A DNA stretch of 64,000 nucleotides from Siphonodentalium dalli (taxonomy: Eukaryota > Mollusca > Scaphopoda > Gadilida > Siphonodentaliidae), in the NCBI GenBank assembly GCA_032622095.1, contig CP136069.1, positions 161,313,043-161,377,042 of the forward strand, given 5' to 3'. The notes beneath the pieces were generated by a model that was not told the DNA's origin, ran no database searches, and was given only the letters and a program-made list of their open reading frames with translations. Shown here one piece after another: positions 1-64,000 of this stretch. Positions within the stretch are counted from its first letter, which is position 1; each line of letters opens with the position of its first letter. The position numbers and the translations under genes are program-made.

Positions 1-251
1 CAGGCTGTGTTAGATGTTATATGTGGCAACTGTATCACAGATCATGAATTTGAAGAACAATGAGTTGGATGTTTTAGCTAACTGTATGGGACATGATATA
101 CGCACTCACAGAGAATATTACAGACTGCCGGAAAAGACCCTACAACTATGTAAATACAGTAAACTGCTTCAAGTGGTAGCGAAGGGGAATGTGCACAAGT
201 ATCAGGGCAAATCTTTGGATGAAATAGAAATGGATGCTGATTCAGAAGTTG
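1..251 (+). pseudogene. Exon of decayed tyrosine-recombinase-like gene
   Basis: The frame from 14 to 251 reads ATVSQIMNLKNNELDVLANC, then MGHDIRTHREYYRLPE. The GH...Y pattern with a nearby basic residue resembles the last conserved box of tyrosine recombinases/integrases, with the second Y of EYY as candidate nucleophile. I recognise the same sequence type from uncharacterised fish and mollusc proteins, so the family call rests on memory. A strong donor, GTAAGT, follows at 252-257 and gives a phase-1 junction. The in-frame TAG at 11-13, just before the conserved stretch, suggests a broken gene or a missed upstream junction. The exon joins in phase to the one at 2325. The N-terminal part lies outside the window. 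The molecular role of this protein family is unknown to me. Confidence 0.6.
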
Positions 252-2324
252 GTAAGTAACTTTAGTTGTTATACATACACATTATCAATAAGTATAGTGA
301 TATGGTCTGCCATATCACGTCGAGTTGAAGTCAGATCTGTATCAAACGAGCTGTTTTTGGCAGTGAGGTTGAACTTGATACAGCAATCTGATCTCAATGA
401 GACGCGATACTGCGATACTTATCACTACCCTGTATAGATAAAGCATTTATTATATGACTACTGGCGTTCTGAGTTGCCAAAAGTTCAATGAAAAATGAGA
501 CTTTTCTCCCAACTTACTGGTAGGTGTAGGTCGATTGATATTCGGAGACTTCGACGATCAGCAAATAATAATTCCTCAAAGGTAATAGCTTGCGGATTGC
601 TATAACAAAAGAATATTCATGATATGGTTCAATTAATTACTAAATGAACATCTTTTAGTTCAGATTGTAACATATTTAGGCCTAGAAACGAATGAATCGA
701 TTTCTCGCTTCATTGATGATTCAGTATATGATGTTTACAAAATGACGGCATCGATGACTTGCTGAGTAGCATAAGAAATCGGAGAAAAAAACACTCTTGT
801 TTTCTAATAGAAAAACTAGAACGCGTTTAAGCAAGATACGGGGAGAGAAAACTATAGTCATATAATAAATAACTTCAGTTGTTATACAGTCACTTGAAAG
901 ATATTGGTTTAAATTGTTACTGGATTATTTCTTGATTTTTAAGACCTTAATTAAAACAGCAAACTAATTTCTCAGAATATTAATTCTATTAGTTTCTGAC
1001 ATATGCCCCTTTAAGTTTATAACTTGGGTCAGAATAAGGCGCATGCTTTCTCTTAATCAGGTACACTCGTAAACTATTGGGCCTATATCAACAAAATTTG
1101 CTATCTAAGGTATTTTGGGACTGGAAGGGTATAATTTGGGAATGCTGTCAAGATAATTTGCCCTTCCGATGTTCCTGTGACCTTGTGTATGACCAAGTGA
1201 CTTTTAACTGTCTCAGGAACTACATTGCCCATAGAGATTAAGTTTGGTATATAGAGGTATTTTGGGGTGGGCAGTAACCTCATCATGTCTGTCTGCCCAT
1301 CCTTCCATACAGGTACCCACAAATTACCTTTAACTTTATCTTGGAATCGATAATATATTTGGATAGACTTCACTTTTTGTATGCACTGTACAGAGTCATA
1401 CTACCCCTATCATATGACCTTGATGACATGAAATCTACCGCGGAGTCAGCGGGCACATAGCTAGTATACTGATATTATGAAGAAGTGTTTGTCCTTTGTC
1501 TGTCATGCTTTGATGGTATCACCCCACCCCCCCCCCCCCTTCGGTACGCCGGATTCAGGGTGTTTTGAAGCCGTACGCGGGATTCATACCCCCGAATTAA
1601 CTGGTATTCAGGTTCAAGCAAAACATATTGGACGTAGGTTTTGATGGCGCAAAATAATATTTTTGTGCTAGTTATCTTTATGAATGACTGGGTAGAATAG
1701 CTTCTTGGGCATATTCGACCACAATGCCATCATAAAGTATCATTAATCGTATCATAACGCCCATAATGTGACACCGGCGTCAATTTGTATGTCTTTATCG
1801 CATATTATTTCTTAACATGTATTCAGGATTCACCCCCCAAAATTAACTGGTATTCAGGATTCACCCCCCCCCCCCAAAATTAACTCGTATTCAGGATTCA
1901 GGGGGAGGGGGTGATACCCTCTTATATCACCTCTGTTATTAAATTAATCCAATTTTGGACTACATGCTGGTACACGATCTCAAAACATTGGCATCAATTT
2001 CCTCACTAGCAGATGGGCATAGCCTAAATATAGCCAGAGAATTCTGGACTATTATATTTATGGGCACAACAAATTTTCTATATTCAGCCCAATTACGTTG
2101 CCAGGTATCCGGTAACCTAATCAATATTGGGCAGTAAACAACATTGTGACCAACATTGGGTCAAATTTCTGACAAGCTAAGCTTTTGCATTGGCTGTTTC
2201 ATATCTCAGTGCATATGTGTTAAGTAAGTAAAGTGATCAATCAACGCACATTTCTCTATTAGAGGGCATTCAGGGTGCGCAGTTGTCATCAGAATGTAAA
2301 ATTACCTCTTTGATAAATTGACAG
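252..2324 (+). other. Intron-like gap of the decayed gene
   Basis: This stretch separates the two recognisable exons and starts with GTAAGT and ends with TTGACAG. I see no gene in it. It holds a MITE-like element at 1514-1918 and, at about 1090-1370, a low-copy-looking segment with the wording of dispersed repeats (ACCTTGTGTATGACC, TTAAGTTTGGTATATAGAGG). Confidence 0.45.
1514..1918. repeat. MITE-like element with GGTATCACCCC termini
   Basis: The left end GGTATCACCCCACCCCC is mirrored by GGGGGAGGGGGTGATACC at the right end. Inside are three direct copies of a short module (AATTAACTGGTATTCAGGAT and variants) interrupted by poly-C runs. A related module (TGGAATCCGGCGTACG) recurs near 7690-7830. 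There is no coding capacity, so this is a non-autonomous element of unknown superfamily. The poly-C tracts are likely length-polymorphic and error-prone. Confidence 0.6.
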
Positions 2325-2650
2325 AATTTGGTGATGCAGAACAATCAGAAGATATACAAGACATACATGTGCAATCACAAGAAATACAGACGTCTTCTAC
2401 AAAACAAAGAACTAATGACGTCACACATGCCGCTTCTTCAGAACAACCAAAATAAAGACGGAGAAAATCAACCATCCGGAACAAATGGACTGATGAACAA
2501 AAGGCTGCTATCCATATTTAAAGCATCTAGGAAAGTATTTCACTTGTAATAGCCTACCAGGGAAATTTCAATGTCTGGAGCCTATGAGGAAGGCTCCTGT
2601 CCTTAGTGCTTGACCCTGGGACCAGATTAAGTTTTTCATAAAAAACAATA
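2325..2650 (+). pseudogene. Second exon of decayed tyrosine-recombinase-like gene
   Basis: The acceptor TTGACAG at 2318-2324 opens an exon whose first two bases complete the phase-1 codon of the exon ending at 251. The joined frame reads SEVEFGDAEQSEDIQDIHVQ and continues to a TAA after SSEQPK. The same frame then gives RRRKSTIRNKWTDEQKAAI. A frameshift near 2518 is needed to continue into KHLGKYFTC, SLPGKFQCLEP and PWDQIKFFIKNNK. The pattern W(T/S)..E..A, PGK..C, W..IK..(I/V).N is the C-terminal tail I associate with the uncharacterised family named for the first exon. At least two stops and one frameshift make it a pseudogene. Family membership is from memory, not a search. Confidence 0.55.
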
Positions 2651-2689
2651 AGTAAATTGTATGTCCACAGCGAGGAAACTTAACCCTTT

Positions 2690-2790
2690 CAACCACAAGT
2701 CCCCGGAACAAAAATTGACCCCACCCCCAATAATACTTCATTCTATAGAGTGGGTTCAATTTTTGTTCTGGGGACCTGTGCTTTCAACCT
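2690..2790. repeat. Short foldback hairpin
   Basis: CCCCGGAACAAAAATTGACC is mirrored 40 bases later by GGTTCAATTTTTGTTCTGGG with one or two mismatches, and the similarity extends into the flanks (CACAAG against CTGTG). It is a MITE-sized hairpin without coding sequence. I could not fix a target duplication. Confidence 0.55.
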
Positions 2791-2849
2791 GTAAGACGAG
2801 TATTCCGGTCAGAACCTTAGGCTTAAAAATAACCTTTTTATGTTTACCC

Positions 2850-3300
2850 ATACCACAGTATGGTAAACATAGTGTCGTTGTCTGGATTGACCACTCGTCG
2901 TTCGTCCGTCTGTCTGTCCATCCATAGACACTTTACGCATAATGTGATAACTGAAACATTTCCAATCTTATCGCAACCAATTTTGGTATGTGAGTTTCCC
3001 AGCCTCAAATACAGATCAATTTCGAATATGGGTTTGATCCGACTAGTTTTCACTGAGTTGTGGCCCTTTTTCAAAAAACATATTCACTCTTAAAAAAAAT
3101 AACAAATATTTAGATTGATTTTCTTGCTCAATTTAACTACCAAAAACAAAAAAATTAATAAATAGAAAATATATAATAAAATATTTATTTTTTTGAAATA
3201 ATTAACCACACCAAATTTGTTTAAATCGGTCCAAAATCTTGTGTTATGTACTGGTAAATTTGTTTGGAGCGACATTAAATCCAATTCACCAATTCCATCC
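2850..3300. repeat. Dispersed-repeat-like segment, AT-rich
   Basis: The run GTTCGTCCGTCTGTCTGTCC, followed by ACCAATTTTGGTATGTGAG and TGAGTTGTGGCCCTTTTTC, has the wording of dispersed repeats seen elsewhere in this window: 10,660-10,780 (GAGTTATTGCCCTTTTTC) and 30,650-30,760. I infer an old interspersed repeat of unknown class. The last 200 bases are low-complexity A/T. Confidence 0.35.
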
Positions 3301-4879
3301 CATACCTTTGGACTACTTAGCTAGTGATAAGGCTATGTTATTTTCTGATGTCTCTTGCAAATAATCTGATAAAGAAAGCTATGGTATCTAATTTAAAATA
3401 AAGATTCAACAATAAACATCACATGATATTAACAGTAGACTCGGATATCTGTGCTGTAGAGTGATATCTTCAGATGTCTGAGGTCATTATAATTGTTATT
3501 GGTTTAATAGAGAGGTCAGTGTTCAACATAAACAATTCCTGTGATTTGTTGACGGCTCTGCTATATAATTGATATTAATGGGTCAGCAGTGAGGTGGCTA
3601 ACCTGTATACTATATTGTTGGTATAATTTGATACAGTATTATTGTAAACTTAAATTGGACTCTCTTAACCCGAAGATTCCATGTCCAGGTCACCTTTCAC
3701 ATCTAACCCGAGGTTGTGGTGGTTTAGCTGTACCAATGCATTCTCTTATTAAAATGCGAGTGACCCATAAATTCCAATAATTTGTGTTATGTACATTCTC
3801 TATAATAGTACATAACAGTATACTCTATAATTCAACACCAAAACTCCGATCATAGTAATTTATTATCGCCAAGGGATGGGTTAACATCTGCCGATCGTGA
3901 TCGGCCTCTCATTGTTTCCTATTACCCTACCTACCTGGAAAAATTTGCGCTGCCTCGAGAAATATTTAAATATATAGAAAAGTTAACTTATGCGACTGTC
4001 ATTTGTATTGACTGTTCCAACATATATTTACCATAGAACACAACAGTTATGTTGCATTCTTCGATTTGTATGGTAGAAGTCTACATTTTAAATCTGGTCA
4101 ATGTTCACTGATAAACATCGCCTCACAGGACATATTATTTTGAGGGAATTTCAATGATGCAATCATAATGGTAGCATTTTATTTCACCCATGGTAATTGC
4201 AGTCAATATTACCCGTAATTTTAGCGTGAAATTGAAAATAATGTTTTTTTTTAAATGCAAAATAAAGAAAAAAATTGACATACCTACCTGGAATTTTTTG
4301 GCCACATAACAGGAAACAAATGATTTTTTTGCCTTTGCTATATCCCGTAAGACAGGTATACCGGTCCGGTGGTAGTGTGTGTAGTTTTCTCCGTCTCCCT
4401 GCATATGTCGCCTATATTACTTGTCGTACCTTTTTGGAAAGGAAATAGCATGGGCTATATGCTAGGATAACTCCGATCTTGTGCCAAGGCAGGGCCGTGT
4501 TACAGTGTAAATACGTGCAGTTACGTCATTTTAAGTGAAATTCGAGACTAATGAAGCGTGGAATTTATTTGTGTGTTCTCCAATAAGTTGAACGAAATGA
4601 TGGTCGAAATCAATGTCGCATTGCTCATAAATGTTCATCCACGAGTGTCTCCAATGATAGGTTTGCCCATAAAAGCATCTGTTTGAGAGGGGGTCCTCGT
4701 AATGTCGTATGCGCAGTCATAATTTTGTAGGATTTCTGTTCAATGCTTGTTTGTGTGAAAAACTTCATATAGCTTTTTTCCATGGGACATAAACTCTATT
4801 TGTAGTTCCGCAAAGTATCACGCTACGGTAAAAAAAATTGAATACATGTGCTAATAGTCTACAAGCCGTATTTCTAATT
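3300..4879. other. No recognisable gene or repeat
   Basis: I see no credible coding region, RNA gene or mobile element here. Short open frames lack codon bias, splice context or family motifs. Confidence 0.5.
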
Positions 4880-5290
4880 GGATCATTACCAAATTTCATA
4901 TGCATGTTCAGATCAATGTCTAGACGAGAAAATCCTGTTTTGGTTCCTGTCGGCCACACAAAATGACCGCCATCATGGATTCCTTTGTCACAGTCTACAG
5001 AATTTATACATCAATTTTCTTTAAACTTTGAGTGACTCATTATGACCCCAGGATGAGAATGTCCCATTTTGGTTCCGGTTGGCCACCCCAAGATGGCCGC
5101 CATGGGGGCCATCTTGATTTTTTCTGCACTGTTGACAGGCTGCATTTATACATGAGTTTTCTCGAAACTTTTCATATTGACTCATCATGACTCCAAGATG
5201 CGAACAATCTATTTGGTTCCTGTTGGCCGCCATGGTGACCATCTTGGATTTCTTCCGCACAGTCTACATGCTGCATTTATGCTTATTATG
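4880..5290. repeat. Three diverged tandem copies of about 145 bases
   Basis: TGACTCATTATGACCCCAGG at about 5034 recurs as TGACTCATCATGACTCCAAG at about 5178, a 144-base step, and a weaker first copy precedes them from about 4880. Each unit carries TTTTGGTTCC(G/T)GTTGG, then a YY1-like box (AAGATGGCCGCCATG in unit 2), then GCTGCATTTATAC. This is a short degenerate tandem repeat. A frame through units 2 and 3 exists but encodes nothing I recognise. Confidence 0.55.
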
Positions 5291-5398
5291 GCTCTTAGAT
5301 CCCAGTCAATTATCCTTAATGACCAACAAATTTGAATGTATACTGAATTTTAGTCATTTTCAACGAGAATACAGCAGGTTCTTATTGGTGTTCGGAGC

Positions 5399-6139
5399 AC
5401 ATGCACATGTGTACACACCAGCGTTGTGAGGACAATTTGGTTTATGAGGACATTTCTCCTTAATGAAGTCGTCGAAATGGTTTAAAAGTTTCTAGTCAAT
5501 AACAGTCTCTTTCGGGAAGGTGTTCATTGAATATTGATAATTAGTCATTTAAGGACCTAAATTAGATTATGCTGAATACATATGGCTGTTTAAAGGATCA
5601 ATTGAGTTGAAATAATCTGTGTGTATATCAATTTCTGATAACATGTGGTTTCAACGTGGTCCTGACCTGTTGTTTCTGACGTCAGTGCCGGACTTCCTTA
5701 TTTGGTAAACCTTGAATTGTCGCACATGCAGCTAAGTATTTTCACTGCCCATTCTATATTGATAAAACATGGGGAATTGCAGGAAAGTTGATTTTGACTT
5801 TTAAGAGCAGGTTACCTCAATAGAGTGAAAGAAATAATTCATATCTATCAATCAGAAAGGTTCTATCAGAACTTATTTAAGTGGCGAGCATTACGGTAGT
5901 GGTCATGTCATTGCCTGTCATGATTGCTACATTGTCATTGACACTTACTTTTAGTTAAAAGAAATCTTTCACCTAGATTTTACAACTAGGTCAGGTGCTT
6001 AAGTGCTAAATGAGCTGGGATTAAAATACAAACTACTTCTCAAATGGAAATACACAATCAATCAGAATGTGGTTTTAAGACCTTCGTGAAATAAAAAAAA
6101 TTGTCCTCACAATGTTGGTGTGCAAATATGTGCATGTCC
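5399..6139. mobile_element. TIR element, about 740 bases, non-autonomous
   Basis: The left terminus ACATGCACATGTGTACACAC, followed by CAGCGTTGTGAGGACAATTT, is mirrored at the right by AAATTGTCCTCACAATGTTG and GTGTGCAAATATGTGCATGT. The inverted ends are about 40 bases at roughly 85 percent identity by eye. No transposase is present between them. The TIR word TGAGGACAATTT resembles sequence at 12,290-12,420, suggesting other copies. Confidence 0.55.
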
Positions 6140-7325
6140 TCCCAATTCCATGCATACAAATGCAGATTTGAAATATTCTGAACTTGTCTGATAATTGTTA
6201 ACACAACGGTGACACAAATAAACTAAATCCATGCTAATCATGAGTACACCCACAAGACGCTCTGTGTCGCTGACACATCTTCAAAGAATACCTCAATTGT
6301 CAAAAATTGTCTGGTGGCTGGGTGTCGTCGAATCAACCCGCACATATTCACTTGTCTTGGATGAGGGGGCGGTGGGAATTATATTCCACGAAGCGAATAT
6401 ATTTCGAGATGAATTATCAGTTTGAAAGAAACAATGACAATTGGAAACAGAAAAGGAAAGATTAAATTCCCATACATGTATGTAATAATGAATGAAATTT
6501 GCTAGCTTATTGTCCACTGCAGACCCTTCCAGACCGGATCTTGCTAAACTAACATTTGGAAAACTAAATGTTGTCATCTTCCTCTAACTGAGAGTCTCAA
6601 TCTTGGTAGAGTGATTTTTAATTTTGAGTCAGATGTTGATGTTTTGATATGTGCAATGCTTCAGCGAGGTGGGATGGCCTGAGAATCGATATTTTAATTT
6701 TGTGTAGCATTGGCCTGAATTGATTTATTCTCATATGTCCAGATATGACCTTAGCTGTTGAAAGTGACATTTGACACTAATTGAACCTGCTTACAGTTAG
6801 GTGCCGGTGGGGCCTGATTTGACAATTTTATGAAGAAGCGAGAATGTTAAATAATGATAAGAGCACACAGGCCGGTTATATATCAAAACGCTCTGCATCC
6901 CACATAGATTCCATTTACCTAGGTCAGAACATCCATGCTGATTCACAGTCCTCAGGAATAGTTCCTGAAAGTCTGCTGGTGGGGTTGTTCAGCACGTACA
7001 TGTACATGAGAACAAGAAAACTGGCACTGTGTCAGTGAATATTTTTGATACAATATGTGCCTCAGACATGCAGGTAGAATATGCTGTGTGAGTCATTTCA
7101 GACATCTAACTAGTTGATGAAATAAACTTGTTTTCATTTCAAGGTCAAATCATCGACATGTTTCAAATCAGTATATTTTTTTCACATGGTCATACTGTAT
7201 CTGCATGTCTGGGACGCATTTTGAACCAAAAATATTCACTGATACAGTGCCAGTTAGGTTGTTCTCATGTACGTGCCATGATCCCACTAACAGACTTACA
7301 GGAGGTATTCTTCTGAATATTTAGC
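6140..7325. other. No recognisable gene
   Basis: Open frames at 6231-6577, 6844-7038 and 7128-7316 are short and show no motifs, splice context or homology that I recognise. I see no RNA gene. Confidence 0.45.
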
Positions 7326-7329
7326 TCAC

Positions 7330-8615
7330 ATGGGTTACGTAGCGATTCTCCGAAGACCCATAACTCCGAAGGTCTGATTCTCCGAAGGTCCGATTCTCCG
7401 ACGCCCCGATTCTCCGAAAGCCCACAACTCCGAAGTCCCGAAATCCCATAACTCCGAAGACCCATAACTCCGAAAACCCATAACTCCGAAGGTCTATAAC
7501 TCCGAAGGGCCGATTCTCCGAAGGTCCGATTCTCCGAAGATCATGTTTATCGCTTATTAAATAGTGTACAGTCCAGTGATGGAGTCAATGGGGCCCTAGA
7601 GAAGACCGCCCCCCAAAAAACGTGTCAAATGTCATGTAAACGTCCGGAAATCCCTCGCGTATGGTTATATTTTGTATGGAACATGTACATGTAGATAATA
7701 TATCCCCCCCCCCTGGAATCAGGAATCCAGTTTCAAATTAACCCTGGAATCCGGCGTCCAGCTTCAAATTGACCTCTGGAATCCGGCGTACGGTCCAAAA
7801 TGGGTGGAATCCGGCGTACGAAAAGGGGGGAAGGGGCCCTCATATATTGGAAACGTTAACTATGTATTATAATAAGGTGATATCTACACCACCAGTAGTG
7901 TGCGACAAGCCTTAATTTTCCACAGAATGCTTAAATTTATGTAAGAAATACAATTATTTTGTCACAATGTACGTCTTAATACAATTAATATGATTAAACT
8001 GTGCACATCCGGCTGCATTGGGGTGATTTGATGCAATCAAGTTCATTTTATATATGAAAAAAGGACAAGTTCTTCCCCGTTCACCCCTGTACATTTTACT
8101 CTGGCATCTCATGGGCCAACGTAACGTTATAGTATCTGGTGTATCATCAGTGGCGGGCCAGAATTCCCATTTAGGTGGGGGCAGTAGGAAAAGTTTGAAT
8201 ATGTTGATGCCCCATGAACGATTTCCGGGCGTTTATATGACATTGGACATGTTTTGGTAGGGGCCCATATTGTCTGAAATAGCAAGTAGAGGTTTAATGG
8301 GGGCAGTAGGAATTTTGGGACCCCTTGGCTTCGCCACTGGACTGTACACTATTTAGTAAACGATAATACCCCGATAAAACAAAATCTTCGGAGAATCGGA
8401 CCTTCGGAGTTATGGGCCGTCGGAGAATCGGGCCTTCGGAGTTATAGGTCTTCGGAGAATCAGCCCTTTGGAGTTATGGGCTTTCGGATCTTCGGATCTT
8501 CGGAGTTATTGGCCGTCGGGGAATCGGGTCTTCGGAGTTGTGGGCCGTCGGAGAATCGGGTCTTCGGAGTTGTGGGCCTTCGTAGTAATAGGTCTTCGGA
8601 GAATCGGTCTGACAC
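7330..8615. mobile_element. Foldback element with modular tandem-repeat arms
   Basis: The left arm (about 7330-7560) is a head-to-tail run of 16-17-base modules of two kinds, GATTCTCCGAAGGTCC and ATAACTCCGAAGACCC. The right arm (about 8375-8615) is the same in reverse: GGACCTTCGGAGTTATGGG and CTTCGGAGAATCGG. Inside the arms the inverted repeat continues through TAAATAGTGTACAGTCCAGTGA against CACTGGACTGTACACTATTTA. The 800-base core has no convincing gene and contains a CTGGAATCCGGCGTACG repeat. This is the architecture of Foldback-type elements, whose long TIRs are built from short tandem units. The class assignment is inference. Confidence 0.65.
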
Positions 8616-8892
8616 CCTCACATGTCTGTCGTAGCCACAACCATTGGGAGCTATATGAAATGCAGTTCATGTTGATAGTTAACTTTACTATGTAGTATGT
8701 ACTTCACTTGCTGACAATTATTCTGACTGGGATAAAAATTACAAAAACTGTAAGATTCACCAGACCTCATCTGACCTTGACCTTAAATATATGTACATGT
8801 ATACAAAGCTCCAAAGAGATGACAATTATTATCTTCTACACCAAATTTTGGCCTGATGTCATAGTATTCTGGGTGTCTGTATTATATCATAT

Positions 8893-8967
8893 AAATTATG
8901 TCAATTCTACTTTAATAGTGATCATATAATTTATATGATCACTATTAAAGTAGAATTGACATAATTT
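8893..8967. repeat. Perfect 75-base palindrome
   Basis: Two 37-base arms are exact reverse complements around a single central T at 8930 (arm start AAATTATGTCAATTCTACTT, centre GATCATATAATTTATATGATC region). Pairing fails outside the stated ends. There is no coding or TIR context. It would form a cruciform or a long hairpin transcript. Confidence 0.85.
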
Positions 8968-10353
8968 GTATGAATTACTAGTGGTTCAGATTTATTTGTC
9001 ATTTTGTTTAATATTATTTTTGTTTTAATGTACAATGTATGTATAATTTACATTAGCCCTTTTAATTGATGTGCATGGCATTACACTTTTCAATTGAGAT
9101 GGCAAGACAAATTCTAGCTACCATTTCACAATCAGTGAGTTTGGAAATTGAATATATATTTGCTATCTTCTATATTTATGTGCTGTGAAAATGCATACTT
9201 TGTTCAAATCAGAATGATAAATTAGTTACAATGCAGTAAAGTTTTATCACATGTCAGAACAAAATTGAGTTGTTTTAAAAGTTAGTGGAAAACTGACACC
9301 TAGCTGTAGATTGGCTTTATGGTTTCAATATGTCTAAATAATGTCTTCTGAGTATAAGAAGCATGTTTTTGTCATTTTGCTATTTGTTTCATATTGTAAT
9401 GACTGTTAATTTTATTTTACTCTGTTTTCTGTGAATAAAATTATGTTGAATCAATTTTCGTCATTCAATCTAACTCTATGAGATGGGCTTATTGGCACCT
9501 TAAATGTGGTCAACTTGACAGAGTTCCAGGTGTCATCAAATTGTGAATATCGGGCTGACTATTGATAATTTTTCGATATTAAACATAAATTTGTCACAAA
9601 TATGAAAATATGACATGACATTTTAGTAAAATTATATGGTGCTATATATTTAATGGCTATAATGTACATGTGGGACCTCAAGCTGATGTTTATGACCACT
9701 GTTAGAGTTGGAAACTGCTACCATTTGGCTTAGCACTGCAATTTTGGTCATTTCAGTGCCCCTTGTGTGTACTACAGTACATATATTGAAAATGTTCCGT
9801 CTGATGATATGTTACACAACATGATTTCACTTGTTGTTGTAACTGTTGTGTTCAATGTGTTGTCCAAACAATTTCAGTCATGTTTCACAATCCTGGGTCA
9901 CTTTTGGAGAAAACTCCTTAATTCATATGTAGTAATCGATATAAACCATTGCATGTTGTAAATTTTTTACTGACTATTTGTAGATATCCTCAAACGTTAC
10001 GTTGGCCATCTTAAGTTGGAAGGGACACTTTTAACTCAACCTATTGTTACAAAATATTGTGATATATCACTGGGGATGAAATTACTCATATTCTGGTAGA
10101 CCTCAATTGCTTCACTTCTATCAGACACTGAAATGCCAAAACATTTTAACCTGTTTGATCTCAGGTAGTCACATTGTCTAGACGAAGGGTACAATTTCAG
10201 CACGAATATATGTCCCCAGGCCCCAGCATCCATCTTTATGCCCATCAATCAAACTTCGTTGTCTGAATGGTATATTTATCAATGGCATCAAATGTTGGTA
10301 TGTGGTATAATTACAAGTAAACACATATCACATTTGGTCCGGCCCAACAACTA
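8968..10353. other. No recognisable gene
   Basis: AT-rich sequence with scattered short frames. CTGTGAATAAAATTATG near 9430 looks like a possible retroelement or transcript 3-prime end, but nothing upstream supports a gene. Confidence 0.4.
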
Positions 10354-10565
10354 CAGTAATGCTCTATTAATCAACCCCTTAACCACAGCAGAATTATGGG
10401 TAACTTTTCAGGATCTAGTCGGAAATATGGCTTGTTGCCATTCATCGGAAAGCTCTCGGCGAGAGCTTTCCAATGAATGGCAACAAGCCATATTTCCGAC
10501 TAAATCCTGAAAAGTTACCCATAATTCTGCTGTGGTGAAGGGGTCGATTAATTAGAGCATTACTG
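10354..10565. mobile_element. Tc1/mariner-type MITE, 212 bases, TA target site
   Basis: The element is an almost perfect inverted repeat from CAGTAATGCTCTATTAATC to the mirrored GATTAATTAGAGCATTACTG, with arms of about 100 bases. The centre is CGAAAGCTCTCGGCGAGAGCTTTCC. It is flanked on both sides by TA (10,352-10,353 and 10,566-10,567), the target duplication of the Tc1/mariner superfamily. There is no coding sequence. The near identity of the arms suggests recent activity or selection for the hairpin. Confidence 0.75.
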
Positions 10566-10887
10566 TATTATTGACCGATGTATGTACATTTTCAACTTAT
10601 TTGAAGAATATGTAGTTTTTTGGGGGGTTATCCGATTGACAAGTGTAGTATTTATTAATCAATCACCTCCAAACTTGTTACGTATCGTAATAAAAAGAGG
10701 ACGTGACTAAAATTAGAAATTGGTTCCATTCAGACAATATTCAACTGAGTTATTGCCCTTTTTCAATATGGAATATTTTGTTTCTGAGTTGTTCAGATGA
10801 TAACTTGAGTTCTATACAATGCACTGATTAAGTTCGAATTTGGGTCTGGCAATGTTCGAATTTCTGAAACTTCGCATAGGGTCATGG

Positions 10888-11050
10888 TAAGTATTAGTTT
10901 CCGACCGAGGTATGGGTCATGTATGGCGGCGAGAGACCTGTTGAAAAGCGATGGTACAACCGAGTCCCCCATAGGGAGATGAGGTTCCTCGCGAGAGACA
11001 GTTCTTCTCGCCGCCATACATGACCCACACCGAAGTCGGTAACGAACTTA
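10888..11050. mobile_element. MITE-like hairpin, about 163 bases
   Basis: TAAGTATTAGTTTCCGACC and GGGTCATGTATGGCGGCGAG at the left are mirrored by CTCGCCGCCATACATGACCC and GTCGGTAACGAACTTA at the right. If the outer TA is counted as the target duplication, the element is also of Tc1/mariner type. No protein is encoded. Confidence 0.6.
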
Positions 11051-11289
11051 CAGACATTCTTTTCACATGTACACCACTTTAAAAGCTACATTAAATTTAA
11101 TTTGAATATTCGAATGGACCCATCCGACAACCTATCTGATTTGCGATTCAGTCAGCTAGATAACAGCGATGATCATTTCCGTTTAATTCAGAATTGACGT
11201 TACAATGAAATTCTGGTGGAATTTGACGGATATATGATGTAATGCATTCGCATGCACTTTTGGTGTCATGTTGACACAATTTGTATCCA

Positions 11290-12075
11290 AAAAGTATTGA
11301 TTCATCCCTTCAGATACTTCACATTTATTATTTATTTGCGCTTAATTAAGCGCAAATATGTGTCTCAATTTATTTGCACTTAAGCGCAAATACTTACCAC
11401 TCCCTTACTTCTCTCTGATTGTGAATGATTGAGTCCATCTCATAGTATATTATTATGGACCCATAGTAATAGCCCCATACAGGCTCGAAAGTTGAAAAAA
11501 AACATATTTCCATATGCATATCAGCATCTCTGTCCCTGGTGTCCGAATAATTGGTACCTCATTCCCAGAGCTCTAGTATATTTTATTAAAAGGACGTCTC
11601 CTGTACAGATATATACCATTTCCATGGCCATAAAAAGGGAATTAGGGGTTACTTCCCTTATATGGTGTACTTATTGACTTGAAATAGGGGGGAAAACCCT
11701 ATTTTCATATTATCAGCATCCCTGTCTCCATCAATTTGTGTCTCCATCCCAGAGATATAATATATTTTATAAAAGAGACATACCCTGCACAGATCTACCA
11801 TTTCCATGGTCATAAAAGGAATCTAGGGGTTACTGGGGGATTGCTTCCCTCACATGGTGGGCCTATATAGACTTGAGTGATGTGTTAAGGCCTGTGCCAT
11901 TTAAAATTAATTCAGGGGGATCAATGAATATTAATTTTTATTTGCGCTTAAGGTAAATGATTTGCGCTTAAGCGCAAATGATTTACGCTTAAGCGTAAAT
12001 ATTTGCGCTTAAGGGAAAATGATAGAGGTTATTTGCGCTTAAGCAAAGCGTAAATGAATAATAAATGTGAAAAGG
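11290..12075. mobile_element. Inverted element with TTTGCGCTTAAGCGCAAA palindromes
   Basis: Both ends carry CACATTTATTATTTATTTGC (left) or its mirror AAATGAATAATAAATGTG (right), preceded or followed by clustered 18-base palindromes of the type TTTGCGCTTAAGCGCAAA. There are two or three at 11,330-11,395 and five or six at 11,938-12,050. The middle (about 11,430-11,880) has two diverged direct copies of a 250-base unit (TCTCTGTCCCTGGTGTCCG and CCATTTCCATGGCCATAAAA). Nothing codes for protein. Confidence 0.5.
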
Positions 12076-12159
12076 GCCTCCCATAGGCGCATTACATATG
12101 ATTAACTCTGCGCGTATCATGTGTATCGATCTCTCCTATACTTGGAGGTAATAAAGATA

Positions 12160-12600
12160 TCTCTATCGCCGAGTTGATCCGGTGGTGGGGACCCGAGTCA
12201 AACAATATGGGAGGTGTGTAATAAATGGAACCATCTTTGTGAGTACGTCCGTAATGTGACCCCATAACGTAACTAGTTTATGAAACAATCTGTGCTTGTG
12301 TGTTTCATTGTGGGGACATGCAAATGTCCTTACAATGTATGGACTTCCAGATGTTGTGCATAATAGTGAAGTAATGAATCGAACCAGCCATATGAGGACG
12401 TCCTCACAGTGTGTCCCCACAACTACGGTCCCTTTGAAAATATAGTTATAGAGCTAATTATACAATTTAGTACAATACCGAGACACTGTGCATCACTTGT
12501 GAATATATCAACCCTGTAGCTCCATGGGAAACATGTGTCCCCATAACGCTGGTTTCTGGTTGGTTTCTCATGGGGTCCCCGCAACGTAACCTATACAAAC
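12160..12600. repeat. Repeat-rich stretch with GTCCCCACAA words
   Basis: Short words such as GTGGGGACATGCAAATGTCC, GAGGACGTCCTCACAG and TGTCCCCATAACGC recur here and are related to the TIRs at 5.4 and 6.1 kb. I infer fragments of one non-autonomous family. No gene is visible. Confidence 0.35.
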
Positions 12601-13201
12601 AAGGGTGTGTCTGTCTGTGTGAGCGCGATGGACTCTAAAACGGCTAAACCGATTTCGACGAAACTTGGTACGGGCACGTAGTATCACCCGAGGACCAACA
12701 TATGCCTATCCATTTGTTCGTGTGTGCGTGACCTTCACCGTCATAATTCATATATCCGGATCCGCTGATCCGCAGTGCTAAATTACCTTATAAATAAAGC
12801 TCTTTATATTTCCCATATTCTGATTGGTTAACCTAATAGCGCTCTTTATTATATGCTTCCCGATTAAATAGTGGGAAATTGCCGTGGCGTAGAGCGTTAT
12901 ATCGATCGCATGGACCGACTCGATGGATAACACTGACCGACTCGATGGATAACACAATAGTATTACTTATTCGTAGATTACTTCCGGTTTATAGTGGGGA
13001 ATCACATTAAGTTTCAGCCGGACTATTTTTGTAATTATTGATTTTTACGGTAGCGAAAGAGTTTTTCCCCCTGGATTGTTCTTCTGTGCTAATTAATACT
13101 ATACGTAATAGTAAATTTAACTTGAAGGTACTTCAGGTATCCATGCAAACAATCTCCGTCTGCTTCATAATAAATAGAAAATTTTCACAATTTACGAAGA
13201 T

Positions 13202-13606
13202 ATGGACTCTACATTTGATAATTTGCAATTAGATCAAGAACTTGAAGAAGTAACTTGGGATAAAGTTTTAGCAAACTTAGAAGAATGGAATAGTGAATTT
13301 GAAGATACTACTGGTACTGGTATTAGTGGTAGTAGTAGTACTGCCAATTTGCATGTAGATATCCACCCTCCATTGACATTTTGCAGTGACATTCCAACTC
13401 CAAGCACTTATGCTACTGCCATTGCTACAGTCAGCACCACAGAAACTAGGTCAGAACCCTATGTTAGTGTTAGTAGGAACTGTGGTCGAATTAAGCACCT
13501 CTCTGATGATGATATTAACCAATTGAATTCTGAGCAGTGCAATAAAACACCAAGAGGAAGACTGACTACGACACAAGTCTTTTCTGTGAGTTTCTCCTCA
13601 CCATGA
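13202..13606 (+). CDS. Crypton ORF, N-terminal part
   Basis: 134 codons opening MDSTFDNLQLDQELEEVTWD. The region is acidic and Ser/Thr-rich, without a recognised fold. It ends in RGRLTTTQVF, where the frame should pass into the recombinase domain. Instead it runs on for seven codons (SVSFSSP) to a TGA that overlaps the ATG of the next frame (ATGA at 13,603-13,606). The same break occurs in copy 2. A single-base frame change near the TTTT run at 13,580-13,583 would fuse the frames, because the residues CEFLLTMNEQ upstream of that ATG fit the start of the recombinase N-domain. The break may be an inherited mutation, a -1 frameshift or stop-restart translation. Confidence 0.7.
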   Translation: MDSTFDNLQLDQELEEVTWDKVLANLEEWNSEFEDTTGTGISGSSSTANLHVDIHPPLTFCSDIPTPSTYATAIATVSTTETRSEPYVSVSRNCGRIKHLSDDDINQLNSEQCNKTPRGRLTTTQVFSVSFSSP

Positions 13607-13929
13607 ATGAACAGCGTCATACAGAGTTCATACCACCTGACAGACTGTGCGGATATATTTCTAATTTTCTGCTGTCCGTGAGAAAGAAAGATGGGTCGGA
13701 ATATGAGCCAACCTCGCTGCGATCGTTTATCTTATCACTTGACAGGCATTTACGCTTGAATTCATATCCGATTTCAATAATCGATTACCACCAGTTTGCT
13801 AAATGCAGAGAAACACTCAAAAGTAAGCAAAAACAGCTGAAGGCGATGGGCAAAGGTAACAAAGTGAATGCAGCTGACCCTATTTCTTCAAAAGATTTGG
13901 ATAAGCTGTATGAAGCTCAAGTTCTCTGA
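13603..13929 (+). CDS. Crypton recombinase, core-binding domain
   Basis: This 108-codon frame contains FIPPDRLCGYISNFLLSVRK and the following KDGSEYEPTSLRSFILSLDR, the SAM-like N-terminal domain of animal Crypton recombinases (compare DUF3504 in QRICH1/ZMYM-type domesticated proteins). Translation stops at TGA 13,927-13,929 after KLYEAQVL, but the same frame continues without shift into the catalytic domain. One nonsense change therefore separates them. The stop is followed by C (TGAC), a context known to be leaky in animals; whether readthrough occurs is not shown. Confidence 0.75.
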   Translation: MNEQRHTEFIPPDRLCGYISNFLLSVRKKDGSEYEPTSLRSFILSLDRHLRLNSYPISIIDYHQFAKCRETLKSKQKQLKAMGKGNKVNAADPISSKDLDKLYEAQVL

Positions 13930-13950
13930 CCGTTTACACCGAAATCACTA

Positions 13951-14952
13951 ATGAACTCAATGTGGATGATATGTTCATTGCACTTTGGAATGAGGACTGG
14001 CATTGAAACACACTCACTCAGATGGGGCGATGTTGAACTTCGCGAGGATGGCAATGGTGAGGAATATATCGTTTATTCTCAAGAGAGGCAAACTAAAACT
14101 AGAACAGGTGAGAATCCGCGTGACATTAGAAAAACAAAGCCCAGGGCCTACGCTATTGCTGATCCAATGAAGGACCCTGTCGCTCTTTATAAGTTGTTTG
14201 CTGATAAGAGACCGGGGGAAACCAAAGATCATGACAGTCCTTTTTTCTTGGCTCTGAATCACCAAGGGTGGAGTAAGGGGAGACCATGGTATAAAAGAAA
14301 TGCGTTGGGCCTAAACTACATATATGCCATCATGAAGAACATGCTCGACGATGCAAATCTGACAACAGATACACGTTTGACACCATACAGCGTTCGTAAA
14401 CATCTTGTGCAGACGCTGAACGACAAAGGTGTTCCAGCTCATCAAATCATTCAGATTTCCGGACACCGTAACGTCAACAGTTTGCTGAACTACTCGAAAA
14501 TAAATCCCGTACAAAGTAAACAGATATCATCACTATTATCACATTCAGCTTCCACCGACACCATGGGCAGGAATGAAACTGTATATGACATTTCTGAAAC
14601 GGAGCAAGTAGATAGGTCTACAGTGATAGATATTCCAGCCAATCCAGGCCAAAATTCTACGCCAGTGAGTGTGCCTGATGATAATCGGAGCCCTACAGTC
14701 ATTGATATTCCGCATACAATTTCTACGCCAGTGTCAGTGAATGTGCCTAATCGGAGTTCTATCGACAGTGGTTCATCGGGTATGTTATCGTCAATTTTCG
14801 CTGGGAACACTTTTCATGCACCCATCAATGTGTACTTACAGAGTTCACAGAACCAGGAAGTCATGATGAATGAAATGAAACTGAACACTAGTCCTGTTTC
14901 GGCCAAGCGGTATAAGCGAATTCGAAGGATTTATGACTCAGACAGTGATTGA
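13951..14952 (+). CDS. Crypton tyrosine recombinase, catalytic domain
   Basis: 333 codons in the same frame as the preceding piece. The catalytic pattern is visible, numbering from the ATG at 13,951: Arg15 in HFGMRTGIETHSLRWGD, the second box TPYSVRKH (Arg149, with Tyr146 where HxxR enzymes have His), the ISGHRN box (His172) and the candidate nucleophile Tyr181 in SLLNYSK. About 130 further residues after the domain are Ser/Thr-rich and end in a basic RYKRIRRIYD tail, possibly nuclear localisation or DNA binding. The enzyme would cut and rejoin circular Crypton DNA in the nucleus. All catalytic positions are intact, so only the upstream TGA and frame break impair this copy. Confidence 0.85.
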   Translation: MNSMWMICSLHFGMRTGIETHSLRWGDVELREDGNGEEYIVYSQERQTKTRTGENPRDIRKTKPRAYAIADPMKDPVALYKLFADKRPGETKDHDSPFFLALNHQGWSKGRPWYKRNALGLNYIYAIMKNMLDDANLTTDTRLTPYSVRKHLVQTLNDKGVPAHQIIQISGHRNVNSLLNYSKINPVQSKQISSLLSHSASTDTMGRNETVYDISETEQVDRSTVIDIPANPGQNSTPVSVPDDNRSPTVIDIPHTISTPVSVNVPNRSSIDSGSSGMLSSIFAGNTFHAPINVYLQSSQNQEVMMNEMKLNTSPVSAKRYKRIRRIYDSDSD

Positions 14953-15645
14953 ATTTATTTGTTTTAAAATGTTGTATTTTATCGATAACAAATAATTTAA
15001 TACACAAAGCTACTCGCGAGCAAAGTTCTAAAATATTTGATAGAATCATGGAAGAAGATAACGATTTGAAAACTTCCTACTTTCGTGAACTTTAATTTCA
15101 ATCATTTTAGTTATTTGGCTATTTAATGTTACTAGTTTGAATTAGTTTAGCTGGCCTATCATTCGCCATATGCGTATTGTATGATAACAGTCAACCAACC
15201 TATTTACTTGTTACACATTTCGTCAAAATCCAACACGAATTCTCCAACTCGAAAAAGTTTAATTCTTAAAACGGAAGTGATTTGTTACCGATAAAAACAC
15301 AATGGCCGATCGATAGCTTGTGAGCCATGTGCTTTCTCCCTAAATAAAAACTTAAAATGTTCATAAACTGTTATTTAATTGTTATAATGTTAACTTAACT
15401 TGTTTTATTATATTTTCTTATCATTAAATTATGTATACATTAATTTTCTCACATCATTTCAGAATAAAACAATGGGGACTATTTTTTATGGCGGATATGC
15501 TCGATATTTGTCATTCAGTGGTGAACAAATCAATTGATGGAATGTAAACAAAATGCAAATGTCGAAGCTTTCTAACAGTTTGAAGTGAACTGTGGGACAA
15601 ACTAGCAGTTTTGGGGCCGTTTATAACGTAGCGCATGTAATAAAA
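14953..15645. other. Crypton 3-prime flank, no gene
   Basis: AT-rich sequence containing the unknown 3-prime end of the Crypton. No further open frame or terminal repeat is recognisable. Confidence 0.4.
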
Positions 15646-15810
15646 AGAAAACCTACGGGTTTTGGTTGAATACCCGGATTATCTCATTCGTGGGTGCAAG
15701 GAAGTACATAATTTCCACTCGCGGCTTACAGCCGCTCGTGGAAATTCTGTACTTCCTTGCACCCACTCATGGGCTAATTCGGGTATTCAACCAAAACTCG
15801 TAGGTATTCT
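15646..15810. mobile_element. MITE-like hairpin, about 165 bases
   Basis: ACCTACGGGTTTTGGTTGAA and GTGGGTGCAAGGAAGTACA are mirrored by TGTACTTCCTTGCACCCAC and TTCAACCAAAACTCGTAGGT around the loop GCGGCTTACAGCCGC. The arms are about 80 bases with few mismatches. It has no coding sequence and no clear target duplication. Confidence 0.65.
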
Positions 15811-15860
15811 CTATTTATCTGTCTATCGAATGGTATTCTCGAGACACGGCTCATTCTTTT

Positions 15861-15924
15861 TGTGAATTCAGACTGTTGACTGTCTTATAGTTTGTGAATT
15901 CAGACTGTTGACTGTTTTATAGTT
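15861..15924. repeat. 32-base tandem duplication
   Basis: TGTGAATTCAGACTGTTGAC starts at 15,861 and again at 15,893. The two 32-base units differ at one position, so the duplication is recent. Confidence 0.85.
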
Positions 15925-16029
15925 GACAATGAGCAGCATTGCTAAATTGACGAGCCTCGGTGCTAAATTGCCTTGACTGTGTGACTATTAGATAATAACT
16001 GAAATACTGCCTATTTGTACATTTTCCTT

Positions 16030-16560
16030 CTGTCGTAAGTTGTTGAGATTATAATATACTTTAGTAAATATTAACTTTTCTTGACACTAATTTGAAGCTT
16101 TTTAATACATTCTGATTACCTGCTTTTGTAACTACTAACTTTGCCTGACACCAATTTGAACATTTTTTCAAGGCATTCTGATTACCTGCTGACTGGTCGA
16201 TTAATTTGCCTCATTCTCAAGCCAGGCAACCATTCACTCAATTTGTAAATATCAACTTTTCTTGCCACCAATTCGAACTTTCTCAATGTGTTCTGATGAC
16301 CTGCTGACTGGTCGATTCACATGCCTCATGCTCACGCCAAGCTACCATCGATTTGTTAATATCAACTTAGGTTGGCACCAATTTGAACAATCGAGGACGA
16401 ATTGCCTAATGCAATTAAATCGTGGAGTATGTCCAAATCGAATTCTACGACCACCGGGTTTGAGATATGTTATTATTACCGACATCGTCATTTTTGCTCA
16501 TTATCTGCTTATACAAAACTTATTTTAGGTATATAATCTGCTAACAATCGTATCTCAAGT
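16030..16560. repeat. Diverged direct repeats
   Basis: At least three diverged copies of a unit containing CTTGACACTAATTTGAA, CATTCTGATTACCTGCT and GACTGGTCGATT follow each other. The unit GTATATAATCTGCTAACAATCG with CAAGTAGTTCGATGTGTTAA occurs at 16,530 and again after the insertion ending at 17,962, so the host sequence is an older tandem repeat. Confidence 0.5.
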
Positions 16561-16668
16561 AGTTCGATGTGTTAACACCAATGCAGATTTGCCTATTTCC
16601 CCAGTCTGCTCTCCCAAAAATACGAACATTTTCTGCTTATACAAAACTTATATTTTAGGTATATAATC

Positions 16669-17962
16669 CAGGGGGGGGGGGGGTCGGAAAAAATTCCAGG
16701 CACGTATGATCATTTTAATTTTTTCCGGCCTCGGACCACCCACCCACCCAATTTCTTCCGTTTCCGGCCTTTTTTTCAGGCAATTTTGACCACCCACCCT
16801 TTTTTTTTCCGTTTCAGGATTTTTTTTTCGGTCACTTTTGGACACCCCACCCCCTAAATAGTTTATTGCGCGATATTTTAATAGAACAGTGCATAATGAA
16901 GATAACGATACTATTTAAATTTATCATATAAGTGTCATTAATCAAGAAATGTGTCAACATAAACACATTTCTAGGGATAGGCAGAGTGCCAAAGTTTGTA
17001 TTAACATTCATTTTCATAATATATAGTCACATGATCTAGTCACATAATCACATTTGAGAATTCTACAGACTACATGGTACAACACATTTCAGATTATTTG
17101 ATATTTTGATATTTGCTATGTGATATATTGCTTGAACCAAATTGTTTATCAAAACATGTGAAAATACAACTGTTCATCCCAGTTCATCCCAGTTTGAAGA
17201 ATAATGCTAATACCAAATATAACCAAGATATACCCGCAAGACTCTTCTTGGGGCATCTCAAAAACCAGAACTGAGGAAACATGTTTTAGCGTGTAATGGC
17301 AGGCTGGTAGCCACTGCGTGAAGTTATAGGCTTTGTAATAATTGGGAATAACATATGGATGGATAGCCCAATCTCACTTCTTTTTTTGCTCACGATATCA
17401 GTGACGATAAAATCTTTGTTACTGTGATTAACAGTACAAGCTGATCCAAATTAACTTGGAAAACAATTTGAAATTGTTCCGAGCTGGCCCGGCTGGCCTT
17501 CAATTTATATGTTAAGATTTTATGTTTTACGTTGTCAAAAGTCTATTTTATTCCATTATTTATTATATCTTTATTTCCATGTCACATATGGTCAAGTGTG
17601 CTTTCATTTTATTGCTTATTTTCAGCTGAGTTCTGCAAAGTTATTCTTATTTTGTTGTATCAGTAGATGGAATCCTGATTAAATTTAATTTTTCCAATAG
17701 CGCAGTTTCTTGTTCTATCAAGTTGAATTTGGGTTATTGTTGGCGATTGTGCAACTGATCCAACTTCTGATAACCTCTATATATAGTATAGCATTGCTAT
17801 TAACTATATATAACCTGTTTCTGTTCAAAACACATCAAATTAAGACTCAATAGCAGAAATTGGAAAAACATTTGGCACATGGAAAAAACTGCTTTTCGGA
17901 CCCGAGACACCCACCCACCCCATCATACGCGACTGGAATTTTTTTCCGACACCCCCCCCCTG
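16669..17962. mobile_element. hAT-like TIR element, 1,294 bases, with target duplication
   Basis: The ends are CAGGGGG...GTCGGAAAAAATTCCAG and its mirror CTGGAATTTTTTTCCGACACCCCC..CTG. The 7-base target duplication TATAATC lies at 16,662-16,668 and 17,963-17,969. CAGGG termini fit the hAT superfamily, whose duplications are normally 8 bases, so one edge base may be altered. The interior has no transposase. The C/G homopolymers in the TIRs may hide length errors. Confidence 0.65.
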
Positions 17963-18204
17963 TATAATCTGCTAACAATCGCTTCATTTTGAGTAGATAA
18001 TGTGCTGAAAATGAGAGCGTTTTAGTCACACTAAAGTTGTATCTCAAGTAGTTCGATGCGTTAACACCAATGCAGATTTCCTTATTTTGCTATTTGTGTA
18101 TCTCAAGTATTTCGATGTGTTAACACCAATGCAGATTTACCTATTTTCCCAGTCTGTTCTTCCGAAAATACGCACATTATCTGCTTATACCACTTTTTGG
18201 GGTG

Positions 18205-18280
18205 TTGGTGAGTTGCGGATGGCGCAAGGATATATTTCTCGAGAGCGCAGCTCGAGCGAAATATAACTTTGCGCCGTCCG
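18205..18280. repeat. Small GC-rich hairpin
   Basis: TTGCGGATGGCGCAAGGATA is mirrored by ATAACTTTGCGCCGTCCGCAA around a loop with CTCGAGAGCGCAGCTCGAG. The stem is about 30 bases, imperfect. Probably a MITE remnant. Confidence 0.5.
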
Positions 18281-18604
18281 CAACGAGTTCGATAAAAGAT
18301 TCGAGATTATGATGCAAGTTGTGTTCTGTATTTATTCTACACCGTTCAGTCAAATAAGTTCAATCCATTAATGACACCTCTATTGTTACTATATCCACCT
18401 TTATTGTGATTTAAGTCTGACAGATAGCCAGTAATTATGGAGGGATCACCGGAAGCGGATGATCGACGTAATGTACGTCATCTTTTTTGGCGACAACGTC
18501 AACAAGAATAGTTCCGGCTTGTATTCCACTAGAGGTATACACTACTATATATTCAATGGCTGGGATTCCGTTGAATACATGTGCCTCACGTCAATGGGTG
18601 TGGA

Positions 18605-19160
18605 ATAATATAGCTATACTCAACATTTTACACTACAATATTAGAAGTATTAGAAACAAATTAGAAAGCATTGCTCACTTGATTTCCGACTAAGATATTT
18701 TATCTTTCAGCGAGACTCATCTTGATGCATCTTATAGGTATAACAAACTAAAACTATTTGACTTCTCTGAACCCATGCGGAGTGATCCGACTATCATGGT
18801 GGAGGGATATGCGTAATGTTTGCAAATCATATTATATTTAGCCGGAGACCCGAATTTGAATTTGACACATCAGTACTCTGCTTTGAAATTACATCAAAAC
18901 TCACCAAATTCCTTTTGATTGTTTCCTATTGGTCCGAACGCGAGAGTAATCAAAACTACTGGGACAACTTAGATACTTTGATAAATGACGTGCTTGATGC
19001 AAACCATAAACTAATAATCACTAGCGATTTCAACTCAAATCTCCTGAACCCATCGTCAAAACTAAAGGGCATAATCGATTACTACGGACTGCGTGATGTG
19101 ATTGGAAATCCAAGAACATCCCAAACTCTTCTTGATCCAGTGATGGTTAGTGATTCTTGA
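18605..19160 (+). pseudogene. LINE endonuclease (EEP) fragments
   Basis: The frame ending at 18,693 gives ILHYNIRSIRNKLESIAHL, then past a stop FSETHLDASY, the N-rich and SETHL boxes of the exonuclease-endonuclease-phosphatase fold that nicks target DNA. The frame 18,816-19,160 gives ITSDFNSNLLNP, the (G/S)DFN catalytic box (SDFN at 19,023-19,034). Two stops interrupt the domain. Confidence 0.7.
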
Positions 19161-19193
19161 GGATATAAAAAGACACGACATCGCGTAAATAAT

Positions 19194-20294
19194 ATGAAAA
19201 AATATGCTAAAGCAAATTTTGATGAAAAAATCGAAGAGAACGTTAGAGAATCACCAACTCCTAGAGACTTTTGGCATCTTATGAATTATCTATTTAATAA
19301 GAAAAACAAACAGAAAAGTACCCATGCCGATACCAATACTTATGCAATTGATGATTTCGAGAAAGCGAACATTCTAAACGAGAGTTTCATATCAAATTCA
19401 ACCCTCAAATTGAACACAGCCCATGACCATGATGGAATAAGTGCGTGAATGCTATTAAACATTGCCGAAACCATTGCATCGCCTCTACAGATCTTATTTG
19501 AGCTTTCGCTTAAACAATCTAAACTCCCAACTGATTGGAAAATTGCCAACGTAACACCAATCTAAACAAAAAAGGCGACCCCTCTGATAGTATAAATTAT
19601 AGACCTATATCCCCTGCTACCTTGCCTGGCCAAAATATTTGAAAATTTAGTTTTAAACGATCTTAACACTTTCTTTTTTGATAACAAACTCTTATACCAC
19701 CACCAATCTGGAGTTCTACCAGGACGCAGTACCTCATACAACTCATCGATTTATACCACAACCTATGCCAGACTATCAGCAAAGGCTTTTACACTTGTTC
19801 TGTATTTTGTGATATTTCAAAGGCATTTGAGAGAGTCTGGCACCGGGGGCTGATGTATAAGTTGAGTCACTATGGAACGACTTCTGACCTGGCTGGAGGA
19901 TTACCTACATAGCAGAAAGCAAAGAGTCCTTGTAAATAATACATATTCTGACTTAACACGTATCCTAGCAGGGGTGCCCCAAGGATAAATATTGGGCCTC
20001 TTCCTATTTCTGGTCTATATAAACGACCTACCTGACGTCACCCAATCCGAAACGCGAATATTCGCAGACGATACATGCTTGACTGCCTCTCATTACGATA
20101 TGGATATTCTTACAAGTGATTTAAATAACGACTTGAAATGGCTGGTGTCCTTTAATCCATTAAAAACTGTAGCGCTATCTTACTCCCTAGTATCCGGAAA
20201 TCCCCATCTCAACTTGCAATTCCAGGGAAACGAAGTCTCCTTTGTAGATTCGCACAAGCATCTTGGTCTGGAACTCCAAAATAATCTCAACTGA
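19194..20294 (+). pseudogene. LINE reverse transcriptase fragments
   Basis: The frame from 19,194 (TPRDFWHLMNYLFNKKNK) is the EN-RT linker. Later frames give LSLKQSKLPTDWKIANVTPI, SSIYTTTYARL and GLFLFLVYINDLPD, then the catalytic box FADD at 20,061-20,072. Stops and at least three frame changes lie between these pieces, so no active polymerase can be made. Confidence 0.75.
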
Positions 20295-20405
20295 AACAAT
20301 TATCTGGATAATGTAGCGAAAAAGGTTTCTGCAAGATTATCCCAACCCAGAACGCTAAAATATAAGCTTGACCGAAAGACACTTGAATGTATTTATCTAA
20401 CTTAT

Positions 20406-21060
20406 ATGCTGCCCCCAATGGATTACGTTGATATTGTATGGAAAGGTGCGCCACAACAACAAACCGAAAGACTCGATCGCCTTCATAAAGATGCAGCAAG
20501 AATTGTCAGTGGATTAACGCGCTCTGCCTCCGTTAAAGATTTGGCTGGCCTACACTACAAAAAAGACGCGAATTTTACAAATTACAAACGCTTTACAAAA
20601 TAATAAATGCTGACGCACCTAGTTACCTAACCATACTCCTACCACCACGAGCCAGCGAGGTTTCGGGCTATTCCTTCAGAAGACCTGGCGACTTCTACGT
20701 CTATTATTGCGAAACTGAACATTTCAGAAAATCGTTCATGCCAAAAATGTGCCTAACTTGGAACAAACTCCCCGACATTGTAACCAAGCCTACATGAATT
20801 CAACATATCCTCAAAATTATATACTACATACCCAAACCCCCAAACTACTATTATACCGGTTCCAGAAAAAAACATAATACATACCAAATCTAGAAACAAA
20901 TGCAGTGACTTAAATCATGACAAATTCGAAAACCACATAGCTCTTATCCCATTCTGTGATTGTGGAAACGAAATCGAAGACGCCCACCATAACTTTTTCT
21001 TATGCCCCTATACCAGACACAACGTGTACGGCTTTTTAACAGGCTTAGAACAAAAGGTAT
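20406..21060 (+). pseudogene. LINE C-terminal segment with Cys/His box
   Basis: TERLDRLHKDAARIVSGL is the conserved segment downstream of RT in CR1/Jockey elements. Further on, CDCGNEIEDAHHNFFLCP (about 20,956-21,007) is the C-x-C...H...C box of their C-terminus. It is broken by frameshifts and stops. Confidence 0.65.
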
Positions 21061-21159
21061 CTCTGTATACAATATCACCTACATCCTAAAAGGTATACCA
21101 AACATTAGTAATAACAAAAACAAATTATTATTTGCATAAGTTCAAAAATATATAGTCGC

Positions 21160-22139
21160 TACAAACCGCTTTACCAATTAACACATTCACCACCTCTGGG
21201 TCAACGTCACGCGCGAACGCCATCATTTTAGTACCCCAAAACTACTACTAAACTAACTAACATATCTGTACTATGTCAACAATCAGTAATCAAACTAAAT
21301 GAACTCACATATCGAACATGGATCTGGTAACACAAAAAAACAATTCAAACATATATATAATATATACCATCTTGTTATTATAATAACGTGTGTAATTGTA
21401 TGGGGAGAGAGGTTATCTAAGTTGTATAACTTGTGCCCCAATCCCAATTGTGCATTAATGATCCAATAAAATATGTTTAAACTTAAACCCGACTGTAGCA
21501 GATTGACATTGTTCATGTCCAAGAAATTCCATTTGCACACCCCTTAGGGTGAAAATTTCAAATTGATTGCCCCTTCAGTCCGAACGTAGGAAACATTCGA
21601 CTTTTGATTGACAAACAACTACATCAAATATAAAACAACTAGAACAATAAAACCTTTTTTTTCTGACATTTCAAACAAATAGCTAAATTTTCAACTGGCA
21701 GTTGCATTTAATGATGCACCCACGAGCACAGCTCCTGTCGCGAAAGGGTTAAAAAATAACACCTACAATAGATAAGCTGTGTTGCTAATGAATTATTGAA
21801 AGCTCTCCAGTAACAAAATGTCGCATATTGAAACCATTGTAAACAACTGTTATAGTCAACACACATTGCTAATGGCAACAACAACAATGGCGGACTAACA
21901 GAATAAAAATTTCTTCTCATGAAAAAAGTATAATTCACTGGATATCGCCGATAGTTGCTGAATAACATGAATACCTAAGCAATACACAATATGTCAGATA
22001 TTAAATACAATAGTTAACAGGATATTAGACATGCTAAAACTCTAGATTGCTGCAATTATTCCAAGTAGCCCAATTTCGAGCCAACATAATGCCGCCAAAA
22101 CGAGATCTAGTGAGTTCGACTTCGTGAAACGATGATAGC
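21160..22139. other. No recognisable gene; retroelement flanks
   Basis: AT-rich sequence between two retroelement remnants. It may include the 3-prime tail of the first and the 5-prime UTR of the second. Antisense frames here show no motifs. Confidence 0.4.
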
Positions 22140-23049
22140 ATGTCGAAGGAAACTTCTTCACAAACAGCATCAACTAAACAAAAGGTAACTGCTAACGTAA
22201 AGAAACAGAAAATAGAAAATAAAACTAGCCAGCAGACAATAACAAATTTTGTACCACAAAAACAAAACAACGTAACACAGAGTGATTCTTTCTCCATGGC
22301 AGAAATGAGAGAGATGTTTAAATCTATGAATGCCAAATTGGATAATATAGTTACGAAGCAAGACATCGAAGATGCCATAAAACCACTTGTGACAAAAGAA
22401 ACTGTAAATAACCCCATTGACAGTGCCAAAAGTGAATTGAGATCCAAAATGTCAGAAATAGAGGATATTCATACATCTGAAATGTTTGACATGCAAAATA
22501 AATATGACGACTTCAACAAAAAATTAGAGGAAGTAATCATCAGAGGAAATGAGGACAGAGATGATAACATTTCTGCTATGGAAAGGGAAATTAAAAAACA
22601 AAAAGGAACTCAACAACCTAGAACAATACATTAGGCAGGACAGTTTGAGATTCATTGGCATTGCTGGAGATTGCCCAGAGGATTCTATAGATGACTGTAT
22701 TTCCAAAATAATAAATACATGTAACAATAAATTAGGTATGGACTTCGAAACAAAAGATGTGTCAATTGCCCACAGAGTTGGTGTGCCTATAGCAGAAAAG
22801 AAGCCTAGGTCCATCATAGTAAAATTTGTCAACCGAATGGACAAATTAAACATAGTAAAGCTGAGGAAGATGCTAGAGGGAACATGAATAGTCATCAGGG
22901 AAGATTTGACCTCTATGAACATTGATATGCTTAAATCAGCAAAACTGCACAGCAGAGTAGAAGATGCATGCACTACTGGTGGCAAGATTGTAATAAAGTA
23001 CGCTGAAACTGGCAACAAGAAGAAAATCAAGTCCCTAGCTGACATATAA
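22140..23049 (+). pseudogene. L1-type ORF1 (RNA-binding) remnant
   Basis: The first part (22,140 to about 22,600) is Lys/Gln-rich and then coiled-coil-like (EMREMFKSMNAKLDNIVTKQ). A frameshift in the A-run near 22,592-22,604 moves the reading into NNLEQYIRQDSLRFIGI, the motif joining coiled coil and RRM-like domain in L1/Tx1-clade ORF1p. VSIAHRVGVP and PRSIIVKFV follow. A TGA at about 22,885 breaks GT-IVIREDLTS; an Arg CGA codon is usual there, so it is probably a C-to-T change. The last part is GGKIVIKYAETGNKKKIKSL. ORF1p coats L1 RNA. No ORF2 follows. Confidence 0.75.
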
Positions 23050-23999
23050 ATATGCATTATCCATTAATTTGCCATACATTTGTGACAGTTTTGCTATGCC
23101 AAATTCAAAACTATTTGTGATGTATATTTGCCTTTAACAAATCCTCCAATGAATGTAAAGCTACAAGTTTACACCAGCAACATTTCTTGATTGTCTATAA
23201 AGTAGAATACCCCTCAACTCATAGTGTACAGTATCACATTTTGTCTCAGTAAAGTTGTTTCCCAAATGACAAATTAGCACAGCCTATAGGCCATTCTACA
23301 ATAGTCATGTGGGATTTCAGGGACAAACCACAACACTAATATCTCACAATGAGAGACAACATTGAAAATAATAGTAACTAATCCATATTTTTAAAAACAC
23401 GGTTAGCGTTGGCGGTGGGTATCCTGTGAAAATATCTCCACCCGTCAAAAACCTCCACAAACAGAAAGAACATCAAAATGTAGATAGACTTGATCCGTTT
23501 ACAAATAAGAAATATCGCATAAACAGTATGTTATGGTCATATTTTGACCATTGTTATGTAAACAAAAGCATAAAAAGTTACTTTTCTGGTGTTTGTTTAT
23601 ATTATGATGGTAAACATAAAGAGCGTTATTTGTTGTTGAATACCTGATATGGAACTAATAAAGAGCGTTTATGCAATTTGTGTGTGATTAGCCAGTAGCA
23701 TTGTGCTGTCTTCTGTAACACAATCAGGCTCTTGTTTAGGTAAAAGATAATAGATATATATGATAACATGCTGTTTACGCAATGGTCATGGTATGTATGA
23801 ACGGAACTGTATGCATTTTAATGTTTTTATGTTTACGGTGTTTGGAACAAATATGAATATTTTCGACAATTAAGGCCGCACGTGCCTTTAACAAAAACAC
23901 TAAGTGTTAAATTTCTGTCTAACTTGGGTACTACAGTGGATGCTGTATTGATGTGTTGTCTAAATAATTTTAATATCTGTAAAATAATTGTATAACACT
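23050..23999. other. No ORF2 or other gene visible
   Basis: If the preceding ORF1 belonged to a complete L1, endonuclease sequence should begin here, but none is recognisable in any frame. Near 23,520-23,640 there are short words (ATCGCATAAACAGTATGTTA, TAAAGAGCGTTATTTGTTG) that resemble parts of the Crypton 5-prime region and the 46-kb elements. Confidence 0.4.
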
Positions 24000-25705
24000 A
24001 GATGTTCCATGATGTGTTGTCTATTTGTGAAAAATAGCATGTATCAAAGGTGAAAAGGCAGGTCTCAAAAGAACCCAAATTATTTCACGAGTTGTCTATT
24101 TGTGAAACATAGCAAGTCTCAAAAGGACCTAAATTATTTAACATATTGTCTATTTGTGAAAATATGCAAATCTAAAAAAGGATCCAAATTATTTTATATG
24201 TTATCTATTTATGAACAACAGCAAGTCACAAAAGGACCCAAATTATTTCATATGTTGTCTAATTGTGAAAAATGGCATTTCTCAACAGGACCCACATTAT
24301 CTCATGTTTTCGACGAAAAAGTAGCATGTCACACAAATTATTTCATATGTTATTTATTTGTGAAAAATAGCAAGTCTCAAAAGGAACAAATTATTCCATA
24401 TGTTACCTATTCAGGCTATTTGTGATAGTTAACATCTCTGAAAGGCACCCAATGTTATCAATATGAGAAACAAAAGCATGTCTCGAAGAGATCCTAATTA
24501 TTACAGATGTTGTCTGAAAAAGATCATCTCTCAAATGGACATAAATTATTTCATATGTTGTCTATTTGAGAAAAATAGCAAGTCTCAAAAGGACCCAAAT
24601 TATTTCATGTTATGTTGTCTATTTGTGAAAAATAGCAAGTCTCAAAAGGACCAAAATTATCTCATATGTTATCTATCTGAGAAAAATAACAAGTCTCAAA
24701 AGGACCCAAATTATTCCATATGTTGTATATTTCTGAAAAATAACGTTCTCAAAAGGACCCAAATTATTACACATGTTATATATTGTGAAAGATAACATCC
24801 CCCAAAGGGACCCAAAGTATGTCATATGGTTTCAATTTGTGACAAATAGTATGTCCCAAAGGGACCCGAATTATTTCATATGTTGTCTGAAAAATAACAA
24901 GTTCGACAAGACCCAAATTATTACATACGTTGTCTTTTTGTGAAAAATAGATTGTCTTAAACAGACCCAAATTATTTCAAATATTGTCAAATTGTGAAAC
25001 ATATCATGTCTCAAAAGGACCATTTTATATCTCTACCTGTGAAAAAAGCATGTTTCAAAAGGACCCAAATTATTTCATATGTTGTCCAGTTGTGAAAAAT
25101 AGCATGCATCTAAAGGACCCAAATTATTTCATAGATTGCTAATTTATGAAAACTAGCAAGTCTAAAAAGGACCCAAAATATTTCATATGTTGTCTGAAAA
25201 ATAGCATGTCACACAAAGTCACAGATTATTATATATGTTGTTTATTCGTGAGAAATACAAAAAATGGCCTAAATTAGTCCATATGTTGTCTATTTGTGAA
25301 ATATAGCATGTCTCAAAGGGACCCAAAGTATTCCATATATTGTCTATTTGTGAAAGTTAACATTTGTCTAAGGGACCAAAAGTGTGTCACATGTTGTAAA
25401 TTTGAGCAAGATAATATGTCCACAAGGGATCCATATTATTTCATATCTTGTCTGAAAAATAGCATGTTTCAGAAGGACCCAAATTTTACATGTTATCTAT
25501 TTGATAAAACTAACATGTCTTAAAAGGATCCAAAATATTTCAAATATTGTACAATTGTGAAACATGTCACAAAATGATGAAAATGATTTCATATGTTTTA
25601 TATCTGTCCAAAATAGCATGTCTTGACAGGACCAAAATGCGTAAATATGTTGGCTATTATGAAAGATATTACATCTCTTAAAGGGATCCAAAGTATCTCA
25701 TTTAC
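24000..25705. repeat. Tandem array, 54-base unit, about 30 copies
   Basis: The unit starts TTGTCTATTTGTGAAAAAT, continues AGCAAGTCTCAAAAGGACC and closes CAAATTATTTCATATG. Units are mostly 54 bases, with some shortened copies (for example 24,880-24,920 and 25,190-25,210). The length divides by three, so several units in a row stay open in one frame and encode an 18-residue repeat close to NSKSQKDPNYFICCLFVK (clearest at 24,463-24,795). Frequent frame changes and stops argue against a protein. I read it as a minisatellite or satellite array. There are no conserved dyad repeats or unique spacers, so it is not CRISPR-like. Confidence 0.85.
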
Positions 25706-26630
25706 AAGTATTTACCTCTCCAGCGTCGAGTTTCGGGTAGACAATGCTCATCTTAGATCTGAATCACACCAACAAAGTCTACAATAACACACAGCTTCGA
25801 CTGTGGATGATCGGATGTGGTTATTGTACCCTTGTTCCTGTTCATGGATATAACCGAAACAGAGTGTTATTATACTGGCGATACAGTGGGCGACAACGTC
25901 CGGTTACCAGAAAACGATTTTATGAAGTTATTACGCCTTCTAGGGTGTATACGGCGAGGCTGATCTGATTATGTCATAGGAGCTATGAGGTAACATTGAT
26001 TAATAATGTACTCGCTATATTGCGTAACGGTTAGACTTTTTCCAAGATGTATGTATTTGAGAATGTATGTTCGCGGATGTCTCAATGATGCAGTTTGCGT
26101 TAATTTATTTCGGTATTTAGGTGTGAACAATGGCTGGACCACTCTTGAACATTTTATTTCGATAACACAATGAATAATATAACAGCTATCATTGCTGATG
26201 CACTATGTCTCAGTTGAAGTGTAGACTAAAAGTCGCATTGCGAAGTATCGGGGCTGTATTATATGTCGTGTTGTTACTATCGATTACCATGGAATCTTTA
26301 GATGAGTGTATAATGTGTCATTTCGTACCAATCACCCGATATCACACCCCACTGAGTGTTGTACCGACAATACTCATGGTTGTTTCAGGTCACGTCCCGT
26401 ACGGTCGGATGAAGTTGATGTCAGCGTTTTAAACATAGTTTTGACAGGTAAAGGTGTCACATCCTCATTCAAATCCAGTATGGAGTTCTTTATACTTAAA
26501 TAGGATGGTGATCCATCGTGTTCACAGTATCGGTATGAATCTGCAAATTCGACAGATGCTACTTCCACTGATACTGATTGTTCCAAGTCACTTCCGTACG
26601 GTCGGTTCCTATTTATGACTGCGTTTTCAA
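25706..26630. other. Unassigned sequence between satellite and Crypton copy 2
   Basis: Several short frames exist, including 25,744-25,968 (RLWMIGCGYCTLVPVHGYN), 26,205-26,432 and, antisense, 26,374-26,586. TTGTTTCAGGTCACGTCCCG near 26,380 could be a splice acceptor, but I recognise no domain and cannot assemble a gene. The words CCCGTACGGTCGG at 26,397 and TCCGTACGGTCGG at 26,592 bracket about 195 bases as a direct repeat. Confidence 0.35.
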
Positions 26631-27878
26631 CCCATCGCCTTCAGCTGTTTTTGCTTACTTTTGAGTGTTTCTCTGCATTTAGCAAACTGGTGGTAATCGA
26701 TTATTGAAATCGGATATGAATTCAAGCGTAAATGCCTGTCAAGTGATAAGATAAACGATCGCAGCGAGGTTGGCTCATATTCCGACCCATCTTTCTTTCT
26801 CACGGACAGCAGAAAATTGGAAATATATCCGCACAGTCTGTCAGGTGGTATGAACTCTGTATGACGCTGTTCATTCATGGTGAGGAGAAACTCACAGAAA
26901 AGACTTGTGTCGTAGTCAGTCTTCCTCTTGGTGTTTTATTGCACTGCTCAGAATTAAATTGGTTAATATCATCATCAGAGAGGTGCTTAATTCGACCACA
27001 GTTCCTACTAACACTAACAGAGGGTTCTGACCTAGTTTCTGTGGTGCTGACTGTAGCAATGGCAGTAGCATAAGTGCTTGGAGTTGGAATGTCACTGCAA
27101 AATGTCAATGGAGGGTGGATATCTACATGCAAATTGACAGTACTACTACTACCACTAATACCAGTACCAGTAGTATCTTCAACCTCACTATTCCATTCTT
27201 CTAAGTTTGCTAAAGCTTTATCCCAAGTTACTTCTTCAAGTTCTTGATATAATTGCAAATTATCAAATGTAGAGTCCATATCTTCGTAAATTGTGAAAAT
27301 TTTCTATTTATTATGAAGCAGACGGAGATTGTTTGCATGGATACCTGAAGTACCTTCAAGTTAAATTTACTATTACGTATAGTATTAATTAGCACAGAAG
27401 AACAATCCAGGGGGAAAAACTCTTTCGCTACCGTAAAAATCAATAATTAAAAAAATAGTCCGGCTGAAACTTAATGTGATTCGCCACTATAAACCGGAAG
27501 TAATCTACGAATAAGTAATACTATTGTGTTATCCATCGAGTCGGTTAGTGTTATCCATCGAGTCGGTCCATGCGATGGATATAACGCTCTACGCCACGGC
27601 AATTTCCCACTATTTAATATGGAAGCATATAATAAAGAGCGCTATTAGGTTAACCAATCAGAATATGGGAAATATAAAGAGCGTTATTTATAAGGTAATT
27701 TAGCACTGCGGATCAGCGGATCCGGATATATGAATTATGACGGTGAAGGTCACGCACGCACGAACAAATGGATAGGCATATGTTGGTCCTCGGGTGATAC
27801 TACGTGCCCGTACCAAGTTTCGTCGAAATCGGTTTAGCCGTTTTAGAGTCCATCGCGCTCACACAGACAGACACACAC
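26631..27878 (-). mobile_element. Crypton copy 2, truncated, inverted
   Basis: The minus strand matches copy 1 from 12,603 to 13,850 with constant pair sum 40,481, few substitutions and no net indel. It holds the N-terminal frame (27,279 to 26,875) and the start of the recombinase N-domain (26,878 to 26,631), with the same ATGA frame break. Similarity stops abruptly at 26,631 after GGCGATGGG, so the catalytic domain is absent. The 5-prime end continues into a long CA/GT microsatellite. Confidence 0.8.
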
Positions 27879-27995
27879 ACACACTCACACACACACACAC
27901 CCTCTCTCGCACACACACACACACACACACACACTCACCCCCCCCCCCCCCCCCCACACACACACACAAACTTTCCTCAAATATATTTTAGATAT
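27859..27995 (-). repeat. Microsatellite and AT-rich cap of Crypton copy 2
   Basis: On the minus strand the order is CTAAAATATATTTGAGGAAAG, then long GT and G runs, then GTCTGTCTGTGTGAGCGCG and the Crypton 5-prime module. The order AT-rich tail, GGAAG, GT run, CGCGATGGACTC is the same as in the 46-51 kb modules (TATATATTTTGGAAGATC, GT run, GCGATGGACTCGAAAACGG). The homopolymer C run (27,938-27,954) is likely unstable. Confidence 0.65.
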
Positions 27996-28144
27996 TGATT
28001 TTCATTCCCCAAAATGCATATTCGGGCCCACGTTTTATAATTAGTTTTATATTCAGTAATCTTTTATTTACAGTCGGGTGCTGGTTTAAACTCCAAGTTG
28101 GGTACCCCCAAAAGAAGACCCTATAACAACGTCCCTACACGAAT

Positions 28145-28537
28145 GTCAACAGGTCAGGCACATCATGAATTCCACTATAATAGTGGTATTCCACTATTAT
28201 AGTGGTACATGTACATGAACATTACCGTTTTGTGAATTTGATAAAAGAGGGATAATCCAAACATCATATTTCACGTAAATTATTGAAAATCAGTGTCGCA
28301 AAATGTTGTTAACGAAGGAGCGATTGAGTTATCCTGTTAATGTCATTTAGAAAGGAATATATTAGTAATATTATTGAATAACAAAGCTGGCGCAAGAGAT
28401 TGCACAACGAATTTTGTGGGCCGTCTTCTATTCCCGATGCAAATACTGGAAACATAAATATGTTATGGTCATATACCACTATAATAGTGGAATACCACTA
28501 TAATAATAAAATTCAGGATGTGCCTGACCTTGTCAAT
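28145..28537. mobile_element. MITE with nested CCACTATAATAGTGG palindromes
   Basis: The left end CAGGTCAGGCACATCATGAAT, followed by two palindromes CCACTATAATAGTGG / CCACTATTATAGTGG, is mirrored at the right by ATACCACTATAATAGTGG and CAGGATGTGCCTGACCTTGT. The TIRs are about 65 bases and imperfect, the interior about 250 bases without a gene. Each TIR folds on itself as well as with its partner. Confidence 0.6.
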
Positions 28538-29232
28538 AGTCCAATACAAACTTTAGGTTGTTTGTCCCGAGAAAACTGCTTGAATGATGCCGTGTGAATG
28601 CCGTTCGGATCAAACCCAATCACCCATAATGGTAATGAGCCCACGAACACACGGGTATACTCTACACTATCTGAATACCGTGGTATAGTGTACTAGACAC
28701 CTTATGTGTGCCTCACATTACCTTGTGATAACTGTTATTAGTACCCATAGTATAGGGCCCCGATCGACAGCGTAAGAAAGCGTTCTTGGCGGGGCAGAAA
28801 CTTTTAATGACAAAAATAGCGATTATACGCAGGACTGACGGAAGTCCATTTCAGGACGTGCACAGAGACACGTCCGGAGAAAGTCAATTGAAGTTGGCCG
28901 TCTTTATAACATTAATTCTAAAGTATTTCAGGAGCAAAAATCAAATCAATGGAATGATGGCGTGAATACTGGGAGCTGAGTAACTTCCACGGATCGAAAC
29001 CATGGCCATGTTATTCGCATAAAGTATCCATGCCAAAACAACCAATCAGGTTGCTAACCGCCCAGGAGAGGAGACCACGATTGGTCGAATCATAGTCACA
29101 GTCTTGACAACTTTGTGTTGGTGGCTACCATTTGGTCAGAACATTTCTGTTCGTCGTTGATGTGAATAACGCGAACTTCAAAATGTAATTAGCCATTTTG
29201 TTTCTCGTTGAAAACAGTTCGTGGAAATAATC
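28538..29232. promoter_or_regulatory. Upstream region of the PAN-CLECT gene
   Basis: This is the gap before the signal-peptide exon and must hold the promoter if 29,233 is the true start. I see no convincing TATA box or other core element and make no claim about transcription-factor sites. Confidence 0.3.
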
Positions 29233-29485
29233 ATGAAATTCCATGCATGTTTCTTGATTTGGTATCTACAGTCATCGCTGGCAGCATGTATTTTTCAACA
29301 GAGGAAATTTTTGAAAATTGACGGAACTTTTTGTGAGAATAGTGTCATTGCGTCGGTCAATGCCAGGTCAAACGTTGAATGTGGTGTAATGTGTTCAAAT
29401 AATCCTGACTGCGTATCTTTCACATTCAACACGATGTGTTATCTGATGAACGATAACAGCGGAAAATTTGCACCAGGACCATCAG
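29233..29485 (+). CDS. PAN-CLECT exon 1: signal peptide and PAN domain
   Basis: I chose ATG 29,233 because the frame upstream offers only a GTG and because a 17-18-residue hydrophobic leader follows. The PAN-type cysteines are in AAC, GTFCEN, VECGVMC, NPDC and TMCYLM. The donor AG|GTGAGT after ATCAG leaves phase 1. Its mirror copy would lie beyond the right edge of the window. Confidence 0.75.
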
Positions 29486-32400
29486 GTGAGTGTTGTGGTT
29501 GATATTGTGTGCTGTATATCAGAACTTATTTAATAAATAAAGCATGGCTTGGAGTTGACTACGCTGATGTGATGTCTAGTGGGTGGTCTAGTTCACTGGG
29601 CACTATATCCGCGTAGTCAACGAGAAGACATGCTCTATTTAATCACAGTGGATCAACTGACAGAACCGAAAACCGGAAGTCATGGCAAAGTTTGCAAACA
29701 CTTTCCTACACCTGTTTTGCTGCAGATAAACACACTTAGACACATTTTAATTTAAATGAATATTTCGTCACTGATACTCGCCACAGCTGATCGGTTGAAA
29801 TCAGTTGTCAGCGTTCTATATATCGTGAAAAAAAATGCCTTTGAATCATCGCCGCGGTACGATTTCTTCCGCAAAATATCCCCGAAAATGTATGTTGTAA
29901 CTAATTTTCAGCCACATTTAGTCACAACCATTATACTAATCGAAAGACATCTCCTCCTTCCACAAATGCATGTATTGAGTATTGTCATAGCGTGTCTTCG
30001 TATTCCAAATTTACTATTTTTATACCAGTACCCGCTTAAAAATTACTGTCATGTTAGTCCTGTACATCCCGATATTTAGTCGTGATCGACCAGGCCCGGC
30101 GGACAGTTATTGTTGTTCAACCCAGAGTCGAACTAGATTGGTTGGTTGCCTTTCGTCAACATTGACACGTTTTTGGCCTACTGATTCTTGTTTCAACGTG
30201 TATACCGTATGCATGCACATTTGTTGTCATAATATTCCTTCAGGCTCATTAAGGTCATTAATTAAAGGAAGTCAATGCTGAACAGTTCTGAAATGCTACA
30301 ATGTCCTCCCCATTGGATGGGGTGGAGATATATTTTAATAGTTTGATAGTATGATATATTTCTACCAGTATTTAGTGTGGAATTTTATACTTGTAAAAAA
30401 CATTTAAATTCAAATAATTTGGTACTTTCAGCAGGGGTTGAGCGGGGGGAATATATTCCGGACACATAGGTAATTTTTTCCATCCCAGTGTTCTACTCTT
30501 TGTAAGTGTATATTTTAATACATGTTTTCGGGTAGTCCTAAACACCACTTTATTTTTATTCCGAAAATGTATTACTCATGCTTCTAGACACTATAGCTGA
30601 TACATACATCGAGCCATCCAATGTACAGATGTTTATTTCCATTTCTACTTCTTGTCGATATATATACACGAGTAGGATCTGTCTGTCTACCTGTCTTCTC
30701 CCAGACCCTGCACCATTTTCAAATTTGGTGTGATGATTCGTGGTACCCCGATTAATGTTATCACGGCGTTAGTATTTTTCTCTCAAAATTTTGATTAAGA
30801 TGAACGTTGAAACAAAAAATTGTCTTTTTTAAAATTGAGCAAGAAGTTCAATCTATACAAACTCAATTACAAATTAAATTTAAAATAAAAAGAAATTAAA
30901 ATTATTTGTTTTTTAAATCAAAACGTTTAAATAAAAGATCAAAATGTGCGATTATGGACATCATGGTATGTTGCAGTCAACAGTATTGAGAACTAAATGG
31001 TGTAATACATGCACAGCGGAAGAATAGTGGTGCATTCTATGACTCCATTCGTTTGGAGGGTTCAATATTAGATTTTGAAGCCAAAGAGCTACACGTACTA
31101 TGCTATGTAAATTGTTTTTAATCTTTCATATTACGTTATGAGACAAATATGCTAACTTCTTTTGGCGTAAAAGTCTTGAGTAAAAGATCTGTTTAGCTGA
31201 GTAAAAAACCTCGTGCCGCGGCTGATGGAGCACTGGCCTATGCGTATGTGAACATAATGACCCCGACAGCCTTCAGTGTCACATTTTGAAATGAAAAGGT
31301 AATCATTTGGAAATTTCCAACCATATGGCGGTGTTAGGTTGGAACATTTCAACAGTTTTAACGATTAATGTAGTCGTTGAAAAATTCCGACCTGGGGTGG
31401 GTATAAATGGAATTTCGAAGCTGGTCATTGTCCCTATATTGAATATTATGCCACCGAACTCTTTATAGAGTACATGGACAGCAAATCCAAATACGAATAT
31501 GAAGTCGAGGCCACGAGAAAAAAAGTCGTGGCCACGAGCACAAAGTCGTGGCCACGGGAAAATGAAGTCGTGGCTACGATAATATGAAGTACCCTAACCC
31601 TCAAACTACGTTTCGATGACCCATTAATCAGCCTATTATGACCAAATTGGACAATCTAAACCAATTTGTATGATATATAAGATAGGACACTGCATTCAAT
31701 ATCTGTAAATAACCATTTCCATTTATGTTAGGATTAATACAATTTAAAAGTTAAAATTCGCCCCCCCCCCCCCCGGCCCCAATTTATTTTTATTGGCTCT
31801 CGGAGAGTGATGATACGAGAAAATAATCTTAAATACAACACAGAGGGTCTGTTGTCCAGACTTCACGCGCGTATATACGACACCGATTAGAGGTCATATT
31901 GTCCCTGGAGACCTATACAGAATCCTGGACTCACTAACCATCGTCGCCACGCAAAAATAAAATTAAGAGCCTATAATCTGCGAAATAAGTAGCTTTTTCG
32001 ACAATAAATTGTTGAGGGTATAGCTTTTTGTCGAATCACTAGTTTTAGCGGACATATTTTTGGCGACTAAGTATTTATATTTTCGGGACTAACCGGACAG
32101 TAATTTCGAAAGTGGAAATTTGGAACACTAAGACACTCCGTGACGATATTCAATATATCCATTTGTAGGAGGAGAACAGTTCTTTCGATTGGTATATAGG
32201 TTGTGATGAAAAATGTCTGTTATGATTGTGAACATTTGCATTTTCGGGGATATTTTGCGGAAGAAATCGTCTCGCGGCGTTGATTAAAATGCAGATTTTC
32301 CGCGATAGTACGGTGACAACTTATTTCAACCGATCGTCGGGGCCGAATATCAGTGACGAACCACTTACCTTAAACTGTTTAGAAGCTGTGTCAAAATGTG

Positions 32401-35400
32401 TTTATTTGCAGCAAAAATGGTGTCTGAAAGTGTCTGTAAACTTTGATAACACAAATTCCTCGCCTCGGACTCCATCACTTCCGGTGTTCGGTTCTGTCCG
32501 TTGATACACTATGTTAATATATTTCACCGAACAGTGAAGCATGCAGTGCATGCATACCAAATAACCGTGTCCTACCAACACCTACTTCTGGGCTAATTTA
32601 CTGGACGCTTTTATATATTTCGCTATAGACTAGGGATGAGTTGTAGGTTCCATGCATTACTTGATCCAAAGCCTCCATACACCACACATAAGTAAATAAT
32701 TGGGACGCGAAACTAACAGCGGCTTATGCAAGGAATGCGATGACGTTTCCCGAAACTACGCGTTGTTTGTCCGCGTAAAGAAATAGTCCCTAGATAACTA
32801 AGACTCTATGACGTATTTAATGGCGTAAATTTAATGAAATATATTTTCATACAATATAAATTTTAGTCATAGATACAGATTCTTCTTCATTCATCGTCTC
32901 CCGATTCTGGCTCTATTTCCTGTTATTCGACGACCGTTGCATATCATTATAATGGGTTTAATGAATGGAATAAGGGTAGGATCATGTAATAATGTTTCAC
33001 TTATATAGTCCGTGTATACATTGGAATAAATGTGTTTTAAGGACTAAACTCACGTTTTGTCCACAAAATTGCCTGATATATTTTTTTTTCCTCAAAATCT
33101 GTCTGGAATATCTTTTTTAAATTTGGTTTGATGGGATGTTGTTTCAACATATTTGTTTTTCATACATACGTCTGTGTAATCACGTTTTTATAACTATGAA
33201 ATCACAGGTCAATTCTGAAATATTTCTTATGTTGTGCTCTCTCATTGTGACAACATCTGCATATGACCCAATCAGGAATATGTATATGAAAGCACTGATT
33301 GACTAGAATAAGCAAGTGCATCGGCATTGTTTAATATTCATGTAGATGAGGTCACGAATAAGAGAACAATATAGATCTATTTTAGAATTTCCCTGTGATT
33401 TCGTTGTTAAAACAGATAACGACGGTGTGTTGATTTATATGAGTAAGTAAATTATTAGCAGACACAAAATCACTGACAGCTAGATGTGTTAGTTGAATGT
33501 TGGATCGATTTTTAACACCAATAAGCTGGATGGTGGTGAATGTTAATGAATCATATCGCCATGTTGCTTGAGTTGATCAATTTTGATTTTTGCCCTCTCT
33601 AGTGACAATATTCGGTGGTTAAAATTTGTATTAAATTATATGGATAAAACTCGAAATGGGGCACGCTTGTGGTATTGGTTGAAAGATGAATAATTCGCCG
33701 ACACACCCGTGACGATATCAATACCATTTCTCGGATGAATGGGCTAAATTCGTCCGATTTTCGAGCGATGGTAAAACGTGAAATGTTTATTGTTCCTCTT
33801 GTCCTTATAATAATAATATTAATGCAATGCACTAGTTATGCATTTTTATTGTTCCCCTTGTCCGTATAATAATATTACTGCACTAAATATGCTGCTCGTG
33901 ATGAGGAACTCAACACAGGCGCTTATAAAGAGACGGCGTATATGGGCAGTGCAATGGGGCAGCGGGCGAGTTACAGGCCTATCTGCAGTGGGTGAGATAA
34001 CTGTAGCTATTTTGGTCTTGAGGCTGCCCTCTTGGCTCCATCCAGACAACTTACTCTGTAAAACACAAACATTCCCCATTATCAGGATTGCGTACCTTGT
34101 ATACTGACATTCTTGAGAACGAGCTGACATTGGATGAGCGGTGCTATCAATTTCATATAGATTTTAATGAAATATAGTGAAATAAATGTGATAACAGATT
34201 GCCATGTTGCTTGTTTCGAAATTTAAATAATGTATGTCTGTTTAATTGACAGTATATGTAACTAGTTGAAACCCAGTACAACCGGGTATATTTCATTTCG
34301 AATGGCCACTGTTATACGACAATGTTATGAGATTACAATTTATACGTGAAGAATATTATCGACATTTCCTTTTAATATATCTCTGAGAAATATTAAACTA
34401 ACATAGTATCAACACCAAAAACGGAAACCAGATTAGATGCCATCATACCTTAAGTTAACACAACCATAATGATAATTAGACAGGAAATATACGAACAAAC
34501 AAAGATAATAATCAAGTGTAATCGATATGGTGACGGAAATATGAAAAATATTCACAATTTGTATTAATGTTGCCACCATATTGGCAGCCATTTTGGGATT
34601 TTGTTGGCCATATTATTGACCGAAATAACTTCATTTTTACTTTATCTAATCATTTACATTTATTCTATAAGAATTTCTATTGTTAAATGTCGGCTGCAAA
34701 TTTTTAATCTAAAATGAATATATGATTGGGGAGAAAAAAACATTTCAAACAATTAGGCATCTACGTACGTGTCAAAAGTTTGTACTTTATGCACTAGTTC
34801 CACTCCGATATGGTTAATGGCATACAGCAATTGATTAAAACATACCTAGGTGGTCAAATATTCCGGAAGAAATTATGTTTTTGGTCATTTTTTTTAAATA
34901 ATCGAAAAATCAGGCATTTTGGGCTAGGGGAAACATAATCACATTTCTTCACTAAACTGTTGATAAGTGCCAATTGGGACTTACTGCCTGTTATAGCATA
35001 TCCCTGTTCTCAGCTTATGAATGCAAATGCATATTACTAGGCCTTATAGTTTAGAAGTTGTCGCATATGTGTGCACGAACATTTTAAATGTGTGATATTT
35101 TTCTCCAAAAAATAAGGATTGTCAGACTAAAAGATATTTTTTTTTAAATAAACTTAACTGCTCTTCGTTGGACTTCCTAGTATAGAACATACATTCTACA
35201 ACACAAAAATGATTGAGATATTTCCAAACGTAACATCTAAATATATATATATCGATTATTTTGAGAATTAAAATATTGTTTGGAAAGTTTGAGATAAAAC
35301 AATGACAATTAGGCCGTGGTATCTCTATGCCCCATCAGCTCGTTAATCACCTCTAATGTTCCAATTGTTCTCCGGTGGCACCTACCTCCACCACATTCCG

Positions 35401-38400
35401 GTCTAACCGTGCATGCTGGTAGCAATTCCGTGCGATGATGTTTATATCAGGGACAATGCACACAAAAGTGTTCCACATCTTCAATAGTTCTTCCACGGGT
35501 GCACATGGCGTTATGTTTGTTTTTAAGTTTATCATGATACTAAATGTGTTACAAGAGATTGATGTGACAATGACAATCATCAACTACTAGAAATTATAAC
35601 CCCATTTGCTACACTTTTATGGCATAACAATATATTTAAATGTCGCTATTTTCAGGTACCAAGAACTTCTGAAAAATAAGATATTTAAAAAGTGCAGTTT
35701 ATCCATTATATGATATCTGCAGATCATGAGACGAAACTTAAGTTTTCTTGATTCTTTAGTTGAGAATGACTGTTGGTCGGTGGAAAATATGACTGCGATG
35801 AGTTCTGGATTACAAGTCCATATCCATATCCAAGTTCATCACTATATATCTAAATGTTGTGTCATATTTCCAGTTGCTCCCTGCTCGAGTGAACCGTCTG
35901 TATACCATCATGTGTTTTCATTGAGCGAGTACATGCCGGCGTCTGATTGGGTTTTCAGGACAGCGGTCTCTACCCAACAGACAAAATGTTCGATGAAATC
36001 ATTGCTTTTTTCATAGAACGAACCCGATCTTTTTCTGGTGTTTAACCAGTTGATCTATGAATGAATTATACATATGGCCAATGCGGTAAAGAGAATATAA
36101 ATAATTGATGCCAATTTCCCATCTAAACCAATGTTTTAGAAACGAAGCTAGTTTCTCCATATATCCCACGTGCATTCCCTATTGTCATGCAGGATACGGA
36201 ATCGGAGTACGTATATGAGGACAATCGAGTATAGTGTAAGATAAATTTTCATATGATTTCGTGCTCTATCTAGCTATATATACTGAATATGTGTGCACAT
36301 AAATTGAAACCAGTATTTCAGGCATCAGAGTAGAGGTACAGAACCTGCCAATGACGTGGAATGACGCACAAGCTCATTGTATATCACTGGGTGGCCACCT
36401 TCTCAGATTACATTGCCAATCCATGCATGATACAGTCAAACAACAATTGACTGGTGAGTGCATTAGTAAGATATCGACACAACACCACTGCGTGAATGAT
36501 TATGTTCAACATGCAGTTATACGTTATTTAGTCTGAATGTAGAATCACACATTTTTTTCTCCAAAACATATTACGTCCGTGTCAGCCAACCACAAACTAA
36601 TCGCAAACTAATCGCTGCCGATGTCAATCAGAGATAATTTCCCGGATTTTAATGGGAAACGAATACAATGACGCCATGCCTCGGCAAAAGTCCCATATAG
36701 CGATGGTAATACGAAGGATGTCGGATTATTTCAGTGTATCTAACGCGTAGCTGTACAACCGTGTTAACTCTTCCTTTACTGAATGGATTCTCATATTCTG
36801 ATATCAAAGTATACATTGGACTGGTTTATTATTCATCTGGGGGGATGTTCAGGAAATATAAGCAGACGACGGATAAATAAAGTGCAGAAGGAATCCGATT
36901 TTGTTGAACTTATTATCTGAATATTTCCGAAGTGATGACTACTCGTCAATGAATATTTAGTAAAGAAAGGGTTAACTCAGATTTGAACTTATATTGAGAT
37001 TACATCATCGCAAGCAGCAGTTAAATATATCGCAATGTATGCAGTCTGGACGGATTTAGGTCAATTTGTCATCAAATACTTCGAAATTTGGAAGTCGTAC
37101 TGTAATCGTCGTTGGAGAATTAGAGGCCCCGCACAAGTCAGGAACACAGGTGGGGTCAACATTCTATGAATCGTACGCTGGTTCATTTTGATCAAATAAC
37201 TAACATTATATAATGCGCGAATTGCGGCAATAACTTTTTGGTTTGTATTGTATAAACATAAATGTACATTTGAATAATTTAATTTCATCTCAATTTATAG
37301 ACAGATATACTTAGTGAATGAATATTTAACATTGCTTGCTATGCATTGCTCCACATCCAGAGGATATATGATACACAATAGAAGCGAGATTTTTATAAAA
37401 CATTCATACTTTGAAAAATCTATCTACCGCGCGTCTATCATATACGTGGAACTGATGTGTATCGGATACTATAAGGGCCACTTCCAAATGGCACTGCTGG
37501 CGCGCACCGAAAGCGACAAATCATGCGTCACTAGACGCACACCGAAAGCGACAGAAGAGACAGATGATGACGCATGTTTGGTGCGACGAAATATGCGACA
37601 TTATCAAATGTTTTGCCGCGTGCGGAAAGCGACAGCAGCGACGAAATGTGTGACAAATGTCGGATGTTTTGGCGGTTCTGTCCCTTTCGGTGCGCCACTA
37701 ATGGCGTGTGTTCTGGAATCAGGAAGCTAAATGTGTTCTAGAGTCGGGGAGCGAGTACACCGTGGAATACTAAAGGTGAAGGTAAATGAAGAATGACATT
37801 CACCTGATACATGCGACACGTTATTAAAGGATGACATCGCGTTTATTTGATTTGTACATAATATCTAAATAATTTAAACTGGTGAATGAATGGGGGAATG
37901 AATTTTTGTGAGCGGGAAATTTATTTAACTAGCTGCTGTAGCTCTGGGTGTTTCCAGATCAAATTTGGCTGTGAGATAGCCCTGTCGTAGACTTGGGTAT
38001 TTATTTTAAAAAGTAAACACATGACCTATGATTTGTCTTGCATTTTCGTGATCAACTGGTGTCAATCTAGCTGGGTAAACATCACTGGTATGGCCTGCAG
38101 GCTTCAATTCAGTTAATTTGGCCGAAACGTTAACACTGTCGCCTATGGGAAACCATTTAGTTCAGTGATTCCTTCTGTCGCTTTCTTTGCCATTAGGATA
38201 GTATTCCATAGATGTTTCTGTGTGGCCGACAGTTTGCACCACTCATCACTGTTGGGTATTTTCCAGGTGCCCCAGTCGCATCGTACTGGGTTGATTTGTC
38301 TGATGAGGTTCAAGAAGGAAATTGGATCTTCAGCGACGGATCATGCCCGACCTATCTGCCTTGGTATCCGGGCGAGCCAAATGGAGACATCTCACAAAAC

Positions 38401-38487
38401 TGTGTGAGGGTTTATCAAACTTACTCTTGGGATATCAGCGACAGGCAGTGTACCGACTTGAATGGAGTCATCTGCCAATTTGACTAA
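29233..38487 (+). CDS. Secreted PAN/apple + C-type lectin protein (spliced)
   Basis: Three exons join in frame through phase-1 introns (29,233-29,485; 36,322-36,453; 38,267-38,487) to give 201 residues. The order is a signal peptide (MKFHACFLIWYLQSSLAA), a PAN/apple-like domain with six cysteines, and a C-type lectin domain. The CRD has TWNDAQAHCISLGGHL, a WIGL-like YWVDLSD, the EPN motif that in known lectins favours mannose/GlcNAc, and four conserved cysteines (AHC, QNC, RQC, VICQ). The WND motif is altered to WDI, so sugar binding is uncertain. The CRD lacks the extra N-terminal cysteine pair of long-form CRDs. Such proteins are thought to act in invertebrate recognition of carbohydrates or microbes. 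The gene spans the left end of the giant palindrome. Confidence 0.75.
29645..30085. repeat. Left half of a diverged inverted repeat pair
   Basis: GATCAACTGACAGAACCG and AAACCGGAAGTCATGG through AAAATATCCCCGAAAATG and ATTTAGTCGTGATCG match, in reverse complement, the segment 32,050-32,505. Identity is perhaps three quarters by eye, over about 440 bases. The outermost words GTGGATCAACTGACAGAACC and GGTTCTGTCCGTTGATACAC are mirror images, as in a 2.86-kb element with long TIRs. Confidence 0.55.
31501..31582. repeat. Four copies of GTCGTGGCCACGA word
   Basis: The 13-base near-palindrome GTCGTGGCCACGA (one copy GTCGAGGCCACGA, one GTCGTGGCTACGA) recurs about every 20-22 bases, separated by A-rich linkers. 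It is repeated in the right arm at about 62,993-63,074. Confidence 0.7.
32050..32505. repeat. Right half of the diverged inverted repeat pair
   Basis: Partner of 29,645-30,085. It contains GGGGATATTTTGCGGAAGAA, GCAGATTTTCCGCGATAG and CACTTCCGGTGTTCGGTTCT. It is also mirrored in the right palindrome arm (about 62,070-62,525). The open frame across it is not conserved between the two halves, so it is not a gene. Confidence 0.55.
35874..36016 (+). CDS. Candidate alternative exon of PAN-CLECT gene
   Basis: CATATTTCCAG at 35,863-35,873 is a good acceptor. Joined to exon 1 in phase 1, it reads VAPCSSEPSVYHHVFSLSEY onward for about 47 codons to TAG at 36,014-36,016. This would make a short PAN-only isoform. 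The right arm keeps the same frame and stop, but near-identity of the arms makes this weak support. I recognise no domain in the tail, and the exon is not needed for the main reading. Confidence 0.25.
36322..36453 (+). CDS. PAN-CLECT exon 2: first half of lectin domain
   Basis: Acceptor GTATTTCAG and donor TG|GTGAGT bound 132 bases encoding IRVEVQNLPMTWNDAQAHCI and on to DTVKQQLTG. This is the first alpha-helical half of the CRD, including the cysteine that pairs with the final one. Both junctions are phase 1. Confidence 0.8.
36454..38266 (+). other. Second intron of the PAN-CLECT gene
   Basis: No coding signal. It contains the 436-base segment (37,228-37,663) that is absent from the right arm, and a hairpin-like element (about 37,497-37,700) with GCACCGAAAGCGACA words in both orientations. 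Confidence 0.5.
37228..37663. repeat. Left-arm-only 436-base segment
   Basis: CGG stands at 37,225-37,227 and again at 37,661-37,663. The right arm has a single CCG at 57,379-57,381 and lacks everything between. The segment holds the left half of a hairpin whose right half is present in both arms. A deletion from the right arm at the 3-base CGG homology is therefore more likely than an insertion here. Confidence 0.75.
38267..38487 (+). CDS. PAN-CLECT exon 3: second half of lectin domain
   Basis: Acceptor TATTTTCCAG, then 73 codons from APVASYWVDLSDEVQEGNW to VICQFD and TAA. It contains the WIGL-like, WYPGEPNGD (EPN) and WDISDRQC motifs, covering the calcium and sugar-binding loops and three of the four CRD cysteines. 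The protein ends six residues after the CRD core (no membrane anchor), so it is secreted. Confidence 0.85.
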
Positions 38488-38754
38488 ACAGTATGTGCTG
38501 TGGGAATATGACTGGGAGATCTAAATGGCCATGAGCCATGCATGTATTTGCAATTATCTGTGTGTCACCGCATAATCATATCATAACAGACTGCAGGAAT
38601 ATATTATCATGGTGTATTGCACACTACCGATCTATATTGGGATGGCTGAATATTACTCCTGGAGCATCTGTCAATATGACAGCATACTCAGTTTTACACC
38701 CAGGATTTGCACATGACATCTGTAAAATGATATATATACCATCGTGAGGAAGTG

Positions 38755-38760
38755 AATAAA
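38755..38760 (+). terminator. Candidate poly(A) signal AATAAA
   Basis: AATAAA lies 268 bases after the lectin stop codon, in GAAGTGAATAAAAATCC. The mirror position in the right arm (56,282-56,287) reads AATAAC on the minus strand. Confidence 0.45.
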
Positions 38761-39059
38761 AATCCTACTGTTGACTATTTCCCACAAACACCACTCAACG
38801 TTTCTCTCCCTCGATAAGACCGCTGGCACCGGCGACAATTTACCCACATTGTGAATGATATTTTATCCCTCAATGACAATACAATCATTGCCAGACGCGG
38901 CTATCGCCAAATCGACTTCCCGAGACCGATAACTGAACAGCGCTAAGTGTTTTGGTTTAATTTTGCACGATACACATGGCCGTATCACGTGAAGTCATAT
39001 GCAGAGAACAGCTATATTTACATTGGTTCATTACGATATACTAATGCGAAGGCATGCCA

Positions 39060-42000
39060 CACTGTCGGATACCCGTTTAGGTTCGGACATTCCAAGATGG
39101 CGGCGCCCACTAAAGCAGATAAACGGTAAGTGTATATATTGTCTCCAAGCAGCAATCAACGACATCTTTCGGTGATATACCTTGAACCAGTTATGTAGGA
39201 ATGTGTATGCCCAACACATACGTAACACGCCTTTCGCATGACAGGCATGTGAATTGTTGTATTTGGCGTGTCAAGTCGTCATAATTTTTCGAAATTTTAT
39301 CGAGGCGGCGAAATGTCCGCTTTTTAGTATTTGTTTGGCCCTGGGCTCATGCATCCGCAAATTTATGTATTGTTGTGGGTAGATTAGGTCACCACACATC
39401 TTCGGAATGCAAAACCGGCGATATTTTTATTGTCTAACTCCGAAAAATGACCTTTGAAAATTTCAAAATGTTCAGGTTCGGATTCGCAACATTCGCGATG
39501 ATATTGTTCAGGTTCAGACACAATTTTCGTTCAGGTTCGGACAAATTTGGTTCAGGTTCGGACGCATCAAAAACTTCGCATAAAAATGACACGCCGAGGT
39601 GCAGTCGCGTTCTTATTGCGTTTTTGTGCATTTGGTTATCTTCCATTCGTAACAGAAACGATAAATGGGGAACACGAGGCGTGGTTTTAACCCACTCGTG
39701 AATTTGGGCGGACTTTCTTATTTAATGCGTGTGAGATGTATGCGATAACGTATTCCCCTCCACATCCACATACGATGCCACGAAGGTCGCCGCATGTAGA
39801 TGAGCAGATAACGGTCCATAATATAAGTTACACGGTTTTTTGAGGGGGAAACTGTGCGGTATGCCCCGGTAGAGGCTCGTATCCCCCGAGGCGATCCCCC
39901 ATCAACAAGCCGTGTAACGATGTATTTACCCCCAGTCTCTATTAACAATATATTCCCAGACATAAAGCTCAGAAACGAGCCACGAACAGTAACTCTATTT
40001 TGTTAGCCTGCTTATATATACGATGAATGTGATTACTCTCGGGGTCCAAATGAGCATACGGTGCGGAATAAGAGTACAGGGTGGACAATTCTGCTAAATC
40101 CAATAAGAGTACGGGGCAGAATAACAGTACAGGGTGGAAATTTCCAACATGGAAGCAAGTCCATCTGAAATGATTAAAATCGTAAGTGGGGAAAATCGTA
40201 GGTGGAGAAATCGTAGCTTGCCCGCATACGCTACGATGCTGCGATGTTTGCAGCTACGATTTTATCAACGTGATCGATCACATGATAGCAAAATGTTATA
40301 CCCCATTCTCCGCATTATGCAACTAAATACATATGGCATGTATCTCTGTGTTGTAAACTAACAAGTTGATGTTGAAAGTTCAAGTGAAATTGAATATTTT
40401 TTTAATTTTGACATTTTTGTACCTGTCAACTCAACATGCTCAGCTGCTCCAATTGAATTTCAACAATTGCGGCAGCCCTCTACTCCTTGCCTAATATGTG
40501 GTATATGCCTGCACTCCCTGTCGTGCCACATCTCCACCGATGTGGCCTCGTTTTTGTAAGTGCAAGCAGTTTGTAAACTTTGCGCCATTTTTGAATGTTT
40601 TCTTTTCATGGTATTTACAACATGACCAGTGCGACAGTGGTCATGTGACAGCTACGATCGCGCGCGTTGCCAAGGTCACGCCACGATTGTCCTGGTAAAA
40701 TCAAACAGTACTTGATTGCTACGATATCGCTACGATATTGTCGTGGCCATGCGCATTAGATGCTTCCTCCTGCGATTTTCCCCACTTACGATTTTAATCG
40801 CAGCGTGTGCGGTGGCACTTATAATGTCAATCATATATATTTATAAAATTTTGCACTGTTTGTTGTCATAGGAGTTACCAAACAGACTTCCGGCAACATG
40901 TTTGGACTATCTGTTCCTTATCTGAATGAAGGCTCCAGCAATTCTGATAGGCATGTATATAGTATAACTTTCTTGACAATCCCGCTATATAAATAAACAT
41001 ACGGACCCAAATAAGCACCATACAGGGCGGCAACTTTTCCAAAAATTAATAAGCATACGGGTATGCTTATTTGGATCCCAAGAGTATATAGCTGTTCCCA
41101 CAATTTGCCCATAAATACTTGCTGGCCTCGCTAACTTTAAAACAAATATATGTTAGTGGTTATAAAATGGGGCAATATATTTCACAAAAATAATGACAAA
41201 TAAGTCGGACATCCTGAGTAAATGAGGCATGAATAACACGGTAACCAGCACACCAGAAATTAACTTGGCTTTGCATGATGTACTTTCGGACGTTCAATTT
41301 GTGTGGCCTAATTTCACTTTCACAAGGGCGTAAGAGATTGTTTTTACCCTTGTATATAGCGACGACATTTTGTGCAGGTTAATACCATATAATTGTTTCC
41401 TGTTTAGTTAACATAATTATGTCGAACAAGAACACCGGGATACTTACAATTCTAGATTACGATCAATTTCAGCTGAAATATTTAGATATAACAAATTAAC
41501 AATGCATGTTCGTTAATCACACGCACAATAAGATCGCGACTGCACCTCGGCATGCCATTTATAGGTAAGGTTTTGATGCGTCCGAACCTGAACTAAAATT
41601 GTCCGAACCTGAACCATATTTGTCCGAACCTGAACGAAAATTGTGTCTGAACCTGAACAAAATCATCGCGAATGTTGCGAATCCGAACCTGAACATTTTG
41701 AAATTGTCAAAGGTCGTTTTTCGGAGTTAGACAATAAAAATATCGCCGGTTTTGCATTCCGAAGATGTGTGGTGACCTAATCTACCCACAACAATACATA
41801 AATTTGCGGATGCATGAGCCCAGGGCCCAAAACAAATACTAAAAAGCGGACATTTCGCCGCCTCGATAAATTTCGAAAAATTATGACGACTTGACACGCC
41901 AAATGCAACAATTCACATGCCTGTCATGCGAAAGGTGTGTTACGTATGTGTTGGGCATACAAATTCCTACATAACTGGTTCAAGGTATATCACCGAAAGA

Positions 42001-42105
42001 TGTCGTTGATTGCTGCTTGGAGACAATATATACACTTACCGTTTATCTGCTTTAGTGGGCGCCGCCATCTTGGAATGTCCGAACCTAAACGGGTATCCGA
42101 CAGTG
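39060..42105. mobile_element. TIR element of 3,046 bases, left arm only
   Basis: TIRs begin CACTGTCGGATACCCG and run about 570 bases inward (to about 39,625 and from about 41,530), carrying repeated GTTCAGGTTCGGA subterminal words. The duplication ATGCCA lies at 39,054-39,059 and 42,106-42,111. Six-base duplications are known for IS3EU and Dada, but no transposase remains, so the superfamily is open. A 628-base inner hairpin element (40,172-40,799) is nested. The right palindrome arm has no copy and shows TGGCAACAT at 55,980-55,988 instead. Confidence 0.8.
40172..40799. mobile_element. Nested TIR element inside the 3-kb element
   Basis: GATTAAAATCGTAAGTGGGG and AAAATCG at the left are mirrored by CGATTTTCCCCACTTACG and ATTTTAATC at the right. 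Between them are further CTACGATG/CGCTACGAT words and no transposase. Flanking modules AAGAGTACAGGGTGG (40,070-40,140) and AATAAGCATACGGGTATGC (about 41,050) suggest a third nested family. Confidence 0.6.
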
Positions 42106-42284
42106 ATGCCAGTGTGTTCTTTAAATGCTGGTATTATGACCTTCCAATTTTCTCAATCTTTCTAATTTGTGATGTGTTTTAAATTATCTGACTTATAATA
42201 TTCCCTGTCAGAGCTACAATAGTTCATCTCAGGCCTGGTATACTAATGAATTTGGAAAAAAATTTCACGCAAATTTGTCGCAAG

Positions 42285-42760
42285 GTTAGGATAGGATAAT
42301 TTTATTTACAATACACATATGAATAGTACAATAAATTATCATATAACTAGATAACAATTCAGTATATTGCTGGGAGGACATAGCCCTACCGGGCTGTCTT
42401 CCTGTTTCCCACAAAACAAATATCACTATACAAATAATTTATCAGATAGCGTGAGTATTATTCATATTCATATCCATGTACACGTACAGACTAATCGTAT
42501 ATATATAACACATAATCTAAGACAAAATGTTCAGGGCATTTTTTACAAAAACTGTTTATATGTTTGTGAGCCAATGGAAGGATACTGATTGGACGATAGT
42601 GTGTTATTTCCTTGGCGTTGTTTATTTTGGGAATGGGGACTACTTTAGAGATTTTCATGTTAATTGGAACTATTCCCTGTTCAAACGAAATATTAAATAT
42701 ATACTTATGTGCTGGGGCTAGCATGAAGATAGTCTCTTTCATGAGTTCAGTTGATATGCC
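42285..42760 (-). pseudogene. Non-LTR retrotransposon fragment, RT joined to 3-prime tail
   Basis: The minus strand encodes ISFEQGIVPINMKISKVVP, PIPKINNAKEITHYRPIS, the N-terminal RT box of CR1/Jockey-like elements. It then jumps to a tail ending TGTATTGTAAATAAAATTATC and CTATCCTAACC. The FADD region and C-terminus are missing, so most of the RT was deleted internally. The same deleted form stands in the right arm (55,331-55,806). The deletion therefore predates the palindrome or its homogenisation. Confidence 0.65.
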
Positions 42761-42839
42761 GATGTAATCTTTGCTCTTTTTTTCCTTTCATAGAATAAAT
42801 GTAAAATCCCTCTGTCTTCACTGAGATTCTTTGAATAGT

Positions 42840-45470
42840 CATCTGCGGATTAATGTGTTTTCATTGTAATAGTTGACAGAGTTATATACAAATAATCCAA
42901 TTCTGGTTACTGGTGTATCAACAACATCGATCTTACACGTCTTCACACAAAAAATGTCATGATTATGCGTGGAATATAATAAATAATCACGAATCACCGC
43001 CCGGGAATGGCGAAACGTGAATGAAAATAGCTTCAAGTGTGGAAGCCGATCCCTCGGAATCGTAGTACTGTATATAATGAATTTACACATCACAACCTGT
43101 TAACTGGAATAAATAAACTTCCAACGCGGACAATATGTGTGATGACTCAACTGATCGCCGATCACTGCGAGAAAAAAAAATCAGAAATGTCTTCACACCA
43201 AAGCGAATTCATTATAAAAGACAGACACGGACACCAGCGAAGCCACACACACTTGTAAGAATACCGATTTCTCATCGTATATATGAGAGTAAATTTTCCC
43301 AAACCGATTAATCTAACATGCGTAAAAGTCTACGAGAAAAGCAGGGCATATATTAATTTATTGAGTTACATGACCTCAATTCATCACAGGAACATTTGGC
43401 TAACTCTATACAACGGAACACACATTGTGTCAGAATATTTTTGTCTTCTTAATAATAGAGGAATACAGTGATTATTTTTGTTAATAACAAGTTACTTAGA
43501 TAGTGAAAATGCTATTTTTCTCTAATTTTTAAATACTTGACCGTAAAATCGAACTGTTTGAGCACAACAGCAGCTTCGTAAATTTGCCATATAATGTTCC
43601 AAGCAAAACTATAAACCAACCTTGCTCTCTTTAAACAACTTTTGTTTAACAACAAAATTTTACCATAAACAAGCTTTGGGCATAACAACTTGACATTGTT
43701 TAATTTACCTGAGTAGCAATCAAATGCTAATTTTCAACTATCTGATAAAAAAACATTTATTTCCCACAAAATATATCAACAAATTTGCTAAACATTTTGT
43801 TTTTGGACCGGATAGTGTCGTCTGTCACCAATACATGCTCGTTACACAATGGAGTCGTTACGTCTGAGCAAACCTTACATTTGAGTCAATATCCTCAAGA
43901 TAATGTAGCCATAATGGAGAGTTTTTTGTGTGTTTGCGGCACCATTTTGGACCAGCTCATTAATGCGTGACCCTGTGTTGCCTATCTGAATCATGTATAA
44001 TTGTTTTTCAGAGCAATTAGAAACTCAAAGTTTTAAACACAACCATCGGGGAATAAACATTTATTCTCACATAATTGGAGTATAATTCTTTAATGCCTTT
44101 AATTTCCTGGCCATTTGCTACCAATACATCTTTGTTGCAAAATGATACCATTTGACTTGAGTAACCATTGAGTAACAAACACAGTTGAATGCAAACAAAT
44201 ACAACATAACTATTCTTGAAACATCAGACATGTAAAATAATAGACACCTCACCGAAATATAACCGAAAACTCCAACCTATATCCTTAAGGAATATCAAGA
44301 CGTTATAAACCAAGAAATCAATAACACTTTCAATTATATAATTTGAGACTTATCGATCTCACGATAACCCATGACAAAATACCTAAATGATGTAATGGTA
44401 ATTAATATTAATGCTACAGTACAAATACATCTATAAGACATTCTGCGGATGTTTTGACAAGACATCGGCCAATTGGGAGAGAACTTTAATCTATCTAGTC
44501 ACTCAACGGAACACAACTAATATGAAATGTGGAAAATTGACACAATTATTAGCCATCACTTATGCCTACCACCTACGTCTCAACCAAGTCAAAACTAAGG
44601 CCAATTAAAAGCCAATATTACGTCTTAACATACTTTCTGAGGGGAAATTAAGGCTAATTGGCGGCAACAATTTAAGACAAATATAACTTCTTAAATGTTA
44701 CCTCCTAAACAACTACAAATTCATAAATACAAGTTATAACCAAAAATGGGCCCGTTGTCATCAACCTTTGTCTTTATATTTTAACTACAGAGGAAAAGGG
44801 ATATAATACAATGAAGATAAAATTTTCGCTGTCACTCAGTGTTTGTACGAAAATAACACCGAGGAACCCCGGATTCATTACTGTCTTGTACACACGCGAA
44901 AAGAAACAAAAAATAGAAAGACGCCTTTGATATTTAGTCTGCGCCAATTGGTGATGTATTCATATAGGATACATTGGGGTTAAATAACACAGGCCCAAGT
45001 AGAAAGGGGCAACGAATATTGATATCCGATTGACAACTTGGTACCAAGTAACAATTTGAGCTCAAGAAAACTTACGCTCAATTGATAATTGACGTTAATG
45101 TACATAGCATCCAATAACATGGGCCCAAGTACAAGCTGTGATAGCTGGGTCTATTCGAGCCCACTTTCTTCTGTTTGGTCTAAAATTAACTAATTATATG
45201 TATTTATTTCTTAATTAAACAACTTTAAATTGTTACCAGTTCGGTTTGCTCGGAAGTGCAGCAGGATATGTTCAGCATACATACATAATACAATGTATTT
45301 TAATAACAAATATTTCGCGCCAGAGATAACAAATTCCTACGTCGCGGGCACAAAAATACCACGCTTCAAAACTAATGAGGAGGGGAGGATGTCGCGTCAG
45401 TGCTTAAAAATATCGATGGCCCACGCGATGGTTATTCATGTTAGAACAGTCACATCCGTTTAAGCCACCA
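42840..45470. other. Palindrome arm sequence without gene
   Basis: AT-rich unique-looking DNA with short frames only. I see no gene. Its mirror is 52,620-55,250. The first mismatch between the arms seen when moving outward from the centre is at 44,743 / 53,349. Confidence 0.45.
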
Positions 45471-45482
45471 TAAACAGAAAGC

Positions 45483-46158
45483 ATGGCTGCAGACACACGT
45501 ACCACAGTAGCGATGGCATAGTAGGTGTGACAATTTATTATGGTGCAGTTCGGGAACAATTGGTCGTCATATTTCGGTGTCATAGCTAGCCATGTTGCCC
45601 ACTGTGTGTCCGCACACTGAGTCGGCTGGACCAATTAACACATTGCTTTTCACCCAGGTTGATCTCTACTCATTTCGTTTTGCTACATTGCATTCTCTAC
45701 GATATATATAATTGCATGATCAATCGTCCAGAATTGTGTTTGACCGTGTCAATCCCTTATTCGCTCACATATCATACACGTAGTACGTTTTGTTGATATG
45801 ATCAAAATTCATGTTTATCCACTTGTATTAATTTCATGCGTATTATAAAAACAGTTCCCGAATTGCGTTTTTTTATTTTGGGACGTTTGGTTCTGCTAAT
45901 ATTATCATGTGGGCCAATGAAGCTGTGTCGGAAATGTTGGAGGAAATGCATCTGCGATAAAGTATCTGAAATAAACAAAGCGAACTATACAAGGACCAAA
46001 ACAAGAAAAAAGGCTGATTATAACGAACATTGGAGGACCCATTGTACGAATGTGCAGCAGGCGACATGGCTAGTTATGGCATATTAATTATGACAACCAA
46101 TTGTCACCAAACTCCAATATGTCATCGCTACTGTGATACGTGTGTCCGCAGCCAATAT
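45483..46158. mobile_element. TIR element, 676 bases
   Basis: GGCTGCAGACACACGTACCA and CAGTAGCGATGGCATAGTAG at the left are mirrored by CATCGCTACTGTGATACGTG and TGTCCGCAGCC at the right, with TIR similarity continuing to ATGGCTAG and TGCACA words about 120 bases in. No transposase. The right-arm mirror copy is at 51,934-52,609. Confidence 0.6.
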
Positions 46159-46283
46159 TGAAATATAGACACATATTGTTCTTATACTAATCATAACTAT
46201 CGCATAAATAGCATGTTATTGTCAATATCGTTCGCAGCGTTATAAAACAAAAGCCATGTGTTGTTACAGCATGGTCCGTAAAG

Positions 46284-46430
46284 AGTGTGCGATAAGCAAA
46301 ACACTCAACACCGGGGAGATCCCACAGCGTAACATTTTGTTAAAACTGTGCTATGTTGTTTACAACGTACCGCTATTGCGCGCACTACTCCTGGTCACCA
46401 CGGTGTTGAGCGTTTTGCTTATCCCACACT
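46284..46430. mobile_element. MITE, 147 bases
   Basis: AGTGTGCGATAAGCAAAACA and CTCAACACCG are mirrored by CGGTGTTGAGCGTTTTGC and TTATCCCACACT. Arms of 30 bases with two mismatches. Mirror copy at 51,662-51,808. Confidence 0.65.
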
Positions 46431-46509
46431 ATTTATGTGTTGTATATAAACAAATGCCCGGCTCGCACAAGTGTGTTTTGCGGATAATATCTTATGCATA
46501 TATATATAT

Positions 46510-49040
46510 ACTAGAAGGTGGACCGACTTCGTCCGGGCTGTTTCCCCTCTGCTTTTCTGCGAATTGCGCGATTTGACCTTGAATTGTCCATTCCCCTCTG
46601 CTTTTCTGCGAATTGCGCGATTTGACCTTGAATTGTCCATTTTGAAGGTCAAGGTCAGCTGGGGTCACGATTTGACCGGTCCAAAACACTGCCCGGACAA
46701 AAGTACCCGACAAAAGTACCCGTCGAAATCCATTTGGTTTTACCCGATTTGACCTTGAATTTGTCATTTTGAAGGTCAAGGTCAGGTCGGGGTCACGATT
46801 TGACCGGTCCAAAACACTTAGTGGATAAAAGTAACCCTATGTATCAAATTTCGTGGAAATTCCATCAAAATTCGAGATTTGAACTTGAATTGATCCGATT
46901 TAAAATTCAAGGTCACGTCGCACGGACAAACGAATAGGCTTATGAGACTCTCCATACGAAAGTATCCCTAGACACTAATTTTCATCGAAATCCCGTGATA
47001 TTCGGGCGTTTGACCTTGAAATGACACGATTTCAAGGTCAATGTCACGTCGCACGGGCAAATTAATAGGCCGTTGCCAGTTTCCGGCCGAATATACCCCA
47101 CATACCAAGTTTCATCGAAATCGGCTCGGCCGTTTTCGAGTTCATCGCGATCACAGACAGACAGACACACACACACAGATCTTCCAAAATATATAATAGA
47201 CTAGCTGATGTGCCTGACGTTGTCCGGGCTATTCAAAAACCAAATTTCAAGTCGATAGCTCTACCCAGCCCGACGTTGTCCGGGCTATTCAAAAACCAAA
47301 TTTCAAGTCGATAGCTCCACCCGTTTCCGAGATGTGGTCTGTGCATGCGCGATACGGGCTCGGCGACCCGATAAAATTCGTATCCGGGGCAAGATACATT
47401 CACATAGCAAATTTCAAGTCGATAGCTCCACCCGTTTCCGAGATCTCGTCTGCGCATGCGCGAAGCTGGCGTCGCACGGGCTCGGCGACCCGATAAAATT
47501 CGTATCCGGGGCAAGATACATTCACATACCAAATTTCAAGTCGATAGCTCCACCCCTTTCCGAGATCTCGTCTGCGCATGCGCGAAGCTGGTGTCGCACG
47601 GGCTCGGCGACCCGATATAATTCGTATCCGGGGCAAGTTACATTCACATACCAAATTTCAAGTCGTCAGCTCCACCCGTTTCCGAGATCTCGTCTGCACA
47701 TGCGCGAAGCGGGCGCCGCACGGGCTCGCCAATAAGACAACGACGACCGCCTGGTCAAACTACACACACCTACCAAGTTTCGGTCAGGTGGGGTAACGAT
47801 TTGACCCGTCCAAAACACTGCCCGGACAAAAGTACCCGTCGAAATCCATCGGGTTTTACCCGATTTGACATCGAATTGATCATTTGGAAGGTCAAGGCCA
47901 GGTCGGGGTCACGACTCGACCCGTCCAAAACACTCAGTGGACAAAAGTAACCCCACGTATCTAATTTCGTCGAAATCGCATCAAAATTCGCGATTTGACC
48001 TTGAATTGACCCGATTTCAAGGGCAAGGTCACGTCGCACGGACAAATGAATAGGCTTATGAGACTCCCCATACGAAAGTATCCCTATACACTAATTTTCA
48101 TCGATATCCTGTGATATTCTGGCGTTTGACCTTGAACTGACCCGATTTCAAGGTCAAAGTCACGTCGCACGGGCAAATTAATAGGCCTATGCCACTCCCC
48201 GGCCGAATGTATCCCCACATACCAAGTTTCATCGAAATCCCTTGATATTCGGGCGTTTGACCTTTAAATGACCTGATTTCAATGTCAAGGTCACGTCGCA
48301 CGGGCAAATTAATAGGCCTATGCCACTCCCGGCCGAAAATACCCCCACATACCAAGTTTCATCGAAATCGGCTCGGCCGTTTTCGAGTCCATCGCGATCA
48401 CACAGACACACAGACACACACACACACACACCCTGATCTTCCAAAAATATATAATAACTAGAAGGTGACACGACTTCGTCCGGGCTTTGACCTTGAATTG
48501 TCCATTTTGAAGGTCAAGTGGGGTCACGATCGAAAACACTCCCCCGATAAAAATATCCCTAGGTATAAAATTTCGTCGAAATCCGTTAATATTTTAATTT
48601 AATTTGAGTTAATTCTGCCTTTTTAATTCTGCCTTTAAATGATGGTACCCGTCCCGTGATCGTACCCATCCCTAAAAGAGGTACGTTTGTGTGTACGCGT
48701 TGTACGTCACACAACACGCTCATGTCTGGATACAGTCTTACACACACACGCCCAGACCCAGCCGTAAGAATCACATTACACACATACGCTCTTTATCGAC
48801 GACACTGCGGACACGAACGCTCTTTAACTATCAACGCGATTAATCCCACCGTGCCAATGACGGTAATTGTTGTGACTGGGAGTGGAGAATGGGTGCTCTG
48901 ACGTTCTCAGAAGCGGTGCGCTGACACTTCATCTGGTATTTTACCCTTGGGTAGGAAGTTTTGTCTCGATCGGTCAACCCGTTTTCGATTCTATAAAGGA
49001 CATACAGACAGACAAACAGAGGTCTTCAAAATATATATGA
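46510..49040. repeat. Cluster of capped, GGTCA-rich dispersed modules (left)
   Basis: At least three elements follow each other. Read on the minus strand, each begins with TATATATTTTGGAAGATC (or a variant), a GT or GTCT run and GCGATGGACTCGAAAACGG with CCGATTTCGATGAAACTTGG. Bodies are tandem repeats: 131-base units around ACGTCGCACGGGCAAATTA (48,031; 48,162; 48,293) and 122-base units around GGGCTCGGCGACCCGATA (47,356; 47,478; 47,600; a partial at 47,722). Words such as TCAAGGTCA are very frequent. Open frames are by-products of this periodicity. The class is unknown to me. Confidence 0.65.
47356..47740. repeat. 122-base tandem repeat, about 3.3 units
   Basis: Starts of GGGCTCGGCGACCCGATA at 47,356, 47,478 and 47,600, and a diverged GGGCTCGCC at 47,722, give an exact 122-base step. 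Each unit carries ACCAAATTTCAAGTCGATAG and TCGTCTGCGCATGCGCGAAG. The mirror is at 50,352-50,736. Confidence 0.8.
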
Positions 49041-49065
49041 GATATATATATATATATATATTTTG
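49027..49065. repeat. Palindrome centre, TA-rich
   Basis: The symmetry point is base 49,046, inside AAATATATATGAGATATATA followed by a TA run. The arms meet with no unique spacer; only GAG at 49,039-49,041 breaks perfect symmetry. On both sides comes GGTCTTCAAAAT / ATTTTGAAGACC, the AT-rich outer end of a capped module. Confidence 0.9.
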
Positions 49066-51582
49066 AAGACCTCTGTTTGTCTGTCTGTATGTCCTTTATA
49101 GAATCGAAAACGGGTTGACCGATCGAGACAAAACTTCCTACCCAAGGGTAAAATACCAGATGAAGTGTCAGCGCACCGCTTCTGAGAACGTCAGAGCACC
49201 CATTCTCCACTCCCAGTCACAACAATTACCGTCATTGGCACGGTGGGATTAATCGCGTTGATAGTTAAAGAGCGTTCGTGTCCGCAGTGTCGTCGATAAA
49301 GAGCGTATGTGTGTAATGTGATTCTTACGGCTGGGTCTGGGCGTGTGTGTGTAAGACTGTATCCAGACATGAGCGTGTTGTGTGACGTACAACGCGTACA
49401 CACAAACGTACCTCTTTTAGGGATGGGTACGATCACGGGACGGGTACCATCATTTAAAGGCAGAATTAAAAAGGCAGAATTAACTCAAATTAAATTAAAA
49501 TATTAACGGATTTCGACGAAATTTTATACCTAGGGATATTTTTATCGGGGGAGTGTTTTCGATCGTGACCCCACTTGACCTTCAAAATGGACAATTCAAG
49601 GTCAAAGCCCGGACGAAGTCGTGTCACCTTCTAGTTATTATATATTTTTGGAAGATCAGGGTGTGTGTGTGTGTGTGTCTGTGTGTCTGTGTGATCGCGA
49701 TGGACTCGAAAACGGCCGAGCCGATTTCGATGAAACTTGGTATGTGGGGGTATTTTCGGCCGGGAGTGGCATAGGCCTATTAATTTGCCCGTGCGACGTG
49801 ACCTTGACATTGAAATCAGGTCATTTAAAGGTCAAACGCCCGAATATCAAGGGATTTCGATGAAACTTGGTATGTGGGGATACATTCGGCCGGGGAGTGG
49901 CATAGGCCTATTAATTTGCCCGTGCGACGTGACTTTGACCTTGAAATCGGGTCAGTTCAAGGTCAAACGCCAGAATATCACAGGATATCGATGAAAATTA
50001 GTGTATAGGGATACTTTCGTATGGGGAGTCTCATAAGCCTATTCATTTGTCCGTGCGACGTGACCTTGCCCTTGAAATCGGGTCAATTCAAGGTCAAATC
50101 GCGAATTTTGATGCGATTTCGACGAAATTAGATACGTGGGGTTACTTTTGTCCACTGAGTGTTTTGGACGGGTCGAGTCGTGACCCCGACCTGGCCTTGA
50201 CCTTCCAAATGATCAATTCGATGTCAAATCGGGTAAAACCCGATGGATTTCGACGGGTACTTTTGTCCGGGCAGTGTTTTGGACGGGTCAAATCGTTACC
50301 CCACCTGACCGAAACTTGGTAGGTGTGTGTAGTTTGACCAGGCGGTCGTCGTTGTCTTATTGGCGAGCCCGTGCGGCGCCCGCTTCGCGCATGTGCAGAC
50401 GAGATCTCGGAAACGGGTGGAGCTGACGACTTGAAATTTGGTATGTGAATGTAACTTGCCCCGGATACGAATTATATCGGGTCGCCGAGCCCGTGCGACA
50501 CCAGCTTCGCGCATGCGCAGACGAGATCTCGGAAAGGGGTGGAGCTATCGACTTGAAATTTGGTATGTGAATGTATCTTGCCCCGGATACGAATTTTATC
50601 GGGTCGCCGAGCCCGTGCGACGCCAGCTTCGCGCATGCGCAGACGAGATCTCGGAAACGGGTGGAGCTATCGACTTGAAATTTGCTATGTGAATGTATCT
50701 TGCCCCGGATACGAATTTTATCGGGTCGCCGAGCCCGTATCGCGCATGCACAGACCACATCTCGGAAACGGGTGGAGCTATCGACTTGAAATTTGGTTTT
50801 TGAATAGCCCGGACAACGTCGGGCTGGGTAGAGCTATCGACTTGAAATTTGGTTTTTGAATAGCCCGGACAACGTCAGGCACATCAGCTAGTCTATTATA
50901 TATTTTGGAAGATCTGTGTGTGTGTGTCTGTCTGTCTGTGATCGCGATGAACTCGAAAACGGCCGAGCCGATTTCGATGAAACTTGGTATGTGGGGTATA
51001 TTCGGCCGGAAACTGGCAACGGCCTATTAATTTGCCCGTGCGACGTGACATTGACCTTGAAATCGTGTCATTTCAAGGTCAAACGCCCGAATATCACGGG
51101 ATTTCGATGAAAATTAGTGTCTAGGGATACTTTCGTATGGAGAGTCTCATAAGCCTATTCGTTTGTCCGTGCGACGTGACCTTGAATTTTAAATCGGATC
51201 AATTCAAGTTCAAATCTCGAATTTTGATGGAATTTCCACGAAATTTGATACATAGGGTTACTTTTATCCACTAAGTGTTTTGGACCGGTCAAATCGTGAC
51301 CCCGACCTGACCTTGACCTTCAAAATGACAAATTCAAGGTCAAATCGGGTAAAACCAAATGGATTTCGACGGGTACTTTTGTCGGGTACTTTTGTCCGGG
51401 CAGTGTTTTGGACCGGTCAAATCGTGACCCCAGCTGACCTTGACCTTCAAAATGGACAATTCAAGGTCAAATCGCGCAATTCGCAGAAAAGCAGAGGGGA
51501 ATGGACAATTCAAGGTCAAATCGCGCAATTCGCAGAAAAGCAGAGGGGAAACAGCCCGGACGAAGTCGGTCCACCTTCTAGT
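49052..51582. repeat. Cluster of capped, GGTCA-rich dispersed modules (right)
   Basis: Exact mirror of 46,510-49,040 in every place compared, including the 122-base and 131-base tandem units. Open frames on both strands repeat those of the left arm and are not genes. Confidence 0.65.
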
Positions 51583-51661
51583 ATATATATATATGCATAA
51601 GATATTATCCGCAAAACACACTTGTGCGAGCCGGGCATTTGTTTATATACAACACATAAAT

Positions 51662-51808
51662 AGTGTGGGATAAGCAAAACGCTCAACACCGTGGTGACCA
51701 GGAGTAGTGCGCGCAATAGCGGTACGTTGTAAACAACATAGCACAGTTTTAACAAAATGTTACGCTGTGGGATCTCCCCGGTGTTGAGTGTTTTGCTTAT
51801 CGCACACT
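51662..51808. mobile_element. MITE, mirror copy
   Basis: Right-arm counterpart of 46,284-46,430, same termini. Confidence 0.6.
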
Positions 51809-51933
51809 CTTTACGGACCATGCTGTAACAACACATGGCTTTTGTTTTATAACGCTGCGAACGATATTGACAATAACATGCTATTTATGCGATAGTTATG
51901 ATTAGTATAAGAACAATATGTGTCTATATTTCA

Positions 51934-52609
51934 ATATTGGCTGCGGACACACGTATCACAGTAGCGATGACATATTGGAGTTTGGTGACAATTGGTTGTC
52001 ATAATTAATATGCCATAACTAGCCATGTCGCCTGCTGCACATTCGTACAATGGGTCCTCCAATGTTCGTTATAATCAGCCTTTTTTCTTGTTTTGGTCCT
52101 TGTATAGTTCGCTTTGTTTATTTCAGATACTTTATCGCAGATGCATTTCCTCCAACATTTCCGACACAGCTTCATTGGCCCACATGATAATATTAGCAGA
52201 ACCAAACGTCCCAAAATAAAAAAACGCAATTCGGGAACTGTTTTTATAATACGCATGAAATTAATACAAGTGGATAAACATGAATTTTGATCATATCAAC
52301 AAAACGTACTACGTGTATGATATGTGAGCGAATAAGGGATTGACACGGTCAAACACAATTCTGGACGATTGATCATGCAATTATATATATCGTAGAGAAT
52401 GCAATGTAGCAAAACGAAATGAGTAGAGATCAACCTGGGTGAAAAGCAATGTGTTAATTGGTCCAGCCGACTCAGTGTGCGGACACACAGTGGGCAACAT
52501 GGCTAGCTATGACACCGAAATATGACGACCAATTGTTCCCGAACTGCACCATAATAAATTGTCACACCTACTATGCCATCGCTACTGTGGTACGTGTGTC
52601 TGCAGCCAT
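51934..52609. mobile_element. TIR element, mirror copy
   Basis: Right-arm counterpart of 45,483-46,158, same TIRs and length. Confidence 0.6.
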
Positions 52610-55330
52610 GCTTTCTGTTTATGGTGGCTTAAACGGATGTGACTGTTCTAACATGAATAACCATCGCGTGGGCCATCGATATTTTTAAGCACTGACGCGA
52701 CATCCTCCCCTCCTCATTAGTTTTGAAGCGTGGTATTTTTGTGCCCGCGACGTAGGAATTTGTTATCTCTGGCGCGAAATATTTGTTATTAAAATACATT
52801 GTATTATGTATGTATGCTGAACATATCCTGCTGCACTTCCGAGCAAACCGAACTGGTAACAATTTAAAGTTGTTTAATTAAGAAATAAATACATATAATT
52901 AGTTAATTTTAGACCAAACAGAAGAAAGTGGGCTCGAATAGACCCAGCTATCACAGCTTGTACTTGGGCCCATGTTATTGGATGCTATGTACATTAACGT
53001 CAATTATCAATTGAGCGTAAGTTTTCTTGAGCTCAAATTGTTACTTGGTACCAAGTTGTCAATCGGATATCAATATTCGTTGCCCCTTTCTACTTGGGCC
53101 TGTGTTATTTAACCCCAATGTATCCTATATGAATACATCACCAATTGGCGCAGACTAAATATCAAAGGCGTCTTTCTATTTTTTGTTTCTTTTCGCGTGT
53201 GTACAAGACAGTAATGAATCCGGGGTTCCTCGGTGTTATTTTCGTACAAACACTGAGTGACAGCGAAAATTTTATCTTCATTGTATTATATCCCTTTTCC
53301 TCTGTAGTTAAAATATAAAGACAAAGGTTGATGACAACGGGCCCATTTGTGGTTATAACTTGTATTTATGAATTTGTAGTTGTTTAGGAGGTAACATTTA
53401 AGAAGTTATATTTGTCTTAAATTGTTGCCGCCAATTAGCCTTAATTTCCCCTCAGAAAGTATGTTAAGAGGTAATATTGGCTTTTAATTGGCCTTAGTTT
53501 TGACTTGGTTGAGACGTAGGTGGTAGGAATAAGTGATAGCTATTAATTGTGTCAATTTTCCACATTTCATATTAGTTGTGTTCCGTTGAGTGACTAGATA
53601 GATTAACGTTCTCTCCCAATTGGCCGATGTCTTGTCAAAACATCCGCAGAATGTCTTATAGATGTATTTGTACTGTAGCATTAATATTAATTACCATTAC
53701 ATCATTTAGGTATTTTGTCATGGGTTATCGTGAGATCGATAAGTCTCAAATTATATAATTGAAAGTGTTATTGATTTCTTGGTTTATAACGTCTTGATAT
53801 TCCTTAAGGATATAGGTTGGAGTTTTCGGTTATATTTCGGTGAGGTGTCTATTATTTTACATGTCTGATGTTTCAAGAATAGTTATGTTGTATTTGTTTG
53901 CATTCAACTGTGTTTGTTACTCAATGGTTACTCAAGTCAAATGGTATCATTTTGCAACAAAGATGTATTGGTAGCAAATGACCAGGAAATTAAAGGCATT
54001 AAAGAATTATACTCCAATTATGTGAGAATAAATGTTTATTCCCCGATGGTTGTGTTTAAAACTTTGAGTTTCTAATTGCTCTGAAAAACAATTATACATG
54101 ATTCAGATAGGCAACACAGGGTCACTCATTAATGAGCTGGTCCAAAATGGTGCCGCAAACACAAAAAAAACTCTCCATTATGGCTACATTATCTTGAGGA
54201 TATTGACTCAAATGTAAGGTTTGCTCAGACGTAACGACTCCATTGTGTAACGAGCATGTATTGGTGACAGACGACACTATCCGGTCCAAAAACAAAATGT
54301 TTAGCAAATTTGTTGATATATTTTGTGGGAAATAAATGTTTTTTTATCAGATAGTTGAAAATTAGCATTTGATTGCTACTCAGGTAAATTAAACAATGTC
54401 AAGTTGTTATGCCCAAAGCTTGTTTATGGTAAAATTTTGTTGTTAAACAAAAGTTGTTTAAAGAGAGCAAGGTTGGTTTATAGTTTTGCTTGGAACATTA
54501 TATGGCAAATTTACGAAGCTGCTGTTGTGCTCAAACAGTTCGATTTTACGGTCAAGTATTTAAAAATTAGAGAAAAATAGCATTTTCACTATCTAAGTAA
54601 CTTGTTAATAACAAAAATAATCACTGTATTCCTCTATTATTAAGAAGACAAAAATATTCTGACACAATGTGTGTTCCGTTGTATAGAGTTAGCCAAATGT
54701 TCCTGTGATGAATTGAGGTCATGTAACTCAATAAATTAATATATGCCCTGCTTTTCTCGTAGACTTTTACGCATGTTAGATTAATCGGTTTGGGAAAATT
54801 TACTCTCATATATACGATGAGAAATCGGTATTCTTACAAGTGTGTGTGGCTTCGCTGGTGTCCGTGTCTGTCTCTTATAATGAATTCGCTTTGGTGTGAA
54901 GACATTTCTGATTTTTTTTCTCGCAGTGATCGGCGATCAGTTGAGTCATCACAAATATTGTCCGCGTTGGAAGTTTATTTATTCCAGTTAACAGGTTGTG
55001 ATGTGTAAATTCATTATATACAGTACTACGATTCCGAGGAATCGGCTTCCACACTTGAAGCTATTTTCATTCACGTTTCGCCATTCCCGGGCGGTGATTC
55101 GTGATTATTTATTATATTCCACGCATAATCATGACATTTTTGTGTGAAGACGTGTAAGATCGATGTTGTTGATACACCAGTAAACCAGAATTGGATTATT
55201 TGTATATAACTCTGTCAACTATTACAATGAAAACACATTAATCCGCAGATGACTATTCAAAGAATCTCAGTGAAGACAGAGGGATTTTACATTTATTCTA
55301 TGAAAGGAAAAAAAGAGCAAAGATTACATC

Positions 55331-55806
55331 GGCATATCAACTGAACTCATGAAAGAGACTATCTTCATACTAGCCCCAGCACTTAAGTATATATTTAATA
55401 TTTCGTTTGAACAGGGAATAGTTCCAATTAACATGAAAATCTCTAAAGTAGTCCCCATTCCCAAAATAAACAACGCCAAGGAAATAACACACTATCGTCC
55501 AATCAGTACCCTTCCATCGGCTCACAAACATATAAACAGTTTTTGTAAAAAATGCCCTGAACATTTTGTCTTAGATTATGTGTTATATATATACGATTAG
55601 TCTGTACGTGTACATGGATATGAATATGAATAATACTCACGCTATCTGATAAATTATTTGTATAGTGATATTTGTTTTGTGGGAAACAGGAAGACAGCCC
55701 GGTAGGGCTATGTCCCCCCAGCAATATACTGAATTATTATCTAGTTATATGATAATTTATTGTACTATTCATATGTGTATTGTAAATAAAATTATCCTAT
55801 CCTAAC
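55331..55806 (+). pseudogene. Non-LTR retrotransposon fragment, mirror copy
   Basis: Right-arm counterpart of 42,285-42,760 with the same RT start and the same internal deletion. It differs by a few substitutions (HYRPISTLPS here, HYRPISILPL on the left). Confidence 0.6.
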
Positions 55807-56554
55807 CTTGCGACAAATTTGCGTGAAATTATTTTCCAAATTCATTAGTATACCAGGCCTGAGATGAACTATTGTAGCTCTGACAGGGAATATTATAAGT
55901 CAGATAATTTAAAACACATCACAAATTAGAAAGATTGAGAAAATTGGAAGGTCATAATACCAGCATTTAAAGAACACACTGGCAACATGCCTTCGCATTA
56001 GTATATCGTAATGAACCAATGTAAATATAGGTGTTCTCTGCATATGACTTCACGTAATACGGCCATGTGTATCGTGCAAAATTAAACCAAAACACTTAGC
56101 GCTGTTCAGTTATCGGTCTCGGGAAGTCGATTTGGCGATAGCCGCGTCTGGCAATGATTGTATTGTCATTGAGGGATAAAATATCATTCACAATGTGGGT
56201 AACTTGTCGCCGGTGCCAGCGGTCTTATCGAGGGAGAGAAACGTTGAGTGGTGTTTGTGGGAAATAGTCAACAGTAGGATTGTTATTCACTTCCTCACGA
56301 TGGTATATATATCATTCTACAGATGTCATGTGCAAATCCTGGGTGTAAAACTGAGTATGCTGTCATATTGACAGATGCTCCAGGAGTAATATTCAGCCAT
56401 CCCAATATAGATCGGTAGTGTGCAATACACCATGATAATATATTCCTGCAGTCTGTTATGATATGATTATGCGGTGACACACAGATAATTGCAAATACAT
56501 GCATGGCTCATGGCCATTTAGATCTCCCAGTCATATTCCCACAGCACATACTGT

Positions 56555-56775
56555 TTAGTCAAATTGGCAGATGACTCCATTCAAGTCGGTACACTGCCTG
56601 TCGCTGATATCCCAAGAGTAAGTTTGATAAACCCTCACACAGTTTTGTGAGATGTCTCCATTTGGCTCGCCCGGATACCAAGGCAGATAGGTCGGGCATG
56701 ATCCGTCGCTGAAGATCCAATTTCCTTCTTGAACCTCATCAGACAAATCAACCCAGTACGATGCGACTGGGGCAC
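56555..56775 (-). pseudogene. Right-arm lectin copy, exon 3
   Basis: Minus-strand mirror of 38,267-38,487. It has the same acceptor, EPN motif and stop, and the translated exon is identical. On its own it is intact, but the exon before it is frameshifted, and the AATAAA after it reads AATAAC (56,282-56,287). Confidence 0.8.
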
Positions 56776-58159
56776 CTGGAAAATACCCAACAGTGATGAG
56801 TGGTGCAAACTGTCGGCCACACAGAAACATCTATGGAATACTATCCTAATGGCAAAGAAAGCGACAGAAGGAATCACTGAACTAAATGGTTTCCCATAGG
56901 CGACAGTGTTAACGTTTCGGCCAAATTCACTGAATTGAAGCCTGCAGGCCATACCAGTGATGTTTACCCAGCTAGATTGACACCAGTTGATCACGAAAAT
57001 GCAAGACAAATCATAGGTCATGTGTTTACTTTTTAAAATAAATACCCAAGTCTACGACAGGGCTATCTCACAGCCAAATTTGATCTGGAAACACCCAGAG
57101 CTACAGCAGCTAGTTAAATAAATTTCTCGCTCACAAAAATTCATTCCCCCATTCATTCACCAGTTTAAATTATTTAGATATTATGTACAAATCAAATAAA
57201 CGCGATGTCATCCTTTAATAACGTGTCGCATGTATCAGGTGAATGTCATTCTTCATTTACCTTCACCTTTAGTATTCCACGGTGTACTCTCTCCCCGACT
57301 CTAGAACACATTTAGCTTCCTGATTCCAGAACACACGCCATTAGTGGCGCACCGAAAGGGACAGAACCGCCAAAACATCCGCAATTCGCGCATTATATAA
57401 TGTTAGTTATTTGATCAAAATGAACCAGCGTACGATTCATAGAATGTTGACCCCACCTGTGTTCCTGACTTGTGCGGGGCCTCTAATTCTCCAACGACGA
57501 TTACAGTACGACTTCCAAATTTCGAAGTATTTGATGACAAATTGACCTAAATCCGTCCAGACTGCATACATTGCGATATATTTAACTGCTGCTTGCGATG
57601 ATGTAATCTCAATATAAGTTCAAATCTGAGTTAACCCTTTCTTTACTAAATATTCATTGACGAGTAGTCATCACTTCGGAAATATTCAGATAATAAGTTC
57701 AACAAAATCAGATTCCTTCTGCACTTTATTTATCCGTCGTCTGCTTATATTTCCTGAACATCCCCCAGATGAATAATAAACCAGTCCAATGTATACTTTT
57801 ATATCAGAATATCAGAATATGAGAATCCATTCAGTAAAGGAAGAGTTAACACGGTTGTACAGCTACGCGTTAGATACACTGAAATAATCCGACATCCTTC
57901 GTATTACCATCGCTATATGGGACTTTTGCCGAGGCATGGCGTCATTGTATTCGTTTCCCATTAAAATCCGGGAAATTATCTCTGATTGACATCGGCAGCG
58001 ATTAGTTTGCGATTAGTTTGTGGTTGGCTGACACGGACGTAATATGTTTTGGAGAAAACAATGTGTGATTCTACATTCAGACTAAATAACGTATAACTGC
58101 ATGTTGAACATAATCATTCACGCAATGGTGTTGTGTCGATATCTTACTAATGCACTCAC

Positions 58160-58290
58160 CAGTCAATTGTTGTTTGACTGTATCATGCTGGATTGGCAAT
58201 GTAATCTGAGAAGGTGGCCACCCAGTGATATACAATGAGCTTGTGCGTCATTCCACGTCATTGGCAGGTTCTGTACCTCTACTCTGATGC
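58160..58290 (-). pseudogene. Right-arm lectin copy, exon 2, frameshifted
   Basis: Minus-strand mirror of 36,322-36,453, but 131 instead of 132 bases. Where the left arm reads CAATCCATGCATGATAC, this arm reads CAATCCAGCATGATAC. The missing base shifts the frame after HCQS and brings a TGA within about ten codons. Splice sites are conserved. The matching exon 1 would lie past the right edge, near 65,090-65,345 by extrapolation. Confidence 0.8.
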
Positions 58291-58595
58291 CTGAAATAAT
58301 GGTTTCAATTTATGTGCACACATATTCAGTATATATAGCTAGATAGAGCACGAAATCATATGAAAATTTATCTTACACTATACTCGATTGTCCTCATATA
58401 CGTACTCCGATTCCGTATCCTGCATGACAATAGGGAATGCACGTGGGATATATGGAGAAACTAGCTTCGTTTCTAAAACATTGGTTTAGATGGGAAATTG
58501 GCATCAATTATTTATATTCTCTTTACCGCATTGGCCATATGTATAATTCATTCATAGATCAACTGGTTAAACACCAGAAAAAGATCGGGTTCGTT

Positions 58596-58738
58596 CTATG
58601 AAAAAAGCAATGATTTCATCGAACATTTTGTCTGTTGGGTAGAGACCGCTGTCCTGAAAACCCAATCAGACGCCGGCATGTACTCGCTCAATGAAAACAC
58701 ATGATGGTATACAGACGGTTCACTCGAGCAGGGAGCAA
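58596..58738 (-). pseudogene. Mirror of candidate alternative exon
   Basis: Same acceptor, frame and stop as 35,874-36,016. Listed for completeness; its use as an exon is unproven in either arm. Confidence 0.25.
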
Positions 58739-61700
58739 CTGGAAATATGACACAACATTTAGATATATAGTGATGAACTTGGATATGGATATGGACTTGT
58801 AATCCAGAACTCATCGCAGTCATATTTTCCACCGATCAACAGTCATTCTCAACTAAAGAATCAAGAAAACTTAAGTTTCGTCTCATGATCTGCAGATATC
58901 ATATAATGGATAAACTGCACTTTTTAAATATCTTATTTTTCAGAAGTTCTTGGTACCTGAAAATAGCGACATTTAAATATATTGTTATGCCATAAAAGTG
59001 TAGCAAATGGGGTTATAATTTCTAGTAGTTGATGATTGTCATTGTCACATCAATCTCTTGTAACACATTTAGTATCATGATAAACTTAAAAACAAACATA
59101 ACGCCATGTGCACCCGTGGAAGAACTATTGAAGATGTGGAACACTTTTGTGTGCATTGTCCCTGATATAAACATCATCGCACGGAATTGCTACCAGCATG
59201 CACGGTTAGACCGGAATGTGGTGGAGGTAGGTGCCACCGGAGAACAATTGGAACATTAGAGGTGATTAACGAGCTGATGGGGCATAGAGATACCACGGTC
59301 TAATTGTCATTGTTTTATCTCAAACTTTCCAAACAATATTTTAATTCTCAAAATAATCGATATATATATATTTAGATGTTACGTTTGGAAATATCTCAAT
59401 CATTTTTGTGTTGTAGAATGTATGTTCTATACTAGGAAGTCTGACCATCCTTATTTTTAGGAGAAAAATATCACACATTTAAAATGTTCGTGCACACATA
59501 TGCGACAACTTCTAAACTATAAGGCCTAGTAATATGCATTTGCATTCATAAGCTGACAACAGGGATATGCTATAACAGGCAGTAAGTCCCAATTGGCACT
59601 TATCAACAGTTTAGTGAAGAAAAGTGATTATGTTTCCCCTAGCCCAAATTTTTCGATTATTTAATAAAAATGACCAAAAACATAATTTCTTCCGGAATAT
59701 TTGACCACCTAGGTATGTTTTTATCAATTGCTGTATGCCATTAACCATATCGGAGTGGAACTAGTGCATAAAGTACAAACTTTTGACACGTACGTAGATG
59801 CCTAATTGTTTGAAATGTTTTAATTTTTAAAGTTTTTTTCTCCCCAATCATATATTCATTTTAGATTAAAAATTTGCAGCCGACATTTAACAATAGAAAT
59901 TCTTATAGAATAAATGTAAATTATTAGATAAAGTAAAAATGAAGTTATTTCGGTCAATAATATGGCCAACAAAATCCCAAAATGGCTGCCAATATGGTGG
60001 CAACATTAATACAAATTGTGAATATTTTTCATATTTCCGTCACCATATCGATTACACTTGATTATTATCTTTGTTTGTTCGTATATTTCCTGTCTAATTA
60101 TCATTATGGTTGTGTTAACTTAAGGTATGATGGCATCTAATCTGGTTTCCGTTTTTGGTGTTGATACTATGTTAGTTTAATATTTCTCAGAGATATATTA
60201 AAAGGAAATGTCGATAATATTCTTCACGTATAAATTGTAATCTCATAACATTGTCGTATAACAGTGGCCATTCGAAATGAAATATACCCGGTTGTACTGG
60301 GTTTCAACTAGTTACATATACTGTCAATTAAACAGACAGACATTATTTAAATTTCGAAACAAGCAACATGGCAATCTGTTATCACATTTATTTCACTATA
60401 TTTCATTAAAATCTATATGAAATTGATAGCACCGCTCATCCAATGTCAGCTCGTTCTGAAGCATGTCAGTATACATGGTACGCAATCCTGAGAATGGGGA
60501 ATGTTTGTGTTTTACAGAGTAAGTTGTCTGGATGGAGCCAAGAGGGCAGCCTCAAGACCAAAATAGCTACAGTTATCTCACCCACTGCAGATAGGCCTGT
60601 AACTCGCCCGCTGCCCCATTGCACTGCCCATATACGCCGTCTCTTTATAAGCGCCTGTGTTGAGTTCCTCGTCACGAGCAGCATATTTAGTGCAGTAATA
60701 TTATTATACGGACAAGGGGAACAATAAAAATGCATAACTAGTGCATTGCATTAATATTATTATTATAAGGACAAGAGGAACAATAAACATTTCACGTTTT
60801 ACCATCGCTCGAAAATCGGACGAATTTAGCCCATTCATCCGAGAAATGGTATTGATATCGTCACGGGTGTGTCGGCGAATTATTCATCTTTCAACCAATA
60901 CCACAAGCGTGCCCCATTTAGATTTTTATCCATATAATTTAATACAAATTTTAACCACCGAATATTGTCACTAGAGAGCGCAAAAATCAAAATTGATCAG
61001 CTCAAGCAACATGGCGATATGATTCATTAACATTCACCACCATCCAGCTTATCGGTGTTAAAAATCGATCCAACATTCAACTAACACATCTAGCTGTCAG
61101 TGATTTTGTGTCTGCTAATAATTTACTTACTCATATAAATCAACACACCGTCGTTATCTGTTTTTAACAACGAAATCACAGGGAAATTCTAAAATAGATC
61201 TATATTGTTCTCTTATTCGTGACCTCATCTACATGAATATTAAACAATGCCGATGCACTTGCTTATTCTAGTCAATCAGTGCTTTCATATACATATTCCT
61301 GATTGGGTCATATGCAGATGTTGTCACAATGAGAGAGCACAACATAAGAAATATTTCAGAATTGACCTGTGATTTCATAGTTATACAAACGTGATTACAC
61401 AGACGTATGTATGAAAAAAAAATATGTTGAAACAACATCCCATCAAACCAAATTTAAAAAAGATATTCCAGACAGATTTTGAGAAAACAAAATTAAATAT
61501 CAGGCAATTTTGTGGACAAAACGTGAGTTTAGTCCTTAAAACACATTTATTCCAATGTATACACGGACTATATAAGTGAAACATTATTACATGATCCTAC
61601 CCTTATTCCATTCATTAAGCCCATTATAATGATATGCAACGGTCGTCGAATAACAGGAAATAGAGCCAGAATCGGGAGACGATGAATGAAGAAGAATCTG

Positions 61701-64000
61701 TATCTATGACTAAAATTTATATTGTATGAAAATATATTTCATTAAATTTACGCCATTAAATACGTCATAGAGTCTTAGTTATCTAGGGACTATTTCTTTA
61801 CGCGGACAAACAACGCGTAGTTTCGGGAAACGTCATCGCATTCCTTGCATAAGCCGCTGTTAGTTTCGCGTCCCAATTATTTACTTATGTGTGGTGTATG
61901 GAGGCTTTCGATCAAGTAATGCATGGAACCTACAACTCATCCCTAGTCTATAGCGAAATATATAAAAGCGTCCAGTAAATTAGCCCAGAAGTAGGTGTTG
62001 GTAGGACACGGTTATTTGGTATGCATGCACTGCATGCTTCACTGTTCGGTGAAATATATTAACATAGTGTATCAACGGACAGAACCGAACACCGGAAGTG
62101 ATGGAGTCCGAGGCGAGGAATTTGTGTTATCAAAGTTTGCAGACACTTTCAGACACCATTTTTGCTGCAAATAAACACATTTTGACACAGCTTCTAAACA
62201 GTTTAAGGTAAGTGGTTCTTGACTGATATTCGGCCCCGACGATCGGTTGAAATAAGTTGTCACCGTACTATCGCGGAAAATCTGCATTTTAATCATCGCC
62301 GCGAGACGATTTCTTCCGCAAAATATCCCCGAAAATGCAAATGTTCACAATCATAACAGACATTTTTCATCACAACCTATATACCAATCGAAAGAACTGT
62401 TCTCCTCCTACAAATGGATATATTGAATATCGTCACGGAGTGTCTTAGTGTTCCAAATTTCCACTTTCGAAATTACTGTCCGGTTAGTCCCGAAAATATA
62501 AATACTTAGTCGCCAAAAATATGTCCGCTAAAAGTAGTGATTCGACAAAAAGCTATACCCTCAACAATTTATTGTCGAAAAAGCTACTTATTTCGCAGAT
62601 TATAGGCTCTTAATTTTATTTTTGCGTGGCGACGATGGTTAGTGAGTCCATGATTATGTATAGGTCTCCAGGGACAATATGACCTCTAATCGGTGTCGTA
62701 TATACGCGCGTGAAGTCTGGACAACAGACCCTCTGTGTTGTATTTAAGATTATTTTCTCGTATCATCACTCTCCGAAAGCCAATAAAAATAAATTGGGGC
62801 CGGGGGGGGGGGGGCGAATTTTAACTTTTAAATTGTATTAATCCTAACATAAATGGAAATGGTTATTTACAGATATTGAATGCAGTGTCCTATCTTATAT
62901 ATCATACAAATTGGTTTAGATTGTCCAATTTGGTCATAATAGGCTGATTAATGGGTCATCGAAACGTAGTTTGAGGGTTAGGGTACTTCATATTATCGTA
63001 GCCACGACTTCATTTTCCCGTGGCCACGACTTTGTGCTCGTGGCCACGACTTTTTTTCTCGTGGCCTCGACTTCATATTCGTATTTGGATTTGCTGTCCA
63101 TGTACTCTATAAAGAGTTCGGTGGCATAATATTCAATATAGGGACAATGACCAGCTTTGAAATTCCATTTATACCCACCCCAGGTCGGAATTTTTCAACG
63201 GCTACATTAATCGTTAAAACTGTTGAAATGTTCCAACCTAACACCGCCATATGGTTGGAAATTTCCAAATGATTACCTTTTCATTTCAAAATGTGACACT
63301 GAAGGCTGTCGGGGTCATTATGTTCACATACGCATAGGCCAGTGCTCCATCAGCCGCGGCACAAGGTTTTTTACTCAGCTAAACAGATCTTTTACTCAAG
63401 ACTTTTACGCCAAAAGAAGTTAGCATATTTGTCTCATAACGTAATATGAAAGATTAAAAACAATTTACATAGCATAGTACGTGTAGCTCTTTGGCATCAA
63501 AATCTAATATTGAACCCTCCAAACGAATGGAGTCATAGAATGCACCACTATTCTTCCGCTGTGCATGTATTACACCATTTAGTTCTCAATATTGTTGACT
63601 GCAACATACCATGATGTCCATAATCGCACATTTTGATCTTTTATTTAAACGTTTTGATTTAAAAAACAAATAATTTTAATTTCTTTTTATTTTAAATTTA
63701 ATTTGTAATTGTGTTTGTATAGATTGAACTTCTTGCTCAATTTAAAAAAAGACAATTTTTTGTTTCAACGTTCATCTTAATCAAAATTTTGAGAGAAAAA
63801 TACTAACGCCGTGATAACATTAATCGGGGGTACCACGAATCATCACACCAAATTTGAAAATGGTGCAGGGTCTGGGAGAAGACAGGTAGACAGACAGATC
63901 CTACTCGTGTATATATATCGACAAGAAGTAGAAATGGAAATAAACATCTGTACATTGGATGGCTCGATGTATGTATCAGCTATAGTGTCTAGAAGCATGA

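What the first reader, a model, noticed from the sequence alone, without database searches (positions are those of the whole stretch)
30575..64000. Giant near-perfect palindrome with no spacer, over 33 kb
Half the window is one inverted repeat centred at 49,046, with arms of at least 18.5 kb (left) and 15 kb (right, cut by the window). Pair sums stay constant over kilobases, so this is one event and not scattered repeats. Spacer-free palindromes of this size are unstable in most genomes. If real, it is a striking structure comparable in form to Y-chromosome palindromes or amplification fold-backs. If not, it is an assembly fold-back that joined two haplotypes or used a palindromic long read. 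The sequence alone does not decide.
Basis: partly seen in the sequence, partly recalled or inferred. Interest (0 to 1): 0.88.

Follow-up and report, generated by a model that had tools for sequence, protein, structure and literature searches.

The report
Young lectin-gene palindrome, identical centre
An animal chromosome carries a stretch of about 18-21 kb next to its own mirror image, with what looks like one lectin-type gene in each half; it is most likely a genuine, fairly recent inverted duplication whose central 8.6 kb has become perfectly identical, which is a known kind of structure rather than a new one.

Summary
The inverted repeat is present. It spans 27,886-66,682 (2.7 kb past the window), centred at 49,046, with a 15-nt spacer rather than none. 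It is not uniform: the innermost 4,295 bp per arm are identical, while the outer 13.2 kb differ by 0.79% plus indels, with a sharp step between.

A haplotype fold-back is unlikely. There is no N in 324 kb, and the longest inverted flank-to-flank match is 745 bp. The right arm has 3 extra bases where the left arm holds a 3.05-kb TIR transposon, and an older paralogue has the clean empty site. The centre is the head-to-head end of a dispersed repeat found in this arrangement at 27 other loci; the three sampled have diverged arms.

Each arm carries a PAN exon and a C-type-lectin exon, probably one gene, facing the centre.

Best reading: a young inverted segmental duplication whose core was recently homogenised, by arm-to-arm conversion or fold-back copying. 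An assembly or consensus error confined to the 8.6-kb core is not excluded; reads must decide. The kind is known: large gene-bearing palindromes.

The parts
27886..49038 (-). Left arm of the inverted repeat (27,886 is a (GT)n/(CA)n tract)
49054..64000 (+). Right arm, as far as the window reaches; it continues to window coordinate 66,682 (L009:2682)
49039..49053 (.). 15-nt asymmetric spacer in an (AT)n tract with GAG on the left side only
44744..53348 (.). Perfect core: 4,295 columns per side, 0 substitutions, 0 indels
46542..49038 (+). Left copy of the dispersed repeat 'E' (tandem core units of 49, 131, 122 and 56 bp; AT-rich end at the centre). The head-to-head partner is 49,054-51,550 on the other strand. 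The outer limit is my reading of the tandem repeats
39057..42105 (.). 3.05-kb element with about 505-bp terminal inverted repeats (98.0% alike), flanked by ATGCCA on both sides, present in the left arm only; it contains a 650-bp dispersed repeat at about 40,172-40,821
55983..55990 (.). Corresponding site of the right arm, with 3 extra bases compared with the clean empty site in the older paralogue: read as an excision footprint
37228..37660 (.). About 434 bp in the left arm only; part of it (bases 17-177) is present at 77% in the older paralogue, so probably a deletion in the right arm
29212..29499 (+). PAN-domain exon, left arm (PAN_1, E = 1.2e-8); partner at 65,082-65,369 minus, outside the window (L009:1082-1369)
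38212..38484 (+). C-type lectin exon, left arm (Lectin_C, E = 2.9e-8)
56558..56830 (-). C-type lectin exon, right arm; 100% identical over 273 nt to the left copy
26631..27876 (-). a': inverted copy of the first 1,246 bp of segment A, at the outer end of the left arm; it also pairs with 71,920-73,165
12605..19018 (+). Segment A; direct copy at 71,920-78,520 beyond the right arm (99.57% over 5,610 and 99.88% over 810 columns)

Best explanation
This is a natural inverted segmental duplication on C9 of a nuclear animal genome, in a neighbourhood of PAN/C-type-lectin paralogues. A segment of about 15 kb of locus-specific sequence plus one copy of a dispersed repeat (E) was duplicated in inverted orientation, so that two E copies sit head to head at the centre (SHOWN: structure). 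The most likely way is priming from a folded-back AT-rich end of E, or template switching between nearby inverted E ends during repair or replication (INFERRED). The arms then diverged to about 0.8% by substitutions, small indels and loss of a TIR transposon from the right arm (SHOWN as differences; the order is INFERRED from an outgroup paralogue). More recently the innermost 4.3 kb of the two arms became identical again. The likely process is arm-to-arm gene conversion, or a second fold-back copying that ended within the arm (INFERRED). It probably serves no function as a palindrome; its product is a second copy of a probable secreted PAN-lectin gene, tail to tail with the first.
For: Outer arms differ by 104 of 13,234 columns and the core by 0 of 4,295. 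No N in 324 kb; flanks not inverted homologues, longest inverted match 745 bp. Left arm keeps a TIR element with ATGCCA on both sides; the right arm has 3 extra bases at that site; the older paralogue has the clean empty site. The element's two ends differ by 2.0% (7 mismatches), more than the arms differ, as expected if it inserted before the duplication. Of 104 outer differences 34 could be polarised: 19 on the left, 9 on the right, 6 neither, so changes arose in both arms. The centre is the junction type seen at 27 other loci; 3 of 27 were sampled and have arms 90.6, 91.9 and 95.4% alike. Best other E copy listed is 91% alike, so the two identical E copies here are one copy duplicated. PAN and lectin exons are intact in both arms. 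Older paralogues lie in the same region.
Against: No reads, coverage or Hi-C could be examined, and the assembly method is unknown. A perfect core of 8.6 kb with abrupt ends is also what one palindromic read, or a consensus collapse, would leave. The 19:9 split of polarised changes is somewhat uneven (p about 0.09 by my own binomial arithmetic). The 3 extra bases could be an unrelated small insertion. The neighbouring segment A copies are younger (about 0.4%) than a' is from both, so the locus history has more steps than this account explains.
Confidence: 0.62

Rival explanations
1. The inverted repeat is real, but its core is an artefact: the true centre has a spacer or slightly different E copies, and the assembler bridged it with a fold-back read or gave both inner arms one consensus. 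The 0.8% outer divergence is genuine, the perfect 8.6 kb is not.
For: The identity steps sharply from 0 of 4,295 to 20 of 2,634 columns at 44,743/53,349, and even microsatellites and tandem arrays in the core are identical. Fold-back reads are documented in ONT and PacBio data and are recognised by a breakpoint near the read's midpoint (PMC12870357: abstract and 12 passages). 8.6 kb is a plausible read length (recalled).
Against: The turning point lies exactly at the end of a repeat family that also occurs head to head elsewhere with diverged arms; a random fold-back would rarely hit it. The 15-nt centre is asymmetric.
Confidence: 0.25
2. The core was made not by gene conversion between existing arms but by a second, recent fold-back: a broken end in one arm snapped back at the AT-rich end of E, copied about 4.3 kb of its own arm and then joined the other arm, removing the original centre.
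For: The left side reads CTTCAAAATATATAT-GAG-(AT)n and the right side lacks the matching CTC, as expected if an (AT)n end paired upstream of GAG. 8 of the 28 head-to-head loci, this one included, have GAG or CTC on one side only (my count of the list). Fold-back priming at inverted repeats near breaks is established in yeast (PMC10622511, abstract).
Against: Ordinary conversion explains the core equally well; 12 of the 28 loci have the full end on both sides, so adjacency of two elements is also common (my count).
Confidence: 0.25
3. Assembly fold-back that joined two haplotypes head to head.
For: 0.8% is a usual level of heterozygosity in invertebrates (recalled), and a transposon present in one copy only fits two alleles.
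Against: Inverted homology stops at 26,631 and 73,165; beyond it the flanks share no inverted match over 745 bp. No N in 324 kb. One arm followed by unrelated unique sequence on each side is not what a folded haplotype gives.
Confidence: 0.07

Closest known systems
Large gene-bearing palindromes kept alike by arm-to-arm gene conversion (mammalian X and Y; willow W/sex region)
   Same: Long inverted arms with genes, arms above 98% alike, tiny spacer, signs of recent homogenisation. The >99% identity of mammalian X palindromes is stated in the abstract of PMC8981503 (search listing); PMC7023750 and PMC6790999 seen in listings only.
   Different: Nothing shows that C9 is a sex chromosome. Homogenisation is limited to the inner 4.3 kb per arm, and conversion is inferred from one assembly, with no population or sister-species data.
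Long inverted repeats with paralogous gene pairs in Caenorhabditis
   Same: Convergent paralogues around a nearly perfect inverted repeat with a short spacer; one locus there has 2,207-bp arms, a 126-bp spacer and 99.7% identity (PMC1803023, abstract and Discussion).
   Different: Here arms are about 18-21 kb with a 15-nt spacer, and no relatives could be compared to show maintenance.
Fold-back (snap-back) inverted duplications at short inverted repeats
   Same: Junction in a short quasi-palindrome, here AT-rich, with a few unpaired bases at the turn (PMC10622511, abstract).
   Different: Those are fresh rearrangements in yeast or tumours ending in dicentrics; this is an interstitial, inherited-looking duplication with flanks on both sides.
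Fold-back artefacts of long reads
   Same: Mirror-image sequence around one point (PMC12870357, abstract and passages).
   Different: Outer arms differ by 0.79% and carry a transposon difference.

Membership tests
Large gene-converting palindrome | Inverted arms of several kb or more with very high identity | tested here: met
   Arms of 21.2 and 17.6 kb; core 100%, outer blocks 99.0-99.7% in gap-free columns
Large gene-converting palindrome | Genes within the arms | tested here: met
   PAN_1 and Lectin_C exons in each arm; one joint gene is inferred, no transcript was seen
Large gene-converting palindrome | Gene conversion between arms | tested here: inconclusive
   0 of 4,295 against 104 of 13,234 differences fits conversion, but also fold-back copying or an artefact of the core
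Large gene-converting palindrome | Location on a sex chromosome (frequent, not required) | not testable with these tools
   Species and sex chromosomes of G000 are unknown
Fold-back inverted duplication at a short inverted repeat | Short inverted repeat or quasi-palindrome at the turn, with a short loop | tested here: met
   15-nt spacer in (AT)n with GAG on one side
Fold-back inverted duplication at a short inverted repeat | The duplicated sequence was single-copy before and one E end was alone | not testable with these tools
   No relative or second haplotype is held
Long-read fold-back artefact | Whole mirror image identical apart from read errors | tested here: not met
   104 substitutions, 15 indel events and a 3.05-kb element outside the core
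Long-read fold-back artefact | No independent read support across the turning point | not testable with these tools
   No reads available
Joined haplotypes | Inverted homology continues between the two flanks | tested here: not met
   Longest inverted flank match 745 bp within the flanks held, 156.6 kb left of the arm and 127 kb right

The most novel reading that the evidence does not exclude
The AT-rich end of repeat family E is a recurrent fold-back primer: it makes head-to-head dimers of itself (28 loci by the pattern used, 8 of them with the one-sided GAG of a snap-back) and now and then mirrors many kilobases of neighbouring DNA, so that a transposon end seeds gene-scale palindromes and duplicates immune-type lectin genes.
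Probability: 0.15. Interest if true: 0.6.

Novelty: new member of a known kind. Interest (0 to 1): 0.36.

Why it matters
If real, it is a near-spacerless palindrome in an invertebrate-like genome caught at a useful age: arms about 0.8% apart with a perfectly matched centre. Such a locus would let one measure how conversion or fold-back copying starts from the centre of a palindrome, and it ties palindrome birth to the end of a dispersed repeat. If the core is an artefact, it is a clear example of how one 8.6-kb stretch can look like gene conversion in an assembly.

Tried and rejected
Species: a paper with 2.23 Gb and nine chromosomes (scorpion Hadrurus arizonensis, PMC11126328; abstract and Results read) was considered. 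It reports a scaffold N50 of 280 Mb; from the contig lengths I get 264.3 Mb for G000, so it does not fit. The Chitin_bind_4 search found 0 matches in G000, but it also rang in 0 of 14 controls, so it says nothing firm. The searches named no other candidate. The species stays unknown.

One ancient convergent pair kept alike by conversion: rejected for this pair's origin. PAN exons also form convergent pairs at C9:160.76/160.82 Mb and C3:188.996/189.040 Mb, but there left matches left (94.5%) and right matches right (96.7%) across the two loci, while left and right within a locus are 82.8% and 81.6% alike; the palindrome's two exons are 99.5% alike. So those are an old pair copied as a block and not homogenised over this exon.

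Gradual decay from the centre outwards: rejected; the change is a step. The last two 1-kb bins and the final 7 columns (245, 583 and 6 differences) were dropped because they lie past the arm ends, where unrelated sequence was forced together.

Chance pairing of E ends: with 3,873 and 3,860 full 22-base ends and uniform placement I expect about 0.1-0.2 head-to-head pairs this close (own arithmetic); 12 of the 28 loci have the full end on both sides. Clustering of ends (for example C1:13.76-13.79 Mb) makes uniform placement a weak null.

tRNA and Rfam scans of the window: 0 genes, 0 matches. Weak Pfam hits to DUF3384 and Orthopox_A36R are below their cut-offs and were ignored. Outputs are partial (first 60 rows shown, or cut in the middle); two searches listed only matches over the stated length and identity.

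Full report
Observation. The window is G000:C9:161,313,043-161,377,042 of a 2.227-Gb, 9-contig genome. A self-comparison shows the inverted repeat. Together with flanks of 130 kb on each side (324 kb, 0 N) its limits are 27,886 and 66,682, both in (GT)n tracts. Perfect arms meet at 49,038 and 49,054, leaving 15 nt.

Two layers of identity. Blockwise alignment gives 4,295 columns with 0 substitutions and 0 indels for 44,744-49,038 against 49,054-53,348. The four outer blocks give 20 of 2,634, 8 of 1,396, 7 of 2,055 and 69 of 7,149 substitutions, in all 104 of 13,234 (0.79%), with 15 indel events (Fisher p = 3e-13). The first differences outside the central AT tract come at 44,743, 44,622, 44,564, 44,554 and 44,549, so the change is abrupt.

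History written in the arms. The left arm has a 3.05-kb element at 39,057-42,105 with about 505-bp inverted ends (98.0% alike) and ATGCCA on both sides; the right arm reads GGCATGTTGCCAGTG in the same orientation. An older, about 78-84% paralogue (window coordinates about -64.7 to -38 kb) has the site without the element and without the 3 extra bases. The simplest reading is insertion before the duplication and later excision from the right arm with a footprint. A left-only 434-bp stretch is partly present in the paralogue (77% over bases 17-177), so the right arm probably lost it. Of the 104 outer differences, 34 could be polarised with the paralogue: 19 changed on the left, 9 on the right, 6 undecided. 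Both arms thus have histories of their own.

Flanks. Between the left and right flanks the longest inverted match is 745 bp at 96.8%; the 25 longest rows were looked at. The longest direct matches are segment A, 12,605-19,018 against 71,920-78,520 (99.57% over 5,610 and 99.88% over 810 columns). The first 1,246 bp of A recur inverted at the outer end of the left arm (26,631-27,876). Among 19 variable columns of the three copies, the inverted one is the odd one out in 13, left A in 3, right A in 3. So the two direct copies are closer to each other than to the inverted one, and the locus was rearranged or converted more than once. Left A runs on into what reads like LINE endonuclease coding sequence, where right A breaks off (my reading, no family search). 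I could not order these steps with confidence.

The centre. The sequence at the turn is the AT-rich end of a dispersed repeat, here called E. Its 22-base end occurs 3,873 times on one strand and 3,860 on the other. The head-to-head arrangement within 30 bases occurs at 28 loci, this one included; the control read backwards gave 0. By my count of that list, 12 have the full end on both sides, 8 (this one included) have GAG or CTC on one side only, and 8 are other variants. Of the 27 others I obtained about 1 kb around 3; their arms are 90.6, 91.9 and 95.4% alike. They are thus diverged head-to-head pairs, so the arrangement is natural in this genome. Whether their arms go beyond E is unknown. 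The best other copy of E listed is 91% alike over 33-674 of the query (40 candidates scored), whereas the two copies here are identical, so they are one copy duplicated.

Genes. Each arm has a PAN exon (left 29,212-29,499 plus; right 65,082-65,369 minus; PAN_1 E about 1e-8; 1 residue different in 89) and a C-type lectin exon (38,212-38,484 plus; 56,558-56,830 minus; Lectin_C E = 2.9e-8; nucleotide-identical). Both face the centre. A donor-like CAG/GTGAGT follows the PAN domain and a TTTTCCAG acceptor-like site precedes the lectin part; my reading is that they belong to one gene with at least one more exon between them. Further PAN-exon relatives lie on C9, C3 and C1; 123 matches at E <= 0.001 were listed with 150 of 317 candidates scored. 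Two lectin-exon relatives left of the window, at about -26.3 and -56.2 kb, carry stops. So this is a PAN/lectin neighbourhood with older duplications; the two arms are its youngest pair seen here (99.5% against at most 85.9% with any of the six other exons compared).

Mechanism. Shown: structure, two identity layers, transposon difference, head-to-head E centre, gene content. Inferred: (a) birth by fold-back or template switching at the E end; (b) later homogenisation of the core by conversion or a second fold-back; (c) no special function of the palindrome. The yeast fold-back pathway (PMC10622511, abstract) and conversion in palindromes (PMC8981503, abstract start in listings; PMC1803023, abstract and Discussion) are the models.

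Artefact. Against a wholesale artefact stand the outer divergence, the transposon footprint, the unlike flanks and the natural type of junction. An artefact of the core alone cannot be ruled out: fold-back reads occur on both long-read platforms (PMC12870357, abstract and 12 passages), 8.6 kb is a possible read length, and no reads are held. I put about 0.25 on that.

Novelty. Long gene-bearing palindromes with young or converted arms are known. I ran two literature searches for parallels and one for PAN/lectin genes in inverted arrangement (one unrelated paper); the papers named from 38 and 61 other than PMC1803023 were seen in listings only. I file it as a new member of a known kind; the seed role of the E end is the bold reading.

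Noticed in passing
L011:505-7814 and L011:9948 to L012:6387 (window coordinates about 84,505-91,814 and 93,948-100,387): An older, decayed inverted repeat (80, 88 and 86% in three aligned pieces from inside outwards) with a spacer of about 2.1 kb, 18 kb to the right of the palindrome; it holds similar open frames of 153 and 162 codons in its two arms.
   Followed up: partly
window 12,845-15,818: A 3-kb dispersed element with inverted ends and a DUF3504/phage-integrase-like open frame (13,930-14,949; E = 3e-13 and 9.4e-7). The query stretch recurs at 36 other places at 95-97% (39 candidates scored).
   Followed up: partly
G000 C9:160,758,268+/160,816,173- and C3:188,996,228+/189,039,759-: Two more convergent pairs of the PAN exon, 58 and 43.5 kb apart, which look like an old pair copied as a block between chromosomes and not homogenised over that exon.
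   Followed up: partly
G000 C1:13.76-13.79 Mb: At least a dozen E ends in the same orientation within about 30 kb, a tandem-like cluster.
   Followed up: no
window 24,058-25,562: Array of about 29 copies of a 54-bp unit, about 68% matches.
   Followed up: no
L009:2683-7875 (window coordinates 66,683-71,875): 5.2-kb segment in the right side only, between (GT)n tracts, with pieces similar to sequence at about 145-149.5 kb; no long inverted ends found.
   Followed up: partly
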